From Polaromonas sp. (lineage in GTDB: Bacteria; Pseudomonadota; Gammaproteobacteria; Burkholderiales; Burkholderiaceae_C): a stretch of DNA of 64,000 bases. Position numbers and translations under genes: made by a program. Below the pieces are notes generated by a model, which was not told where the DNA came from, did no database searches, and saw only the letters and a list, made by a program, of their open reading frames with translations. Below, one piece after another: positions 1 through 64,000 of this stretch (position 1 is the first letter of the stretch; every line of letters starts with the position of its first letter). Where the stretch lies: NCBI RefSeq assembly GCF_010365105.1, contig NZ_JAAFGZ010000007.1, forward strand, positions 62,001 to 126,000, in the 5' to 3' direction.

Positions 1-418
1 TGACAAAGACCCGCCCATCCTCGATGGTGACGATGTTGTTGCTGGCGGGCATGAAGCCAAAAAAACGTTCTGCCACCTTGGCCACCGACGGGTCAAGCTC
101 GACCGTTTCGATCCTTGCCTGAGGAATCATTTTTTTCAGTGTGGACGGCAGGCTGCCCCCGCCCAGGCCGATGATCAAAATGTTTTGCGGCTGGGGATTC
201 AGGTAAAGCGCGCCCAGCAGCATCCTGGTGTAGCTCAACACCAGCGCGTCAGGGTGTTGAAGGGAAATGCAGGTTTGCCGCCCCGTGCCCTGCCGGCCGA
301 ACTTCATGCAGCGAAGGCCTTGTTCCTCGTACACCAGAATGTTGCGGTAGAGGGATTTTTCCTGATAGATGTCTTGTGCGCCTGCCACGCCGGCCGTCAG
401 TGCAAGGACCGCGCCCAT
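1..418 (-). CDS. Spermidine synthase-like methyltransferase-fold protein (partial, 3' end outside window)
   Basis: The gene runs off the window's left edge, so only about 139 N-terminal residues are visible. After a short hydrophobic start (MGAVLALTAGVAGAQ) comes the spermidine-synthase signature: SLYRNI, a glycine-rich loop LGGGSLP, then VELDPSV with the acidic residue that normally contacts the nucleotide-like cofactor, and an acidic ED..R segment. In this family the fold transfers an aminopropyl group from decarboxylated SAM, but many bacterial homologues lack proven activity. The start ATG lies 7 bases after the stop of the membrane-protein gene upstream. In many relatives the membrane part and the synthase domain are one polypeptide, so these two products probably work together. 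Substrate unknown. Confidence 0.75.
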   Translation of the reverse strand, partial: MGAVLALTAGVAGAQDIYQEKSLYRNILVYEEQGLRCMKFGRQGTGRQTCISLQHPDALVLSYTRMLLGALYLNPQPQNILIIGLGGGSLPSTLKKMIPQARIETVELDPSVAKVAERFFGFMPASNNIVTIEDGRVFV

Positions 419-425
419 TAGCCAT

Positions 426-1043
426 TCAGGCCGTCGCCACATGTGGGGTCCTTCCCCGGTGAAATACCAGGCCAGCCGCGCCGATCAAAAAAGAGATGGT
501 CATCATTCCCCACAAAATCTGGTCCAGTTCGAAAAGCAAGACCAGGTAAAAGGACGTCAGCAGCGTGCCCAGCATACTGCCGAAAGTCGATACAAAAAAG
601 ACGTTGCCAGCTACCTTGCCGCTGGTTCCCAGGCCTTCCACCAGCAGCCTTACGGCATACGGAGACACCGCGCCCGACACTGTGATCGGCAGAAAGAAAA
701 GCGCCACCGAGGCGCTCAGCGCGCCATAGCGGGGATCGGGCACCCGGTCAAAAATGAATTCCAGAATCGGGTTGGAAGCCAGCACGCACGGAAGGGATGT
801 CAGGACTGCCAGCAGCAGGATGGCGCTCAGCTTTTCCAGGCTTGGCCGTCTGGCGGACAGCGCACCGCCGATCAGGTAGCCGATGGACAGCGACAGCATG
901 AACAGCGTGATGATGGCGCCCCAGACATAAATGCCTGTCCCGAAGAACGGCCCCAGCGCCCGGCCCCCCAGCAGTTCGAGCGCCATGACGAAAAATCCTG
1001 ACCATCCGGCCAGCACATAAACAAAAAATTTATACGCTGTCAT
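426..1043 (-). CDS. Integral membrane protein, N-terminal half of the membrane-bound spermidine synthase-like family
   Basis: 205 residues with about six hydrophobic segments. The opening VYVLAGWSGFFVMALELLG, with the ALE..GGRALGPFFG motif, is typical of the membrane domain that precedes a spermidine-synthase domain in fused bacterial proteins. Here the reading frame closes with TGA after TPHVATA, and a new ATG for the soluble domain follows 7 bases later. It is therefore a two-gene version of a usually fused protein, or an old frameshift. The two cistrons are almost certainly co-transcribed. Role unknown. Confidence 0.7.
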   Translation of the reverse strand: MTAYKFFVYVLAGWSGFFVMALELLGGRALGPFFGTGIYVWGAIITLFMLSLSIGYLIGGALSARRPSLEKLSAILLLAVLTSLPCVLASNPILEFIFDRVPDPRYGALSASVALFFLPITVSGAVSPYAVRLLVEGLGTSGKVAGNVFFVSTFGSMLGTLLTSFYLVLLFELDQILWGMMTISFLIGAAGLVFHRGRTPHVATA

Positions 1044-1076
1044 GCAACGGGATTTTCCAATCGATTTTTCCGGTCA

Positions 1077-1781
1077 TCAGCGCCTTTGGTATTGCGTGCT
1101 GCCAAACAGATTTTCGTACTGTTTTTCATCCCGGAAAGGCTTGCGCAATTCGGCCAGCACCTCGACACCGCGCCTGACGGCCGGCCTGGCGCTAATCAAG
1201 TCGAACCATGCTTTCAGGTGCGGATAGTCGGCCCAGTCGATGCCCTGGTCTTCCCAACTGCGCACCCACGGATAAATGGCGATGTCTGCGACCGTGTACT
1301 GGTTGCAGGCCATGAACCTGCTTTTGGCCAGCTGCCTGTCCATGACGCCGTACAAACGTTTGGTTTCGTTGGTGTAGCGATTGACGGCGTAGTCGATTTT
1401 CTCGGGTGCGTATTTGCGGAAGTGATGGGTTTGTCCGAGCATCGGCCCGACGCTGCCCATCTGGAACATCAGCCATTGCAGCACCTGAAACTTTAGCCGG
1501 TCACTTTTCGGCAGGAACTTGCCGGTTTTCGACGCCAGGTAGAGCAGGATGGCGCCCGATTCGAACAGTGACATCGGCTTGCCATCGGGGCCTTCCGGAT
1601 CGACCAGCGCCGGAATCTTGTTGTTCGGGCTGATGGCGAGAAACTCAGGCTTGAACTGGTCTCCGGTCCCGATGTTGACTGGAAAAACCTGCCAGTCGCG
1701 TCCCAGGCGAAGGCCGCATTCCTCCAGCATGATGTGAACCTTGTGGCCATTGGGCGTGGGCCAGGAATAGACGTCGATCAC
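1077..1781 (-). CDS. Glutathione S-transferase, YfcG/YghU (Nu-class) type
   Basis: 234 residues. A thioredoxin-fold N-terminal domain begins IDVYSWPTPNGHKVHIMLEE; the cis-proline segment NNKIPALVDPEG and the ESGAILLYLA glutathione-binding helix follow. The helical C-terminal domain carries the N-capping-box region YTVADIAIYPW. The TPNG.K start is characteristic of the YfcG/YghU class, which has disulfide-bond reductase and peroxidase-like activities and uses Thr/Asn rather than Tyr/Ser to contact glutathione. It is a single gene, followed downstream by the membrane/spermidine-synthase-like pair. Substrate unknown; class assignment fairly secure. Confidence 0.85.
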   Translation of the reverse strand: MIDVYSWPTPNGHKVHIMLEECGLRLGRDWQVFPVNIGTGDQFKPEFLAISPNNKIPALVDPEGPDGKPMSLFESGAILLYLASKTGKFLPKSDRLKFQVLQWLMFQMGSVGPMLGQTHHFRKYAPEKIDYAVNRYTNETKRLYGVMDRQLAKSRFMACNQYTVADIAIYPWVRSWEDQGIDWADYPHLKAWFDLISARPAVRRGVEVLAELRKPFRDEKQYENLFGSTQYQRR

Positions 1782-1870
1782 AGCGGCTTTCTTGTGTTGA
1801 TGTCACGCGACTTTACGTGAAATGAAAAAAGCTGTCTTGCTGTTGGAGGCCGGGTGGGTTGGCTGCTGTA

Positions 1871-1951
1871 AATAAAAAATTAGGTGATTTATGCCTTCTT
1901 CGCATGTGGAGCGGGCATATGCTGCTATTTATTGGATAGCATCATATGCCC
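1871..1951 (-). repeat. Interspersed repeat copy 1, with a long imperfect hairpin
   Basis: Read on the minus strand this fits the window-wide repeat: GCTATCC..ATAGC, then GC..GCCC, TGCGAAGAAGGC and an A/T-rich tail. Its first part is also a hairpin: 1913-1928 pairs with 1936-1951 over 16 bp with one mismatch and a 7-base loop. It sits just beyond the 3' end of the acyl-CoA dehydrogenase gene and could end or protect that transcript, although no T tract follows the hairpin. Confidence 0.6.
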
Positions 1952-1970
1952 GTCAAAGCTCTCAAGGAAA

Positions 1971-3230
1971 TCAGCAGCCGCGCGTCACCGGCATCTCGAC
2001 CTCGCCCGGAATGACCAGGTGCTTGGCCAGTTCCAGCTTGGCCAGCGACGCACGGTGCACCTCATCCGGTCCGTCGGCCAGGCGCAGGGTGCGCTGGCTG
2101 GCGTAGGCATAGGCCAGCGGAAAATCATCCGACACGCCGCCCCCGCCGTGCGCCTGGATGGCCCAGTCGATGATCTGGCACGCCATGCTGGGTGCGACCA
2201 CCTTGATCATGGCGATCTGCGCCTTGGCCACCTTGTTGCCCACGGTGTCCATCATGTAGGCCGCGTTCAGGGTGAGCAGCCGGGCCTGCTCGATCATGCA
2301 GCGCGAATCGGCGATGCGTTCGCTCCACACCGATTGGCGGGCGATGGGTTTGCCGAAGGCCACGCGGCTGTTGAGTCGTTTGCACATGAGTTCCAGCGCG
2401 CGCTCGGCGATGCCGATGCTGCGCATGCAGTGATGAATGCGTCCGGGGCCGAGGCGGCCTTGGGCAATCTCGAAGCCGCGTCCTTCGCCCAGCAGCAAAT
2501 TGGCTGCCGGTACGCGAACATTGTCCAGGCGCACTTCCATGTGGCCGTGCGGCGCGTCGTCATAGCCAAAAACGCTCAAGGGCCGGATCACAGTAACGCC
2601 CGGTGAATTGGCGGGCACCAGGATCATCGACTGCTGCTCGTGACGGCCGGCCTCGGGATTGGTCTTGCCCATGACGATGTAAACAGCGCAGCGCGGATCA
2701 CCGGCGCCGGACGACCACCATTTGAGGCCGTTGATCACATAGTCGTCGCCGTCGCGCTCGATACGGCACTGCACATTGGTGGCGTCGGAGGAGGCGACTT
2801 CGGGCTCGGTCATCAGAAAGGCCGAGCGGATCTCGCCCTGGAGCAGCGGGTCCAGCCATTCGTCCTTATTGGCTTCCGAGCCGTAGCGGGCGATGGTTTC
2901 CATGTTGCCGGTGTCGGGCGCCGAACAGTTGAAAACCTCAGCGGCAAACGGCACCCGGCCCATGATTTCGCACAGCGGTGCGTATTCAAGGTTGGACAGG
3001 CCTTCGGGCGCGCGCGGCGACAGCGGCAGGAACAGGTTCCACAGCCCGGCGGCGCGCGCCTTGGGCTTGAGTTCCTCGATCAGCGTCGTGGGAACCCAGG
3101 CATTGCCCTTGGCCCGGTTTTCAGCGATCTCGCGGAAAAACCGCGCTTCGTTGGGGTAAATATGCTCATCCATGAACTTCAACAGGCGGGCCTGAAGCTC
3201 TTTTACTTTGGGGGTGTAGTCGAAGTCCAT
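1971..3230 (-). CDS. Acyl-CoA dehydrogenase (ACAD10/11-like)
   Basis: 419 residues, the full length for the family. Motifs include the FAD/substrate-binding segment [16 protein letters not shown], the mid-domain LKWWSSGA, and the C-terminal helical domain with [47 protein letters not shown]. It should oxidise an acyl-CoA to the 2-enoyl-CoA and pass electrons to ETF. An AGGAGA ribosome site precedes the ATG. Immediately upstream in the same direction is a small-molecule kinase of the aminoglycoside-phosphotransferase fold. The same two domains are fused in animal ACAD10/ACAD11 and are neighbours in the levulinate (lva) pathway of Pseudomonas, where a phosphorylated 4-hydroxyacyl-CoA is processed. 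Chain length and true substrate are not visible. Confidence 0.9.
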
Positions 3231-3327
3231 GAATATCTCCTGAAAGGGCGGGTTGTTATAGGGAAAGGCTTGCCGGAAAAATCGGCGGGTGGTCTGTCGC
3301 TCAGTGGATGATTCAGTCAGGGCGCAT

Positions 3328-4419
3328 TCAGGCTTGCGCCTTCAGCGCAAAATCCCAGGCCATCCTGGCCAGCAGCGGTGCGCCGGCGGCAGAACTGACC
3401 GCCTGAGCGCTGGACGCAGTGCCGGCTTCAACGCGCTTGGCGATGCCCTGCAGGATGGCGGCCAAGCGGAACAGGTTGTAGGCCAGGTAAAAGTTCCAGT
3501 CAGCCTTGAGCGCCCCGGGCGTCGTCAGGCCGGTGCGCTCGCAATACCGGGCGATGTATGCTTCCTCGGTCGGAATGCCCAGGCTGGCCACATCCAGGCC
3601 GCCTATGCCGCGAAAGGTGCCGGGCGGTATGTGCCAGGCCATGCAGTGGTAGCTGAAGTCGGCCAGCGGATGACCCAGCGTGGACAGCTCCCAGTCCAGC
3701 ACCGCCAGCACCCGGGGTTCTGTGGGGTGAAAAAGCAGGTTGTCCAGCCGGAAGTCGCCATGCACGATGGACACCATGGTTTCATCGCGGGCGCTGGCGG
3801 GAATGTTCTCCGGCAGCCATTGCATCAGGCTGTCCATCTCGGGGATGGGCTGGGTGACGGATGCCTGGTACTGCTTGCTCCAGCGGCCGATCTGGCGTTC
3901 GAAATAGTTGCCGGGCTTGCCGTAGCCGGCCAGGCCGCGTCCGGCAAAATCGACCTTGTGCAGGGCTGCAATGACGCGGTTCATCTCGCCGTAGATTTCG
4001 CCGCGCTCAAGGGGCGTCATGCCGGGAAGGGACTGGTCCCACAGCACGCGCCCTTCGACAAACTCCATGACGTAGAAAGCGCGGCCAATGACGGATTCGT
4101 CTTCGCACAGGCAGAACATCCTTGGCACCGGAACGGCCGTGCCCTGCAGGCCCTGCATCACCCTGAATTCGCGCTCGACCGCATGCGCCGATGGCAGCAG
4201 CTTGGCGACCGGGCCGGGCTTGGCGCGCATCACGTAACTGGCACCAGGCGTGATCAGTTTGTAGGTTGGATTGGACTGACCGCCCTTGAAAATCTCGACA
4301 TTCAGCGAGCCGCTGAAGCCTTCCAGGTGCTGACTCAGGTAAGTGCCGAGCGCTTCAGTGTCAAATGCCTGGCCGGCGGTCACGGCCCGGGTGCCGATGA
4401 AATGGTCAAAATTGCTCAT
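3328..4419 (-). CDS. Phosphotransferase (APH-fold) paired with acyl-CoA dehydrogenase
   Basis: 363 residues from MSNFDHFIG, chosen because an AAGGAG ribosome site lies just upstream; the open frame continues further 5' but overlaps the Crp-family gene. Motifs: the N-lobe [10 protein letters not shown] and [23 protein letters not shown], catalytic loop [14 protein letters not shown], and metal-binding [15 protein letters not shown]. This is the kinase domain seen in ACAD10/11 and LvaA-like proteins, which phosphorylate a hydroxyacyl group so that it can be eliminated. With the dehydrogenase gene next to it, a role in catabolism of 4-hydroxy fatty acids or similar compounds is a reasonable inference, not a demonstrated function. 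Confidence 0.85.
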
Positions 4420-4447
4420 GCGGTGAGTCTCCTTGGGACGGATGTTG

Positions 4448-5173
4448 TTATTTGTCGGCATCCGCTTCTGAAATGCGCAACAGCGACTGGCGGTTGCGCA
4501 CCACCAGGCCGCCCGGTTCGATGCGGATGGCTTCCTCGCGCTCCATCGCCTTGAGTTCCTGGTTGACTCGCTGGCGAGAGGCGCCCAGCAGCTGCGCCAG
4601 TTCTTCCTGCGCCAGTTGCAGGCTGATGCGGGTATCGCTTCCGTTGGCCAGGCTGGGAACGCCATAGCTTCGCACCAGGTGCAGCAGCTGCTTGGCCAGC
4701 CGCGCCCGCAAGGGCAGGGTGTTGAGGTCTTCGACCAGACCGAACAGCTGGCGAATGCGCCGCGCATGCAGGCGCAGCAACGCTTCGTAGAGTTCGACAT
4801 GCTGCGTCAGGATTTTGCGCAGGTCGGCGCGTGCCACACACAGGATGGTGGTGCTGCCATGCGCATAGGCATCGTGGGTGCGTCGCTCGCCGTCGAAGAT
4901 CGCCACGTCGCCAAACCAGATGCCCGGCTCGACATACGTCAGCGTCACCTGCTTGCCGGAAATCGAGGTCGAGCTGACACGCACCGCGCCCATGGCACAG
5001 GCGATCCATTCCTCGGGCGGGTCGCCGCGCGCCGCTATGAGGTCGCCGTCTTTGAAGCGTTTGACGTAAGCGCATCGGAGAATGTCGTGCCTCAGGGATG
5101 GTGAAAGGGATGAGAACCAGCGGCCGCTGTTGATGGCCGCTCTTTCATCTATCGTAAGAATAGGATCGTCCAT
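4448..5173 (-). CDS. Crp/Fnr-family transcriptional regulator
   Basis: 241 residues. The N-terminal cyclic-nucleotide-binding-like beta-roll runs through DGDLIAARGDPPEEWI, ISGKQVTLTYVEPGIWFGDVAIFDGERRTHDAYA. A dimerisation helix is followed by a winged helix-turn-helix with QLAQEELAQLLGASRQRVNQELKAM as the DNA-reading unit. The cAMP-pocket arginine pattern is not clearly conserved and there is no N-terminal FNR cysteine cluster, so the ligand is unknown. It lies 28 bases upstream of the kinase/acyl-CoA dehydrogenase genes and probably controls them or the surrounding acyl-CoA genes. Confidence 0.88.
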   Translation of the reverse strand: MDDPILTIDERAAINSGRWFSSLSPSLRHDILRCAYVKRFKDGDLIAARGDPPEEWIACAMGAVRVSSTSISGKQVTLTYVEPGIWFGDVAIFDGERRTHDAYAHGSTTILCVARADLRKILTQHVELYEALLRLHARRIRQLFGLVEDLNTLPLRARLAKQLLHLVRSYGVPSLANGSDTRISLQLAQEELAQLLGASRQRVNQELKAMEREEAIRIEPGGLVVRNRQSLLRISEADADK

Positions 5174-5488
5174 GGTCTGTCTTTTGGGTGACTAACAAGT
5201 GTTGCATTGTCGCTTTAGCGACCTGCGGCGGAATTGCCTGCTGTCGCATGGGTGTCGCCTTGCCAGCAAAGCAATGGCCCGGCTCGAGCCGGAATCCTGC
5301 AGGCGCGGCTCTGTCAATCTTTAGCCGGTGGCAAGGTCAGGTCAATCGTGAAAACCAGCAAGATCGGATTGCCAGTGCTTGCGCTACTGGCATGCAGCCA
5401 GAATGACGGTAAAAACCCAATTTTTAATAAAAATTGGCTGTTTGCGCTTGCTGTGTATGCGCAAGCAGCTATTGAATCAGGAGCAATA
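5174..5488. other. Non-coding gap containing the regulator's 5' region and repeat copy 2
   Basis: About 315 bases between the start of the Crp-family gene and the stop of the enoyl-CoA hydratase gene, both on the minus strand. The half near 5417-5493 is a repeat copy. The rest, near 5174-5400, should contain the promoter of the regulator. I see no convincing gene in it. Confidence 0.5.
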
Positions 5489-5493
5489 CTAGC
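5417..5493 (-). repeat. Interspersed repeat copy 2 (best full-length intergenic copy)
   Basis: On the minus strand it reads GCTAG, spacer, CAATAGCTGCTTGCGC, an 11-base spacer, GCGCAA, GCC, then an A/T-rich perfect inverted repeat: CCAATTTTT and AAAAATTGG with a 3-base loop at 5417-5437. The TAG inside the first GCTAG is the stop codon of the enoyl-CoA hydratase gene, so the repeat directly abuts that coding region. Confidence 0.75.
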
Positions 5494-6268
5494 GATAAAT
5501 CGGCAAGCGTTTTTGCAAAAATGCCTCAATGCCTTCGCCGCCATTGGCGTGGTGCAGGTTGCGAACGAAGTGGTTGCGTTCGCTGTCCAGTTGCTGGCTC
5601 AGGGTGTTGGCCGGCGCGTCGTTGATCAGGTCCTTGATGCTGGCCAGCACATTCGGTGCGCGCGCGTTGAGTCGAGCGGCCAATACCAGCGCTTCACCGA
5701 CCGCGCCGCCGGCAACCGTGACGCGGTTGACCAGACCCAACTCGTGCAGTCGCCCGGCGCTGATGCGTTCGGCCCCCATGAGCAGTTCGCTGGCCAGGGC
5801 GCGGGGCAGCGCGCGCGCAAGGCTCCAGCTGCCGCCGCCATCGGGCGACAGTGCCACGGTGCTGTAGGACATGACAAACACGGCGTTGTCGGCGGCGACG
5901 ATGAAGTCGCAAGCCAGCGCCAGCGAAAAGCCCGCACCGGCTGCAGCCCCTTCGACCGCCGCAATCACCGGCTTGGGATAGGTGCGAATGGCCTCGATCC
6001 AGTTGTGCAGCGCCTCGATGCTCTGCGCCTGCACTTCGGGCGACAGCCGCCGGTTGGCCTGCAGCCGCGGAAGGCTGCCGCCGGCGCAAAACATGCTGCC
6101 TTCGCCGGTGATCACCACGCTGCGGATTTCCGGGTTGTTCTCGGCGGCGTTCAGCGCTTCGATGCCGGCGGCATACATGTCGGGACCTAGCGCATTCTTG
6201 TGTTCCGGGTTGCTCAGCGTCAGGATGAGCGTGCCGCTTTCACTGGTGCTTTTCAATGCGCCGGACAT
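5489..6268 (-). CDS. Enoyl-CoA hydratase/isomerase family protein
   Basis: 259 residues of the crotonase fold. Oxyanion-hole segments are MFCAGGSLP and GAAAGAGFSLALACDFIVAA. The first catalytic-Glu position of classical hydratases is not conserved in the way seen in mitochondrial enoyl-CoA hydratase; the active-site stretch ALSPDGGGSWSL has an Asp-containing DGGGS, as in isomerase or PaaG-like members. It likely hydrates or isomerises an enoyl-CoA in the same degradation route as the neighbouring dehydrogenases. It begins one base after the 3-hydroxyacyl-CoA dehydrogenase stop, so the two are translationally coupled. The stop codon lies in a repeat copy. Confidence 0.85.
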   Translation of the reverse strand: MSGALKSTSESGTLILTLSNPEHKNALGPDMYAAGIEALNAAENNPEIRSVVITGEGSMFCAGGSLPRLQANRRLSPEVQAQSIEALHNWIEAIRTYPKPVIAAVEGAAAGAGFSLALACDFIVAADNAVFVMSYSTVALSPDGGGSWSLARALPRALASELLMGAERISAGRLHELGLVNRVTVAGGAVGEALVLAARLNARAPNVLASIKDLINDAPANTLSQQLDSERNHFVRNLHHANGGEGIEAFLQKRLPIYR

Positions 6269-6269
6269 A

Positions 6270-7793
6270 TCAGTTCTCCTGGTGCATCAGGCTCAGGCCG
6301 ATGGCGCCCCGGCGACGCAGCCAGGGTGACGGCCGGTAGCGCTGGTCGCCATAAACAGTCTGCAGGTTGAACAGCACTTCCAGGATATTGGTCGCTCCGT
6401 AGCGGTCGCCCATGGCCAGCGGGCCCATGGGATAGCCCAGCCCCAGCGTGACAGCGGTCTCCAGGTCCTTCGGGCTGCAGATGCCCTGCTGGCAGATGTC
6501 GCTGGCAATGTTGACGATGGTGGCCACCACGCGCTGCGTCACAAAGCCGCCGCTGTCGCGAATCACGCTGACCGCCTTGCCGTCGCGTGCAAACAGCGCA
6601 TGGGCCGCATCCCGCATGTCGCTGCGCGTGGCCGGGTTGGTCGCCAGCACGCGGCGCCGGGTTGCGGCGTCATCGATCAGCATGTCGATGCCGACGGTGC
6701 GCGCCGGGTCCAGGCGCTCGACCACGGCGACCGTGGTGATGTCGAAACCGAGCGGCGCCACCAGCGTCAGTGCCTGCGGGGAGGGCGACTGGCCTGTCTC
6801 GATGTGGGCTCCGAGGTTTTTCAGCAACTGGAGCAGTTCCGAGCGCCGCGCCGCCCTGGGCGATACCCAGACCGGCGGCATTTGAGACACTTCGGGAGCG
6901 GGTGCTTCGGCAAAAACCTGGACAACGCTGCCTTCATAGCGGTAAAAGCCTTCGCCGGTCTTGCGTCCCAGCAGCCCGCCCGCCAGGCGCTGCGCTGTGA
7001 TGACGCTGGGGCGGTAACGGTCTTCCTCGTAATACTGGTGGTAAATGGATTCCATCACGGGATGCGAGACGTCGAGCCCGGTCAGGTCCATCAGTTCGAA
7101 CGGTCCAAGCTTGAAGCCGGCCTGGTCGCGCAGGATGCGGTCGATGGTGGCGAAATCGGCAATGCCTTCGCTGACTATTCGCAGCGCCTCGGTGCCGTAG
7201 CCGCGCCCGGCGTGGTTGACAATAAAGCCCGGCGTATCCTGCGCGTGCACCGGCGTGTGGCCTGTCTGGCGCGCATATTCGCTCAGCCCGTGGCAGGTGG
7301 CCGCTTCGGTCTTCAGGCCGGCAATGACTTCCACGACCTTCATCAGCGGCACTGGATTGAAAAAATGGAAGCCGGCAAAGCGCCCTGGATGCTGGAGGTC
7401 AGCGGCAATTGCCGTGATTGATAGCGACGATGTATTGCTTGCCAGTACGGTGTGATCCGGCACGATGGATTCGAGTTGGGCGAACAGCGCTTTCTTGATG
7501 TCCAGCCGCTCCACGATGGCTTCGATCACCAGGTTGCATCCGGACAGGTCAGCGAGCGTGTCCACGATCTGGATGCTTGCCTTGTAGCCGTCAGCAATTT
7601 CAGCGCTGATACGTCCCTTTTCGGTCATCCGGTCCCACTGGTTGCAAAGCGCCTTGCGCGCTTTCTCCGCAGCGCCCTCCTGAGCATCCATCAGTCTGAC
7701 CGAGCTGCCTGCCTGCGCGGCAATCTGTGCAATGCCCCGCCCCATGGCGCCGGTGCCCACGATGCCGACCGTTGGATAAAAAGTTGTTTGCAT
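6270..7793 (-). CDS. 3-hydroxyacyl-CoA dehydrogenase, long (PaaH-like) form
   Basis: 507 residues from MQTTFYPTVG. An NAD-binding Rossmann domain opens with VGIVGTGAMGRGIAQIAAQAG. The catalytic-domain segments LASNTSSLSITAIA, GFHFFNPVPLMKVVEVI and TPGFIVNHAGRGYGTEALR follow. There is a second C-terminal 3HCDH-type domain (SGGFVTQRVVATIVNIASD, GLGYPMGPLAMGDRYG). This two-C-domain layout of about 500 residues is that of PaaH/PaaC-type enzymes, which oxidise 3-hydroxyacyl-CoA to 3-ketoacyl-CoA with NAD. No other phenylacetate gene is nearby, so a more general beta-oxidation role with the flanking hydratase and acyl-CoA dehydrogenase is likelier. Confidence 0.88.
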   Translation of the reverse strand: MQTTFYPTVGIVGTGAMGRGIAQIAAQAGSSVRLMDAQEGAAEKARKALCNQWDRMTEKGRISAEIADGYKASIQIVDTLADLSGCNLVIEAIVERLDIKKALFAQLESIVPDHTVLASNTSSLSITAIAADLQHPGRFAGFHFFNPVPLMKVVEVIAGLKTEAATCHGLSEYARQTGHTPVHAQDTPGFIVNHAGRGYGTEALRIVSEGIADFATIDRILRDQAGFKLGPFELMDLTGLDVSHPVMESIYHQYYEEDRYRPSVITAQRLAGGLLGRKTGEGFYRYEGSVVQVFAEAPAPEVSQMPPVWVSPRAARRSELLQLLKNLGAHIETGQSPSPQALTLVAPLGFDITTVAVVERLDPARTVGIDMLIDDAATRRRVLATNPATRSDMRDAAHALFARDGKAVSVIRDSGGFVTQRVVATIVNIASDICQQGICSPKDLETAVTLGLGYPMGPLAMGDRYGATNILEVLFNLQTVYGDQRYRPSPWLRRRGAIGLSLMHQEN

Positions 7794-7854
7794 GGTGATT
7801 CTGATTCGCTGGCCAGGTAGAAGTGTTGAACAAGGAGCAATGCAATGCCAGCGG

Positions 7855-8862
7855 CTAACGCCTGACCTGCAAGGCGCCCGGGTTGACGATATTTGTTGGC
7901 GTTCCCTTGATGAAATTGATGACATTGTCAAAGGCGGCGCCAAAATACATTTCGTAGCTGTCCTGCTCGACATAACCGATGTGCGGCGTGCAGATGCAGT
8001 TCTCCAGCCGTAAAAGGGCATGTCCCTGAAGGATGGGCTCCGATTCAAACACGTCGATCGCCGCCATGCCCGGACGCCCACGGTTGAGCGCCGCAATCAG
8101 CGCTTCGGGTTCAATCAGTTCGGCGCGCGACGTATTGACCAGCAACGCGGTTGGTTTCATGGATGACATTTCATCCAGTGTGACGATGCCGGTAGTTTCT
8201 TCTGCAAGGCGCAGGTGCAGGCTAAGCACGTCGCATTGCTTGAACAGTTCGGTTTTGCTCGGCGCGAGTTCAAACCCGTCCGCCTGGGCGCGTTCGCGTG
8301 AGGCCGGACTGCCCCAGATGATCACGCGCATGCCAAATGCCCGGCCGTAGCCGGCCACCAGCTGGCCTGTCTTGCCGTAGCTCCAGATTCCCAGCGTCTT
8401 GCCCTTGAGCACGGATCCGAGACCAAAATTAGGCGGCATGGAAGCGGATTTCAGTCCCGATTGCTGCCACGCTCCATGCTTGAGATGCGACACATACTGC
8501 GGAATGCGGCGCATCGCCGCCATGACCAGTGCCCACGTCAGTTCTGCTGGCGCAATCGGTGAGCCCGTGCCTTCGGCCACCGCAATGCCGCGCTCCGTGC
8601 AGGCCGCCACGTCCACATGGCTGCCGATGCGGCCTGTCTGGACGACCAGCTTGAGTTTGGGCAGCTTTTCAATCAACTGGCGCGTCAGGTGGGTACGTTC
8701 GCGGATCAGGACGATCACGTCTGCATCCTTCAGCCGAACCGACAACTGGCCAGCGCCCTTGACGGTGTTGGTGTAGACCTTGGCAGGGTAGGCTTCGAGC
8801 TTGGACGCGCAGGCGAGCTTTCGCACTGCGTCCTGGTAATCATCAAGAATCACAATATTCAT
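7855..8862 (-). CDS. D-2-hydroxyacid dehydrogenase family protein
   Basis: 335 residues from MNIVILDDYQDAVRKLA; an earlier in-frame Met would add 14 residues of unlike character. Substrate-binding motif VVQTGRIGSHVDVAACTERGI, NAD-binding GKTLGIWSYGKTGQLVAGYGRAFGM, then the catalytic region LVNTSRAELIEPEALIAAL, with Arg in NTSR, Glu in FESEP and His in CTPHIGYVE. These are the Arg/Glu/His triad of the family. It would reduce a 2-oxoacid or oxidise a D-2-hydroxyacid with NAD(P). It lies 61 bases upstream of the 3-hydroxyacyl-CoA dehydrogenase and may be in its transcript. Substrate unknown. Confidence 0.87.
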   Translation of the reverse strand: MNIVILDDYQDAVRKLACASKLEAYPAKVYTNTVKGAGQLSVRLKDADVIVLIRERTHLTRQLIEKLPKLKLVVQTGRIGSHVDVAACTERGIAVAEGTGSPIAPAELTWALVMAAMRRIPQYVSHLKHGAWQQSGLKSASMPPNFGLGSVLKGKTLGIWSYGKTGQLVAGYGRAFGMRVIIWGSPASRERAQADGFELAPSKTELFKQCDVLSLHLRLAEETTGIVTLDEMSSMKPTALLVNTSRAELIEPEALIAALNRGRPGMAAIDVFESEPILQGHALLRLENCICTPHIGYVEQDSYEMYFGAAFDNVINFIKGTPTNIVNPGALQVRR

Positions 8863-9034
8863 GCAGATATTGTGCCTTCTAGATTTCTGTTTTTCGAAGA
8901 TCAACAGCTTACATCCGGAATAGGGCGATTGGCGGTTTCCCGTTCACGTCATGGCTCGAATTGCGGGAGGTTGGAAGGCTGGTTGCATATGGTTGTGTGG
9001 TTGCCCAGCTTTTTTGCCTGGTGCCGAAAAGTCA

Positions 9035-9436
9035 TCACTTGGCGATAGTGGACTCCGCTTGCAGGGCCATACGGTCAAGTTCAGCGCACACATCGGCCAT
9101 TCGCCCTGAAATGACCATACGTCCTGCGCAATCGGGCCGCATGGCCGCATCGGATACACGCACGACCCGCAGTACGCTGCGTGTCGTTTCCTGTGGCATG
9201 GTGATGCGGGGCAGACTGGCATTTTGAGGCAGCACCTCAAAAATGGCGTCATTGCTTGCCGTCGCGGTGCAAGGCTGGAAAGTAGACGGTGATGTCGTCG
9301 CCGAAGGCTGTGTAATGAATGGAATGGCACTGTGTCCCAAGGAGTGCCTGATCCGGGTGATCCATGGCGCCAGCGCCTGAACCGGTACCGTCCAGAATGC
9401 TTGCACGGGGGCATGTGAAAAGCTGATGATTCGCAT
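9035..9436 (-). CDS. Conserved hypothetical protein next to lexA
   Basis: 133 residues from MRIISFSHAP, chosen because GGAG precedes it at good spacing. The first 60 residues are rich in Pro/Thr/Ser and poorly structured. The C-terminal part, with RVVRVSDAAMRPDCAGRMVISGRMADVCAELDRM, looks like a compact conserved domain; the phrase VISGRMADVCAELDR recurs, as I remember, in short hypothetical proteins of related bacteria. No known catalytic motif is visible. It is about 120 bases downstream of lexA in the same direction, so an SOS link is possible but unproven. Confidence 0.55.
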   Translation of the reverse strand: MRIISFSHAPVQAFWTVPVQALAPWITRIRHSLGHSAIPFITQPSATTSPSTFQPCTATASNDAIFEVLPQNASLPRITMPQETTRSVLRVVRVSDAAMRPDCAGRMVISGRMADVCAELDRMALQAESTIAK

Positions 9437-9556
9437 GAAGAACTCCAGTTGATAAAGTGTGGACACAGGCGTGACAGGGTCTGCCAGCAGGAACGGCGGA
9501 TCGCTTTAAGAAGGGGCGGTATCGCTGGCTGTATTCCGACAGCAAGGCCGGCAGGG

Positions 9557-10261
9557 CTACATCGACAGCCTGCCGCGGATCAAACCGACTGCCAGGCCTT
9601 CAAGCTCGAAAGGCTCGCCGGGCTGTACCAGGATGGGCTTGAAGTCGGGATTTTCCGACAGCAGTTCGATCAGGTTCTTGTGACGGTGAAAGCGTTTGAC
9701 AGTGACTTCGTCGCCGAGTCGGGCGACCACGATCTGCCCGTTTTTGGCTTCCCTTGACTGCTTCACGGCCAGCAAGTCGCCGTCCATGATGCCCACGTCG
9801 CGCATGCTCATGCCGCGCACCTTCAGCAGGTAATCAGGCTTTTGCTCAAACAGAGAACTTTCGAAATGGTAAGTCTGTTCGATATGTTCCTGCGCAAGGA
9901 TCGGGCTGCCCGCAGCCACCCGGCCCACAAGGGGCAGGCTCAACTGGGCAAGCCGCTGGGGAGACATCAAGAATGAATCCATCCGCGATTCGTTCAAGGC
10001 GTGCAGGGCACCGGTACGAAGTCGAATGCCCCGTGATGTGCCGCTGACGAGCTCCAGGACGCCTTTTTTTGCCAGAGCTTTCAAATGCTCTTCGGCTGCA
10101 TTGGGCGAGCGAAAGCCGAGCTGGGCCGCAATTTCTGCCCGGGTGGGTGGCGCACCTGTCTGGGCGATGGCATTCTGGATCAATTCCAGGATCTGTGCCT
10201 GCCTGGCAGTAAGCTTGGGTCTGTCAGCAGGTTGAGAGGAAAAATCATTGAAAGTACGCAT
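9557..10261 (-). CDS. lexA: LexA repressor
   Basis: 234 residues from [10 protein letters not shown]. The N-terminal winged helix starts [16 protein letters not shown] and has the recognition helix region [16 protein letters not shown]. The self-cleavage Ala-Gly bond is at 117-118 (VGRVAAGSP), the catalytic Ser at 152 (GMSM) and the Lys at 189 (VTVKR). It represses SOS genes until RecA filaments stimulate its autocleavage. Upstream, in the divergent gap, lies a perfect CTGT-N8-ACAG operator plus a degenerate one, so it should autoregulate. At 234 residues it is longer than the E. coli protein (202), as expected in betaproteobacteria. Confidence 0.97.
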
Positions 10262-10326
10262 AAGCTGTGGACCTTGGGTTAAAACGGGACTAGCCTGAAA
10301 TCTACGCCTTGAAAAATTCAGTATAA

Positions 10327-10342
10327 CTGTATGAATAGCCAG
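10327..10342. promoter_or_regulatory. Possible second SOS box (degenerate)
   Basis: CTGT-N8-CCAG, one base off the CTGT-N8-ACAG consensus. It lies 4 bases from the perfect box on the lexA side. Paired boxes are common in lexA promoters, so it is listed, but with low certainty. Confidence 0.4.
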
Positions 10343-10345
10343 CAA

Positions 10346-10361
10346 CTGTATTTTTATACAG
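10346..10361. promoter_or_regulatory. LexA operator (SOS box) between lexA and the asparaginase gene
   Basis: CTGTATTTTTATACAG is a perfect CTGT-N8-ACAG palindrome with the usual T/A-rich centre. It lies 85 bases upstream of the lexA start and ends 5 bases before the likely ATG of the divergent asparaginase gene. LexA bound here would autoregulate lexA and could also block the asparaginase promoter. Confidence 0.88.
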
Positions 10362-10366
10362 TCTTT

Positions 10367-11353
10367 ATGAAAAAACAACTACATCCTGTAAAACGTCGCA
10401 AACTGGTGATTTTGGGAACCGGCGGAACCATTGCCGGAAAAGCTGCCCATGCTTCTGACAACATCGGCTACACCGCTGCACAGGTGGGCATAGACCAGCT
10501 GCTCGCAGCCATTCCTGCGCTGGCCGCAAGCGGTTTGATCATCAGTGAACAGGTGAGCCAGATCGACAGCAAGGACATGAGCTTTGACGTGTGGGCGCGA
10601 CTCGCTGCCCGCGTGCGTCATTTTCTTGCGGATGACGATGTCCAGGGCATCGTCATCACGCACGGCACGGACACGCTGGAGGAAACGGCTTTTTTCCTCC
10701 AGCTGACATGCCAGCCGGCCAAGCCGGTGGTGCTTACCTGCGCCATGCGTCCAGCCACCGCGCTGGTGCCAGATGGCCCGCAAAACGTGATGGACGCCGT
10801 GGCGGTCGCCCGTCATCCAGAGGCCTGCGGCGTGGTGGCCGTCTGCGCCGGAACGGTACACAGTGCGATGGATGTGCAAAAAGTACACCCCTACAGACTC
10901 GATGCCTTCAGTTCCGGTGATGCCTGCCCTGTGGGCTATGTTGAGGAAGGCAAGCTCAGATTGTTAAGAAATTGGCCAGTTCCGCAGGCTGGTATTGCCT
11001 GCGAAGCTATTGAAAAAGTAGCAACCTGGCCCCGCGTCGAGATTGTCATGAATTACGCAGGCGCGAGCGCTCTCACAGTCCAGGCACTGGTCGATCAGGG
11101 CGTGCGGGGTCTGGTGGTAGCCTGCACAGGCAATGGCACGATTCATGAAGACCTGCAAGCCGGTTTGCTCAGTGCGCAGGCTGCCGGGGTGCGGGTTGTG
11201 CGATCGACGCGCTGCCCTGATGGCCGCATTTTGCCGCTGCCAGGCAATACGATTGCAGATTCGCAGGGTCTCAGTCCGGTCAAGGCCAGGATCGCGCTGA
11301 TGCTTGATTTGATTACTGAAGACCAACGGCCTTCAGCCGCCGGGCAGACATAA
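10367..11353 (+). CDS. L-asparaginase (type I/II asparaginase-glutaminase family)
   Basis: 328 residues from [11 protein letters not shown]. An earlier in-frame ATG at 10331 would put the SOS box inside the gene, so the later start is preferred. The two catalytic threonines are in [10 protein letters not shown] and in [15 protein letters not shown], with the Asp of HGTD and a downstream Lys (MRP..). It hydrolyses asparagine to aspartate and ammonia. No clear signal peptide is present, so it is probably cytoplasmic. The segment encoded by 10961-11022 ([20 protein letters not shown]) falls on an in-frame copy of the window's interspersed repeat. The stop codon overlaps the edge of the adk terminator. 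Confidence 0.9.
10961..11022 (-). repeat. Interspersed repeat copy 3, in frame inside the asparaginase gene
   Basis: On the minus strand it reads GCTAC, spacer, CAATAGC, then CGC, TGCGGAACTGGCCAATTT and an A/T-rich end, matching the family in order and spacing. It is read in frame on the plus strand as part of the asparaginase and introduces no stop. Confidence 0.65.
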
Positions 11354-11379
11354 AAAAAGCCATCCCGTGGAATGGCTTT
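11352..11379 (-). terminator. Rho-independent terminator of adk
   Basis: The stem AAAGCCAT (11356-11363) pairs with ATGGCTTT (11372-11379) and is extended by a short CC/GG inner pair. On the minus strand it is followed by a run of seven T. It lies 20 bases past the adk stop codon. Confidence 0.8.
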
Positions 11380-11398
11380 GGCCAGCATTTGAGCCTGT

Positions 11399-12205
<807 letters not shown>

Positions 12206-12210
12206 TCAGC

Positions 12211-12993
12211 TTACACAGACGCCGCCTCATGCGGCTTTTCAGCCGTCAGACGCCGGACACGCTCCAGATCTTCAGGTGTGTCCACACCGGCGCCCGGTGC
12301 CTGCTCGGTGATGTGAACGGCTATCCGGTAGCCATGCCACAAGGCACGCAACTGTTCGAGCGACTCCAGCTGCTCCATGGGTGCCTGGGGCAACTGGGGG
12401 AAGCGGCGCAAAAAACCGACCCGGTAAGCATAGATTCCGACGTGGCGCAGCGGCCGTGGAAACCTGCCTTGCTCCCACCATGCCTGGCCGGCGAGGTCAC
12501 GGGCAGCAGGAATCGGCGCACGGCTGAAATACAGGGCCGTCTGCTGCGCGTCCAGTACTACCTTGACGACGTTCGGATTGAGAAAGTCAACCAGGTCATC
12601 GATGAAATGCGCGGCAGTTCCCATGGCACAGTCCGGACGGTTTTGCAGCAGACCGGCCACCGCATCGACCAGGGCCGGGTCGATCAGCGGCTCATCGCCC
12701 TGCACATTGACCACGATAGCGTCGTCGGCCAGACCCAGCAAATCGCAGGCTTCAGCGAGCCGGTCACTGCCGCTCGGGTGGTCGATGCGGGTCAGTACCG
12801 CATCGATACCGAAAGCCTTGCATTGCGCAATGATTTCTGCGCTGTCAGCGGCTACAACGGTATGCAATGCACTGCTTTGCAGGGCGCGCTGCGCCACGCG
12901 CACCACCATGGGCCGGCCATTGATGTCTGCCAGCGGCTTGTTGGGAAGGCGGGTGGATGCCAGGCGCGCCGGGATCAGGACGGTGAAGCTCAT
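12211..12993 (-). CDS. kdsB: 3-deoxy-manno-octulosonate cytidylyltransferase (CMP-KDO synthetase)
   Basis: 260 residues of normal family length. The N-terminal CTP-binding motif [18 protein letters not shown] is followed by [11 protein letters not shown], the metal-binding [20 protein letters not shown], and [12 protein letters not shown]. It activates KDO as CMP-KDO for addition to lipid A in the inner lipopolysaccharide core. It starts 6 bases after the Trm112-like gene, inside the lpxK operon, which couples KDO activation with lipid A phosphorylation. Confidence 0.96.
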
Positions 12994-12999
12994 GCCTGC

Positions 13000-13182
13000 T
13001 TACAGGCCAAGCTCTTCGTCGGTCAGCGGCCGTGCTTCGCTTTCCAGCATGACCGGGATGCCATCGCGAACCGGATAGGCCAGGCGGGCACTGCGTGAAA
13101 CGAGTTCACGCTTTTCGCGGTCGTATTCAAGGTGGCCCTTGGTGACGGGGCAGACCAGCAATTCAATGAGTTTGGTGTCCAT
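13000..13182 (-). CDS. Trm112-family small protein (YcaR-like)
   Basis: 60 residues, starting [21 protein letters not shown]. The single CPVTKG motif corresponds to the first cysteine pair of the Trm112 zinc fold, but the remaining zinc cysteines are missing, as in E. coli YcaR. It runs through the conserved [18 protein letters not shown]. The start overlaps the end of lpxK by 20 bases, and kdsB follows at once. In other organisms the Trm112 fold activates methyltransferases; in this operon position its job is not established. Confidence 0.9.
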
Positions 13183-14194
13183 GCCTTGATGGTAATTGAG
13201 AAAGCATCGGCGCCAGCAGCGTATCCAGCGCGTCGAAGAACGCGGGTTCGGGCGAGAATTCGAGCGGGACTGCCAACAGCCGCAGTCCTGGCGGAACTGG
13301 CAGGGAAAACAGCTTGACTGCATCTTTTTCCGTACACAGAACTGTTCTGCCTGACAGGACCTCCAGATCGCCTTTTTCAAAGTCATGGTGGTCGGGGAAA
13401 GCAAGGGTTTTTTCCAGCGTCAGTCCGCGTTCCCTGAGCATGTCGAAGAACGCTTCAGGATGGGCGATGCCCGCGAGCGCCACCAGGGGCTGATGCGTCA
13501 AGGACGTCAATGCCAGCCGGGCGCCATTGGCATCAATGGTTTGTTCGGCCAGTTGGCGCCGCGAGGTGTAGCCGTGAAACGCAGCCTTCTGGCCAGTGTG
13601 AAGGACCAGGTCAATGCCTTGGCCCAGTCGTCCGGGCCACGGTTCGCGCAGCGGTCCGGCGGGCAGCAGCCAGCCGTTTCCTGCGCCTTTGTCATCAAAC
13701 ACGGCAATTTCGATGTCACGCTGCAAGGCATAGTGCTGAAGGCCGTCGTCGCACACGACAGTGGAGGTTGCCGGATAGGCCGCCAGCAAGTCGCGCAAGG
13801 CGTTGGTCCGCCGATCTGCTACAAAAACAGGAGCACCTGTTGCACGCTGGATAAGCGCAGGCTCGTCGCCCGACACATCAACCGGTGTGCCCGGCCTGAC
13901 TTCCAGGCTTTGCCTGCTGGCGCGTCCGTAGCCGCGAGACACCACGCCGACACGCAAACCCTTTGCCTGAAGATGCCTGACCAGCGCCATGACCAACGGT
14001 GTCTTCCCCGCGCCGCCCGCTACAACATTGCCCACCACGATGACCGGTACGTCAAAGCGCGTGGATCGCAGAATGCCGAGCCGGTAGAGTGCCCGGCGCA
14101 ATCTCACCATCAGGCCGTGAACCAGTGCTACCGGCCAGAGCAGGCAGGCCAGCCAGCCACGCGTGCGCCAGGCGCTCAAAAGAATATTTTTCAC
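13163..14194 (-). CDS. lpxK: Tetraacyldisaccharide 4'-kinase
   Basis: 343 residues. An N-terminal hydrophobic membrane-association segment ([16 protein letters not shown]) is followed by the Walker [35 protein letters not shown], the acidic [20 protein letters not shown] and the C-terminal [11 protein letters not shown] and CTEKDAVKL motifs. It phosphorylates the 4' position of the lipid A disaccharide at the inner membrane. It sits between exbD and the Trm112/kdsB pair, the standard betaproteobacterial order. Confidence 0.96.
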
Positions 14195-14234
14195 GCCGCT
14201 GCCATGTCGTACCGGAGCTTCAAGGTCCGCAGGC

Positions 14235-14663
14235 TTACCTGGCGGCTGACGGGACCGTGCCCTGGGTGGCGAAAGTGATCTGCGTCAATCCCTGACGGCG
14301 GGCGGCTTCCATGACGGTGATGACGGCCTGGTGCGTGGCACTGGCATCTGCGCTGATGACGATGACGCTGTCCTTCCCGGCCCTGGCGGCCTGCGTGAGG
14401 GCAGTGCCCAGCGGCTCGATTCCACGGCCATCGACCAGGGTTTTGTTGACCATGTAACGGCCGTCGCTGCTGACTGCCACGATGACCTCTTTCGGATATT
14501 CGCGCAATTGCTCGGCGTCGGCGGAGGGCAGCCGGACCTGAAGCTCGGTGAATTTGCTGTAAGTGGTCGACAGCATCAAAAAGATGAGCACCACCAACAG
14601 CACATCAATGAAAGGAATCAGGTTGATTTCAGGCTCGGGACGCACTCGGGGTCGAAAGTTCAT
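14235..14663 (-). CDS. exbD: Biopolymer transport protein ExbD/TolR family
   Basis: 142 residues from MNFRPRVRPEPEINLIPFIDV. One transmembrane helix (IPFIDVLLVVLIFLMLSTTY) carries the conserved Asp needed for proton-coupled energy transfer; a periplasmic domain with LPSADAEQL and VVISADASATHQAVI follows. The ATG overlaps the exbB stop (ATGA), so translation is coupled. With ExbB it forms the proton-driven motor at the inner membrane. No tonB gene is visible here, and the location with lpxK suggests a link to envelope assembly that is seen widely in this group but not well explained. Confidence 0.92.
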   Translation of the reverse strand: MNFRPRVRPEPEINLIPFIDVLLVVLIFLMLSTTYSKFTELQVRLPSADAEQLREYPKEVIVAVSSDGRYMVNKTLVDGRGIEPLGTALTQAARAGKDSVIVISADASATHQAVITVMEAARRQGLTQITFATQGTVPSAAR

Positions 14664-15292
14664 TTGCGCAATCGGTTCAGATGGCGCACGAACTGCTCGG
14701 CCGCCAGTTCCATCGACAGCAGGTAGCCATCCACTCGTGCCCGGAAATATCGCCAAAAGATCAGAGCCGGAATGGCCACCATCAGGCCGAAAGCGGTGTT
14801 GTACAGTGCGATGGATATACCTTGTGCAAGTTGTGCCGGGTTGCCGCCGCCTGCGTTGCCGGCATTGCCCGACTGGGCGCCAAAAATCTCGATCATGCCA
14901 ATCACCGTGCCCAGCAGGCCGAGCAAGGGCGCTGCCGACGCAATGGTGGCCAGTGCGGCGAGGTAGCGTTCCAGTTTGTGTGCCGCCTGTCGACCAGCGC
15001 CTTCCAGCGTGGAACGGAGATCGGCTTCGCTGATACGGGGATTGGCGCCGAGGGCACGCAAACCGCTGGCCAGCACCTCGCCAAGCAGTGAATTCTGTTC
15101 CAGCTTCAACACCACGTCCGGCGGTGGGAGGGTGGTTCGCGAAACAACCATGGCTTCGCCGAGCAGTTTGGGAGGCGCAATTTTCATGGTTTTGAGGCTT
15201 GAAAACCGTTCAATGACCAGCGCCAGTGCAACGATGGAACACGCCAGCAGTGGCCAGATGGGCCAGCCGGCTGCTTGTATGATCGAAAACAA
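14660..15292 (-). CDS. exbB: MotA/TolQ/ExbB proton channel family protein
   Basis: 210 residues. An N-terminal hydrophobic helix (GWPIWPLLACSIVALALVIERF) is followed by a cytoplasmic segment, then two helices around TIASAAPLLGLLGTVIGMIEIF and ISIALYNTAFGLMVAIPALIFWRYF. The conserved Thr/Pro pattern of the ExbB channel is present. It is first in the run through exbD, lpxK, trm112, kdsB and perhaps adk. The promoter should lie in the 336-base gap upstream that it shares, divergently, with xseA. Confidence 0.93.
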   Translation of the reverse strand: MFSIIQAAGWPIWPLLACSIVALALVIERFSSLKTMKIAPPKLLGEAMVVSRTTLPPPDVVLKLEQNSLLGEVLASGLRALGANPRISEADLRSTLEGAGRQAAHKLERYLAALATIASAAPLLGLLGTVIGMIEIFGAQSGNAGNAGGGNPAQLAQGISIALYNTAFGLMVAIPALIFWRYFRARVDGYLLSMELAAEQFVRHLNRLRK

Positions 15293-15628
15293 TGCGTATC
15301 TCCAGACAAATAGGGGTGTTGGATTATGGCGCAGCGCCCATGTCGAAAAGTCGTTACTGCTGGCTTGAGACTGATTGTTGTGCGTGCCGGGATTTGATCA
15401 TTTAACGCACAAAATCTGTGGATAACTTTGTGGGTAAGTCTGTGCTGAGCCGGTTCAAAGCCGCACCAGCCCGTCGTTCTGATAAAACGGTGAAAATTTA
15501 GGCAGTACTTTTTCTATTTAAATCAACAGGTTGCGCCATTTGTCTGGCTATCCAAGGGATGCCTGAACCGCATTCAGCCCCCTTTAGGCGGTGTGGAGTA
15601 CTGACTTTTAAATATTCTGGAGATCGCT
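15293..15628. other. Divergent intergenic region exbB/xseA
   Basis: 336 bases with no convincing gene. It must contain the promoters of exbB (leftward) and xseA (rightward). It holds two DnaA-box-like 9-mers at 15417-15437 and A/T-rich stretches near 15490-15530 and 15605-15620. Confidence 0.5.
15417..15437 (-). promoter_or_regulatory. Two DnaA-box-like 9-mers
   Basis: On the minus strand, 15417-15425 reads TTATCCACA, the perfect DnaA-box consensus, and 15429-15437 reads TTACCCACA, one change away. They are in the same orientation, 12 bases start to start. Whether DnaA binds here is not known. Confidence 0.4.
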
Positions 15629-16948
15629 GTGGTTGATGCTTACTCTTCGCGTGAACGACTACAAGCACCTTCGTCTGCAGGCGCTTCCCGGATCTGGCCC
15701 GTCGGCTCATTGCTGCGCGCCATCGCCGAAAGTCTGGAAGACCGGTTCAATCCCGTCGCGGTGCAGGGCGAACTGTCCGGCTTTTCACGGGCGTCCAGCG
15801 GACATTGTTATTTTTCGCTCAAGGACGATCAGGGGCAGGTGCGCTGCGCCATGTTTCGGCGAGCGGCGGGGCTGCTGGATTTTTCACCGCGCGATGGGCA
15901 ATTGGTCGAATTGCGCGGACGGCTGGGCGTGTACGAGCCACGTGGCGAACTGCAACTGGTTGTCGAATCCATGCAGCAGGCCGGTCAGGGCAGCCTGTTC
16001 GAGCAGTTTCTGCAACTCAAGACCAGACTTGACGCCGAAGGGCTTTTTTCCAGTGCCCGAAAGCGTCCGCTGCCAATCATGCCGCGTGCCATCGGTGTGG
16101 TGACGTCGCTGGGTGCCGCCGCGCTGCATGACGTGGTGACGGCTCTGCAGCGCCGGGCGCCCCACATTCCCGTGGTGATCTATCCGGCCAGCGTACAGGG
16201 CTTGCAAGCTGCCGGAGAACTCCGCAGCGCATTGCTTAAGGCTGCCGAGCGGCAGGCAATAGACCAGGTCGATGTGCTGCTGCTGGTTCGTGGCGGCGGC
16301 GCGATGGAGGATCTGTGGGCGTTCAACGATGAGTTGCTGGCCCGTACCATCATCGCCACGCCCATGCCCGTGGTTTGCGGTGTCGGACATGAAACGGATT
16401 TCACCATCGCAGATTTTTGTGCCGATGTGCGCGCGCCAACACCCACGGCGGCAGCCGAGTTGTGTGCCCAACCGCAGACCTCCTGGCTGGTGGCACTGGA
16501 ACAGTTTTTTTCACGTCTGCAAAACGGCGTGGACCGGCAGATGCAGGCGGCCAATCAGCGGCTGGACCGAGCGGCTGCACGCGCCAGCCAGCCGTCACAT
16601 CTGATCACGCGCCAGCATGGCAGGCTGGGCGGTATTGCCCAAAGCCTGGGCCATGCCATGCAACTGGCTTTGGGTCAGGAAAAGCATAGGCTGGAAACAC
16701 AGGGCAGTGATTTGCCAAAGGTACTTGCCGCCCGCTTGATAAACAGCCGGCATCGGCTGGAACGCGCCCAGTTGCGGCTTGACATGCTGGACCCGCATCT
16801 GGTGCTTCAACGCGGCTATGCCTGGCTAGCAGACTTGGAAGGCCACGCCATCACCAGCGTAAAAACCACCCATCCCGGTCAGCCGGTGCGCGCTACCCTT
16901 GCCGATGGACAGGTCGATTTGACGGTCTCCACACGGCGGCTGATTTAG
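15629..16948 (+). CDS. xseA: Exodeoxyribonuclease VII large subunit
   Basis: 439 residues from GTG, with GGAG nine bases upstream. The N-terminal OB-fold region contains VQGELSGFSRASSGHCYFSLKD and VRCAMFR. The catalytic domain holds GVVTSLGAAALHDVVTALQRRAPHIPVVIYPASVQG, LLLVRGGGAMEDLWAFNDE and PVVCGVGHETDFTIADFCADVRAPTPTAAAE; a coiled-coil arm and the C-terminal VLQRGYAWL follow. It degrades single-stranded DNA together with XseB, which is not encoded next to it. Confidence 0.95.
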   Translation: MVDAYSSRERLQAPSSAGASRIWPVGSLLRAIAESLEDRFNPVAVQGELSGFSRASSGHCYFSLKDDQGQVRCAMFRRAAGLLDFSPRDGQLVELRGRLGVYEPRGELQLVVESMQQAGQGSLFEQFLQLKTRLDAEGLFSSARKRPLPIMPRAIGVVTSLGAAALHDVVTALQRRAPHIPVVIYPASVQGLQAAGELRSALLKAAERQAIDQVDVLLLVRGGGAMEDLWAFNDELLARTIIATPMPVVCGVGHETDFTIADFCADVRAPTPTAAAELCAQPQTSWLVALEQFFSRLQNGVDRQMQAANQRLDRAAARASQPSHLITRQHGRLGGIAQSLGHAMQLALGQEKHRLETQGSDLPKVLAARLINSRHRLERAQLRLDMLDPHLVLQRGYAWLADLEGHAITSVKTTHPGQPVRATLADGQVDLTVSTRRLI

Positions 16949-17005
16949 TTTTTACAATGTCCTTTGCATGTCGCTGGACATCTCATCAACCCCACGAGGA
17001 AATAT

Positions 17006-17587
17006 ATGGAACACACGCTCCCCCCGCTCCCGTATGCCATGGACGCACTGGCTCCAGAGTACAGCCAGGAAACCCTTGAGTACCATTATGGAAAGCACCA
17101 TAACGCCTACGTCACGAATCTCAACAACCTGCAAAAAGGCACCGAGTTCGAATCGATGACGCTCGAAGAGATCGTCAAGAAATCCAGCGGCGGCGTGTAC
17201 AACAATGCTGCCCAGATATGGAACCACACATTTTTCTGGAGTTGCATGAAGCCCGCCGGTGGCGGCGAGCCTGGCGGTGCGCTGGCCGAAGCCATCAATG
17301 CGAAATTTGGCTCCTACGCAGCGTTCAAGGAAGCGTTTGTCAAGTCTGCAGTCGGCAATTTCGGCTCCGGCTGGACGTGGCTGGTGAAGAAAGCTGACGG
17401 CACTGTGGACATCGTCAATACCGGCGCCGCCGGTACCCCGCTGACCACAGGCGACAAGGCCCTGATGACGGTTGACGTATGGGAACATGCCTATTACATC
17501 GATTACCGCAACCAGCGCCCCAAGTTTGTCGAAACTTACCTCTCCAGCCTCGTAAATTGGGAATTTGCTGAAAGCAATTTTTCCTGA
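17006..17587 (+). CDS. sodB: Superoxide dismutase, Fe/Mn family
   Basis: 193 residues from [15 protein letters not shown], with a GAGGA ribosome site. Metal ligands: a His in [11 protein letters not shown], a His in [13 protein letters not shown], and the Asp and His in [13 protein letters not shown]. The GGGEPGG and FGSGWTWLV segments agree with iron-type enzymes. It converts superoxide to oxygen and hydrogen peroxide in the cytoplasm. It lies 57 bases after xseA and ends in a strong terminator. Confidence 0.95.
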
Positions 17588-17623
17588 TACTTAATCCCTG
17601 ACGATTAACCTCGCTTAACCATC

Positions 17624-17650
17624 AAAAAGCCGACGTAAAGTCGGCTTTTT
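17624..17650. terminator. Bidirectional terminator between sodB and the DUF192 gene
   Basis: A perfect 11-bp stem, AAAAAGCCGAC and GTCGGCTTTTT, with a 5-base loop. A and T runs on both sides make it work for sodB on plus and for the convergent DUF192 gene on minus. Confidence 0.9.
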
Positions 17651-17671
17651 GCTGTTCTGGTTATATGCTGT

Positions 17672-18169
17672 TCAGCGCGGACCCTCAAACATCGGGCCAG
17701 ACAACTTGCTGCCCGATTTGATGCCCTTTTTGGCAAACCAGCCCTTGTTCATTTCCAGAACGTAGCGAACCGGCTTGGCGGAACAGTGCGAGTCGGTGGT
17801 TTCAGGTTTCATGTCCGCCGTGTTCACAATGGTGCCGTCATCGGCCACGAAGGCGGCGGTCAGGGGAAGCAGCGTGTTTTTCATCCAGAAGCATTGTTCA
17901 CCGGCCTGTTCGAACACAAAAAGCATGCCCTCATGCTGCGGCATGTCCTTGCGCAGCATCAAGCCGGTCTGCCGCTCCTGCGGTGTCAGGGCTACCTGTG
18001 CGTCAATCACGTACATGCCGGCGTTGATCTTGGCACGCTGGAGATTCAGCTGCGGAGCCTGTTGCGCAGCGGCCCATGCTGGCAGCAACAGGATTGTCGC
18101 CGTCGCCAGCGTACCGATGAAACGGTACGCCTTGGCAGGTCTGTTGGAAAAGCAGTTCTTGAACCCCAT
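17672..18169 (-). CDS. DUF192-family exported protein
   Basis: 165 residues if started at MGFKNCFSN, where AGGG sits nine bases upstream; a start 11 codons earlier (18202) is possible. A signal peptide ends near LLLPAWAAAQQ. The DUF192 domain shows ARTPQERQTGLMLRKDMP-type residues (ALTPQERQTGLMLRKDMP), GMLFVF, CFWMKNTLLPLTAAFV and the NKGWFAKKGIKSGSKL end. The family is small, widespread and without a proven function; it is probably periplasmic. Confidence 0.85.
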   Translation of the reverse strand: MGFKNCFSNRPAKAYRFIGTLATATILLLPAWAAAQQAPQLNLQRAKINAGMYVIDAQVALTPQERQTGLMLRKDMPQHEGMLFVFEQAGEQCFWMKNTLLPLTAAFVADDGTIVNTADMKPETTDSHCSAKPVRYVLEMNKGWFAKKGIKSGSKLSGPMFEGPR

Positions 18170-18216
18170 ACGCGCGCACCCTGGAAGTTTGTTCATAAGC
18201 ATAAACAGCGGCCATT

Positions 18217-18244
18217 AAAAAAGCCCGCACTAGGCGGGCATTTT
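18217..18244 (-). terminator. Terminator after the alanine/lysine-rich exported protein gene
   Basis: GCCCGC (18223-18228) pairs with GCGGGC (18234-18239) over a short loop. On the minus strand it is followed by a T run (TTTTTTAAT). It lies 30 bases past the stop of the gene at 18275. Confidence 0.75.
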
Positions 18245-18274
18245 GACTGAAGCCGGAAACTGTTTCCCCGGTTT

Positions 18275-18574
18275 TCAGCTTTTCTTGGCAGCGGCTTCTT
18301 TCTTCGCCATGGCGGCATCAGCTTTTGCCTTCTTGGCAGCAGCGGCTTTTTCTTTTTTAGCAGCTTTCGCAGCAGCTTTTTCTTCCTTGGTCATGGCCGC
18401 TGGCTTGGCTTTTGCCATGGGAGCAGAGGCTGCCGGCATGGCCGGGGTAGCGGCCACTGCGGGCGTTGCTGCAGCGGCCGGCATTGCGGGCTTCGCTGGC
18501 GCGGCAGCCGGCGCTTGTGCATAGGCGCCTGCAGCAAAAAGTGTGGCAACGAGGGCAGCGAGGATCTTGTTCAT
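18275..18574 (-). CDS. Small exported alanine/lysine-rich protein
   Basis: 99 residues from MNKILAALVATLFAAGAYAQ, a clean signal peptide with AYAQ cleavage and an AGGAA ribosome site. The mature part is low complexity: Ala/Pro repeats (PAKPAMPAAAATPAVA) then a highly basic Lys/Ala helix (KEEKAAAKAAKKEKAAAAKK). No known domain. Such sequences are common in this family of bacteria, and their role (possibly envelope or nucleic-acid contact) is unknown. It has its own terminator, so it is a single-gene unit. Confidence 0.75.
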   Translation of the reverse strand: MNKILAALVATLFAAGAYAQAPAAAPAKPAMPAAAATPAVAATPAMPAASAPMAKAKPAAMTKEEKAAAKAAKKEKAAAAKKAKADAAMAKKEAAAKKS

Positions 18575-18795
18575 CTGGAATTCCTTGAGAAATTGGTAAG
18601 GCAAGTTATCGTTTGAAAACACCCCGAACCTTTCGGAGTCCTTCCCATAACGAAGCAGTTTTCATTGCGTTGACAGCCGTCCAGAATATCGTTGCAAAAA
18701 TTTTTGGGACTAAAATTTAACCGGCCTTTACCTTTATTCCCTGAAGCAACGCGCCAATCAGGTGCGTCATCCAGGCTTACCGGAGACTTCAGTAC

Positions 18796-20049
18796 ATGTA
18801 CCAGCACATCAAGGTGCCCGCCCAAGGCGAGAAAATCACTGTCAACCCAGACAATTCACTGAACGTGCCTGACGAGCCCATCATTCCCTTCATCGAGGGC
18901 GACGGAACGGGTGTCGATATTTCTCCGGTCATGCTGAAAGTGGTCGATGCCGCAGTTGCCAAGGCTTATGGTGGCAAGCGAAAAATCCAGTGGATGGAAG
19001 TGTTTGCCGGTGAAAAAGCCACCAAGGTCTATGGACCTGACGTCTGGCTGCCGGAAGAAACGCTGCATGCCGTGAAGGACTATGTGGTGTCCATCAAGGG
19101 ACCGCTGACGACGCCCGTGGGCGGCGGCATTCGAAGCCTGAACGTGGCGATGCGCCAGGAACTGGACCTGTATGTCTGCCTGCGCCCCATTCAGTACTTT
19201 GCCGGCGTGCCATCGCCGGTCAAGGAGCCGCAAAAAACCAACATGGTGATCTTTCGCGAAAATTCGGAAGACATCTACGCCGGCATTGAATTTGAATCAG
19301 GCAGCGACAAGGCTAAAAAGCTCATCAAATTCCTGCAGGATGAACTGGGTGTCAAAAAGATCCGCTTTCCTGAAACTTCGGGCATTGGCATCAAGCCGGT
19401 GTCCAGCGAAGGCACCGAGCGCCTGATGCGCAAGGCGATCCAGTACGCCATTGACAACGACAAGTCCAGCGTGACCATCGTGCACAAAGGCAACATCATG
19501 AAGTTCACCGAAGGCGGCTTTCGCGACTGGGCTTATGCCCTGGCGCAGAAGGAATTCGGCGCTGAACTGATCGACGGCGGCCCATGGTGCCAGTTCAAGA
19601 ATCCAAAAACCGGCAAGGACATCGTCATCAAGGACGTGATCGCCGACGCATTCCTTCAGCAAATCCTGCTGCGCCCGGCCGAGTACAGCGTGATTGCCAC
19701 GCTTAACCTGAACGGCGACTACATTTCCGATGCCCTTGCAGCCCAGGTTGGCGGCATCGGCATTGCGCCCGGGGCCAACCTCAGCGACACCATCGCCATG
19801 TTCGAAGCCACCCATGGCACCGCGCCAAAATACGCCGGAAAGGATTACGTCAACCCCGGTTCCCTGATCCTGTCGGCCGAAATGATGCTGCGCCACATGG
19901 GCTGGCTGGAGGCGGCTGACCTCATCATCAGTTCAATGGAGCACTCGATTGCCTCCAAAAAAGTCACCTATGACTTCGCCCGCCTGATGGACGGCGCCAC
20001 GCAGGTGAGCTGCTCGGGCTTTGGGCAGGTCATGATCGACCATATGTGA
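18796..20049 (+). CDS. icd: Isocitrate dehydrogenase (NADP-dependent, homodimeric)
   Basis: 417 residues, the E. coli Icd size. Substrate-binding residues are in [29 protein letters not shown], including the Ser of IRSLN that AceK phosphorylates in enterobacteria. Also seen are the [12 protein letters not shown] stretch, [14 protein letters not shown], the metal Asp residues in [10 protein letters not shown] and [17 protein letters not shown], and the nucleotide-binding [20 protein letters not shown]. It decarboxylates isocitrate to 2-oxoglutarate in the TCA cycle. It is monocistronic, with a terminator after it. Confidence 0.97.
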
Positions 20050-20076
20050 GCGGATTTACCCGTAAAAACAATGCAG

Positions 20077-20108
20077 ACCGCCCGGGAGCGATCCCGTGGC
20101 GGTTTTTT
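20077..20108 (+). terminator. Rho-independent terminator of icd
   Basis: ACCGCC then CGGGA pair with TCCCG then GGCGGT around a GCGA tetraloop, with one bulged T; six T follow. It is 27 bases past the icd stop. Confidence 0.88.
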
Positions 20109-20226
20109 CATTCCAGGCAAACACCTTGCAGAGGTGAATCCGCCGCTGCAGACTTGAACTTTGCCTGGGCACCACCAATTGATTTGCCTGATGCAATGAA
20201 CGGTACCGATGGCTAGAATGATTTCC

Positions 20227-20598
20227 ATGGCAACAAAACCCCCCAAATCGCCGGCCCCGCCGCCAAGTCCCGCGGTCGTCAAGCCTGCCGATGTCAACGG
20301 CGGAGACTCGGTGGTGCTGGAGCGCCGTCCGCAAAAAACCAAACCACCACAGATGTACCAGGTGGTGTTGCTCAATGACGACTACACGCCCATGGAGTTC
20401 GTCGTGGTCGTCATCCAGGAATTTTTCAACAAGGACCGCGAGACGGCGACCCAGATCATGCTCAAGATACACCTCGATGGAAAAGGAATCTGCGGGGTTT
20501 TCTCCAGGGACGTCGCCGCCACCAAGGTGGACCAGGTGACCGAAGCCTCCCGGAAAAACGGTCATCCGCTGCAATGTGTCAGCGAGCCCATTGAATAA
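20227..20598 (+). CDS. clpS: ClpS adaptor protein
   Basis: 123 residues from [13 protein letters not shown]; in-frame ATGs 6 and 3 codons earlier (20209, 20218) are possible and no strong ribosome site decides. An unstructured Pro-rich N-terminal tail is followed by the core [20 protein letters not shown] with the N-end-substrate pocket (Asn-Asp pair), [23 protein letters not shown] and [12 protein letters not shown]. ClpS delivers N-degron substrates to ClpAP. clpA follows 79 bases downstream, the universal arrangement. Confidence 0.96.
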
Positions 20599-20677
20599 CG
20601 GCAAAATCGGCCAATATCCCCTTAAGCGTCGAATAGACCAGTAAAGTAGTTACCCAAGCAAGCCGAAAGGAAAATCT

Positions 20678-23014
20678 ATGATTGCCCAGGAATTAGAAGT
20701 CAGCTTGCACATGGCCTTTGTCGAGGCTCGCCAGCAACGTCACGAGTTCATCACCGTCGAACACCTGCTGCTGGCCTTGCTGGACAACCCCAGTGCCGCT
20801 GAAGTGCTGCGCGCCTGCTCAGCCAATGTGGATGATTTGCGCAAGTCGCTTGCCAATTTCATCAAGGACAACACGCCACAGGTTGCCGGCACCGACGATG
20901 TCGATACGCAGCCCACGCTGGGTTTCCAGCGCGTGATCCAGCGCGCCATCATGCATGTGCAGTCCACCGGAAGCGGCAAGAAGGAAGTCACCGGTGCCAA
21001 TGTGCTTGTCGCCATTTTTGGCGAAAAAGACTCGCATGCGGTGTACTACCTGCACCAGCAGGGCGTCACGCGCCTTGATGTGGTCAATTTCATTGCCCAT
21101 GGCATCAAGAAAAGCGATCCGCCCGAGCCGACCAAAACCGGCGAAAGCGCTGCTGAAAATGAAGAAGCCGGTGAGAAGAATGAAAAGGCTTCGCCGCTGG
21201 AGCAGTACACCGTCAACCTCAACCAGCTCGCCAAGGAAGGCAAGATCGATCCGCTGATTGGCCGCCACTACGAAGTCGAGCGCGTGATCCAGATCCTGTG
21301 CCGCCGACGCAAGAACAACCCTCTGCTGGTGGGCGAGGCCGGCGTGGGGAAGACGGCAATTGCCGAGGGGCTGGCCTGGCGCATCACGCAAAAGGACGTG
21401 CCCGAAATCCTGGCCGAGGCGCAGGTCTATTCGCTCGACATGGGTGCATTGCTGGCCGGTACCAAGTACCGGGGCGACTTTGAACAACGCCTCAAGGGCG
21501 TGCTCAAGTCACTCAAGGACAAGCCCAACGGTATTTTGTTCATTGACGAAATCCACACGCTGATCGGTGCCGGTGCGGCTTCGGGCGGCACGCTGGATGC
21601 GTCCAATCTGCTCAAGCCAGCCCTCAGTTCGGGTCAGCTCAAGTGCATTGGCGCGACTACCTTCACCGAATACCGTGGCATTTTCGAGAAAGACGCGGCC
21701 CTGTCGCGGCGCTTCCAGAAGGTTGATGTGGTCGAGCCGACGGTGCAGGAAACCGTCGATATCCTCAAGGGGCTGAAGTCTCGCTTTGAAGAACACCACG
21801 GCGTCAAATATGCTTTGGCGGCCCTCCAGGCGGCGGCCGAGCTCAGCGCCAAGTACATCAACGACCGCCATTTGCCAGACAAGGCGATTGACGTGATCGA
21901 CGAAGCGGGCGCGGCCCAGCGCATCCTGCCGGCCAACAAGCGCAAGAAAACCATCACCAAGACCGAGGTGGAAGAGATCGTGGCCAAGATCGCCCGCATC
22001 CCGCCCGCCAACGTTTCCAACGATGACCGCGGCAAGCTCAAGACGCTGGAACGCGATCTTAAAAGCGTGGTGTTTGGCCAGGACAAGGCACTCGACGTGC
22101 TGGCCTCGGCTGTCAAGATGGCGCGTTCAGGTCTGGGCAAGGACGACAAGCCGATTGGCTCCTTCCTGTTTTCCGGCCCCACGGGTGTCGGCAAGACCGA
22201 AGCGGCCAAGCAACTGGCCTACATCATGGGCATCGAGCTGATCCGTTTCGACATGTCCGAGTACATGGAGCGCCATGCCGTGAGCCGGCTGATTGGCGCG
22301 CCTCCGGGCTATGTCGGCTTCGACCAGGGCGGCCTTCTGACCGAAGCCGTGACCAAGAAGCCGCATTGCGTGCTGCTGCTCGACGAAATCGAAAAGGCGC
22401 ACCCGGACATCTTCAATGTGCTGCTGCAGGTCATGGACCACGGCACGCTGACGGACAACAACGGGCGCAAGGCCGATTTCCGCAACGTGATCATCGTCAT
22501 GACGACCAATGCGGGCGCCGAGACCATGAACAAGGCGACCATCGGCTTCACGAATCCGCGCGAAGCCGGCGATGAGATGGCTGACATCAAACGCCTGTTC
22601 ACGCCCGAGTTTCGCAACCGCCTTGATGCGGTGGTGAGTTTCAAGGCGCTCGACGAAGTGGTCATCCTGCGTGTGGTCGACAAGTTCCTGCTGCAGCTTG
22701 AAACCCAGCTGGCCGAGAAGAAGGTCGAGGTCACGTTCACCGACACGCTGCGCAAGTACCTGGGCAAAAAGGGTTTCGATCCGCTAATGGGTGCGCGTCC
22801 GATGCAGCGGCTGATCCAGGACACGATCCGCCGTGCGCTGGCCGACGAGTTGCTGTTTGGCCGTTTGACCGATGGCGGTCGTCTGACCGTGGACATGAAG
22901 GTCACGACCGACGAAAAAGGCGTGGAAACCGGCGAAGTCGAGCTGGACATCCAGCCCCTGCCCAAGCGCGAAGGCCGCGCCAAGCCCGAGTCGGAAGCGG
23001 CAGAAGCAAGTTGA
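20678..23014 (+). CDS. clpA: ATP-dependent Clp protease ATP-binding subunit ClpA
   Basis: 778 residues, close to the E. coli length (758). The Clp-N repeat domain (about 1-145) is followed by an acidic linker, the first AAA+ domain with Walker A GEAGVGKT at 219-226 and Walker [10 protein letters not shown], and the second AAA+ domain with GPTGVGKTE and [13 protein letters not shown]. The C-terminal domain ends in a charged tail. The ClpP-binding IGL/IGF-type loop is present as [10 protein letters not shown]. It unfolds proteins for ClpP; clpP itself is not in the window. A terminator follows. Confidence 0.97.
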
Positions 23015-23050
23015 TCGCCTGAAACCAGCCCTGAACCGGCTGGCAGGCTC

Positions 23051-23086
23051 AAAAAGGCCGGTAGCATCTTGCTATCGGCCTTTTTT
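23051..23086 (+). terminator. Rho-independent terminator of clpA
   Basis: GGCCGGTAGCA pairs with TGCTATCGGCC around a 3-base loop; A5 lies upstream and T6 downstream. It is 37 bases past the clpA stop. Confidence 0.88.
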
Positions 23087-23092
23087 CATGGC

Positions 23093-23161
23093 GCTACCAA
23101 AAAAGTAGCTGCCAGCGCCCGTGTTACCTGCGGAAAAGGCCTATTTGATTAAAAATCTTGG
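23093..23161 (+). repeat. Interspersed repeat copy 4
   Basis: GCTACC, spacer, AGTAGCTGCCAGCGCCCG, a short spacer, then TGCGGAAAAGGCCTATTT and an A/T-rich AAAATC end. It fills the gap between the clpA terminator and sbcB and ends 14 bases before the sbcB ATG. Confidence 0.75.
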
Positions 23162-23174
23162 AAAAAACCAGCCC

Positions 23175-24617
23175 ATGGATTCCCACACCTTTCTCTGGCA
23201 TGACTACGAAACCTTTGGCCTGAATCCGCGGCGCGACCGGCCGGCGCAGTTTGCCGGCATTCGCACCGATGCCGAACTCAATGAAATCGGCGAGCCCCTG
23301 ATGGTCTACTGCCAGCCGGCCAACGACTACCTGCCGGACCCGGCGTCCTGCGTCCTGACCGGCATCACACCGCAGCATTGCCTGGCGCAGGGTGTGCCCG
23401 AGCACGCCTTCGCCGCGCAGATCGAGCAGGCGCTGGCGCTGCCCGGCACGATTGGCGTGGGCTACAACACCATCCGGTTTGACGACGAGGTGACGCGCCA
23501 CCTGTTCTGGCGCAACCTGATCGACCCGTATGCTAGAGAATGGCAGAACGACTGCGGCCGCTGGGACTTGCTTGACGTGGTGCGCATGGCCTATGCGCTG
23601 CGTCCCGACGGCATTCAGTGGCCGCTGAAGGACGATGGCAAGCCCAGCTTCAGGCTCGAAGACCTGGCGCGGGCCAATGGCCTGATGCATGAGACCGCCC
23701 ACGATGCGCTGTCGGATGTGCGCGCCACGATTGCCTTGGGCCGGCTGATCCGCACGGCGCAGCCCAAACTGTTCGACTTTTGCCTGGGGCTGCACAAGAA
23801 GGCCCGGGTACTAGCCGAACTGGGTCTGCCGGCGACGGCGCAAATGTCCAGGCCTTTCTTGCATGTCTCGGGCATGTTTTCCTCTGAACGAGGTTGTCTG
23901 GCCATCATGTTTCCGCTGGCCACCCATCCGTCGAACAAGAACGAAGTGCTGGCCTGGGACCTGGCGTACGACCCGAGCGAGTTGTCGCTGCTCGACGTGG
24001 CGACGCTGCGCCTGCGGCTGTTCAGCAAATCAGCCGACCTGCCCGAAGGTGTGCTGCGTCTGCCGATCAAGTCGGTGCACCTGAACAAGTCACCCATGGT
24101 CGTACGTAATCTACAGACATTGACGTCCACCATGGCCGCGCGCTGGGGAGTGGACAAGGAAAAGGCGCTGCGCCATGCCGAAATCGCCGCCGGCCTGCCC
24201 GACATGAGCGCGCTCTGGTCCGAGGTGTTCCGGCATCCGGCATCGGACACACCCGATGTCGATGAAAACCTGTATGGCGGCTTCATTGGCAACGAGGACC
24301 GCCTCAGGCTGAACCAGTTGCGTGAACTGTCAGCCGATGAACTGGCGCACAGCCGGATGGGGTTTGACGACGAGCGCTTGCCTGAACTGGTGTTTCGCTA
24401 CCGCGCCCGCAATTTTCCGCAAACCCTTAGTCCGGAAGATTCTGAGCGCTGGGAAGCGCACCGGGCCGCGCGACTGCTCGAAGGCGAGGGCGGTGCGCGC
24501 AATGTCGATGCGCTGTTTGAAGAAATTGACGCCCTGGCCGAAACCGCCGACGAGCGGGCAGAGGCGATTCTGGGCGCCTTGTATGACTATGCCGAGTCAA
24601 TTGCGCCGGAACTCTAG
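23175..24617 (+). CDS. sbcB: Exodeoxyribonuclease I
   Basis: 480 residues from MDSHTFLWHDYETFG. An earlier Met would add 18 residues encoded within a repeat copy, so it was rejected. DEDD exonuclease residues: Asp10 and Glu12 (HDYETFG), Asp in FDDEVTRHLFWRN, and His/Asp in HETAHDALSDVRATI. The SH3-like and helical C-terminal domains specific to ExoI follow (KSPMVVRNLQTL, YGGFIGNEDRLRL). It degrades single-stranded DNA 3' to 5' in recombination and mismatch repair. Confidence 0.93.
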   Translation: MDSHTFLWHDYETFGLNPRRDRPAQFAGIRTDAELNEIGEPLMVYCQPANDYLPDPASCVLTGITPQHCLAQGVPEHAFAAQIEQALALPGTIGVGYNTIRFDDEVTRHLFWRNLIDPYAREWQNDCGRWDLLDVVRMAYALRPDGIQWPLKDDGKPSFRLEDLARANGLMHETAHDALSDVRATIALGRLIRTAQPKLFDFCLGLHKKARVLAELGLPATAQMSRPFLHVSGMFSSERGCLAIMFPLATHPSNKNEVLAWDLAYDPSELSLLDVATLRLRLFSKSADLPEGVLRLPIKSVHLNKSPMVVRNLQTLTSTMAARWGVDKEKALRHAEIAAGLPDMSALWSEVFRHPASDTPDVDENLYGGFIGNEDRLRLNQLRELSADELAHSRMGFDDERLPELVFRYRARNFPQTLSPEDSERWEAHRAARLLEGEGGARNVDALFEEIDALAETADERAEAILGALYDYAESIAPEL

Positions 24618-24630
24618 AAAACCTGTAGTT

Positions 24631-24698
24631 GCTATTGAATAAATAGCTGAATACGCCGGTGGGATATGCGCAAATGGCCTGAATGTCTTAAGTTTTAG
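24631..24698 (+). repeat. Interspersed repeat copy 5
   Basis: GCTATTG, spacer, AATAGCTG, then ATATGCGCAAATGGCC and an A/T-rich end with TTAAGTTTTA. Its tail contains the complement of the stop codon of the convergent glutathione transferase gene (24695-24697). Confidence 0.7.
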
Positions 24699-25435
24699 GG
24701 TGTCAAGCCAGTCGTCGGGTCAGCCAGCCATCCCAACGCAATGCCCGGCTCGCCCGGCTGCCACGGCGGATATTTTTCCATGACCTGCTGAAACAGCGGC
24801 CCGGTCTCCCAATCCCGTAGCCACGCCTTCAGGTGCGGCCACGGCTGGGCATCAAACCACGCCCGGTCAGTGTGTGCAAACTGGCGGACAAACGGCAGGA
24901 TGGCCATGTCGGCCAGGCTCGCCGTATCGCCAAACAGCCAGGCGTGATGGCTCAAACGGGTTTCAAGCTCCATTAGCCAACTGCCCGCGTCGGCCTGGTG
25001 CGCCTGGGCAAAGGCCTGCTCGTCGCTTGCGTGCTCGTGCCGGTAGCGGTTGGGGTACTTGTAGCGGTCCAGGTGCTGCTTGAACTCGCCGTCGTTGAAC
25101 GCGATCAGCGCCTGCATCGACGGCAGCGTTTCGCGACCCGCCGCGAGCCAGTCGTATGGGTCGTTCTGCGCCAGCGCCCAGTGCATGATCTCCAGGCTCT
25201 GCTCGATCACCTGGCCGTCGGGCAACACCAGCACCGGCACCGTCGCCTTGGAGGATGCAGCCAGCAGGTCGGCCGGTTTGCTGCGCAGCACGACTTCACG
25301 CAATTCGCACCGCAGGTCGCTGGCCGCGATGGCCAGCCGTGCCCGCATCGCATAGGGGCAGCGGCGAAAGGAATACAGCACCGGCAGGGGCTGAAGCGAT
25401 TGGGAAAAAGGGGGCAGGGCCGATGCCATGTCCAT
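24695..25435 (-). CDS. Glutathione S-transferase family protein
   Basis: 246 residues. The thioredoxin-like N-terminus has YSFRRCPYAMRARLAIA, the CPYA motif recalling the CPYC/CPxA of omega-class or glutaredoxin-like GSTs. TVPVLVLPDGQVIEQSLEIMHWAL supplies the cis-Pro and glutathione site, and the helical domain has FGDTASLADMAILPFVRQF. The start ATG is one base from the trhO stop, so the pair is co-transcribed. It probably carries out thiol transfer or deglutathionylation; substrate unknown. Confidence 0.85.
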   Translation of the reverse strand: MDMASALPPFSQSLQPLPVLYSFRRCPYAMRARLAIAASDLRCELREVVLRSKPADLLAASSKATVPVLVLPDGQVIEQSLEIMHWALAQNDPYDWLAAGRETLPSMQALIAFNDGEFKQHLDRYKYPNRYRHEHASDEQAFAQAHQADAGSWLMELETRLSHHAWLFGDTASLADMAILPFVRQFAHTDRAWFDAQPWPHLKAWLRDWETGPLFQQVMEKYPPWQPGEPGIALGWLADPTTGLTP

Positions 25436-25436
25436 G

Positions 25437-26393
25437 TCATTCGCTACCCGGTTGCCGCACGCCTATGTGCGCTTGATGGCGCGCGGCGGCCAGTTCGACC
25501 TGGCGCTGGCGTTCACGGTAGCCGTGCTTTTGCGCGTCGGTGGTGCGGTCATGGCAGTGCGCGCAACTCACCCCACGTTCATACAGCGGCGATTGGCGGT
25601 CTGCAGCGCTCAGCGGGTCGCGGCAGGACCGGCACAGCGTGAAGTCGCCCGGCTGCAGCCCGTGGCCGACCGAGACGCGCTCGTCGAACACGAAGCATTC
25701 GCCTTGCCACTTGCTTTTCGCCTCGGGCATGGTTTCAAGGTACTTGAGGATGCCGCCTTCCAGGTGATAGACCTCTTCAAAACCCTGCGCCCGCATGAAG
25801 GCGGTGGACTTTTCGCAGCGGATGCCGCCGGTGCAGAACATGGCCACCCGGGGCTTCTTGCCATCGACCGGCGCCAGCGCGCCGCCATCGGCCATTTCCC
25901 TTTCGACCCAGGCGGGCAGCTCCGAAAAGCTGTGCGTGGCCGGGTTGATGGCGCCCTTAAAAGTGCCGATGGCGACTTCGTAGTCATTGCGGGTATCGAC
26001 CAGTACCAGCGCTGGATCGGCGAGCAGTTCGTCCCAGTCCTGCGGTTTGACGTACTGGCCGGCCATCAGCGCGGGGTGCACATCCGGCACGCCCAGCGTG
26101 ACGATCTCCTTTTTCAGCCGCACCTTCATGCGGTAGAACGGCATCTGCGCGGCATGCGCTTCCTTGTGTTCCAGCGTGGCCAGGCGCGGGTCGCCACGCA
26201 GGAAGCCCAGCACCGCATGCACTCCCTGAGTGGTTCCGGAAATCGTGCCGTTGATGCCTTCCGGCGCCAGCAGCAGCGTACCCTTGACGCCCTGCGCTTC
26301 GCAGCAGGCCAGCAGCGGAGCCTGCAGCGCGTCAAAGTCAGGCAGTTCGACAAATTTATACAGGGCGGCGGTCAGGAAGTCGGGCGTGATCAT
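25437..26393 (-). CDS. trhO: tRNA uridine(34) hydroxylase (TrhO/YceA), rhodanese family
   Basis: 318 residues from MITPDFLTAALYKF; a longer frame upstream lacks family similarity. An N-terminal acylphosphatase-like domain (LLLAPEGINGTISGT) precedes a rhodanese domain with VLVDTRNDYEVAIGTFKGAINP and the active-site loop MFCTGGIRCEKSTAFM around its catalytic Cys. A C-terminal cysteine-rich region (CRSCRDPLS, CAHCHDRT) resembles a zinc knuckle. The family hydroxylates U34 of some tRNAs at C5 using oxygen. The downstream GST gene follows after one base. Confidence 0.92.
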   Translation of the reverse strand: MITPDFLTAALYKFVELPDFDALQAPLLACCEAQGVKGTLLLAPEGINGTISGTTQGVHAVLGFLRGDPRLATLEHKEAHAAQMPFYRMKVRLKKEIVTLGVPDVHPALMAGQYVKPQDWDELLADPALVLVDTRNDYEVAIGTFKGAINPATHSFSELPAWVEREMADGGALAPVDGKKPRVAMFCTGGIRCEKSTAFMRAQGFEEVYHLEGGILKYLETMPEAKSKWQGECFVFDERVSVGHGLQPGDFTLCRSCRDPLSAADRQSPLYERGVSCAHCHDRTTDAQKHGYRERQRQVELAAARHQAHIGVRQPGSE

Positions 26394-26624
26394 GGGGGTA
26401 ATCCAGGCGAAAAAAGGGTGGGCGCTGTCGTGCCCCGGTAGGCCAATTATCCCGCCACCCGGGTTTTTAACGCCAAGCCTTGTTTTTGGGGAAAAGAGCT
26501 TACAAAAAATTATGCTGCATTGCAGCAAAATACGGGGAGCGGTTGGGAATCATGACCCGCGCATGGCGTTTGCGGCATCGGCCCCATTCCAGACCCCTGA
26601 AAACACCACAAAGCCAAAGTCCCC

Positions 26625-27848
26625 ATGACAAAAAGTCTGACCAGCCTCTGGCTCAAGAACCTGCGCCTCGTTGGCAAGGCACAGCAGGCGCAGGGCCGCA
26701 AACTCTTCAAAAATCTGTTGACGACGCCGGCCCGCACACCATTGGCCAAAAGCATCAAGCCCGCCAAAGTTGCCAAGACCCTTCGCACCACCACCCTGAA
26801 AACCGTCAAGGCGCTGAAGCCGGTGAAGCCTCCGGTGGTAAAAGCCGCCAAGCCGCGCCGCAAGGCGGCTGCTCCTCCCGCCGGGCCTGCGGCGACGCTG
26901 CTGCCGGCACTGCCTGGAAGCTGGAAGAAATCCTTCTTCAGCCTGCCGGGCACGGGGCTGGCCCCGGCACGCCGGATGATGTACTGGCTTTACCTGCCGT
27001 CCGGTGTTGCCAAGGCGCCGCTCCCGCTGGTTGTCATGCTGCACGGCTGCAAGCAGACCGCGACCGATTTTGCCGCTTCCACCCGCATGAACCAGCTGGC
27101 CGAACGCAAGGGCTTCGCGGTGCTGTATCCGCAGCAGTCGGCCGCCGCCGACGCGAACCGCTGCTGGCACTGGTACCGGCGCGCCACCCAGCAAGGCCAT
27201 GGCGATGTCGCGCTGATCGCCGAAATGATCAAGCAGGTGCGCGTCCGGAACCGGCTGGACACGACGCGCACCTATGTTGCAGGCATGTCTGCGGGCGCCG
27301 GCCTGGCGGCCATCCTGGCCTTGCGCCATCCGCAGCTTATTGCCGCCGCCGGTCTGCATTCGGCGCCGGTCTTTGGCACCAGTGACTCGCCCATGAGCGG
27401 TTTCCAGGCGATGCAGCAGGGCGCCGGCGTGCATCACAAGGAGGCGGTGCGCGAGTTCACCGACAGCAAACTGCAGTTTCCCGGCATGCCGGTCATGCTG
27501 ATCCAGGGCAAGAGCGATTCGGTGGTGCGCCGTGTGAATGTGGACCACCTGAGCGCCCAGTTTTCCATCATCGACGCCCCCTGGATCACCAGCGCCGAAC
27601 CGGTGGTGCGCAGCTATGCCGGGCGCCGCAGCGGCCGAAGCCCGCGCCATGCCTACAAGACGGCGACCTATTACGCCGGCCGAAAGCCGATGCTGGTGAA
27701 ATGCGAGATTGACCTGCTGGGCCATGCGTGGAGCGGCGGTGACGGCCGCCTGGACTACAGCACGCCCGAAGGTCCGGATGCCACGCTGCTGTTGTGGACC
27801 TTTTTCTCGCGCCAGCAGCGCCTGCAATCGGTGCCAATGCCGATGTAG
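26625..27848 (+). CDS. PHB depolymerase-family esterase with lysine-rich N-terminal tail
   Basis: 407 residues. The catalytic domain begins near residue 100; the oxyanion segment is VVMLHGCKQTATDFA and the nucleophile is Ser222 in AGMSAGAGLAA. A His comes late in LLGHAWSGGD, with an Asp in between (SDSVV). This is the esterase/PHB depolymerase family that attacks polyhydroxybutyrate or similar polyesters. Residues 40-85 are a Lys/Ala/Pro repeat (KPAKVAK, KALKPVKPPVVKAAKP) like the tails of histone H1-like and granule-associated DNA-binding proteins. No signal peptide is visible, so an intracellular substrate is likelier than an extracellular one. Confidence 0.82.
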   Translation: MTKSLTSLWLKNLRLVGKAQQAQGRKLFKNLLTTPARTPLAKSIKPAKVAKTLRTTTLKTVKALKPVKPPVVKAAKPRRKAAAPPAGPAATLLPALPGSWKKSFFSLPGTGLAPARRMMYWLYLPSGVAKAPLPLVVMLHGCKQTATDFAASTRMNQLAERKGFAVLYPQQSAAADANRCWHWYRRATQQGHGDVALIAEMIKQVRVRNRLDTTRTYVAGMSAGAGLAAILALRHPQLIAAAGLHSAPVFGTSDSPMSGFQAMQQGAGVHHKEAVREFTDSKLQFPGMPVMLIQGKSDSVVRRVNVDHLSAQFSIIDAPWITSAEPVVRSYAGRRSGRSPRHAYKTATYYAGRKPMLVKCEIDLLGHAWSGGDGRLDYSTPEGPDATLLLWTFFSRQQRLQSVPMPM

Positions 27849-27923
27849 GCGCTGCACTCGCCTGTCGGCATCGATTTTTTCAAGTCATTAACGGCATTTG
27901 CGTACTATCAGCGTTGGTTTATT

Positions 27924-27966
27924 GCTATCATTTTTTTATGATATAAAAACCGTGGCCTATTTGTGC
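27924..27966 (+). repeat. Interspersed repeat copy 13 (degenerate)
   Basis: GCTATCATTTTTTTATGAT followed by GTGGCCTATTTG; the TGCG.AA block is missing. The GGCCTATTT part contains the complement of the stop codon of the membrane-protein gene at 27957. Weak call. Confidence 0.3.
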
Positions 27967-28484
27967 TTGCCGGGTTTTTCCTGCCTGAGAGCGCTGCAGA
28001 ACCGGACCAGCACGGCTTTCGTCCTGTGCTTCATCCGCCGTCCCAGGCGCCAGGGCCATGAAACGCGGACCTGCCTCAGCATCCGGTCCTTCCATGCTTT
28101 CCACGGCGGGTAGGCGCGGGCGAACCAGCCCAGTTGCATGAGGGCCGGTTCGGTCAGCTGGAACAGGCGGGCAGCCAGTGCGGTGCCTGCAATTTTTGCC
28201 GAAACCACCAGGCCCAGCCCAACGCCAAGGTGACCCTTGCCCAGCAGGAACAGCGCCAGCAGCTTGACCGGAATGAGTAAAAGTACCGGGATGCCAAACG
28301 CCAGCAAGGCCGCCCACGGCGGCAGGCGAATGATCAGCCGCTCGATCTGCCGCCAGACCGGCAACCGGCCCAGCGCAGCAAAGCATGCGGCCAGGGGTTC
28401 CCAGCCCCATTCCTCGAACAGCAGGAACAGTGCAAGCGGCGCAAACAGGATGCCTTTGAGGATCCGTTGGAGGAGGGCGATCAA
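27957..28484 (-). CDS. Small integral membrane protein of unknown function
   Basis: 175 residues. An amphipathic N-terminus (IALLQRILKGILFAPLALFLLFEEWGW) and a second long hydrophobic stretch (PPWAALLAFGIPVLLLIPVKLLALFLLGKG) give two to three transmembrane helices, then a basic C-terminus (KDRMLRQVRVSWPWRLGRRMKHR). The EEWGWEPL motif is, as I recall, conserved in unnamed bacterial membrane proteins. It lies 32 bases downstream of the lapA-like gene and is probably in its transcript. Function unknown. Confidence 0.7.
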   Translation of the reverse strand: MIALLQRILKGILFAPLALFLLFEEWGWEPLAACFAALGRLPVWRQIERLIIRLPPWAALLAFGIPVLLLIPVKLLALFLLGKGHLGVGLGLVVSAKIAGTALAARLFQLTEPALMQLGWFARAYPPWKAWKDRMLRQVRVSWPWRLGRRMKHRTKAVLVRFCSALRQEKPGKHK

Positions 28485-28516
28485 ACTGCTTCAGCCATGT
28501 CTTGCATGGCCGGAGC

Positions 28517-29038
28517 TTATCTGAAGGTGGTGTTGCTGTCGTGCGGGAGGGTGGGGGTGACGGTTGCAGCGCGCTGCGCCAGGCGCTGTTCGAGTTCACC
28601 CATGTAGGCGGCCAGGGTGTTGTCCATCTGCTCCATGCGCGCCAGCAGGACTTGCTGCTGCTGGGCAAAACGGTCGGCCAGCACCGTTCCCAGCGCTGTC
28701 TCGCGCTGCTGCTCTGCCACCACCTGCGCTTCCAGGTAGGAGCGCAGTTCGGTAAAGCGCGAGCTTTCGGCCTTGTCGGCCAGTTCGCGCTGGGCATTGA
28801 GTTCGCGGGTATGGGTACGCGCTTCAAGCACGTGCCGGCTCTGCATGAAGATGGTGCTGCCCAGGAAGATGATCACGGTGGCCACCAGCAGCGCCAGCAT
28901 CACCAGTCCAAGGGGCACATTGATGGTGGTGAAGCCCAGGCTCAAGGGATTGGGCTGGGTGAAGACATCCACGTTCAAGGCCACGAAGCCGGCCAGCAGC
29001 AAGATGGCGACGACCAGAAGAATGGTGCGAAAACGCAT
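28517..29038 (-). CDS. LapA/DUF1049-like membrane protein with coiled coil
   Basis: 173 residues. The first hydrophobic segment (TILLVVAILLLAGFVALNVDVF) and the second (VPLGLVMLALLVATVIIFLG), with the NVPLGLVM motif between, are typical of the LapA family that interacts with LPS assembly factors such as LapB. A long helical, probably coiled-coil tail (ARTHTRELNAQRELADKAE onward) is unlike E. coli LapA, which is about 100 residues. No lapB is nearby. Divergent from tex across 158 bases. Confidence 0.65.
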   Translation of the reverse strand: MRFRTILLVVAILLLAGFVALNVDVFTQPNPLSLGFTTINVPLGLVMLALLVATVIIFLGSTIFMQSRHVLEARTHTRELNAQRELADKAESSRFTELRSYLEAQVVAEQQRETALGTVLADRFAQQQQVLLARMEQMDNTLAAYMGELEQRLAQRAATVTPTLPHDSNTTFR

Positions 29039-29196
29039 GGAGAACTCCCTTTTTGATTGGTATGAAGGCGCGGACGCTTGCCGGGATTATCGATGCGCAA
29101 GCCGGTTTTGACTGTGGGACAATTCCGCCCTTTGGCGTCAGCAGGCACGGGAGCCCGCCGCTGGCGGCAGGCAGAAAAACCTCAACCAGAGACCAC

Positions 29197-31569
29197 ATGC
29201 AGAAAATCATTCGCCAGATTGCGGCCGAAATCAGGGTCCATGAACACCAGATCAAGACCGCCGTGGAACTGCTCGACGGCGGGGCCACGGTGCCCTTCAT
29301 TGCACGCTACCGCAAGGAGGCCACCGGGGGGCTGGACGACATCCAGCTGCGCGAACTCGAACACCGGCTGTCTTACCTGCGCGAGCTGCAAGAGCGCCGT
29401 GAAACGGTCTTGAGAAACATTGACGAGCAGGGCAAGCTGACACCCGCGCTGCACGCGTTGATCGAGGCAACCGCCACCAAGCAGGACCTGGAAGACCTCT
29501 ACCTGCCCTACAAGACCCGACGCCGCACCAAAGGCCAGATGGCGCGCGAAGCCGGGATCGAGCCGCTGGCCGAACGGCTGTTTGCCGACCCGTCGCTCCA
29601 TCCCCTGGAAGAAGCGCTGGCCTTCGTGATGGCCGAAAAGAACGAAAGCGGCGACGACTTCACCACCGTGCAGGCGGTGCTCGACGGCGTACGCGACATC
29701 CTGAGCGAGCGCTGGGCCGAAGACGCGCTCCTGGTGCAGTCGCTGCGCCAGTGGCTCTGGAGCGAAGGCCTGTTGTCGTCCAAGCTGGTCAGCGGCAAGG
29801 ACGAACACCATGCCGACACCGCCAAGTTCCGCGATTACTTTGACTACGACGAACCGATCGGGCGTGTACCCTCGCACCGCGCGCTGGCCGTGTTCCGCGG
29901 CCGGGGGCTGGAAATCCTGGATGCCAAGCTGGTGTTGCCTGTGCCACCCGAAGCCGGGCAGCCGAGCATTGCCGAAGGCAAGATTGCCCTGCACCTGGGC
30001 TGGAGCCACAAGGCGCGGCCAGCTGATGACCTGCTGCGCAAGTGCGTCGCCTGGACCTGGCGCGTCAAGCTCAGTTTGTCGCTGGAGCGCGACCTGTTCA
30101 CCCGCCTGCGTGAAGACGCCGAGAAGGTCGCCATCAAGGTGTTTGCCGACAACCTGCGCGATTTGCTGCTGGCCGCACCTGCCGGCCCGCGCGTGGTGAT
30201 GGGGCTGGACCCTGGCATTCGCACCGGCGTGAAGGTGGCGGTGGTCGATGCGACCGGCAAGCTGGTCGAAACCGCGACGGTGTTTCCGCATGAGCCGCGC
30301 AAGGACTGGGACGGCTCGCTGCACACGCTGGCGAAGCTGTGCGAAAAGCATGGCGTGAACCTGATCGCCATTGGCAACGGCACGGCCAGCCGCGAAACCG
30401 ACAAGCTGGCTGGCGATTTGATGAAAATCATGGAAAAACAGGTGCTTGCGCATGCTGGACAAGCGCTAGCAGCTATCGAAAAGGTAGTGGTCAGCGAAGC
30501 CGGTGCGTCGGTCTATTCGGCCAGCGAATTCGCCAGCCAGGAAATGCCCGATGTCGATGTGAGCCTGCGCGGCGCGGCCAGCATTGCGCGGCGCCTGCAG
30601 GACCCGCTGGCCGAGCTGGTGAAGATCGATCCGAAATCGATTGGCGTCGGCCAGTACCAGCACGACGTGAACCAGAGCGACCTGGCGCGCAGCCTGAGCG
30701 CGGTGGTCGAGGACTGCGTGAACAGTGTCGGCGTGGACCTGAACACGGCCAGCGTGCCGCTGCTGGCGCGCGTGTCGGGTCTGAGCCAGACGGTGGCCAA
30801 GTCGGTGGTGCGCTGGCGCGATGCGAATGGCGCTTTTGCCAGCCGCTCCGATCTGCTCAAGGTGACGGGGCTGGGCGCCAAGACCTTCGAGCAGAGCGCG
30901 GGTTTCTTGCGCCTGCACAAGAGCACCAATCCGCTGGACATGACCGGCGTGCATCCGGAAACCTATTCCGTGGTCGAGAAAATCATGGCGTACACCGGCA
31001 AGCCGGTGGCCGAACTGATGGGCCGCGCCGAAATGCTCAAGACGCTGAAACCCGAGCTGTTTGCCAACGAGAAATTTGGCGTCATCACGGTGAAAGACAT
31101 CCTGGCCGAGCTCGAAAAACCGGCCCGCGATCCGCGCCCTGACTTCAAGGTGGCACGTTTCAACGACGGCGTGGAAGACATCAAGGACTTGAAGGAAGGC
31201 ATGCTGCTGGAAGGTACCGTCAGCAACGTGGCGGCCTTTGGCGCCTTCATCGACATTGGCGTGCATCAGGACGGCCTGGTGCATGTCAGCCAGCTGGCCA
31301 ACAAGTTCGTGACCGACGCGCGTGAAGTCGTCAAGACCGGCGACATCGTCAAGGTGCGCGTCACCGAGGTCGATGTGGCGCGCAAGCGCATCGCCCTGAC
31401 CATGAAGCTGGACGCTGCGCCAGTGCGTCGCGACGCCCCGCGCGACAACCGCTTTGAAAGCGCCCGGCCCGGCATTCAGCAACGCGGCGGTTCTCGCCAG
31501 GCTACGCCGCAACCGGCATCGACGGCGATGCAATCGGCGTTCAGCAAGCTGGCGGGGCTGAAAAAATAG
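29197..31569 (+). CDS. tex: Tex-family RNA-binding transcriptional accessory protein
   Basis: 790 residues from MQKIIRQIAAEI; an in-frame ATG 48 codons upstream is not family-like. Domain order: Tex N-terminal helices (ATVPFIARYRKEATGGLDD), a YqgF/RNase H-like domain (MGLDPGIRTGVKVAVVD), helix-hairpin-helix domains (SVGVDLNTASVPLLARVSGLS, LLKVTGLGAKTFEQSAGFLR) and the C-terminal S1 domain (EGTVSNVAAFGAFIDIGVHQDGLVHVSQL). Between the YqgF domain and VSEAGASVYSASE, about 10-20 extra residues are encoded by an in-frame repeat copy. Tex influences transcription and RNA binding under stress. Confidence 0.95.
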   Translation: MQKIIRQIAAEIRVHEHQIKTAVELLDGGATVPFIARYRKEATGGLDDIQLRELEHRLSYLRELQERRETVLRNIDEQGKLTPALHALIEATATKQDLEDLYLPYKTRRRTKGQMAREAGIEPLAERLFADPSLHPLEEALAFVMAEKNESGDDFTTVQAVLDGVRDILSERWAEDALLVQSLRQWLWSEGLLSSKLVSGKDEHHADTAKFRDYFDYDEPIGRVPSHRALAVFRGRGLEILDAKLVLPVPPEAGQPSIAEGKIALHLGWSHKARPADDLLRKCVAWTWRVKLSLSLERDLFTRLREDAEKVAIKVFADNLRDLLLAAPAGPRVVMGLDPGIRTGVKVAVVDATGKLVETATVFPHEPRKDWDGSLHTLAKLCEKHGVNLIAIGNGTASRETDKLAGDLMKIMEKQVLAHAGQALAAIEKVVVSEAGASVYSASEFASQEMPDVDVSLRGAASIARRLQDPLAELVKIDPKSIGVGQYQHDVNQSDLARSLSAVVEDCVNSVGVDLNTASVPLLARVSGLSQTVAKSVVRWRDANGAFASRSDLLKVTGLGAKTFEQSAGFLRLHKSTNPLDMTGVHPETYSVVEKIMAYTGKPVAELMGRAEMLKTLKPELFANEKFGVITVKDILAELEKPARDPRPDFKVARFNDGVEDIKDLKEGMLLEGTVSNVAAFGAFIDIGVHQDGLVHVSQLANKFVTDAREVVKTGDIVKVRVTEVDVARKRIALTMKLDAAPVRRDAPRDNRFESARPGIQQRGGSRQATPQPASTAMQSAFSKLAGLKK
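30421..30489 (-). repeat. Interspersed repeat copy 6, in frame inside tex
   Basis: On the minus strand it reads CTAC, spacer, GATAGCTGCTAGCGC, a 9-base spacer, ATGCGCAAG, then a T-rich ATTTTC tail. It is read on the plus strand as MKIMEKQVLAHAGQALAAIE, just before the conserved VVSEAGASVYSASE. Confidence 0.72.
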
Positions 31570-31876
31570 CGTTCCGGTTTTTCTGTCATTGCGGGCTGGA
31601 ACCGGACACCATAGCGCTCAGATCAGGGGACTGGCATGCGTTCGCTCTGAAAAACGACTTTTTGGCATGAAAAATGGTTTTTGCGCAGGCTGCATATGCG
31701 ATTGCAGCTATTAATTTGTTAGCAAAATTGCTGATTTTTTGCATGCAGTGTTTGCCAGTGATGGTGTTTGGTGCATGCCTGCAACCGGAGATGCGGCACC
31801 CGTTGGAAGCCGGGTCAGGCCCGGATGCCGGTTTTTCTTTTTTGGCATGATGGCCCGGCCACCGCCACGGGCGGGC
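31570..31876. other. Convergent intergenic region tex/CoA-transferase
   Basis: About 307 bases with no convincing gene. It holds repeat copy 7 at 31659-31723. No clear terminator hairpin for tex could be seen outside the repeat. Confidence 0.5.
31659..31723 (-). repeat. Interspersed repeat copy 7
   Basis: On the minus strand it reads GCTAACAA, TTAATAGCTGC, a spacer with GCATATGC, CTGCGCAAAAACC and an A/T tail ATTTTTCATGCC. Intergenic, 90 bases past the tex stop. Confidence 0.7.
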
Positions 31877-33832
31877 TCAACCAGCCTGCGGTTTCAGCGC
31901 CTCCAGCCTGGCCTTCAGAAACCCGCCCGTGCCGTAGCGCGTCACGCGGCTGTAGTAACGCGTGCTCAGGCGCTGGACCATGGCCGAGTAGTCGTCGATC
32001 AGCCGGGGCAGGATGCTGAAGCTGTCGTAATTGACCACCGCCGCCACGCGCTCGCCCAGCGGTTCCAGCGGCGCCAGCAGGGCGGCGAGTTGCTGTTCGA
32101 TCGCCTCGATGTCCGAAATGCTGTCCACGGCCAGACCTTCAAAGTTGATGAACAGCATGCCGTGTGCGCGGTCCAGCTCGAAGCGTTGCGCCAGCGGCGT
32201 GGCCAGCAGCCGGTGGCGCAGTCCGATGGGCTCGTTCAGGAACAGCGCCGCATCCATCAGCTTGAGCTGCGGGCTGATGGCCGGCATGAAATCCATCTGC
32301 CCCAGCACGTCGCGCTCCAGGTTGACGCCCGGCGCGATCTCGATCAGTTCCAGCCGGCCCTGGCCTCCATCAGCCTTCAGTTCGAACACGCAGCGCTCGG
32401 TCACGTAGAGCACACGCTGGCCTCGCCTGCAGGCCTCGCGGCCGCTGAAGGTCCGGTGCTCTACGTGTTGAACAAACTTGCGCATCGTGCCTTCGCGGTG
32501 GATCTGCAGCCGCCCTTCCTGCACGCGAACGTCCAGGTCGCCAGCCGTGAAGGTGCCCACGAACACGACGGTGCCGGCATTCTGGCTGATGTTGATGAAG
32601 CCGCCCGCACCCGCCAGCCGGGGGCCGAAACGGCTGACGTTGAGGTTGCCTTCGGCGTCGGCCTGCGCCAGGCCCAGCACCGCGATGTCGAGCCCGCCGC
32701 CGTCGTAGAAGTCGAACTGGCTGGGCTGGTCAATCACCGCCTGGGCATTGACGGCAGCGCCAAAGCTCAGGCCGCTGGCCGGAATGCCGCCAATCACGCC
32801 GGGCTCGGCCGTCAGGGTGACCAGGTCGATGACACGTTCTTCGGCGGCCACGCTGGCCACGCCTTCGGGCATGCCGATGCCCAGATTGACCACGTGGTTG
32901 GCGCGCAGTTCCAGTGCGGCGCGCCGGGCCATCACCTTGCGTTCGTTCAGCACCATGGCCGGCAGCGAATCCATCGGCACGCGTATTTCACCGGAATAGG
33001 CGGCGTTGTAGGCCTCGGAAAACGTCTGCATGTGGTGCGATGGATCGGTGGCCAGCACCACGGCATCGACCAGCACGCCGGGCACCTTGACGCTGCGCGG
33101 ATGCAGCGTGCCGCGCTCGGCGATGCGCTCGACCTGGGCAATCACGATGCCGCCGGAATTGCGCGCCGCCATGGCAATCGCCAGTGCTTCCAGCGTCAGC
33201 GCCTCGCGCTCCATGCTCAGGTTGCCGTCGGGATCGGCGGTGGTGGCGCGGATGATGCCGACCGATATCGGAAAGGCCTTGTAGAAAAGGTATTCTCGGC
33301 CGTCAATGTCCATCAGCCGCACCAGGTCCTCGGTGGTGCAGGCGTTGATCTTGCCGCCGCCCCAGCGCGGATCGACGAAGGTATCGAGCCCGACGTGGGT
33401 GAGGGTGCCAGGCTTGCCGGCGGCAATGTCGCGAAACAGGTGGGTGATCACGCCTTGCGGCAGGTTGTAGGCTTCGATCAGGTTGTCAACCGCGAGTTTC
33501 TGCAGCGCCGGCACCAGCCCCCAGTGGCCGCCGACGACGCGCTTGATCATGCCGGCATGGCCAAGGTGGTTGAGACCGCGCGTCCCGCCATCGCCCTGGC
33601 CGGCGGCGTACACCAGCGTCAGCTTGCGCGGCGCGCCGCATCCGGTTTCGGCTTGTGTGTCGAGGAAGCGCTGCTCCAGCGCCACGGCAATGGTTTCGGC
33701 AAAGCCGATGCCGACGAAGCCACCGGTGGCCACGGTGTCGCCGTCGTGGATCAGGCGGACCGCGTCGGCCGCGCTGACGACCTTGTTGCGCCGGACGCCG
33801 GCGGGGCTGGATTCGTTGAAATGGCTGTGCAT
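31877..33832 (-). CDS. Acyl-CoA:acetate/3-ketoacid CoA-transferase with C-terminal extension
   Basis: 651 residues. The two CoA-transferase subdomains are in one chain: [22 protein letters not shown] near the start and the active-site [19 protein letters not shown], with Glu323 as the expected covalent-CoA residue. The core is YdiF-like and would normally end near residue 530 ([19 protein letters not shown]). About 120 further residues ([31 protein letters not shown]) form an extra domain I cannot name. It swaps CoA between short-chain acids. It lies beside an iron alcohol dehydrogenase gene on the same strand, which suggests short-chain acid or alcohol metabolism. Confidence 0.85.
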
Positions 33833-33926
33833 GCGGGCTTTCGCGGGGCTGGGTGTTCGATCATCAGCCCATCTGCCCGGCGGGAGTAACCGGGAAAACC
33901 ACGCCTTGCGCGAAGGCGCCTTCGGA

Positions 33927-35063
33927 CTACATCGAATCTTCCAGCATCGCCTCGTAGTCCTGCACGCTGGCCAGGCGCGGATTGGTCTGGTGGCAATGGT
34001 CGGCCAGTGCGCCTTTGATGATCTGGCCGAACTGCTCGCGCCGCACGCCCATTTCAGCCAGGCCGCCCGCCAGTCCGAGGCGCAAATTCATGGCCTTGAG
34101 GGCATCGGGAATCTCGATGCCCGATGACAAGCCCATGACGCGGGCCATGCGCGCCAGGCGCATTTCCTTCTGCATTGATTCGGCGCCGGCATTGAAGCGC
34201 ACCACGGCCGGCAGAAACACCGCATTGAGCGAGCCGTGGTGCAGGCGCGGGTCCACGCCGCCCAGGCTGTGGCTCAGCGAATGCACGCAGCCCAGGCCCT
34301 TCTGGAAGGCCATGGCGCCCTGCATCGACGCGCTCATCATGTTCAGGCGCGCCTCGCGGTCGCTGCCGTCGCGTGTGGCGCGCTCGATGTGCGCCCAGCC
34401 GCGCTCCAGGCCGTCCAGCGCGATGCCGTCGGCCGGCGGGTTGAAGGCCGCCGACATGAAGGTTTCCATGCAGTGCGCAATCGCATCCATGCCGGTGGCG
34501 GCGGTCAGGCGGGCGGGAAGGCCGAGCGTCAGTTCGGGGTCGCAAATCGCGGTTTTCGGCACCAGGTGCCAGGAGTGAAAGCCGAGCTTGCGGTGGTCGC
34601 CGACGATGATGATGGCGCCGCGTGCCACCTCGCTGCCGGTGCCGCTGGTGGTGGGCACGGCGATCAGCGGGGCGACGCGTTCGGTGATTTTGGACGAGCC
34701 GCCTTCGATGGTGGCGTAACCGGTGAGCGGGCCTTCGTGTGTGGCCGCAATCGCCACGCCTTTGGCGCAGTCAATCGCCGAGCCGCCACCGACGGCGATC
34801 AGACCATCGCAGCCGCTGGTCTTGTAAAGCTCGGCCGCCGCAAGCACTGCGGCTTCCGTCGGGTTGGAGGGCGTCTGGTCAAACACTGCTACCGTCAGGC
34901 CGGGCAGGGCGTCCAGCGCTTTTTGCAGGATGCCCGCCGCCTTGACGCCCGGGTCGGTCACGATGAGGGGCCGCGTGATGCCGACACGTTCGCACTCCTG
35001 CTTGAGCAGTTTGATGGCGCCAAATTCAAACTGGACCTGGGTGATGTAGTAGATGAATGCCAT
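33927..35063 (-). CDS. Iron-containing alcohol dehydrogenase
   Basis: 378 residues of the group III family. The NAD(P)-binding region holds [14 protein letters not shown] and the [10 protein letters not shown] motif. Metal ligands fit [14 protein letters not shown] with its Asp and His, [12 protein letters not shown] and the later [11 protein letters not shown]is. Family members oxidise or reduce alcohols, lactaldehyde or hydroxybutyrate-like substrates. It is upstream of the CoA-transferase gene with a 94-base gap. Substrate unknown; 4-hydroxybutyrate or maleylacetate-type substrates are alternatives. Confidence 0.9.
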
Positions 35064-35136
35064 GAATGGGTGTCTTTCTGCGTTGTACGATGCGAAGCTG
35101 TTGACGTGAACCTTACTTTAAAGCCTGGAGCACCCC

Positions 35137-35232
35137 TTGAATTACAAGCAAACCCTGATGGAGGTCACTTTGGAGATAGGCCGTTCAATGGCGCCGATCA
35201 CCTTGTCTTTTTCTTTCGCATTGCTCGGCTAA
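35137..35232 (+). CDS. Possible 31-residue leader reading frame before the alpha/beta hydrolase
   Basis: A short frame from TTG (or ATG at 35158) runs through MEVTLEIGRSMAPITLSFSF and ends in TAA directly abutting the hydrolase ATG (TAAATG), in the same frame. It could couple translation to the hydrolase, or be the remnant of a longer N-terminus. No family recognised, and the call is tentative. Confidence 0.2.
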   Translation: MNYKQTLMEVTLEIGRSMAPITLSFSFALLG

Positions 35233-36198
35233 ATGCATTTCCGCCCCTCCGAAAGCCTGCTGACACCGGCCATGCGCGATGTCCTTAGCCGCATGGCACG
35301 CGCCCATCGCCCGCCGTTTCACATGCTGACGCCGGTCCAGGCCCGCGCCGCCTATGAAGCTGGATCGGGCGTACTGGAGCTTCCAAAACCTGTGCTGGCG
35401 CGGGTTCGCGACTTCGGCATTCCGGTGCGTGACGGCCATGTGGTGGCTGCACGGCTGTATGCGCCGTCGTCGGAAAAACTGCCGGTGCTGCTGTACTTTC
35501 ACGGCGGCGGCTTCACCATTGGCAGCATCGACACCCATGACGGGCTGTGCCGCCAGCTCAGCCACCTGGCGGGCTGCGCCGTGGTGTCGGTGGATTACCG
35601 GCTGGCACCCGAGCACAAGTTCCCCGTGGCGGCGCATGACGCCTGGGACACGCTGCAATGGCTGGCCGGTCACGCCGCTGAACTGGGGCTTGACGCCCGG
35701 CATCTGGCCGTTGGCGGCGACAGCGCTGGCGGCACGCTGGCCGCGATGTGCGCCCTGCTGGCCCTGGACATCGGCTTGCCGCTGGCGTTGCAGTTGCTGT
35801 TTTACCCCGGTTGCGCGTCCCATCAGGACACGGCTTCGCACCGCAGATTTGCCCAGGGTTTTGTGCTCGATGAAGTGGACATCAGCTGGTTTTTCAACCA
35901 TTATTTGCGCAGTCCGGCCGACCGTGAAGACTGGCGCTTCGCCCCGCTCAACGCCAGTCATGTGGACGATGCGGCACCGGCCTGGTTCGGGCTGGCCGAA
36001 TGCGACCCACTGGTCGATGAAGGGCTGATGTATGCCGACAGGCTGCGCGCCGCCGGCGTGCCGGTGGACCTGGAAATCTACCGCGGCGTGACCCATGAAT
36101 TCATCAAGATGGGTCGAATCCTTCCCGAGGCGCGCCATGCCCATGCCGACGCCGCCCGGGCTCTGCGCCATGCCTTTCACCTGAAAAATCGACCATGA
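35233..36198 (+). CDS. Alpha/beta hydrolase, hormone-sensitive-lipase family
   Basis: 321 residues. The oxyanion signature HGGGFTIGS, the catalytic Ser in VGGDSAGGTLAAMCAL, Asp in AECDPLVDEG and His in GVTHEFIKMGR give the full HSL-family triad. It should hydrolyse carboxyl esters with short to medium acyl chains. Its stop overlaps the next start (ATGA), so it is translationally coupled to a thioesterase-acetyltransferase fusion gene. No signal peptide; cytoplasmic. Confidence 0.92.
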   Translation: MHFRPSESLLTPAMRDVLSRMARAHRPPFHMLTPVQARAAYEAGSGVLELPKPVLARVRDFGIPVRDGHVVAARLYAPSSEKLPVLLYFHGGGFTIGSIDTHDGLCRQLSHLAGCAVVSVDYRLAPEHKFPVAAHDAWDTLQWLAGHAAELGLDARHLAVGGDSAGGTLAAMCALLALDIGLPLALQLLFYPGCASHQDTASHRRFAQGFVLDEVDISWFFNHYLRSPADREDWRFAPLNASHVDDAAPAWFGLAECDPLVDEGLMYADRLRAAGVPVDLEIYRGVTHEFIKMGRILPEARHAHADAARALRHAFHLKNRP

Positions 36199-37052
36199 AG
36201 CCCAATGATTTCCGGCTGCATCACCGCCTGCGCGTTCGCTGGGCCGAAGTGGACATGCAAAAGATCGTGTTCAACGCGCACTACCTGATGTACTTTGACA
36301 CCGCCATCACCGACTACTGGCGCGCCCTGGCGCTTCCATATGAAGAGGCCATGATTCAGCTGGGCGGCGAGCTGTATGTCAAGAAGGCCAGTGTGGAATA
36401 CCACGGCTCGGCTCGCTTTGACGACCGGCTTGACGTGGCGCTGAAGTGCGCACGGATCGGTCATTCATCGATGGTTTTTACCGGCGCGATTTTCAGGGGC
36501 GAGGCATTGCTTATTACCTGTGAACTGGTCTATGTATTTGCCGATCCGGCATCGCAGACTTCACGGCCCGTGCCGCCAGCCCTGCGCAGCCTGATCGAGC
36601 GTTTCGAAGCGGGCGAATCAATTCTGGAGGTGAGGCTTGGCGCCTGGTCCGAACTGTGGCCGGCTGTCGCAAGGATTCGAACGGCTTTGTTGGTGGAAGA
36701 GCAGCGTATTGAACCTGAAAGCGAATGCGATGAAGCTGACCGCTCAGCCCTGCATGCCGTTGCTTTCAACGCCTTGGGGCAGGGCATCGCGACAGGCCGG
36801 CTGGTCAGGCAAGGCCACGCTTCAGGAAAGATAGGTTGCCTGGCGGTGCATCGCGCCCTGCGAAGCGAAGGCATCGGCCAGACCGTTTTGGGGGCGCTGG
36901 TCGGTGCGGCCCGGCAAAGCGGTGATCACGAAGTCATGTTGAATGCGCAATGCAGTGCCGAAGCGTTTTATCTGCGTCAAGGATTCATGCCGCGCGGAGA
37001 GATTTTTACAAAGGCAGGCATCCCGCACAAGGAAATGTTCAAACCGCTCTGA
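36195..37052 (+). CDS. Thioesterase (4HBT hotdog)-GNAT acetyltransferase fusion protein
   Basis: 285 residues in two parts. Residues 1-135 are a hotdog-fold acyl-CoA thioesterase: RVRWAEVDMQKIVFNAHYLMYFDTA, where Asp20 matches the catalytic Asp of the YbgC/4-hydroxybenzoyl-CoA family. Residues about 145-285 are a GNAT domain with the acetyl-CoA motif GCLAVHRALRSEGIGQTVLGAL (R-x-x-G-x-G at 223-228) and AEAFYLRQGFMPRGE near the end. Each half is near normal length, so this is a true two-domain product rather than a frameshift. It is co-translated with the upstream esterase. Substrates unknown. Confidence 0.85.
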   Translation: MKPNDFRLHHRLRVRWAEVDMQKIVFNAHYLMYFDTAITDYWRALALPYEEAMIQLGGELYVKKASVEYHGSARFDDRLDVALKCARIGHSSMVFTGAIFRGEALLITCELVYVFADPASQTSRPVPPALRSLIERFEAGESILEVRLGAWSELWPAVARIRTALLVEEQRIEPESECDEADRSALHAVAFNALGQGIATGRLVRQGHASGKIGCLAVHRALRSEGIGQTVLGALVGAARQSGDHEVMLNAQCSAEAFYLRQGFMPRGEIFTKAGIPHKEMFKPL

Positions 37053-37212
37053 GGCAGCTGGCTGCGCGGTCTTTCAAGAAATTTTTCAACTGGACAGCGC
37101 AACAGTTCGGATTTGCTTCGCCTCCGGTCGTGCACACGAATGCGCAATGCACTAATTTAGTATTTTGAATGTAATCTACACTTCAGATTAAACCTATCTA
37201 ATACAACAATTC

Positions 37213-38052
37213 TCAAACAACGAAGGAGATAGAAGAAGCTACAGGAATTTCATCTGCAGATTTATGAAAATGCGTCTGTTCTTCCATGTCAATCCGCAGG
37301 ACTTTGTCCTGAATTGGTTCCAGCATCCTGCTGGCTACCAGAATCGTGCTGCTGCGCGTGCCATAGCCAAGGTCAGGAAACTGCACAAATGCACTGGACA
37401 GGGCCGCTTCCATAGCCTCGCGAGATGCAGTTTTCGGCACATCGTGAGTCGGGGCTCGAGCACGATCACCGAGTGCTGCCCAGAGCGGGTCTTGCCATGA
37501 ATCATCGTATGCAATGGCACCCTGTTCCAACGACGCCCTCAAAGCGTTTTTTAATGCGAGTGTCTTGGGCCACGGTGTATCGAGCGCTGCATTCGAAAGC
37601 CCGTAAACACCAGGAGCCAGTGTTTCGAAATGCAGCCCTGAAGAAGACGCAAGCGATCTGTTCGTCATCCATGTCCAGCCATTTCGCTGCACATCACCCA
37701 GCACCAGGTTGAATCCGCCATAGCGCTGGCTGTCCTTTTCAAGCAGGGATGCAAATGCTGCGGCATCGCTGTGGCTTTCAAGCCAGCGTGTCACAAGTTC
37801 ACCCCGCGAAAACGCAGCAACTTTCGGCTCGGCTTCGCGCACATTGGTGAGGAATGCCACCCGCCCGGCAGGTGTCATTCCCAGCCAGGTCCCGCCTGCG
37901 CGCAGATCGCGTCCGGAAATAATTTCCTGCCCGCCGGGCGTTTGCCAGCGGTCCAGCGGCAGCGTCGGACGGTCCAGGAATTCATCACGATTGGAGGCAA
38001 TCACCAAAGGAAAGCGTTGCGAAACGCCGATGGCAAACGCAATCAGGCACAT
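37213..38052 (-). CDS. NRDE (TANGO2-like) family protein
   Basis: 279 residues. It begins MCLIAFAIGVSQRFPLVIASNRDEFLDRPTLPLDRW; the Cys2 and the N-R-D-E run define the family, which includes human TANGO2. It continues with ISGRDLRAGGTWLGMTPAGRVAFLTNVRE and GFNLVLGD. The family is linked to haem or lipid handling in animals; bacterial function is unclear. The Cys2 position recalls N-terminal nucleophile hydrolases. A 27-base gap separates it from ygfZ upstream, so they may be co-transcribed. Confidence 0.88.
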   Translation of the reverse strand: MCLIAFAIGVSQRFPLVIASNRDEFLDRPTLPLDRWQTPGGQEIISGRDLRAGGTWLGMTPAGRVAFLTNVREAEPKVAAFSRGELVTRWLESHSDAAAFASLLEKDSQRYGGFNLVLGDVQRNGWTWMTNRSLASSSGLHFETLAPGVYGLSNAALDTPWPKTLALKNALRASLEQGAIAYDDSWQDPLWAALGDRARAPTHDVPKTASREAMEAALSSAFVQFPDLGYGTRSSTILVASRMLEPIQDKVLRIDMEEQTHFHKSADEIPVASSISFVV

Positions 38053-38079
38053 GCCTGGATTTCCTTTCGCGTCATGGCT

Positions 38080-39039
38080 TCAGATATCTTCAAGCAAAGG
38101 GTAGGGCAGCGGCAGCAGTGCCAGGGCCGGTCCGGCCGCGTTGCCCAGGGACAGGCGCTTTTCCCCGGGATGCGCTGCTGCATCTGCCGCTGCAGCGGTC
38201 TGAATCGACACGATCGCATCGAAGCCACCCGCTGGATGCGCGGCGCAGGCAGCCACCAGACCGCAAGGCTGGTCGTTGTCTTGCGCATAAAATACTTCCT
38301 GCCCTGGCGCAGGCGCCGCATCGGCGTCGCTATGAACCAGATACGCTCGGCGCTTGAGCGTGCCGCGAAACTGGCTTCGGGCAACAATTTCCTGTCCGGG
38401 GTAACAGCCTTTCTTGAAATTCACGCCGCCGACCGACTCATAGTTGAGCATTTGCGGCACAAACGACTCGAAAATCGGCTGGCTGATCATGGCAATTCCC
38501 GATTGCACTTCAAGCCAGTTCCACACATCCAGGTCAATGGGCTCCCCTTCAGGCACCCGGGATGCGGTCGGCGCGCACCACATTGCCCGCGCCTGGCCGG
38601 CGCCTGGATAGAGAAAAATCAGGTTTGCCTCATCAATATCGACCTTGGTCCATGCCCGTTCAGCGCTGGATGCTACAGAATCAATAGCGGTTCCCGTGAG
38701 ACCATACAGCAGAAAATCGTCAGTGGCATCGCTGAGTTTTGCCTTTGCGCGCATCACAAACATCGACAGCCGCTTGAGCGTCGCGCCCAAGAGGTCAAGG
38801 CTGCACACCAGCAGGACTTCTTCCGGGCTGCGCTTGAATAGGACAAAACTGGCCTGCATCCGCCCCTTGGCATTGCAAAAGGCCGCGAGCCGGGCCTGCG
38901 TCGGTTCCAGCAGCGCAATGTCTTGTGTCAACTGGCCCTGCAGGAACTTGACGGCGTCTTCGCCGACGGCGCGGATGATCCCGAGATGCGTCAGCTTGAC
39001 GACCCCGGAAATTTGAGGGACTGAGCGGGTCATGGTCAT
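38080..39039 (-). CDS. ygfZ: Folate-binding protein YgfZ/GcvT-like
   Basis: 319 residues from MTMTRSVPQIS. The signature KGCYPGQEIVARSQFRG contains the conserved Cys of the YgfZ family. GEDAVKFLQGQLTQDI is the typical N-terminal folate-binding region, and the C-terminal barrel follows. It is needed for the activity of some Fe-S enzymes, such as MiaB. Around 38672-38720 (DSVASSAE region) there is a weak repeat-like copy. Divergent from mltG across 85 bases. A long upstream extension of the frame is antisense to mltG and was rejected. Confidence 0.93.
   Translation of the reverse strand: MTMTRSVPQISGVVKLTHLGIIRAVGEDAVKFLQGQLTQDIALLEPTQARLAAFCNAKGRMQASFVLFKRSPEEVLLVCSLDLLGATLKRLSMFVMRAKAKLSDATDDFLLYGLTGTAIDSVASSAERAWTKVDIDEANLIFLYPGAGQARAMWCAPTASRVPEGEPIDLDVWNWLEVQSGIAMISQPIFESFVPQMLNYESVGGVNFKKGCYPGQEIVARSQFRGTLKRRAYLVHSDADAAPAPGQEVFYAQDNDQPCGLVAACAAHPAGGFDAIVSIQTAAAADAAAHPGEKRLSLGNAAGPALALLPLPYPLLEDI
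38672..38720 (+). repeat. Interspersed repeat copy 8 (short), inside ygfZ
   Basis: GCTACAGAATCAATAGC with an AAAATCG end; the middle TGCG.AA block is not recognisable. It is transcribed antisense as part of ygfZ and stays in frame there. Confidence 0.4.
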
Positions 39040-39124
39040 GAGGAATTCGCTGTAGAGGTGAAGATGGCCTGAATTATCATTGCCCGGTGTTGAGTGGTGT
39101 TGATGTTGAAAAGGTAGCTGGGTC

Positions 39125-40132
39125 GTGCGTCGTGTTTTTACAAGTTTATTGATCTTGATGCTGACTGCAGCGCTGCTGCTTTTCGGTGCGGCCTTTTGGT
39201 GGCTGCACGAACCCATGCCGCTTCGGCTGCAACCGGGAAGCCAGGTCGTGGACCTGGAGATAGAGCACGGCACCACGGCCAATGGCGTCGCTGATGTCGT
39301 GGTGGCCAGTGGTGCGGACGTGCCGGTGCTGCTGCTCCAGGCATGGTTTCGTTTTTCAGGGCAGGCCCGGCTGATCAAGGCGGGCAGCTACGAAATCGTT
39401 CCCGGTACCTCACCTAGACGACTGTTGAGCATGCTGGTTCGCGGTGAGGAAACCCTGAAAAACGTCACGCTGGTTGAGGGCTGGACCTTCAGCCAGGTTC
39501 TGCAGGCACTTCAAAAAGCAGAGCAGCTAACCCCCGACACGCTTGCGCTAAGCCCTGAAATGATCATGGAAAAGCTGGGAAAGCCAGGCGTCCATCCGGA
39601 AGGCCGTTTTTTTCCCGACACCTATACCTATGCCAAGGGCTCAAGCGATCTGGCCGTACTCAAGCGCGCTGCCCGGGCCATGGACAGGCGACTCGAAGCC
39701 GCCTGGAGTTTGCGCAGCCCTGAGACGCCACTCAAGTCTCCCGACGAGGCGCTCATCCTGGCCAGCATCGTCGAAAAGGAAACCGGCAAGCCCTTGGACC
39801 GTGGACAGATCGGCGGTGTCTTTACCAACCGCCTTCGCATCGGTATGCCGCTGCAGACAGACCCGAGCGTGATCTATGGGATGGGCGCCCGGTTTGACGG
39901 CAACCTGCGCAAACGCGACCTCCAGCAGGACACGCCTTACAACACCTACACCCGAACGGGTCTGCCGCCAACGCCAATTGCCATGCCGGGCAAGGCCGCC
40001 TTGCTGGCGGCGGTACAGCCGGCACCGACCAAGGCGCTTTATTTTGTCTCGCGCGGTGACGGCACCAGCGAGTTCAGCGAAAACCTTGACGGGCACAACC
40101 GCGCCGTCAACAAATACATTCGAGGCCGATAG
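39125..40132 (+). CDS. mltG: Endolytic transglycosylase MltG
   Basis: 335 residues from a GTG start. One N-terminal membrane helix ([21 protein letters not shown]), a LysM-like region ([22 protein letters not shown]), then the YceG catalytic domain with [24 protein letters not shown] and the active-site [11 protein letters not shown], where Glu217 is the probable catalytic acid, plus [20 protein letters not shown]. It cuts nascent glycan strands and sets their length. tmk begins 2 bases after its stop. Confidence 0.95.
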
Positions 40133-40134
40133 AT

Positions 40135-40325
40135 ATGACCCCCACGCTTGTCGCTTCGCGTACTGCGCTGCCCCTCGAGGAGGCGCTGCGGCCCGGCGAA
40201 GCCAGTTCCGCGGCCCCTGCTGGTATGGAAGAGGCTTCTGCATTGCCTGACGCTACAAGTTCTGTGCTGCTCCCCGTTGGGGCTGGCCCTGATGTAAAAA
40301 GCCTGGCGCGGCGACCTTCGCATTC
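40135..40325. repeat. Extragenic-repeat-like sequence encoding the tmk N-terminus
   Basis: The segment holds small palindromes (CCTCGAGG, CCCC-GTT-GGGG) and runs such as CGCTTGTCGCTTCGCG and GGCCCGGCGAAGCC. These resemble a GC-rich repeat I remember from non-coding regions of related genomes. No second copy is present in this window, so this rests on memory and composition. Confidence 0.4.
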
Positions 40326-41016
40326 CCAGGGCCTGTTCATCAGTTTTGAAGGCATCGACGGTGCCGGAAAATCAACGCACATCGACGCTCTGGCCAACGC
40401 CTTCCGGTCCGAAGGCCGGCTGGTCACGCTCACGCGCGAACCGGGCGGCACCTTGCTCGCTGAAAAGCTGCGCAGCCTGGTGCTCGAAGAGGCCATGGAC
40501 CCGCTGACCGAGTCGCTGCTGATCTTTGCCGCCCGCCGCGATCATGTGGTTCGCGTGATCGCCCCCGCGCTGCTGCGTGGCGAGGTGGTGCTGTGCGACC
40601 GCTTCACCGACGCGACCTTTGCCTACCAGGGAGCCGGGCGCGGATTCAATCTGGCGGTGCTGGCAACGCTAGAACGCTGGGTACAGGCCGACGAAGGCCT
40701 GCTGGGCGACCCAGCGGGCAATCAACCGATGAAACCCGAGGTTGAAACGGTGATCGAGCCCGACCTGACGGTCTGGTTCGACCTGCCGCCTGAGGAGGCC
40801 GCCTTGCGCCTGGCGGGTTCGCGCATTCCCGACAGATTCGAATCTCAACCCGTGGAATTTTTTCGCCGTGTTGCGCAAGGTTACGCGGAACGCCAGCGCA
40901 TTCATGTTGAACGCTTCGCGCGGATTGATGCTTCCCAGTTGCGTGATGCCGTCTGGCAGTGTGTCCTGCAGGCGGTGGTTGAAAAGGGATGGCTGCAAGC
41001 CATGACCCACCCATGA
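40135..41016 (+). CDS. tmk: Thymidylate kinase with unusual N-terminal extension
   Basis: 293 residues. The kinase core starts near residue 65 with [21 protein letters not shown] (P-loop 72-81), then [32 protein letters not shown] and the later [12 protein letters not shown]. It phosphorylates dTMP to dTDP. The normal protein is about 205-215 residues; here 60-odd residues precede it, rich in Ala/Ser/Pro ([17 protein letters not shown]). The DNA coding this part looks like an extragenic repeat, not an enzyme domain. No closer ATG or GTG start is in frame after the Met at codon 31. Tightly packed between mltG and holB. Confidence 0.93.
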
Positions 41017-42143
41017 TCACCCCGAATGCATTCGCCCCGCCAAGCCGGAGCCTGGCCCCTTGGCTGCAAACCCAGTTGGAAAGCCTGCTGGCGCAGCGCG
41101 GCCATGCATGGCTGCTGGGCGGGCCGTCAGGGCTGGGACAATTCGAGCTGGCATTGGCGCTGGCCACCGCCTGGTTGTGCGAGCAGCCCACGGCGCAGGG
41201 CGCGTGCGGCCACTGCGTCAGTTGTCATGCGGTAGAGGTTCATACCCATGCAGACCTGTGCATGCTGTTGCCTGAAACCCTGTCGCTGTCGCTGGGCTGG
41301 CCGCTCGACGAAAAAACACAGGACGATCTGGACGGAAAAAAACGCAAGCCCAGCAAGGAAATCAAGGTGGATGCAGCGCGCGAAGCCGTGTCGTTTACCC
41401 AATTCACCCGATCCCGTGGAACGACGAAGGTCATCGTGGTGTTTCCCGCCGAACGCATGAACCACGTCACGGCAAACACGTTGTTGAAAACGCTGGAAGA
41501 GCCGCCAGGGGCGGTCAAGTTCATTCTTGCAACCGAAGCGGTGCATCAACTGTTGCCAACGATCCGAAGCCGCTGCCTCGGCCACACCATGCTTTGGCCT
41601 GATTTTGAGGAGGCTTTACGCTGGCTGGGTAGTGATCCGGCTCGACTGGGCAGCACAGACAGCAAGCCACAAAAATCGGTTCGCTTGCCTGATGCTGCTG
41701 ATTTGAAAATACTTTTGCACAGAGCGGGCGGACGGCCAGCTGACGTTCTCAACTGGATGCATGACAGCCCGGCCACAGAGACAGCGCAGCGATGGCAGAA
41801 TTTCCCCATAGCCATGGTTCGCGGCGACGTCAGTGCGCTGGTGGACTGGTCACCGGCCATGGCAGTCGACGCCTTGCAAAAGCTTTGCCATGACCTGTGG
41901 GCTGTTCGGGTGGGGGCGGCCCCCCGGTTTTTCAGTTCCAAAGACCTGTCGTTCATGCCTGAAAAACACGATGGCAAAACGGGCTTTGCCACTAAAGAAA
42001 TGGCTGCCACGGGGTTGGAAGCGCTCGCAAGCTGGTCCAGTGATTTGAACGCCATTGCGCGCACCGTGGATCATCCCTACAACCCTGGTCTACTGATCGA
42101 ATCTCTGGTCAGCCGTGCAAAAACAGCGTTAGCAGCCGCATGA
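41013..42143 (+). CDS. holB: DNA polymerase III delta-prime subunit
   Basis: 376 residues from [11 protein letters not shown]; the ATG overlaps the tmk stop (ATGA). The AAA+-like fold has [20 protein letters not shown] in place of a Walker A that is non-functional in delta prime. A zinc-type cluster follows in [17 protein letters not shown], then [49 protein letters not shown] with the SRC motif. It is part of the clamp loader with DnaX and HolA. tmk-holB order is widely conserved. Confidence 0.94.
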
Positions 42144-42210
42144 GTGAGGACGAAACCGTTTAGAACGGCTGTGTTGATCGGCGACATTTCAACCTCCATA
42201 AAAAATTCTC

Positions 42211-42588
42211 ATGACTACAAAACCCGTTTCCAGTTCTGGTGCTACAGCAACCAGGCCCAGCATTGTCCAGTTGGTCATCAAGGAAAAGGCTGAACTTCAT
42301 GCGGCGTACATTCCTTTGTTCAAAGAGGGGGGAATCTTCATTTCTACACCTCGCGACTACAAGCTCGGCGATGATATTTACCTGTTGCTGACCCTTCCGG
42401 GGGAAACGCAACGCCATCCAGTCACCGGCAAAGTGGCATGGATTACCCCGGCCCATGCTGCAGGCAACCAGATGCAGGGAATAGGTATTCGGTTCCCCTC
42501 GGAAGAGAAATCACGACTTCTCAAAGCCCGGATCGAAGAGGTATTAGGTTCGCATTTGATGTCGAATCGGCCGACTAACACGATTTGA
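42211..42588 (+). CDS. PilZ-domain protein, type IV pilus type
   Basis: 125 residues. PilZ-type features: YIPLFKEGGIFISTPRDYKLGDDIYLLLTLP and TGKVAWITP, with GNQMQGIGIRFPSEEKSRL. The classical RxxxR c-di-GMP motif is absent, as in Pseudomonas PilZ itself, so this one likely acts through protein contacts in pilus assembly and not by binding c-di-GMP. It is between holB and tatD, the same order as the conserved holB-pilZ-tatD group of gammaproteobacteria and betaproteobacteria. Confidence 0.9.
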   Translation: MTTKPVSSSGATATRPSIVQLVIKEKAELHAAYIPLFKEGGIFISTPRDYKLGDDIYLLLTLPGETQRHPVTGKVAWITPAHAAGNQMQGIGIRFPSEEKSRLLKARIEEVLGSHLMSNRPTNTI

Positions 42589-42614
42589 ATTTCATCTACA
42601 TAGTCCAACATAAA

Positions 42615-43415
42615 ATGTTCACAGATTCCCATTGCCATCTGAATTTTCAGGAACTTAAAGAAAACCTTCCTGAAATAAGACAAGCCATGAAGGAGTCGCA
42701 TGTCAACAGGGCATTGTGCATTTGCACTACGCTGGAAGAGTTTGATGCAGTTCACCAGCTAGCCACTACTTATGACAACTTCTGGTGCACAGTTGGCGTG
42801 CATCCTGATAATGAAAACGTCCAGGAACCCAAAATAGATGATCTTCTCGAGCGAGCCAAACTTGAAAAAGTAGTGGGTATTGGCGAAACAGGTCTTGACT
42901 ATTACCGTCTGGGCGAGCGCTCGATTGCCGACATGGAATGGCAACGCGAGCGTTTTCGGGTACATATCCAGGCCGCTTTTCTCACCGGAAAACCTCTTGT
43001 TGTCCATACCCGAAGTGCTTCCGACGATACGATTGCCATCTTGAAAGAAGAAAGTAGAAATGCCGCTAAAAAAGGGGGACAGATACGCGGTGTTTTCCAC
43101 TGCTTCACTGAAACCATGGCGGTAGCACGAGCGGCACTGGACCTTGGTTTTTACATCTCTTTTTCAGGGGTGATCACATTTAAAAATGCAGGGGACATTC
43201 GTGAGGTAGCTGGTTTTGTACCCCTTGACCGGCTTTTAATCGAGACCGACAGTCCTTATCTAGCCCCCATGCCTTACCGGGGGAAAACCAACAATCCGTC
43301 TTATGTACCTTTTGTGGCAAAACAGCTTGCCGAAATCAGGCTGGAATCGCTTGAGACGATTGCCAACGCGACCAGCCGCAATTTTGAACAGCTTTTCACC
43401 GGTGTAAATGCATGA
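42615..43415 (+). CDS. tatD: TatD-family DNase
   Basis: 266 residues from MFTDSHCHLNF, the metal-binding H-x-H at the start of the TIM barrel. Conserved IGETGLDYYR, KPLVVHTRSASDDT with His, GVFHCFTETM with His, and LLIETDSPYLAP with the metal Asp complete the site. It is a 3'-5' exonuclease or related metal hydrolase. A TTG 10 codons earlier, overlapping the pilZ stop, is an alternative start. It overlaps the ankyrin gene by ATGA. Confidence 0.94.
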   Translation: MFTDSHCHLNFQELKENLPEIRQAMKESHVNRALCICTTLEEFDAVHQLATTYDNFWCTVGVHPDNENVQEPKIDDLLERAKLEKVVGIGETGLDYYRLGERSIADMEWQRERFRVHIQAAFLTGKPLVVHTRSASDDTIAILKEESRNAAKKGGQIRGVFHCFTETMAVARAALDLGFYISFSGVITFKNAGDIREVAGFVPLDRLLIETDSPYLAPMPYRGKTNNPSYVPFVAKQLAEIRLESLETIANATSRNFEQLFTGVNA

Positions 43416-44083
43416 CTGGACCCTCTGCTTCATATGCGAAAAAACTTTGTCTTGTATTTTTGCTCGCGGCCACAGGTGTAGCATGCGCGGGGTCCTTTGA
43501 GGATTTTTTCAATGCCATCAGGCAGGACAACGCGGGAAGGGTCAGCGAACTCCTTGCCAGAGGATTCGATGCAAATACGACCGATTCCAAAGGCCAGACT
43601 GGCTTGTATCTTGCCTTGCGCGAGCCGTCACCCAAAGCGGCCCAGGTATTGATGGATTGGCCAAAAACCGACGTCAACAAGCTCAACGCGCAAGGTGAAA
43701 GCATTCTGATGTTGGCAGCACTGAAGGGCCAATTGGAGTTGGCAGACAGGCTCATCAAAAAGGGAGCCGATGTGAATAAAACCGGCTGGACGCCGTTGCA
43801 TTACGCAGCCAGCGGCGGAAATACTGCTCTCATTGACCTGCTGCTTGAAAACAGTGCCTACATTGATGCAGAGTCACCAAATGGCTCCACGCCCCTGATG
43901 ATGGCCGCCATGTATGGCTCTGAAGCATCGGTCAAACTGCTACTGCAGCAAGGCGCTGACACAAAACTAAAAAATCAGCAAGGACTGACGGCACTGGACT
44001 TTGCCCAGCGAGGAAAAAGACCTGACTCGGTGGAAGCAATCGCTGCAGCGATTAGAAGCAAACGGCCAGTTGGCCGTTGGTGA
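43412..44083 (+). CDS. Exported ankyrin-repeat protein
   Basis: 223 residues. A signal peptide ends near LLAATGVACAGS, with a Cys nearby that might also suit a lipoprotein, though no clear lipobox is present. Four to five ankyrin repeats follow, including SKGQTGLYLALREPS, QGESILMLAALKGQLELADRLIKKGADVNK, GWTPLHYAASGGNTALIDLLLE and NGSTPLMMAAMYGSEASVKLLLQQGAD. It is translationally coupled to tatD. It probably binds another periplasmic protein; partner unknown. In pseudomonads an ankyrin protein next to catalase is important in oxidative stress, but that is another family context. Confidence 0.9.
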   Translation: MTGPSASYAKKLCLVFLLAATGVACAGSFEDFFNAIRQDNAGRVSELLARGFDANTTDSKGQTGLYLALREPSPKAAQVLMDWPKTDVNKLNAQGESILMLAALKGQLELADRLIKKGADVNKTGWTPLHYAASGGNTALIDLLLENSAYIDAESPNGSTPLMMAAMYGSEASVKLLLQQGADTKLKNQQGLTALDFAQRGKRPDSVEAIAAAIRSKRPVGRW

Positions 44084-44201
44084 AAAATTACTATTTAGCG
44101 CCTACAAATTAACATTCCACGATGTATATTATGTTAACTAAATCTTGGGTTTAAAAGAATAAAAATAGTTTCCTGTGTTTTTTCTTCCCTTTCCAAGGTC
44201 T

Positions 44202-45215
44202 TCATCTTTTACGAATGCTGCGTGTTCGTTTGAACTTGGAAACCAAAAATTTTGATGCTGGGTTCGGTTCATTTTCCCGGTTCAGAAAGGCTTCTGTCAA
44301 ACGTGCAGCGGCACTTTTGCTATCGTTCAACTGAGCTTTCAACAACTCTTGAGTTTCATGTGCGCGGGAATTGGAAATGGCGAATGCCTCCCGAAGCGCA
44401 TGAATTTCTGCTGATTGATCTGTGTAGAGCGCCTGGACTTTTAACTGCTCTTTCACGTGAATCCGAATTCTTTCTTCCAGGAATATTTTTTCTGCGGCAA
44501 ATTGCTTCCGAACCGTTTCTGCCTCCCTGCATACATTCTTTGTTTCCTGCCTGGCCCGGTCAATTTCCTCAAGCAATCGATGTTGTGAAGTCTGGGCTCG
44601 CTCTTCGATCTTCTGTCGTTCCACGAGATGACCTGTAGTTATTTCCTGATTGCGAAGTCGCTCAGAGTCCCGCGTTGTTTCTACAATAACCAGTCTGTCT
44701 CCAAGGCTACGCATCTCCGTTTCAAACCTGTTCACCAAGCGTTGCGCTTCACTCAAGCGTGCAAGTGCATCATCAGTGATGCTTTTGGATGAAATGACAG
44801 CTTGCTCAAGCGCCTGGTGTTTCACCACGCTTACCTGCTCCATCCGAACAAATCCTGCTTCACGTTCATTCATAGCTTGTGTAGCCTGGGTCAGTTCGTC
44901 TTGAGCTTGCACAATCTCCAATGAAGCGGTTTCCCTGCCCTTTGACAAAGCAAATTCCCATGCCTCGTTGAGTGCCTGCTGAAGTGCTTTTGGAACATTG
45001 TTGGTCTCAACATCTTGTTTGTTGACGCCAAGTCGAGATGCCAAAGTCGCAAACCACGTCTCAAGCATCGGGCTGACAGTGTTCGGGGAACCACGACCAA
45101 TTTTTTGCCTGACTCGCTCAATGGTAGGCCTGAGTCCATCGGCGATAAGGCTGTCTGCAGCCGACCACACGTCTTCTTGTTGAATTCCCCGGTTGCTATT
45201 AATTCTTGACGCCAT
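44202..45215 (-). CDS. KfrA-like DNA-binding protein with long coiled coil
   Basis: 337 residues. The N-terminal part (IQQEDVWSAADSLIADGLRPTIERVRQKIGRGSPNTVSPMLETW) matches the KfrA_N DNA-binding domain of plasmid regulators. Residues about 95-310 are a near-continuous coiled coil (many heptad Leu/Ala/Glu), ending in a basic tail (KFKRTRSIRKR). KfrA of IncP plasmids is an autorepressor and a nucleoid-like factor for partition. Here the gene is divergent from a tyrosine recombinase across 115 A/T-rich bases with two perfect inverted repeats that suit autoregulation. Base usage is clearly more A/T-rich than the neighbours, suggesting acquisition. Role in the pair is unknown. Confidence 0.8.
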   Translation of the reverse strand: MASRINSNRGIQQEDVWSAADSLIADGLRPTIERVRQKIGRGSPNTVSPMLETWFATLASRLGVNKQDVETNNVPKALQQALNEAWEFALSKGRETASLEIVQAQDELTQATQAMNEREAGFVRMEQVSVVKHQALEQAVISSKSITDDALARLSEAQRLVNRFETEMRSLGDRLVIVETTRDSERLRNQEITTGHLVERQKIEERAQTSQHRLLEEIDRARQETKNVCREAETVRKQFAAEKIFLEERIRIHVKEQLKVQALYTDQSAEIHALREAFAISNSRAHETQELLKAQLNDSKSAAARLTEAFLNRENEPNPASKFLVSKFKRTRSIRKR

Positions 45216-45240
45216 TGATCACTCCGATGCTATATTTACC

Positions 45241-45263
45241 CTCGATAAAAGAATGTTATCGAG
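45241..45263. promoter_or_regulatory. Perfect inverted repeat, likely operator in the kfrA/integrase gap
   Basis: CTCGATAA and TTATCGAG, eight bp each, separated by 7 bases. It lies 26 bases upstream of the KfrA-like start. In plasmids KfrA-type proteins bind operators within their own promoter, so this is the best candidate site. Confidence 0.5.
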
Positions 45264-45291
45264 GTCTAACAAATATAAATTGTTATACATC

Positions 45292-45306
45292 ATACATCTT
45301 ATGTAT
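45292..45306. promoter_or_regulatory. Second inverted repeat in the kfrA/integrase gap
   Basis: ATACAT and ATGTAT, 6 bp each with a 3-base centre, 24 bases upstream of the recombinase ATG. Short, so it could be chance in A/T-rich DNA. Confidence 0.3.
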
Positions 45307-45330
45307 TTAATAATACACTCATTCATGATT

Positions 45331-46395
45331 ATGAAAATTTTCCTTGATATCCACGCTTCAGTATTGAATCCGTTTGCCCTTGATGTCGGGGCCCAAAGCG
45401 CGGTCGAAGATTTACTGAGAGAAGGTCAATCTGCCAATACGCTTGCTAGTTACCGTAGCGCGCTAAAGTACTGGGAAGCCTGGCATGGAATGCGTTACGG
45501 CTTACCAATACAGTTACCCGTATGTGCTTCATCGGTGTTGCAGTTCATCGTTGATCATGCACAACGCATCTCGGAAAAGGGCCTGGTGTCAGAACTACCC
45601 CATGCCATTGACATGGCCCTAGTCAGTGGTGGCTACAAGCGAAAGCCAGGGCCTCTTGCTCACAATACCTTGGTGCACCGAATTGCGGTGCTTTCGAAGG
45701 TGCATCAGATTAGATCGCTGACGAATCCCTGTCATGACAACAAGGTCAGGGAACTTCTTTCACGCACACGCAAGGCGTATGCGAAACGTGGCGTTTTGCC
45801 GAACAAAAAAGATGCACTAACAAAAGATCCGCTCCAGTTGATGCTGGCGAGCTGTGATGACAGTATTCGCGGCAGCCGGGACCGTGCGCTGCTGCTCTTC
45901 GCTTGGGCAAGCGGAGGGCGGCGGCGATCAGAAGTCGCCAATGCAGACATGAAATTTTTGAAAGCTGTCCCTCACGGATTTACCTACACCCTGGTTCATT
46001 CGAAAACAAATCAGGCAGTACGAGACAAGCCAGAAAATGACAAACCACTGTTAGGAACTGCAGCAACTGCGATGACAGATTGGCTACAGGTCTCTGGCAT
46101 TGTTGAAGGTCCGATCTTCAGGCAAGTCCGAAAGGGAGGCCAACTTGGCCCGGCACTGGCAGGCGCAGCTGTAAGGGACATTGTGAAACACCGTTCTGAC
46201 CTTGCAGGTATTGATGGAGATTTTTCAGCTCACTCACTGCGCTCTGGATTCATCACTGAAGCAGGCCGTCGAAACATGCCATTGGCGGAAACCATGGCGA
46301 TGACAGGACATCAGAGTGTCGCAACAGTGGTGGGCTACAGCCGCGCAGGCGCAGCACTTTCAAGCCGAGTAGCGCGCCTTTTCGATGATCTTTAA
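45331..46395 (+). CDS. Tyrosine recombinase (site-specific integrase)
   Basis: 354 residues from MKIFLDIHASVLNPF; upstream codons of the frame overlap the intergenic repeats. An N-terminal core-binding SAM-like domain (TLASYRSALKYWEAWHGMRYGLPI) precedes the catalytic domain. The full set of catalytic residues is present: Arg198 (GGRRRSEVANA), Lys225 (VHSKTNQ), His301 and Arg304 (HSLRSGF), His327 (TGHQSV) and Tyr336 (GYSRAG). It should be active. It is not next to a phage, plasmid or tRNA site that I can see. It pairs with the divergent KfrA-like gene. It most resembles the stand-alone recombinases of mobile elements rather than XerC/D. Confidence 0.9.
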   Translation: MKIFLDIHASVLNPFALDVGAQSAVEDLLREGQSANTLASYRSALKYWEAWHGMRYGLPIQLPVCASSVLQFIVDHAQRISEKGLVSELPHAIDMALVSGGYKRKPGPLAHNTLVHRIAVLSKVHQIRSLTNPCHDNKVRELLSRTRKAYAKRGVLPNKKDALTKDPLQLMLASCDDSIRGSRDRALLLFAWASGGRRRSEVANADMKFLKAVPHGFTYTLVHSKTNQAVRDKPENDKPLLGTAATAMTDWLQVSGIVEGPIFRQVRKGGQLGPALAGAAVRDIVKHRSDLAGIDGDFSAHSLRSGFITEAGRRNMPLAETMAMTGHQSVATVVGYSRAGAALSSRVARLFDDL

Positions 46396-46489
46396 CAGCC
46401 AATTGCATTGGCTAAAAGCGCTTTGATATATCTGATTTATCAGCATGAAAGACGGTGCTTGTAGGACAAAATGGATTGTTAGGAGATTC

Positions 46490-47458
46490 ATGCCCAACCA
46501 ATGGCAAAATCAAAGGATGAGGAAAATATCTAATTTATATATTCGAAGTAATATATTAGTGTCACTGTGCATTTTTGCAATTTTTGCCTTCTCGAGCATT
46601 GAAAACTCTTTCGCCCAGGTCACGCTACCCCTAAACAGTGATTCAAGTTACGCAGCACTGATTGAAAAGCATGCAAAACTTAAACCTCAATTAGCGCAAA
46701 ATATTTACCATCGTCCTCTGGTTTTCGAATCAGTAGAAAATTCCGATAATGTAAGTAGCTCAGTTTATGCTGTATTAAACTCTCCATTTGACTTGGTGAG
46801 TTCAACTTTTAAAAAGCCTGATCTGTGGTGTGAAGTATTAATACTTCATCTGAATACAAAATATTGCAATGCGACTTCGGAATCCGTCAATCCAGCCCGG
46901 ATTGTTGTCAACATAGGAAAAAAAACGCCTCAGCCGCTCGCTGACACCTTTCCTCTTGAATTCTCTCACCAGGTTAGTGTCGAAACGTCCAAATATATGT
47001 CAGTGGAATTGCACGCAAACAAAGGTCCTTTGAATACGACAGATTATCAGCTTGAGTTGCGTGCTATTCCTTTGTCCGAAGGAAAAACGTTTATTAATCT
47101 TCGTTACTCTTATAAGTACGGGCTAGCTGGCAAGCTGGCCATGAACACTTATCTGTCCACTTTGGGCCGCGGTAAAATTGGTTTTACCAAGCTGGCATCA
47201 GGTGGCAGTACTGATTATGTTGGAGGAATGCGAGGTGCTGTGGAACGCAACACCATGCGTTATTACTTGGCAATAGAAGCTTATCTTGCATCACTTAAAC
47301 AGTCCGCAGCGCAACTACCAGATGCAAGATTGCAGTACTGGTTTGATGCAACTGAAGAATATTCCCTGCAGCTACGCGAAGTAGACCGTTCAAGCTACCT
47401 AGCCATGAAGAAGGATGAATATGCGCGCCAGCGGAAAACCCCTCTTACCATTCATTAA
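46490..47458 (+). CDS. Exported protein of unknown function
   Basis: 322 residues from MPNQWQNQRMRKI, chosen because AGGAG lies 4 bases before this ATG; ATG at 46517 is the next choice. A hydrophobic signal segment (ILVSLCIFAIFAFSSIENSFAQ) ends in a clean AQ site. The mature part has DSSYAALIEKHAKLKPQLAQNIYHRPLVFESVE, a Cys pair (WCEVLILHLNTKYC), and a beta-rich SYKYGLAGKLAMNTYLSTLGRGKIGFT. I recognise no characterised family. The codons are A/T-rich relative to the flanks. It lies downstream of the recombinase with an A/T-rich gap and ends near a strong hairpin. Confidence 0.7.
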   Translation: MPNQWQNQRMRKISNLYIRSNILVSLCIFAIFAFSSIENSFAQVTLPLNSDSSYAALIEKHAKLKPQLAQNIYHRPLVFESVENSDNVSSSVYAVLNSPFDLVSSTFKKPDLWCEVLILHLNTKYCNATSESVNPARIVVNIGKKTPQPLADTFPLEFSHQVSVETSKYMSVELHANKGPLNTTDYQLELRAIPLSEGKTFINLRYSYKYGLAGKLAMNTYLSTLGRGKIGFTKLASGGSTDYVGGMRGAVERNTMRYYLAIEAYLASLKQSAAQLPDARLQYWFDATEEYSLQLREVDRSSYLAMKKDEYARQRKTPLTIH

Positions 47459-47472
47459 TTGTGGCTATTATA

Positions 47473-47507
47473 GTAACCATCCCAAGGCTTTGCCGGGGGA
47501 TGGTTAC
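47473..47507. terminator. Hairpin after the exported-protein gene
   Basis: GTAACCATCCC (47473-47483) pairs perfectly with GGGATGGTTAC (47497-47507); the loop contains a GGC-TTT-GCC mini-stem. No T tract follows, so it may be a stalling or processing hairpin. Its right arm overlaps the first codons of a catalase-like fragment. Confidence 0.5.
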
Positions 47508-47749
47508 TTCAGGATGCAATCAAATTTCCAGATCTGATCCATACACTCAAACCCGAATCTCATCATGAATTACCTCAAGCCAGTAGCGCGCACGATTCAT
47601 TTTGGGATTTTGCCTCTTTCGCCCCTGAAGTAGCCCATATGCTTGATGTACGCAAAGTGCTTGATAGGCAGGTGCCGCAAGCTTTTCAATCGGCCATAAC
47701 TCTTCATCGATATCGGGATCGGATGAATTTAGACACAGTTCCAGCTTGA
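47501..47749 (+). pseudogene. Remnant of a large-subunit (KatE/HPII-type) catalase
   Basis: Reading from TGG at 47501 gives WLLQDAIKFPDLIHTLKPE, then HELPQASSAHDSFWDFASFAPEVAHML. These match well the remembered clade-2 catalase stretch of the form QDAIKFPDLVHAVKP..IPQA.SAHDTFWDFVSL.PE..HM. There is no start codon, no haem-binding or catalytic His region, and after AHML the similarity stops and an unrelated DVRKVLDRQVPQ follows to a TGA. It is a broken piece of about 45-50 catalase residues, evidence of a deletion at the right edge of the A/T-rich island. Confidence 0.75.
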
Positions 47750-47752
47750 AGT

Positions 47753-48676
47753 CTAGACATCAGTTTCTTTGTGAAGCTTGAAGGAAACGGTGGGCACGGT
47801 GAAATCTTGAAAAGAAGCGCCAAGGGCCATTTCTCCATTAAGGAGTAGTACGCAATCCTGCCTGCGTAAAGGAATAACAGACTCCTCGTTGGAAAACCTT
47901 ACCCATGTGCCATAACTACTGATATCTTTCAAATAAAATTTTCCCGCCCGCCATTCGATCATGGCATGTCTGCGTGACACCCTGGGATCCTGAACCACAA
48001 ATTGAGCATCACTATCTCGGCCAAGATAAACAGGAAACTCAGCGGTGGTAAATCTCGCGTTCAGATCGAGCCATGAAAATTCAATATAGGTTGGATTGGT
48101 ATATTGATTGTCAAAAGACGAAGGCATCAAACTGGCAGGCATGGTGAAAATTTCAGACAACAATTCGTCCTGCCATTCGACACGATGGACAATACAAAAT
48201 TCTGCCCTGCCTCTGATAGCCATAGGGCCAAGGCAGCGTGAGCGCAACGCGAAAGCATCCGGCAGATGTTGAATCACACTATCACTGACAAGTATTTGTT
48301 CTGAACCCGATAGGTCGCTGAGACGGGATGCCACATTGACGGCGTCACCATAGCAATCGCCGTCTTGCTCGACAACATCACCACGTGCCATCCCTATCTG
48401 AAGCCTCATTTTTAAAAGACGCGGCCAATGGCTAATCCTTTCATAGTGAATCTTCTGAAGTTCGCTGCCAGCAGCAACTGCATCCTGACTTTCCTTAAAC
48501 AGGATGAGGACACCGTCGCCCAAGGATTTCACAACTTGTCCACTGTGCTTTTCACAAATGCTGGCTATCCATTGTGTCAGGCGGGTAATTGCCTGAGTAG
48601 CCTTGACATTGCCAAGTTTTTCGAAAACACCGGTGCTTCCAGTAAGATCCGCAAAAACGACGGTGAACTCAGCCAT
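47753..48676 (-). CDS. Class III adenylate/guanylate cyclase with C-terminal FHA domain
   Basis: 307 residues. The cyclase domain opens VVFADLTGSTGVFEKLG, with metal Asp10 and Asp54 (SLGDGVLIL), and has DCYGDAVNVASRLSDLSG, carrying the Asn114/Arg118 pair of the transition state. All core residues appear present, so cAMP or cGMP synthesis is plausible. A linker leads to an FHA domain from about residue 205: VYLGRDSDAQFVV with Gly-Arg at 219-220, VSRRHAMIEW with Ser234 and His237, then DISSYGTWVRF where Tyr replaces the usual Asn. It binds phosphothreonine partners in known FHA proteins. Soluble, no membrane segment. Confidence 0.9.
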   Translation of the reverse strand: MAEFTVVFADLTGSTGVFEKLGNVKATQAITRLTQWIASICEKHSGQVVKSLGDGVLILFKESQDAVAAGSELQKIHYERISHWPRLLKMRLQIGMARGDVVEQDGDCYGDAVNVASRLSDLSGSEQILVSDSVIQHLPDAFALRSRCLGPMAIRGRAEFCIVHRVEWQDELLSEIFTMPASLMPSSFDNQYTNPTYIEFSWLDLNARFTTAEFPVYLGRDSDAQFVVQDPRVSRRHAMIEWRAGKFYLKDISSYGTWVRFSNEESVIPLRRQDCVLLLNGEMALGASFQDFTVPTVSFKLHKETDV

Positions 48677-48732
48677 GGGTGTGGATGCTACCTGTTGTAC
48701 GGGATTAAATTACAGCATGGCTGATTCGCTGC

Positions 48733-49692
48733 TCAATGCTGATGTCCCCAAAGCAAAAATGCGTCTCGACCATCGACTGCAAGGGTAACAGGCAGACCCA
48801 CTGGCAGAACAACCTTGGTGGCGACATGCCCGAAAGGAAGTCCGGTAAGGACTTGCGCAGTCACCTGCCTTTTTAACCACGCGATCACACTGGCCATCTT
48901 GTAGCCTTTGTCGTGTGCCACGAGTTTGTACTGACTGAACTGGCCAAATATGATTGCTTTTTGCTGTGCAAGTATGCCAGCCTGTAGCAGTTGGGCGAGC
49001 ATACGTTCTACCCGGTAGGGATGCTCGCCCACATCTTCAATGAATAAGATGCCATTTTTTATGACGGGAAGATAAGGTGTTCCGACCAGCGAAGCCAGCA
49101 TCGCCAAATTACCGCCCCACAGCACAGCATGATCAATGCTGTATGGATCATTTACAACGTCTGCGCTTGACGGAACGTCTTCTCCAGCTATTTTTTTAAT
49201 AGCTGTTTTTGGTAATCGCCAACCACTACCCTCCCCTTGCCCTGTCACCAGATCTCCAAAACAGGCTTCCATGATGTCATCAGCGCCTGCTGCAGCGCCA
49301 AAATCTTCACCCAGCGCAGGCCCCGCCCAACTGACTGCGCCTGTCTTTGCCAATAGCGCCATCTGGAATGCGGTGAAGTCGCTAAACCCGACAAATTGGG
49401 TACCACAGCCTACAGCTTTTGCAACGGCCTGGTAATCAATGGCGGGAAGAATACGTGTAAGGCCATAGCCGCCACGTGAAATCAGCGCCACATCGGCGCC
49501 GCTGGCTGAAGCCCTGTGTATGGCCGCAAGTCGTGTTTCATCGTTCCCTGCGAAGCGCTGATGGCTTGCCAAGGCAGCCTCATCGATCTCCACTTCATAA
49601 CCCAGTGCTGTCAGGCGCTTAACACCTCTTTTAAAAGCCGACTTGTCGCGCACAGCACTGGAGGGAGAGTAAATATAGATATGTTTTTTCAC
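48733..49692 (-). CDS. ldcA: LD-carboxypeptidase (muramoyltetrapeptide carboxypeptidase)
   Basis: 319 residues. The family motif ALISRGGYGLTRILPAIDY and the nucleophile region FVGFSDFTAFQMALLAKTGAVSWAGP contain the catalytic Ser (GFSDF). The C-terminal His is in GLPFGHVATKVVLPVG. LdcA removes the terminal D-Ala from cytosolic tetrapeptides during peptidoglycan recycling. In the middle (KTAIKKIAGEDVPSS) a weak copy of the repeat lies in frame. The upstream gap with A/T-rich sequence should hold its promoter. Confidence 0.92.
   Translation of the reverse strand: MKKHIYIYSPSSAVRDKSAFKRGVKRLTALGYEVEIDEAALASHQRFAGNDETRLAAIHRASASGADVALISRGGYGLTRILPAIDYQAVAKAVGCGTQFVGFSDFTAFQMALLAKTGAVSWAGPALGEDFGAAAGADDIMEACFGDLVTGQGEGSGWRLPKTAIKKIAGEDVPSSADVVNDPYSIDHAVLWGGNLAMLASLVGTPYLPVIKNGILFIEDVGEHPYRVERMLAQLLQAGILAQQKAIIFGQFSQYKLVAHDKGYKMASVIAWLKRQVTAQVLTGLPFGHVATKVVLPVGLPVTLAVDGRDAFLLWGHQH
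49187..49216 (+). repeat. Interspersed repeat copy 9 (partial), inside ldcA
   Basis: GCTATTTTTTTAATAGCTG followed by TTTTTGG; only the first half of the repeat is clear. In ldcA it encodes KTAIKKIAG without breaking the frame. Confidence 0.4.
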
Positions 49693-49843
49693 AATACCGA
49701 GTATCCCATTCCTGAGGTTGTGATTTGGTTGGGTTACGTTTGTACAAACATATTATTTCGACAGATAAGGATTTCTAATTTCTTAATAGATGTGTAGATT
49801 ACATTAAATTTTAATTGATGCAGTAGAGGCCCACAACACGCAT

Positions 49844-51082
49844 TTAGCGCTTGCTGTGAAAAGTCCAGAAACTTTCAGTTTCGCGAAAAATATCCCGATT
49901 TTCTGCATTGTCAAATCCCTGCGCCATAACCGACAGTACAAGCGATCCCGTCCGATAGCTCTGCCCGGGGAATGGTGCATCGCATCCTGGATCGATTGAA
50001 TGGCTGGGCTGAATCTTTTTTAATTTGCTTGAATGAATCAAACAATGATCGTTATCTATGCGGCGTCTTGCTTGATTCCACACTAGAAGCCCCCCGTTTA
50101 AGGTTTGCTCATCTTCGGTAAAACTGCCCTCTACACTAATGCGCTGCAGACCTCTATAACGCAGAGGTGCGGCCATCGGCAGCGTCAAACCCAGCAGGCT
50201 TTGCCGTTCTGGAAGCACCAGCACTATGTTGCGCAGGTCAAGAGCCTCAACCAGTTCAACCATAATCTGGCGATGCCTTGCCAACGTATGAAAAGCGGCC
50301 TTCTTGGGCTTGTCGCTTTTCCCGAATCCGATCAAATCCGGTACTACGACCCGGTCTCCGGATTCAAGCAAAGAGGAAATCAATTGTCGAAACCCGTAAC
50401 TCCAGCCACTAAAGTCATGCAGGCACAAGTAGGTAATCGACTCCTGCTTGGCCGCATCTCCAGACGAAACCATTTTCTCGTCAAGATAATGCATTCGCAA
50501 ACGGTCAAGGGCGGGCAAGTCGCTGCGATAGTTTGGATTCCAGGGATAGTCAGGCAAACCATCGAAGGCAGCATCGGGCGTTCGCAGTGCGTCATCGCGC
50601 AAGGGATGACGCCGCCGTGCCGATGCACGCTGCTCAACCCGGCGCTGGCGAAAAAAATCCTGCATCAGTGCGCAGCTCGCTTCGGCCAGCATTCCGCCCT
50701 GCCACTCGGTTCGGTGGTTGAGCGCAGTTGTTGCAAACAGGTTAACAACGGAACCGGCCGCCCCGGTCTTGGGTTCAGGGGCGCCAAATACCACACGTTT
50801 GAGCCGCGCGTTCAGGATGGCGCCACTGCACATCGCGCACGGCTCCAGCGTGACAAACAATTCGCACTCGTTCAGCCGATAGTTTCCGAGAATTTTTGCT
50901 GCAGCCCGCAAGGCGACGATCTCGGCATGGGCTGTTGGATCATGGCCACTCACCAGGGCATTGCGACCAGTGGCAATTACTTGGCCTTGCCTCACAAGCA
51001 CAGCCCCGACGGGAACCTCCCCTGACTTAGCCGCCATTCTGGCCTCATCAAGGGCCAGTGCCATAAAATCAGCATCAGTCAT
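49844..51082 (-). CDS. tadA: tRNA adenosine deaminase TadA fused to a degenerate haloalkane-dehalogenase-like hydrolase domain
   Basis: 412 residues. Residues 1-150 are a complete TadA: HAE at 52-54 (zinc His and catalytic Glu) and PCAMC at 81-85, with SVVNLFATTALNHR. It makes inosine at tRNA wobble position 34. Residues about 175-410 are an alpha/beta hydrolase resembling haloalkane dehalogenase: YLCLHDFSGWSYGFRQLI, VVVPDLIGFGKSDKPKKAAF, DLRNIVLVLPERQSLLGLTLPMA. At the nucleophile elbow, where dehalogenases have QDWGG, this protein has PERQS, so the second domain is probably not a normal hydrolase. The fusion seems genuine: one open frame with no break. Confidence 0.93.
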   Translation of the reverse strand: MTDADFMALALDEARMAAKSGEVPVGAVLVRQGQVIATGRNALVSGHDPTAHAEIVALRAAAKILGNYRLNECELFVTLEPCAMCSGAILNARLKRVVFGAPEPKTGAAGSVVNLFATTALNHRTEWQGGMLAEASCALMQDFFRQRRVEQRASARRRHPLRDDALRTPDAAFDGLPDYPWNPNYRSDLPALDRLRMHYLDEKMVSSGDAAKQESITYLCLHDFSGWSYGFRQLISSLLESGDRVVVPDLIGFGKSDKPKKAAFHTLARHRQIMVELVEALDLRNIVLVLPERQSLLGLTLPMAAPLRYRGLQRISVEGSFTEDEQTLNGGLLVWNQARRRIDNDHCLIHSSKLKKIQPSHSIDPGCDAPFPGQSYRTGSLVLSVMAQGFDNAENRDIFRETESFWTFHSKR

Positions 51083-51084
51083 TT

Positions 51085-51139
51085 GCTACTTAAAGTATAG
51101 CTATAAACCGAATAGGGTCGTGCGTAAGTGCCATTTTTC
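51085..51139 (+). repeat. Interspersed repeat copy 10
   Basis: GCTACTTAAAGTATAGC, then TGCGTAAGTGCCATTTTTCA. The tail overlaps the complement of the stop codon of the 81-residue protein gene, and the first base is 3 past the tadA start. It fills the short gap between these genes. Confidence 0.65.
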
Positions 51140-51383
51140 ACTCTCCATCGACAGCTCTCGGCCGTTGCATCGCGGCTTCGAGCGACTGCCTGACGTGTTC
51201 CTGAATCTGCTGACTCTGCAGCTGAGGATTTTTGGCACCGGACAATCCTGTCGGCTCAACATTAGTCGGAGGGGCAAGCACGGGGTTTTGCGCTCCCGTC
51301 ACAGCCCCAATCTGCTTTTTTGCCAGTAGCCCAACGACAGCCAGCACGATCAACAAACTTATCATCCCGAAAACCAGACGCAT
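51138..51383 (-). CDS. Small membrane-anchored hypothetical protein
   Basis: 81 residues. One N-terminal transmembrane helix (VFGMISLLIVLAVVGLLAKKQIG) is followed by a soluble Gln/Pro-rich part ending HVRQSLEAAMQRPRAVDGE. No family recognised; such single-helix proteins are common before guaA/tadA in this bacterial group as far as I recall. It starts one base after the FMN-binding gene's stop. Its own stop falls inside repeat copy 10. Confidence 0.7.
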   Translation of the reverse strand: MRLVFGMISLLIVLAVVGLLAKKQIGAVTGAQNPVLAPPTNVEPTGLSGAKNPQLQSQQIQEHVRQSLEAAMQRPRAVDGE

Positions 51384-51384
51384 T

Positions 51385-52032
51385 TCAACCCTTCAGACTG
51401 TTTGGTGAATCCCTGGAGATATGTTTTATCCAGCGTCCAAGGTCCTGTTCGGCATCATTGCCACTTTCATAAACGGCCTGCGTAGCTAAAAGGGCTTCGG
51501 GCCGGTGCTGGTTGAGTTTTAACTTGCATTGCAGGTCGGTCACCTGCAACTCGAACGCCACGATGCCAGCCAGCATTTTCCGGGTATACGCATCATCCAT
51601 TCCGCGCCACTGTTCAGCATAGGCAGGCTCGTGATCGCCTATGAGTTTTTTCAGGAGATTATCCTTGGCCGCAGCGTCTTCCACCAGTGTCGCCTGCACG
51701 GTGCAGTGCACTGCCAGGTAATTCCAGGTCGGAACCCGGGCAAGGTCAGGGTAAACCTTGGGCGACAGATAGGCATGCGGCCCGAGAAAAGTCACGACCG
51801 CCTGCGGCCGGTCCCGCAAATAGCGCCAATGGGGATTTCCTCTGGCGACATGTCCCAGCAGGGTGAACGTCTGTGGCCCAGCAGGATCGTCCGTCATTTC
51901 CAGATGCAGCGGCAAATGGGTAATGAAAGGCAGATCCGACGCGTCAATGCTGATTAGGCTGGCAAAGGGGTGTTGACGAATCAGGTCCGCAGCCTGGGCG
52001 CGGTCGCCTTCAAAATGGGGAGGCAGGTACAT
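51385..52032 (-). CDS. FMN-binding negative transcriptional regulator, PaiB family
   Basis: 215 residues. MYLPPHFEGDRAQAADLIRQHPFASLIS and THLPLHLE begin a split-barrel flavin-binding domain; HVARGNPHW and the VPTWNYLAVHCTV motif are characteristic of PaiB-type proteins. Bacillus PaiB represses sporulation and protease genes; in proteobacteria the family is poorly studied and may be a flavin-dependent enzyme. Its downstream neighbour is the small membrane protein, with one base between the genes. Confidence 0.88.
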   Translation of the reverse strand: MYLPPHFEGDRAQAADLIRQHPFASLISIDASDLPFITHLPLHLEMTDDPAGPQTFTLLGHVARGNPHWRYLRDRPQAVVTFLGPHAYLSPKVYPDLARVPTWNYLAVHCTVQATLVEDAAAKDNLLKKLIGDHEPAYAEQWRGMDDAYTRKMLAGIVAFELQVTDLQCKLKLNQHRPEALLATQAVYESGNDAEQDLGRWIKHISRDSPNSLKG

Positions 52033-52156
52033 GGCCGCAAGCTTAATCCGGAATCACATCCAAGTCGTGACCGGACCTGCTGGAATATCGGGCTTTTGAC
52101 ATGGCACAGCAATGCTTCGTAATACGTTCAAGCCAGCGAAATCGCCAATCAACGGC

Positions 52157-53779
52157 TTATTCCCACTCGATGGTTGCAGGCGGCTTGCTGCTGACGTCGT
52201 AGGTGACGCGGTTGATGCCGCGCACTTCGTTGATGATGCGGCCGGACACCTTTTTGAGCAGCGCATAAGGCAACTCCGCCCAGTCGGCAGTCATGAAGTC
52301 GTTGGTTTGCACAGCGCGCAGCGCCACCACATACTCATACGTGCGGCCATCGCCCATCACGCCGACGCTTTTCACTGGCAAGAATACCGTGAAGGCCTGG
52401 CTGGTCAGGTCATACCAGTTCTTGCCGGTTTGCGCATCCTTGAAGTTTCGCAACTCTTCGATAAAGATGGCATCGGCCCGGCGCAGCAGATCGGCATATT
52501 CTTTTTTGACTTCTCCCAGGATTCGCACGCCCAGCCCCGGCCCCGGAAAGGGATGGCGGTACACCATGTCGTGCGGCAGTCCCAGCGCCACACCCAACTC
52601 GCGCACCTCGTCCTTGAACAGTTCACGCAGCGGTTCGAGCAGCTTCAAACCCAGCTGTTCGGGCAGACCACCGACGTTGTGATGGCTCTTGATGGTGACG
52701 GCTTTCTTGCTCTTGGCACCGCCCGACTCGATCACGTCAGGATAGATGGTTCCCTGGGCCAGCCATTTAGCGCCCTTGTAGGCACCGTCCAGCCCCGCCT
52801 TGAGCCGGGCGGCTTCCGCCTTGAATACCTCGACAAACTCACGACCGATGATCTTGCGCTTGGCTTCCGGGTCGCTGACACCGGCAAGGTGGCCCAGGAA
52901 CTGCTCGGCGGCATCAACACGAATCACCTTGGCGTGCAGCTTGCCAACAAACATGTCCATCACCATGTCACCCTCGTTCAGGCGCAACAGGCCGTGATCG
53001 ACAAAGACGCAGGTGAGTTGGTCGCCAATGGCGCGGTGAATCAGTGCGGCAGCCACGGAGGAGTCGACACCACCCGACAAGCCCAGGATGACTTCCTCGT
53101 CGCCGACCTGCTGACGGATTTTCTCGACCGCCTCGGCAATGTAGTCGCCCATGACCCAGTCAGGACGGGTAGCACAAATATCAAGCACAAAGCGGTTGAG
53201 GATGGCTGCGCCCTGCTTGGTGTGGGTAACTTCAGGATGAAACTGCAGACCGTAAAAATGCCGTTCCTCGTCCGCGATACCGGCAATTGGGCAACTGTCG
53301 GTGCTGGCCATGAGCTTGAAGCCTGGCGGCATTTCAGTCACCTTGTCACCATGGCTCATCCAGACCGTGAGCATGCCCTGCCCTTCTGGCGTGGTGAAGT
53401 CCGCAATGTCCTTGAGCAAAGCCGTGTGGCCGCGCGCCCGGACATCGGCATGTCCGAATTCGCGCTTGTGGCCGCCTTCGACCTTGCCGCCCAGCTGGTA
53501 CGCCATGGCCTGCATGCCGTAGCAGATGCCCAGCACCGGAATACCCAGTTCAAACACCGACTGCGGCGCCTTGTCGGTGGCGTCTTCATAAATGCTGGCG
53601 TGGCTGCCCGACAAGATGATGCCCTTGAGGTTGCCGTCGCTTGCATATTCGCGAACCCAGGCATCGCTCACGTCGCAGGGATGGACTTCGCAGAAAACAT
53701 GGGCTTCGCGTACCCGGCGTGCGATCAGTTGTGTGACCTGTGAGCCGAAATCGAGAATGAGGATTTTTTGGTGCTGCAT
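52157..53779 (-). CDS. guaA: GMP synthase (glutamine-hydrolysing)
   Basis: 540 residues from [22 protein letters not shown]. Class I glutamine amidotransferase: catalytic Cys in LGICYGMQ, His in [13 protein letters not shown] pyrophosphatase domain: [19 protein letters not shown]-loop. The C-terminal dimerisation domain ends [15 protein letters not shown]. It converts XMP to GMP. It follows guaB on the same strand, after a terminator, so read-through or its own promoter must serve it. Confidence 0.97.
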
Positions 53780-53803
53780 GAAAGACGCCTTGGGCGATGG
53801 TTC

Positions 53804-53842
53804 AGTCAAAAAAAGAAAAAGGGCGTCTGCCAACAGACGCCC
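53804..53842 (-). terminator. Rho-independent terminator between guaB and guaA
   Basis: GGGCGTCTG (53821-53829) pairs with CAGACGCCC (53834-53842) over a 4-base loop. On the minus strand a T-rich tail follows (TTTTTCTTTTTTT). It is 20 bases after the guaB stop. Confidence 0.88.
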
Positions 53843-53861
53843 AGGATGCGTGGGACAAGCT

Positions 53862-55481
<1,620 letters not shown>

Positions 55482-55483
55482 TC

Positions 55484-56011
55484 ATGGACTTCAAATTTCT
55501 GACACGAACCGTGGTTCTGGCCCTGGCCGGTAGCGTATTGACGATTCCAGCACTTGCCCAATGGCAATGGCTCGACAAAGACGGCCGAAAGGTATTCAGC
55601 GACCGGCCGCCGCCGCCCGACATTCCGCTGAAAAGCATCCTGAAGGAGCCTGGATTCAAGGTGCCCAATCCCCCTCAAGGTGAGGCTGCCAGTACGACAG
55701 CCCCTGCGGCATCGGCACCTGTCGCCAAAGGCAGCATGCCCAAGCTCTCGGGCAGGGATGCAGAACTCGAAGCCCGTAAAAAGCAGGCTGATGCTTTGGA
55801 GGAAGGTAAAAAGCAGGCAGAAGCGGAAAAACTTGCGAAAGCCAGGGCCGACAATTGCGAACGGGCAAAAAAAGGTCAGGCCACGCTGAAGTCTGGCGTA
55901 CGCATTGCGCTCACCAACGCAAAAGGAGAACGCGAATTCATGGATGACGCCGCCCGCTCCTTGGAAACCAAGCGCCTGCAGGCGATAGCCGAAAGCGACT
56001 GCGCCAAGTAA
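55484..56011 (+). CDS. DUF4124-domain exported protein
   Basis: 175 residues from MDFKFLTRTVVLALAGSVLTIPALAQWQWLDKDGRKVFSDRPPP. A signal peptide ends LAQ; WQWLDKDGRKVFSDRPPPPDIP is the DUF4124 core that begins many small envelope proteins of betaproteobacteria. The rest is a charged helix (ARKKQADALEEGKKQAEAEKLAKARADNCERAKKG) with two Cys. Function unknown. Divergent from guaB. Confidence 0.85.
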   Translation: MDFKFLTRTVVLALAGSVLTIPALAQWQWLDKDGRKVFSDRPPPPDIPLKSILKEPGFKVPNPPQGEAASTTAPAASAPVAKGSMPKLSGRDAELEARKKQADALEEGKKQAEAEKLAKARADNCERAKKGQATLKSGVRIALTNAKGEREFMDDAARSLETKRLQAIAESDCAK

Positions 56012-56032
56012 GGTGCTTGCCCGCTGATCGGT

Positions 56033-56398
56033 TCAGTAACCAGCTTTTGAACCAGGTCGCTTCACGGTGAACAACCCCGCGCTTTTGGCCCCCTGACGGT
56101 CAAAACGCTCGCGCCTGGCGGTTTTCGGATCGACGCGCAAAGGCCGGTAGATTTCTATCCGGTCCTTGTCTGCCAGCAGATGGTCCGGCCGGATTCTTCG
56201 CCCCCAGATACCTGCCAGCAGCCGGTTTTCCGCAAGCGCCGGAAATTCCTCGAAGATGCCGCAAGCCGCAAGCGCTTGAATGACGGTTGCGCCGGCCTCA
56301 AGCTCAAGCTGCCATTCTCTGACCTGGCGCGGGGCAGGTGAATAAACCAGCGTGATGTTCAGGCGCAAACCCGCTTTGGATGGCTCAGGTGTCGCCAT
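56033..56398 (-). CDS. rnfH: RnfH/RatB family ubiquitin-fold protein
   Basis: 121 residues from MATPEPSKAGLRLNITLVYSP. A beta-grasp fold with QVREWQLELEAGATVIQALAACGI, IWGRRIRPDHLLADKDRIEIYRPLRVDPKTARRERF. It overlaps the start of translation with the ratA stop by 14 bases. The ratA-rnfH pair next to smpB is conserved across proteobacteria; the function of RnfH is not established and the toxin-antitoxin label is doubtful. Confidence 0.92.
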   Translation of the reverse strand: MATPEPSKAGLRLNITLVYSPAPRQVREWQLELEAGATVIQALAACGIFEEFPALAENRLLAGIWGRRIRPDHLLADKDRIEIYRPLRVDPKTARRERFDRQGAKSAGLFTVKRPGSKAGY

Positions 56399-56831
56399 AG
56401 ACGTGAGAAGCTCGCTTGACGAAGGCATCCACCAGGCTGCCTGCGATCTTGTCAAACACCGGCCCGACCAGCGACGCCAGTGTTCCGTTGTCAAAGGCAT
56501 AACTCAGGGTGAACTCGACCTTGCAGGCGCGCTGGCTGCCGTCACCCAGCGGCAGGAAGTTCCAGTCGCCTTCCAGCCGGGAAAAAGGACCTTTGACCAG
56601 TTTCAGGCTGACCTTCTGGTCCTGCTCATGCTGGTTACGCGTGGTGAAGCTCTGCCGGATACCGGCAATGGAAATGCCGACCTTGGCCACCATGCCCTGA
56701 GCCGTTTCCTCTTCCACCGAAGCACGGTCGCACCAGGGTAAAAATTGCGGATAGCTGACAACATCGGTCACCAACGCGAACATTTCAGCGGGGCTGTACC
56801 AGATAAGAACGGACTTGTGAACGGTTTTCAT
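56385..56831 (-). CDS. ratA: RatA-type START-domain protein (COQ10 family)
   Basis: 148 residues from MKTVHKSVLIWYSPAEMFALVTDVVSYPQFLPWC. The START-like hydrophobic pocket protein of the polyketide cyclase/COQ10 family; VEFTLSYAFDNGTLASLVGPVFDKIAGSLVDAFVKRA is the C-terminal helix. In eukaryotes COQ10 binds ubiquinone; in E. coli RatA was reported to inhibit 70S ribosome assembly. Divergent from smpB over 71 bases; overlaps rnfH downstream. Confidence 0.93.
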   Translation of the reverse strand: MKTVHKSVLIWYSPAEMFALVTDVVSYPQFLPWCDRASVEEETAQGMVAKVGISIAGIRQSFTTRNQHEQDQKVSLKLVKGPFSRLEGDWNFLPLGDGSQRACKVEFTLSYAFDNGTLASLVGPVFDKIAGSLVDAFVKRASHVYGDT

Positions 56832-56902
56832 ACAATCTAAGGCTGGGGGCAATTGTATGAGCCACAAGTGCTGCTTCGCCCCTCTGCTCCACTATCTTAG
56901 CC

Positions 56903-57460
56903 ATGGTCACCAAAGAAGCAAACTCCTCCAAAAAACCCGCTGCGGCCTCTTCAGGGAAACCGACAGGAAAACCAGCCGCCAATCTGTCACCCAAGGCAGC
57001 CGCCGCCGCCGTGCGCATTGCCGACAACAAGAAGGCCACGTTCAACTACCACATTGAAGAGCGGTTTGAAGCCGGCATGGTGCTGGAAGGCTGGGAAGTC
57101 AAGTCGGTGCGCGAAGGCAAGGTACAGCTCACCGACGGCTATGTGGTGATCAGGGGTGGCGAGTTGTTCATCATCGGCTGCCAGATCAACCCGCTGGGCA
57201 CCGCCTCCACCCATATCCGGCCCGACTCGGTGCGCACCAAGAAGCTCTTGATGCACAAGGAAGAGATTCGCCGCCTGATCGGCAAGACCGAGCAGAAGGG
57301 TTTCACGCTGGTGCCGCTGAACATGCACTGGAAGGCCGGCAAGGTGAAGTGCGAGATCGGCCTCGCCAAAGGCAAGGCCGAGCATGACAAGCGCGACACC
57401 ATCAAGGACCGTGAAGGCAAGCGCGAAGTGGATCGCGCGATGAAATCAAGAAACCGCTAA
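56903..57460 (+). CDS. smpB: SsrA-binding protein SmpB with extended N-terminus
   Basis: 185 residues. The SmpB core starts near residue 42 with [39 protein letters not shown] and ends in the basic [25 protein letters not shown] tail that mimics a codon-anticodon helix. SmpB guides tmRNA to stalled ribosomes. The first ~40 residues are an Ala/Lys/Ser-rich tail ([20 protein letters not shown]); E. coli SmpB lacks it. tmRNA (ssrA) is not visible in this window. Confidence 0.95.
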
Positions 57461-57500
57461 AGACACAGCGCATAGGCGCAAAAAAAATAGTTTTTCGAGA

Positions 57501-57533
57501 GGGAATAAACAGGCGACCAAAGGTGTTTATCCC
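57501..57533. promoter_or_regulatory. Inverted repeat upstream of the secreted lipoprotein-like/ECF sigma unit
   Basis: GGGAATAAACA (57501-57511) and TGTTTATCCC (57524-57533) form an inverted repeat, one extra base in the left arm, 42 bases before the ATG of the small secreted protein. The GGGAATAAA half resembles -35 elements of some ECF sigma factors, so this may be the autoregulated promoter. Tentative. Confidence 0.35.
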
Positions 57534-57574
57534 GGTGCAGCCACTTGCTGCGCAACACCACCAGGAGAAACCTC

Positions 57575-57949
57575 ATGAAAATCTTGTCCATTGCCTTTCT
57601 GACCGCTGCATTGGTGGGCGGATCTGCCGCCATGGCCGCCGGCAGCCCCGCCACCGTCGCCGATGGCGTGCTGGTCGGCCCCAACGGCATGACGCTGTAC
57701 GTGTTCGACAAGGATGCTGCCAACAGCGGCAAATCGGCTTGTAACGGCCCGTGCGCCACCAACTGGCCACCCTTGATGGCTGCCGATGCAGACCAGGGCG
57801 CCGGCGACTATATGGTCATCACTCGCGACGATGGCAAAAAGCAATGGGCCATGAAAGGCAAACCGCTCTACTACTGGTCCAAGGACAGCAAGCCCGGCGA
57901 CAAGACCGGCGACGGCTTCATGACTGTCTGGCACACCGCCAAACCCTGA
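57575..57949 (+). CDS. Secreted protein with Yx(F/W/Y)xxD repeat (COG4315-like)
   Basis: 124 residues from MKILSIAFLTAALVGGSAAMAAGS, preceded by AGGAGA. The signal peptide ends AMAA; no lipobox Cys is seen, so it is periplasmic rather than lipidated. The motif LYVFDKDAANSGKSACNGPCATNWPPL and the second copy KPLYYWSKDSKPGDKTGDGFMTVWH define the family of predicted (lipo)proteins with Yx(F/W/Y)xxD repeats. Function unknown; members are often near ECF sigma factors under stress control, as here. Confidence 0.9.
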   Translation: MKILSIAFLTAALVGGSAAMAAGSPATVADGVLVGPNGMTLYVFDKDAANSGKSACNGPCATNWPPLMAADADQGAGDYMVITRDDGKKQWAMKGKPLYYWSKDSKPGDKTGDGFMTVWHTAKP

Positions 57950-57989
57950 TGACCGGCCCGGCTTTCCCGCCCACCGGGCCAGGCAAGCC

Positions 57990-58544
57990 GTGAACCACTT
58001 TCCGGTCACCGAGCACATCCCCAGCCTGCGCCGCTACGCGCGGGCGCTGACTGGAGATGCCTGGACTGCAGATGACCTGGTGCAGGACACGCTGGAGCGG
58101 GCCTGTTCCAAGTGGCGCTTGTGGCTGGCGGGCAGCGACCTGCGGGCCTGGCTTTTCACGTTGATGCACAACTTGTATGTAAATGATATTCGTCGAACAG
58201 CCAGGCAGGCGGAGGCAGGCATCCGCGTCAATGTTGATGATGTGCTTCATGAACTGCTTGCGCCCGAGAGTAGCACCGCCCAATCGCTTGATCTGCAGCG
58301 CTGCCTGCTGCGCCTGCCGCAGGATCAGCGCATCGTGCTGCTGCTGGTCAGCCTGGAAGACCTGAGCTATGAAGAAGTGGCGCGAATTACGCGGGTTCCC
58401 ATCGGAATCGTGATGTCGCGCCTGTCGCGGGCACGCAGCCGCCTTCGTGAACTGATGGACAGCCCGGCAAAACCGATTGCATCGGCGGCACCGGCAACAG
58501 CGCCATCCTCGCCTGCACCCACGGTGCTGCGGCGCCTGAAATGA
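57990..58544 (+). CDS. ECF-family RNA polymerase sigma factor
   Basis: 184 residues. Region 2: LRRYARALTGDAWTADDLVQDTLERACSKWRLW and LRAWLFTLMHNLYVNDIRR. Region 4: LQRCLLRLPQDQRIVLLLVSLEDLSYEEVARITRVPIGIVMSRLSRARSRLREL. It directs RNA polymerase to a stress regulon in response to loss of its anti-sigma partner, encoded 13 bases downstream. The gene for a small secreted protein lies 40 bases upstream and is likely the main target. A C-terminal Ala/Pro tail of 30 residues is extra. Confidence 0.94.
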   Translation: MNHFPVTEHIPSLRRYARALTGDAWTADDLVQDTLERACSKWRLWLAGSDLRAWLFTLMHNLYVNDIRRTARQAEAGIRVNVDDVLHELLAPESSTAQSLDLQRCLLRLPQDQRIVLLLVSLEDLSYEEVARITRVPIGIVMSRLSRARSRLRELMDSPAKPIASAAPATAPSSPAPTVLRRLK

Positions 58545-58556
58545 GGGTTGAAAAGC

Positions 58557-59384
58557 ATGCATGAACCCCACAGCGAACCCACCCACGAGCAAATCCATGC
58601 GCTGGTCGATGGCCGCCTGTCTGCTCACGAACAAGCCCAAGCCATGGCGGCGCTGGCGGGTGACCCGGTCGCGCTTGAAACGTTTCAGGACTGGCAGGCG
58701 CAGCGCGAAGCCCTGCGCGCACTACACGCATCCTTGCTCGAAGAACCGATTCCCGAGACGCTGATGGCGGCTGCCCGCCGCAGCCAGCAGGGCCGGCAGC
58801 AGTTCGGTCAATGGTCGCGCTGGGGCGGCATGGCGGCAGCCGTGGTGCTGGCTTTTGGCGTCGGCTGGCTGTCGCATGGCCAGTTTGGCCAGACCGACAT
58901 GGCGTTTGACCAGAAACCGTCGGCGCAGGCCTTCGTGCGCCAGGCTTCGGTGGCCTATGCGGTGTTTTCGCCTGAAGTCCGCCATCCAGTGGAAGTCACC
59001 GCCGCGCAGCAGGAACACCTGGTGCAGTGGCTGTCCAAACGCCTCGGCAAACCCCTGAAGATTCCTGTATTGGCCGCGCAAGGCTATGAACTGGTGGGCG
59101 GCCGGCTGCTGCCCGGCGATGACGGCGCCCGCGCCCAGTTCATGTTCCAGAATCCGGCAGGCATGCGCGTCACGCTCTACCTGGGCGCACTCGATGGCGA
59201 CGCGCTGCCCCATGCGGCGGGAGCGCCCAAAACAGAAGTGGGAACTACCGCTTTCCGCTACAGCGCAGAAGGTGGGGTAGCGTCCTTTTACTGGGTCGAT
59301 CAGGGTTTTGGCTATGCGCTGAGCGGTGCGGTGCCGCGTGAGGAATTGATGCGGCTGGCGCAACTGGTTTACCAGCAGCTTTGA
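58557..59384 (+). CDS. Anti-sigma factor, membrane-anchored
   Basis: 275 residues from MHEPHSEPTHEQIHALVDGRLSAHEQAQAMAALAGDP, a short N-terminal anti-sigma region like RskA/ChrR-type zinc-free domains. One transmembrane helix is near GGMAAAVVLAFGVGWLSH, then a periplasmic domain of 170 residues with KIPVLAAQGYELVGGRLLPG and YWVDQGFGYALSG. It should hold the upstream sigma factor inactive until a periplasmic signal. Start ATG has GAGGG nine bases upstream; TTG three codons earlier is the alternative. Confidence 0.9.
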   Translation: MHEPHSEPTHEQIHALVDGRLSAHEQAQAMAALAGDPVALETFQDWQAQREALRALHASLLEEPIPETLMAAARRSQQGRQQFGQWSRWGGMAAAVVLAFGVGWLSHGQFGQTDMAFDQKPSAQAFVRQASVAYAVFSPEVRHPVEVTAAQQEHLVQWLSKRLGKPLKIPVLAAQGYELVGGRLLPGDDGARAQFMFQNPAGMRVTLYLGALDGDALPHAAGAPKTEVGTTAFRYSAEGGVASFYWVDQGFGYALSGAVPREELMRLAQLVYQQL

Positions 59385-59425
59385 ATCGCTTTCGCAAGAA
59401 CCCGCTGGCAGCAAAGCCTGAAGGT

Positions 59426-60559
59426 CTACAGGCTCCGCAGCGGATGCGCCTCGGCAGCCCAAGGGCTGATGAAAAACGCATCGGCCATGCCGGGCTTCAC
59501 GTCCTCGATGCGCGCCGGCTTCCATTGCGGCTGATAGTCCTTGTCCACTGCCAGCGCGCGGATTCCCTCGACGGTTTCGCTTTGCGCCCCGGGGCGCAGG
59601 TGAAAGCACTGATGCACCATGTCCCGCTCCATGCGCAGGTCATCGGCCAGCGTCATGCTGCGGGCGCGGCGAATCTGCTCCAGCGTCACATGCAGCATCA
59701 GCGGCGAGCGCTTGCGCAGCACACCGGCCATCCGGCTTGCCCAACGGTCGTCCCTGGCTTTTTCCAGCGCATCGACGATGTGCTTGACCCGCAGCAATGA
59801 GAAAAATGCATCAATATGGCCTGTTTCGCAGGCCGGACGGGCACTGTCCGCTATGAATTTTGATGCAATCCATTGATCAGCTTCAGCGGCCGATGCCCAA
59901 GGCGTGGTACCCAGTTCCGCCCACAGCGCCGGCAGGTCACCCGCATCCAGTTTTACATCAGCCAGTCCGTAGCCGATGGCCTCGTCGGCGCCAATGACTT
60001 CGCCGGTCAGCGCCAGGTATTCGCCCACATGGCCGGGGCAACGGCTCAGGAAATAGCCGCCGCCCACGTCAGGGAACAGGCCGATATTCGTCTCGGGCAT
60101 GGCCATTTTGGTGCGCTCGGTGACGATGCGTACCCGCGCGCCCTGGCTCAGGCCCATGCCGCCGCCCATCACCACGCCGTCCATGAAGGCGATGAAAGGC
60201 TTGGAATAGGTCTGGATCAGGTGGTTGAGCTGGTATTCATCGGTGAAGAAGTCGTCCAGCGCAGGATCGCCGGCCAGCGCTGCCTGGTGGAAAAACCTGA
60301 TGTCGCCGCCGGCACAAAAACCGCCGAACAGGCTGTCAGGCGTTCCGGGGCGTCCCAGCTTGTTGGTGCCGCGAATCGCCACCAGCCGCACCTCCGGGTC
60401 GTCCTGCCAGGCGCGCAGGATGGCGAGCAATTCGCGCACCATGGGCAGCGACAGGGCATTGAGCGCCTTGGGCCGGTTCAGCGTGATCAGTCCGGCATTG
60501 CCCTGGCGCTCGGCCAGCACGTCACCGGCCGCATCGATTTTGTTGATTTCTGTCGTCAT
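59426..60559 (-). CDS. 3-hydroxyisobutyryl-CoA hydrolase-like crotonase
   Basis: 377 residues from MTTEINKIDAAG with GGAG upstream; ATG overlaps the transporter stop. Motifs: NRPKALNALSLPMVRELLAIL, FCAGGDIRFFH, FIAFMDGVVMGGGMGLSQGA, MAMPETNIGLFPDVGGGYFLSRCPG; the Glu of PETNIG and Asp of FPDVGG are the catalytic pair of HIBCH. It removes CoA from 3-hydroxyisobutyryl-CoA in valine breakdown, or a related hydrolysis. The segment IADSARPACETGHIDAFF coincides with an in-frame copy of the interspersed repeat. Confidence 0.9.
   Translation of the reverse strand: MTTEINKIDAAGDVLAERQGNAGLITLNRPKALNALSLPMVRELLAILRAWQDDPEVRLVAIRGTNKLGRPGTPDSLFGGFCAGGDIRFFHQAALAGDPALDDFFTDEYQLNHLIQTYSKPFIAFMDGVVMGGGMGLSQGARVRIVTERTKMAMPETNIGLFPDVGGGYFLSRCPGHVGEYLALTGEVIGADEAIGYGLADVKLDAGDLPALWAELGTTPWASAAEADQWIASKFIADSARPACETGHIDAFFSLLRVKHIVDALEKARDDRWASRMAGVLRKRSPLMLHVTLEQIRRARSMTLADDLRMERDMVHQCFHLRPGAQSETVEGIRALAVDKDYQPQWKPARIEDVKPGMADAFFISPWAAEAHPLRSL
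59801..59866 (-). repeat. Interspersed repeat copy 11, in frame inside the HIBCH-like gene
   Basis: On the minus strand: GCATCAAAATTCATAGC, GTGCCCG, spacer, CCTGCGAAACAGGCC, then ATTGATGCATTTTTC. The order and spacing fit the family. It lies in frame in a variable linker of the enzyme. Confidence 0.55.
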
Positions 60560-61431
60560 GCTCTCTGTCTCCATCCAATCAATTCATTCACCACCAGCGC
60601 GCCAATGACCAGCGAACCGCCGGTCAGCACACTGGAACCTGGCACCTCGCCGGCACCCACCCAGGCCAGCAGGATGCCAAAAATCACTTCCAGCAAGCCC
60701 AGTAGCGCCACCTCGGGCGCCTTGAGCACTCCGGCGCACAGCACCGCCAGCACACACGGAATCGCCAGTTGAAAAAGTCCCAGTGCCGCCAGCAGGACGA
60801 TGTCGTGCGTTGTCGCCGAAAAAGGAAGCGCCAACGGCAAGGTGGCCAGCGACGACAGCGCCGCCCCGATCAGGACCGCAGGCACCAGATTGATTTTCTG
60901 GCCATGGGCGCCGCCATGCTGCACCACCGTCCAGTTGCAGGCGCCTGCTACCGGCACCATCAGCGCCACCAGCGTCCCAGCCAGCTGGCTGCCCAGGTCC
61001 ATCTGGCCGCCATACATCCAGACAATGCCGGCGCTGGCCAGCGCAATCGCAACCCAGGTCCGCGCGGGAATCCTGTGGCCGATGAAGACACGAGCCATCA
61101 GGGCCGTGATAAAGGGACCGAGCGCCAGCGTCACCAGCACATTGGCCACGGTGGTCAGCGTCAGCGCCACCATGAAGGCGGTGAACATGATGCTCCAGCA
61201 AACGCCGGACAACCACAGCGCCTTGCCGCCATGACGGATTTTCGAGAAAACCGCCCGCCCCTGAAACAAAGGCAGGATCACCAGCAGCGACGCCAGCGTG
61301 AAAAAGCTGCGCCAGAAGGTTACTTCAAAGCTGCGCGCCGCCTCCAGCTGCCGCGTCACCACACCAGCCATGGACCATAGCAGCGTCACCAGCACCATCA
61401 CGGCCACCGCGCGGGAATGCGTCAAGTTCAT
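60556..61431 (-). CDS. DMT-superfamily (EamA) transporter
   Basis: 291 residues from MNLTHSRAVAVMVLV, with AGGTG upstream. About ten hydrophobic helices in two EamA repeats: the first with WSMAGVVTRQLEAARSFEVTFWRSFFTLASLLVIL, the second with VPVAGACNWTVVQHGG and LGLLEVIFGILLAWVGAGEVPG. Exports or imports small metabolites; substrate unknown. Its stop overlaps the HIBCH-like gene start (ATGA), so the two are one transcript. Confidence 0.9.
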   Translation of the reverse strand: MNLTHSRAVAVMVLVTLLWSMAGVVTRQLEAARSFEVTFWRSFFTLASLLVILPLFQGRAVFSKIRHGGKALWLSGVCWSIMFTAFMVALTLTTVANVLVTLALGPFITALMARVFIGHRIPARTWVAIALASAGIVWMYGGQMDLGSQLAGTLVALMVPVAGACNWTVVQHGGAHGQKINLVPAVLIGAALSSLATLPLALPFSATTHDIVLLAALGLFQLAIPCVLAVLCAGVLKAPEVALLGLLEVIFGILLAWVGAGEVPGSSVLTGGSLVIGALVVNELIGWRQRA

Positions 61432-61453
61432 CAAGGGCACCTGTGCGAACGAT

Positions 61454-61480
61454 AAAAAGGCCACTGCATGCAGTGGCCTT
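61454..61480 (-). terminator. Rho-independent terminator of typA
   Basis: AAGGCCACTG and CAGTGGCCTT, 10-bp perfect stem around CATG (the whole 57-80 stretch is a palindrome). On the minus strand T5 follows. 58 bases past the typA stop and just upstream of the transporter gene. Confidence 0.85.
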
Positions 61481-61537
61481 CAACGAGTATTTCAGGCATT
61501 CAAGCCTGATCCACTGAACGGCCGAAGCCGTTCAAGC

Positions 61538-63352
61538 TCAGCGGCCTGAGCGCTTGCGCTCGCTTTCAGTCAGGTAACGCTTGCGCAGGCGAATCGACTT
61601 GGGCGTGATTTCAACCAGTTCGTCGTCCTCGATGAACTCGACGCCGTATTCCAGCGTGCATTCGATCGGCGGCGTGATCTTGATCGCGTCTTCCTTGCCG
61701 GACACGCGGAAGTTGGTCAGCTGCTTGGTGCGCGTGGCGTTGACCACCAGGTCGTTGTCGCGGCTGTGGATGCCGACGATCATGCCTTCGTACACCGGAT
61801 CGTTGGCCTTGACGAACATGCGGCCGCGGTCGTCGAGCTTGCCCAGTGCGTAGGTGAAGATTTCACCGGCGTCCATGGAAATCAGCACGCCATTCTTGCG
61901 TCCGCCAATGTCGCCCTTGTGCGGCTCGTAGCAGTCAAAAATATTGGCGATCAGGCCGGAGCCGCGCGTCAAATTCAGGAATTCGTTGGTAAAACCGATC
62001 AGGCCACGCGCCGGAATGCGGTATTCCAGGCGCACGCGGCCACGGCCGTCCGGGTCCATGTTGACCAGCTCGCCCTTGCGCTCGCCAAGTGCCTGCATCA
62101 CGCCGCCCTGGTGCTGCTCTTCGATGTCGGCAGTCACCAGCTCGATCGGCTCATGCTTTTCACCATTCACGTCTTTCATCACGACGCGCGGCTTGGATAC
62201 AGCCATCTCAAAACCTTCGCGGCGCATGTTTTCCAGCAGGATGGTCAGGTGCAGCTCGCCCCGGCCCATGACTTCGAAAATGCCTTCTTCGTCGGTTTCC
62301 TTGACGCGCAGGGCGACGTTGTGCTGCAGTTCCTTTTGCAGGCGGTCCCAGATCTGGCGGCTGGTTACGTACTTGCCTTCGCGGCCGGCCAGCGGGCTGG
62401 TGTTGACGCAGAAATTCATGGTCAGCGTCGGCTCGTCAACCTTGAGCATGGGCAGCGGCATCGGGTTGACCGGGTCGGTGATGGTCACGCCAATGCCGAT
62501 GTCGGTCAGGCCGTTGATCAGCACGATTTCGCCGGGGCCGGCTTCGGTCGCCTGCACGCGCTCCAGGCCCTGGAAGGTCAGCACCTGGTTGACGCGGCCC
62601 TTGACAGGCTTGCCGTCCGGGCCTTCCATCACGACCACGTCCATCATCGGCCGGATCGTGCCCTGGCTGATGCGGCCCACGCCGATGCGGCCGACGAAGG
62701 TCGAAAAGTCGAGTGCAGAAATCTGCAGTTGCAACGGCGCGTCAGGATCACCCTTTTGGGCTGGCACGTGCTTGAGCACGGTGTTGAACAGGGCCGACAT
62801 GTCGGGACCCCACTGCTCGCCTTGCTCGCCTTCTTCCAGCGACGACCAGCCATTGATGCCCGAGGCATAGACCACGGGGAAATCAAGCTGTTCGTCGGTG
62901 GCACCGAGCTTGTCGAACAAGTCGAACGTGGCGTTGATCACCTTGTCAGGATTGGCGCCCGGCTTGTCCACCTTGTTCACCACCACGATGGGCTTGAGGC
63001 CCAGGGCCAGCGCCTTCTTGGTCACAAAGCGCGTCTGGGGCATGGGGCCTTCCTGCGCGTCGATCAGCAGCACGACGCCATCGACCATGGACAGCGCGCG
63101 TTCGACTTCGCCGCCGAAGTCGGCGTGGCCCGGGGTATCGACGATGTTGATGTGCGTGCCTTCCCAGGTCACGGCGCAGTTCTTGGCCAGGATGGTGATG
63201 CCACGCTCTTTTTCGATGGCGTTGTTGTCCATCACGACTTTTTCGTGGTCGGCGAAGGTGCCGGACTGGCGCAGCAACTGGTCGACCATGGTGGTCTTTC
63301 CATGGTCAACGTGGGCGATGATGGCGATGTTACGGATTTGTTTATGACTCAT
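61538..63352 (-). CDS. typA: Translational GTPase TypA/BipA
   Basis: 604 residues from [32 protein letters not shown]1 [10 protein letters not shown]3 [11 protein letters not shown]4 NKVDKPGA; domain II, an EF-G-like domain V and the family-specific C-terminal domain ([25 protein letters not shown]) follow. A ribosome-associated GTPase used in 50S assembly at low temperature and in stress. The ATG at 63352 is preferred over a longer frame. It follows truB by 37 bases and ends in a palindromic terminator. Confidence 0.97.
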
Positions 63353-63389
63353 GGTGGACTTTCTGGGAACTTGAAAAACGGTATTTGGA

Positions 63390-64000
63390 TTAATGTTGAA
63401 AAGAGCCGGCATCCGTGGGTTCAGAGGCTGCGGCCATGGAAACTGGCGTTAAAACTTCGGTCGCACACTGGGCTGATTGCAGGAGGTCCTGGACTTCAAC
63501 CGGGCTCAGCAAGCGCTGGGGAATCAACTCGTCGGCACAGATATGGGCAGAACCCAGAAATGCAGCGGGCTCGCTGCCATACACCTGCACCAGCGGTGCA
63601 TCGGCACCCCACTGGCCCCGGCGACGCAATCCGCTCAGGAAACGTCCTGCATTATCGGCGTCCAGCGTGACGGATGGGTAAGCGGCCACCAGCGACTGCG
63701 GCGGCAGCAAACAGGCATCGCGCTCGGCTTCGGTCATCGCTTCGAGCGCAGCCAGTGTCACGCATTGCGCAGCCACAAAACCTCCGGTTTCGATCCGGCG
63801 CAGCGAACCCAGGTGCGCGCCGCAACCGATGGCCTCGCCAATGTCTTCGCCGAGCGTACGAATATACGTTCCCTTGCTGCAGCTCACTATTATTTTAATA
63901 GCTGCTTGCGCCCGTGGATCATGCGCAATCGCCATATTTAGCTTGAAAATCGTGACGTGGCGGGCTTCCCGCTCGACCTCAATGCCCTTGCGGGCATATT
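63390..64000 (-). CDS. truB: tRNA pseudouridine(55) synthase TruB (partial, 5' end outside window)
   Basis: The visible part holds ~203 C-terminal residues: ARKGIEVEREARHVTIFKL, VSCSKGTYIRTLGEDIGEAIGCGAHLGSLRRI and the PUA-like C-terminus (AFLGSAHICADELIPQR). The catalytic Asp lies upstream, beyond the window. It makes pseudouridine 55 in the T arm of tRNAs. Between IFKLN and IVSCSKG the loop (MAIAHDPRAQAAIKI) matches an in-frame copy of the interspersed repeat. In E. coli TruB this loop is a few residues shorter. Confidence 0.95.
   Translation of the reverse strand, partial: YARKGIEVEREARHVTIFKLNMAIAHDPRAQAAIKIIVSCSKGTYIRTLGEDIGEAIGCGAHLGSLRRIETGGFVAAQCVTLAALEAMTEAERDACLLPPQSLVAAYPSVTLDADNAGRFLSGLRRRGQWGADAPLVQVYGSEPAAFLGSAHICADELIPQRLLSPVEVQDLLQSAQCATEVLTPVSMAAASEPTDAGSFQH
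63883..63952 (+). repeat. Interspersed repeat copy 12, in frame inside truB
   Basis: GCT, spacer, TAATAGCTGCTTGCGCCCG, spacer, ATGCGCAATCGCC, ATTT and an AAAATCG end. Nearly identical in its first half to intergenic copy 2 (AATAGCTGCTTGCGC) but inside the truB coding region, read in frame on the minus strand. Confidence 0.78.

Follow-up and report, generated by a model that had tools for sequence, protein, structure and literature searches.

The Polaromonas sp. genome studied here carries a dispersed motif of about 55–65 bp in an estimated ~700 copies, a total extrapolated from the 134 places that a profile finds in 864 kb, and its key bases are under strong constraint between two species. 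It looks like a signal read by some protein, because the key letters are nearly unchanged and stand mostly at the same places in a related species; possibly the signal serves recognition of the bacterium's own DNA. We tentatively propose that the sites are read as double-stranded DNA by a putative protein and act like DNA uptake sequences, a reading that we consider quite possible rather than probable.

Results

Copies of the motif and their build

The window, that is, the whole stretch of DNA analysed, was 64 kb in length (NZ_JAAFGZ010000007.1, assembly GCF_010365105.1, positions 62,001–126,000). A preliminary description of this stretch had listed ten good copies of a short repeat, and all ten are real. 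They scored 36–54 bits with a profile built from them, where the top score in 20 Markov-1 shuffles of the window was 13 bits, and 22–46 bits with the genome-wide profile (Table 1). Six of them are minus-strand copies and the other four plus-strand copies. Three weak copies had also been listed. Those at 49187 and 38672 were recovered, the latter (12.4 bits, E 0.007) as what seems a copy in decay on the minus strand, and that at 27924 was at noise level (8.3 bits). Pfam matches agreed with the four in-gene placements given earlier, namely asparaginase (10961), Tex (30421), the HIBCH-like ECH_2 (59801) and TruB (63883).

Table 1. Copies of the motif in the window.
Position	Strand	Location	Score	Orthologues
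1883..1941	-	intergenic	35.0 bits, E 6e-10	orthologous copy in P. glacialis
5431..5485	-	just downstream of enoyl-CoA hydratase gene 5489-6268(-)	43.6 bits	
10968..11023	-	within asparaginase gene 10406-11353(+)	27.3 bits	P. glacialis, same codons; other Polaromonas, another version there
23093..23150	+	start of exonuclease gene (ORF 23121-24617(+), start codon uncertain)	43.7 bits	orthologous in L073, L074, L075
24630..24688	+	between convergent genes	43.6 bits	orthologous in L073, L074, L075
30434..30487	-	within tex 29197-31569(+), length-variable loop	38.5 bits	present in L073, L075, L149, L142; in P. glacialis degraded, below threshold
31667..31724	-	about 100 bp downstream of tex	40.4 bits	
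49157..49203	-	weak copy (listed earlier at 49187, on the opposite strand)	18.6 bits, E 8.5e-5	
51084..51142	+	upstream of deaminase-domain gene 49844-51082(-)	21.8 bits	orthologous in P. glacialis
59809..59860	-	within HIBCH-like gene 59426-60574(-)	34.9 bits	same codons, at least 26 bits, in 10 of 18 aligned orthologues
63887..63943	+	within truB 63390-64376(-), gene extends beyond window end	46.1 bits	P. glacialis orthologue 95% identical

The shared order of blocks noted in that description was confirmed, with spacing nearly always fixed to the base. The motif has a dyad, GCTAY-N7-RTAGC, followed 20 bp on by the second block TGCGnAA and then by TTT. Its constrained bases extend across about 55 bp and fall into several blocks. 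The dyad was found 95 times with a spacer of 7 and 0–3 times with each of the spacers 3–6 and 8–13; five shuffles gave 0–2 cases. The 134 distinct places correspond to one copy per 6.4 kb, in line with the density of about one per 5 kb read from the window. A Markov-3 shuffle of the same 864 kb (n = 1) gave no match of 10 bits or more. The profile search against shuffled sequence, which had been suggested as a check, returned copies far above chance with the block order kept, hundreds of them by estimate. The most alike pair in the 864 kb shared 83% identity, and near-identical copies were absent.

Placement on chromosome and plasmids

Intergenic copies lay close to gene 3' ends, at a median of 63 bp versus 175 bp for random intergenic positions, and were rare in divergent regions. 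Both orientations were used, 31 versus 29 in co-directional intergenic regions and 10 versus 17 in genes. Plasmids held 3 copies in 200 kb, where about 31 were predicted from the density in the same genome. Gaps of less than 1 kb between copies made up 4.7% of the total and 10.6% in a matched null (P 0.01), and were thus about half as common; this null was the stricter of two, the looser giving 20.8%. The overall spread of distances was no more even than in the null (CV, P 0.41; gaps below 2 kb, P 0.11). Replication-strand polarity of the KOPS or Chi type was considered, and no clear bias by local GC skew was seen (64 versus 72 copies in this genome, 79 versus 99 in 1.2 Mb of P. glacialis). 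A copy-free stretch of 45 kb contained ordinary genes among the 10 of its 36 called genes that were scanned, and these gave no support for a mobile island.

Constraint and evolution in place

Constraint was counted in two ways. In 48 orthologous pairs with P. glacialis, where a match was required on both sides, columns of at least 1.5 bits differed at 12 of 493 positions (2.4%) and columns below 0.5 bit at 213 of 840 (25%). The second count took 54 aligned copies chosen in P. glacialis and required nothing of the Polaromonas sp. genome; key columns differed at 48 of 702 positions (6.8%) and free columns at 247 of 927 (27%).

As a gap of 65 bp could break long BLAST alignments, the two flanks of each copy were mapped separately in the search for empty sites. 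Both flanks were mapped for 73 of the 134 copies and for 71 of 127 copies of P. glacialis. A copy stood at the same place in P. glacialis for 62 of the 73. Mapped places without a copy in the other genome numbered 12 (8 from this genome and 4 from P. glacialis), and the 8 of these that were inspected showed no clean empty site; they held replaced DNA, length differences or diverged sequence of similar length. At two of the places P. glacialis has 91 and 118 bp less; these differences reach beyond the motif and could be gains or losses.

The clean case of evolution in place is HIBCH. Five motif-free relatives align through the motif, four without a gap and one with a gap of two codons, which indicates that the motif in this gene is ordinary coding sequence and not a tolerated insertion. 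The motif evolves in place. The preliminary description had suggested a small mobile element; with the same coding segments in HIBCH orthologues and no clean empty site in the 8 of 12 places inspected, this suggestion is not supported, and flank mapping against P. glacialis together with the HIBCH alignment led us to reject a mobile element with target-site insertion. A repeat that resembles an in-frame mobile element can arise in place.

RNA structure and RAYT genes

A structured element with a conserved hairpin had been suggested as well, and the folding tests did not bear it out. For the ten window copies RNAalifold predicted 7 pairs, of which none had changed on both sides, and for 131 copies it predicted no pair at all. 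In 15 of 16 tests, which covered four sets, the pairing of the arms did not exceed that of re-dealt partners; the remaining test was marginal (P. glacialis, shifted register), its value being reached by only 15 of 500 re-deals. The 20 column pairs with the strongest mutual information were all 1–2 columns apart, and folding z-scores were weak (means −0.55 and −0.9). RNA structure in this genome was rejected on these grounds: the conservation of the motif does not concern base pairing. Free orientation in co-directional regions and the weak folding likewise speak against an intrinsic terminator. The proximity to 3' ends could still be taken for an RNA element, a terminator or mRNA-stabilising hairpin, and in Xenophilus-like loci the second block does fold into a good hairpin that precedes a T run (mean folding z −2.7). 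We regard such an element as very unlikely, given that copies stand in either orientation to genes and some within them, that folding is weak and covariation unconvincing, and that the window has no Rfam match at gathering thresholds.

REP elements with RAYT transposases are short, mostly intergenic and placed at 3' ends, and the motif is like them in all three respects. It would be conceivable, if unlikely, that a REP-like family was formerly spread by a RAYT (Y1) transposase and that some positions were kept later for other reasons. The intergenic and convergent placement is REP-like, and the left arm of a second hairpin stands in the consensus, now drifting at background rate in the manner of a relic (columns 24–27, 50 of 192 differ). 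A RAYT gene (REP-type transposase, PF01797) is present in the Polaromonas sp. genome, and among 120 genomes of the family RAYT and the motif were associated (24 of 25 motif-rich genomes, 52 of 80 without the motif, p 0.0017, kinship not corrected). Matches with an E of 1e-3 or lower lay close to 2 of the 13 examined RAYT loci, one from genome G006 and one from Xenophilus; the two shortened places in P. glacialis could also be accommodated. However, RAYT is not confined to genomes with the repeat: JS666, Variovorax, Limnohabitans and Caenimonas have it with 4 (among 150 scored), 0, 0 and 0 motif matches, and the motif-rich genome G106 has no RAYT match. No match at E 1e-3 was near the RAYT loci of P. 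glacialis, genome G001 or the Polaromonas sp. genome, where the best reached just 7.3 bits. The motif differs from REP elements in having no conserved hairpin, no RAYT gene reliably flanked by it and no transposition signature. Also counted against a REP-like family are the lack of a clean empty site among the 8 places inspected, the 83% identity of the best pair and the four ungapped ones of the five motif-free HIBCH orthologues.

Versions of the motif in other genomes

In other Comamonadaceae the second half of the motif takes other forms, and three versions were seen. In asparaginase and HIBCH, other versions of the second block stand at the same codons. Among the ten genomes scoring at least 13 bits in asparaginase, nine fit the second version and P. 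glacialis alone the first. In HIBCH six genomes are nearer the first version, five nearer the second and one is even. The exceptions in Polaromonas are G014 and G015, which are nearer the version of the Polaromonas sp. genome, and G013, which is even.

Discussion

We read the behaviour of the motif as closest to that of DNA uptake sequences with dialects, the main rival being a chromosome-organising protein. That some protein reads the site is inferred from the constraint, the fixed dyad spacing, the free orientation, the pairing that is not kept and the lack of an insertion footprint. Under the uptake reading, cells would preferentially take up DNA bearing the motif, and recombination would swap mutated copies for intact ones, so that hundreds of sites stay near the consensus. 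Point mutation would create sites where coding loops tolerate them and at the 3' ends of genes, and the sites would shift together when the preference of the receptor changes. The second-block versions elsewhere, the scarcity on plasmids, the deficit of short gaps and the precedent of DUS dialects in Neisseriaceae may point in this direction. Counted against it are the overall spacing, the 45-kb copy-free stretch with its ordinary genes, the association with RAYT, and a version that does not always follow the group, as in the three HIBCH exceptions. Competence genes were uninformative: ComEC (21 of 21 genomes) and DprA (120 of 120) do not discriminate, because both occur with and without the motif. 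Among the titles that a literature search listed, none dealt with natural transformation in Polaromonas.

Alternatively, a chromosome-organising protein, or another DNA-binding protein with a global role, may bind the sites, with ordinary selection on each and with versions that reflect changes in that protein. The primary-sequence constraint and fixed-spacing dyad apply equally here, as do the free orientation, the 3'-end preference and the low numbers in divergent regions and on plasmids. However, selection would then have to maintain some 700 sites singly and, in other lineages, shift them as a set. We found no candidate protein, and relative to GC skew the copies are not clearly biased. 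We consider this explanation rather doubtful but possible.

So many constrained sites per genome, with versions differing among related genomes, imply a sequence-specific reader, and under either reading the motif can serve directly as bait to find it. A nucleoid protein would mean a chromosome-wide architecture code so far missed. With an uptake receptor, natural transformation and species barriers would become testable in a large environmental family. It is possible, though on balance somewhat doubtful, that Comamonadaceae use a long composite uptake signal with dialects, unlike the short motifs so far known. If so, the signal would serve DNA exchange as a self-recognition code, of which we know none in Comamonadaceae, and the borders between dialects would show which bacteria can exchange DNA with one another.

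The uptake motif of Haemophilus is about 30 bp long counting its A/T tails. As described in the accessible parts of the sources, DUS and USS are hundreds or more dispersed sites in either orientation, intergenic and in genes, with dialects, and their receptors are minor pilins, ComP and the predicted ComN (PMC3630211, PMC2346458, PMC12616744); in Neisseriaceae the dialects are congruent with the core-genome phylogeny (PMC3630211). The motif resembles them in its hundreds of dispersed copies, either orientation, frequency far above chance, occurrence between and within genes, and versions between genomes. In contrast to it, DUS and USS are 10–12 bp long, more exact and more numerous, and have a known or predicted minor-pilin receptor. 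We do not file the motif among them because its constrained bases, in several blocks over some 55 bp, do not make a short exact motif.

The beta-proteobacterial repeat element BRE, going by the available text of its report, is a repeat of 75–91 bp in Bordetella, listed in Polaromonas too, and like the motif it is usually intergenic with some copies wholly in genes (PMC3110155). The description sets it apart: 69% G+C on average, some loci tandem, and at most 29 copies, those in JS666 (PMC3110155), where the motif has 4 matches.

Our literature search, with most subscription journals outside its reach, found nothing on the function of the motif. Part of it was published in 2017, in a paper whose accessible text gives the word pair ATAGCT(N)22CAAAAG for Polaromonas naphthalenivorans CJ2, with 125 copies, 101 intergenic, 18 in genes and 6 overlapping, and 34 between convergent genes (PMC5217627). 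That text gives the pair in one genome and no function; the dyad, the full length, the conservation across species, the evolution in place and the versions go beyond it (PMC5217627). A second pair from the accessible text, GCTTAT(N)5AAGCG of A. ebreus (PMC5217627), had no match in the 864 kb and may be the Acidovorax version of the motif. The CJ2 pair as given there is the inner part of the motif and shares with it both words and the distance between them (PMC5217627); it had 11 exact matches in the 864 kb, with none at a spacing of 21 and one at 23.

Copies and consensus of the repeat

A profile was built from an alignment of the ten copies graded as good in the preliminary description. These copies scored 36-54 bits with their own profile, against 13 bits for the best match in 20 Markov-1 shuffles of the window, and were thus confirmed as real. 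Among the copies graded as weak, 49187 was retained as genuine and weak and 38672 as a decayed copy, both on the minus strand, and 27924 was discarded as noise. In 864 kb of this genome (the window and 800 kb of further stretches), 135-136 profile matches at E <=1e-3 corresponded to 134 distinct places; a second counting method gave 131 copies in the same DNA, and one Markov-3 shuffle, the control for this count, gave no match of at least 10 bits. Extrapolation from the 864 kb puts the genome-wide number at about 700, which bears out a family of hundreds of copies. With the sequence-only model, all 150 scored genome places (of 3479 first-look candidates) matched, the weakest at E 3.7e-8. The Tex protein of the window shares 93% identity with its counterparts in Polaromonas sp. 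CG_9.7 and P. glacialis R3-9, which places the window in Polaromonas.

The consensus is TGCTAYTnAAWTnATAGCTGCTTGYGCMCGY..N7..TGCGCAAAAGGCCTWTTTGAY. Over 136 rows, some columns were invariant and others close to random, and the identity between copies had a median of 58% (best pair, 83%). The dyad GCTAY-RTAGC occurred 95 times with a 7-base spacer and at most three times with any spacer of 3-6 or 8-13; 84 of the 95 fell in profile copies, and five shuffles contained 0-2 each. A hairpin loop should allow one base more or less and a protein dimer should not, so the rigid spacing suggests a protein-bound DNA site rather than a hairpin loop.

Base pairing

The conserved hairpin considered in the preliminary description was not borne out. 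For the ten window copies RNAalifold predicted seven pairs, of which none had changed on both sides; for 131 copies it predicted none at all. The 20 highest mutual-information values all came from columns lying one or two positions from each other. Two putative hairpins and shifted registers were compared with right arms re-dealt among copies in this genome, P. glacialis, another Polaromonas genome (G016) and a Xenophilus-like set; in 15 of the 16 tests the arms paired no more often than re-dealt partners. The exception was a shifted register in P. glacialis (0.608 vs 0.598), where only 15 of 500 re-deals came up to this level. Base pairing as a conserved feature in this genome was ruled out by RNAalifold, mutual information and the re-dealt arms. 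Folding was slightly better than that of shuffles in this genome (mean z -0.55 and -0.9) and clearly better in the Xenophilus-like set (mean z -2.7), whose consensus is itself self-complementary. Rfam gave no match in the window at gathering thresholds.

Comparison with P. glacialis

Across 48 orthologous pairs, columns of at least 1.5 bits differed at 12 of 493 positions (2.4%) and columns below 0.5 bit at 213 of 840 (25%), the pairs being filtered for a profile match on both sides, with four aligned sub-threshold pairs excluded. For all 54 aligned P. glacialis copies, with our own genome unfiltered, the same column classes gave 48/702 (6.8%) and 247/927 (27%). By our own unsimulated estimate, neutral decay with one-sided selection of intact copies should still show at least about half of the background divergence. 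The best-kept bases were GCT, TAGC and GCG. The left arm of the second putative hairpin (columns 24-27) differed at 50 of 192 positions, a background-level rate, so this hairpin may be ancestral and is not kept here. Columns 7 and 42, near invariant bases, differed in 18/45 and 24/48 pairs, clearly more often than the 25% seen at the remaining free positions; column 8, variable among copies, was conserved between orthologues (2/47 differ).

Both flanks of each copy were mapped separately to 880 kb of P. glacialis. Of our 134 copies, 73 could be placed, 62 with a copy of at least 19 bits, three with a weak one and eight with none; in the reverse direction 71 of 127 could be placed (60, seven and four). 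Eight of the 12 no-copy cases were inspected. Some were replaced intergenic DNA, and others had diverged sequence of similar length or differed in length by 91 and 118 bp over a stretch extending beyond the motif. In none of the eight did intact flanks enclose a clean gap of 65 bp, which speaks against the mobile element suggested earlier. The set of 52 aligned copies and 48 orthologues, whose count is biased against gaps, was used for divergence only.

Copies within genes

Orthologues of the HIBCH-like gene were found in 18 of 21 searched genomes and aligned by codons, the other three yielding paralogues alone. The motif stood at the same codons with at least 26 bits in ten (P. glacialis, G003, seven other Polaromonas genomes and Simplicispira), with differing encoded residues; three had weak matches (8-14 bits) and five had none. 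Four of these five (JS666, G019, G020 and Limnohabitans) ran through the motif ungapped and Caenimonas had a 2-codon gap, so the motif occupies ordinary coding sequence, contrary to the earlier idea of an in-frame insertion. The asparaginase and tex copies sit in loops of variable length, where an origin in place is likely and less clean than in HIBCH.

Positions of individual features (G000, this genome; L, stretches of DNA)
Feature	Position	Observation
tex loop	window 30400-30510	between conserved blocks; length varies widely across Comamonadaceae, whether the repeat is present or not
Weak site	window 38651-38742	resembles a decayed minus-strand copy
Copy in P. jejuensis	L084:20711-20656	30.8 bits; seemingly the same place as the weak site
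RAYT match	L031:1501-1830 (G000:C63:152008-152337)	sole match over the cut-off here; 253-aa frame; very degenerate repeat match (7.3 bits) just downstream
Region without any copy	G000:C5:158623-204141	45.5 kb
Plasmid copy, pPNAP01 (P. naphthalenivorans)	L274:36070-36125	with the next, flanks an ATPase gene in a BREX-2 system; both belong to the few copies seen on plasmids
Plasmid copy, pPNAP01	L274:37423-37478

Distribution on the chromosome

With genes called by a simple gene caller (14.8% of the DNA intergenic), 105 of 134 copies were intergenic by midpoint. Intergenic regions of at least 80 bp held 1.62 copies per kb when convergent, 0.80 when co-directional and 0.22 when divergent, and the median distance from an intergenic copy to the nearest gene 3' end was 63 bp, against 175 for random intergenic positions. 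Orientation mattered little: 31 vs 29 in co-directional regions, 10 vs 17 in genes, and, by GC skew, 64 vs 72 here and 79 vs 99 in P. glacialis. Column 1 fell at the third codon position in 23 of 27 in-gene copies (15 antisense, 8 sense); in those frames the consensus GCT-AYT reads Ala-Ile or Ala-Thr and TAG stops are avoided. No intergenic region had two copies. Gaps below 1 kb made up 4.7%, less than the 10.6% of a matched null (P 0.01); neither the share of gaps below 2 kb (P 0.11) nor the coefficient of variation (P 0.41) was unusual. In the region without copies, nine of the ten longer genes scanned had Pfam families (phosphonate, GDPD, CHAD/CYTH, HlyD, others) and none was phage-like.

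Versions among relatives

This genome and P. glacialis have TGCGCAAAAGGCC as their second block. In G016 the block reads GGGCTGGAGGCC (22 copies in 122 kb), and Xenophilus-like genomes carry GCGCCCG-N5-CGGGCGCTGCAGG, the last from 35 non-independent rows of five related loci. Versions were assigned with models that exclude the tested site itself. Among asparaginase orthologues of at least 13 bits, P. glacialis fitted the first version and nine others the second. In HIBCH, which was mixed, G002, G003, G014, G015, Simplicispira and Paracidovorax fitted the first and G012, G016, G017, G018 and Rhodoferax the second, with G013 even. The version thus differs between genomes, in both genes at the same codons, and does not follow the group without exception.

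With the own-genome model, whose absences can mask another version, 40 of 120 family genomes had a match at 1e-5, and 25 had at least 20 matches among at most 41 places scored. At least 150 matches each were found in P. sp. CG_9.7, P. glacialis, a MAG, Xenophilus E41, Simplicispira and Paracidovorax, 97 in a Rhodoferax MAG, four in JS666 and none in Variovorax J22R133, Limnohabitans T6-5 or Caenimonas. Polaromonas plasmid DNA (150 of the 353 kb of pPNAP01 and 50 of the 104 kb of pA29BJ2) held three copies in 200 kb against about 31 predicted from the density of this genome, not of the hosts' own chromosomes, two of the four stretches having been picked because a prior search gave matches there. 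The phage collection gave only short partial matches of one consensus.

Relation to known systems

The repeat is a DNA motif that is widespread and position-constrained; it evolves in place, and its versions differ among relatives. Tong and colleagues list ATAGCT(N)22CAAAAG in P. naphthalenivorans (PMC5217627). They count 125 copies, placed as the repeat is here, and present the pair as a potentially novel motif to which no function is assigned; we take the two to be the same motif. The BRE (PMC3110155) differs in composition, arrangement and distribution.

We infer that a protein reads the motif. The most likely reading, which we favour tentatively, is a signal of the uptake type that biased recombination maintains; a site for a chromosome-organising protein ranks second, with somewhat lower confidence. 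ComEC was present in 21/21 and DprA in 120/120 genomes, whether or not these carry the motif. Uptake sequences are short motifs, a feature in which the repeat fails, so it is likened to them, as possibly working in the same way, and not classed as one. Uptake dialects of Neisseriaceae are stable within a species and match the core phylogeny (PMC3630211), and a minor pilin is the predicted uptake receptor in Pasteurellaceae (PMC12616744).

The REP-type Y1 transposase RAYT was present in 89 of 120 family genomes and in all 11 named genomes, including those with zero or four repeat matches. It was found in 24/25 repeat-rich vs 52/80 motif-free genomes (p 0.0017, uncorrected for kinship), an association that speaks for a link with the repeat, perhaps through shared ancestry alone. 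This genome has a second, fragmentary RAYT match. The repeat-rich genome G034 had 20 matches to the Y1 transposase, several of them equal in score and with split frames; most other family genomes had a single match.
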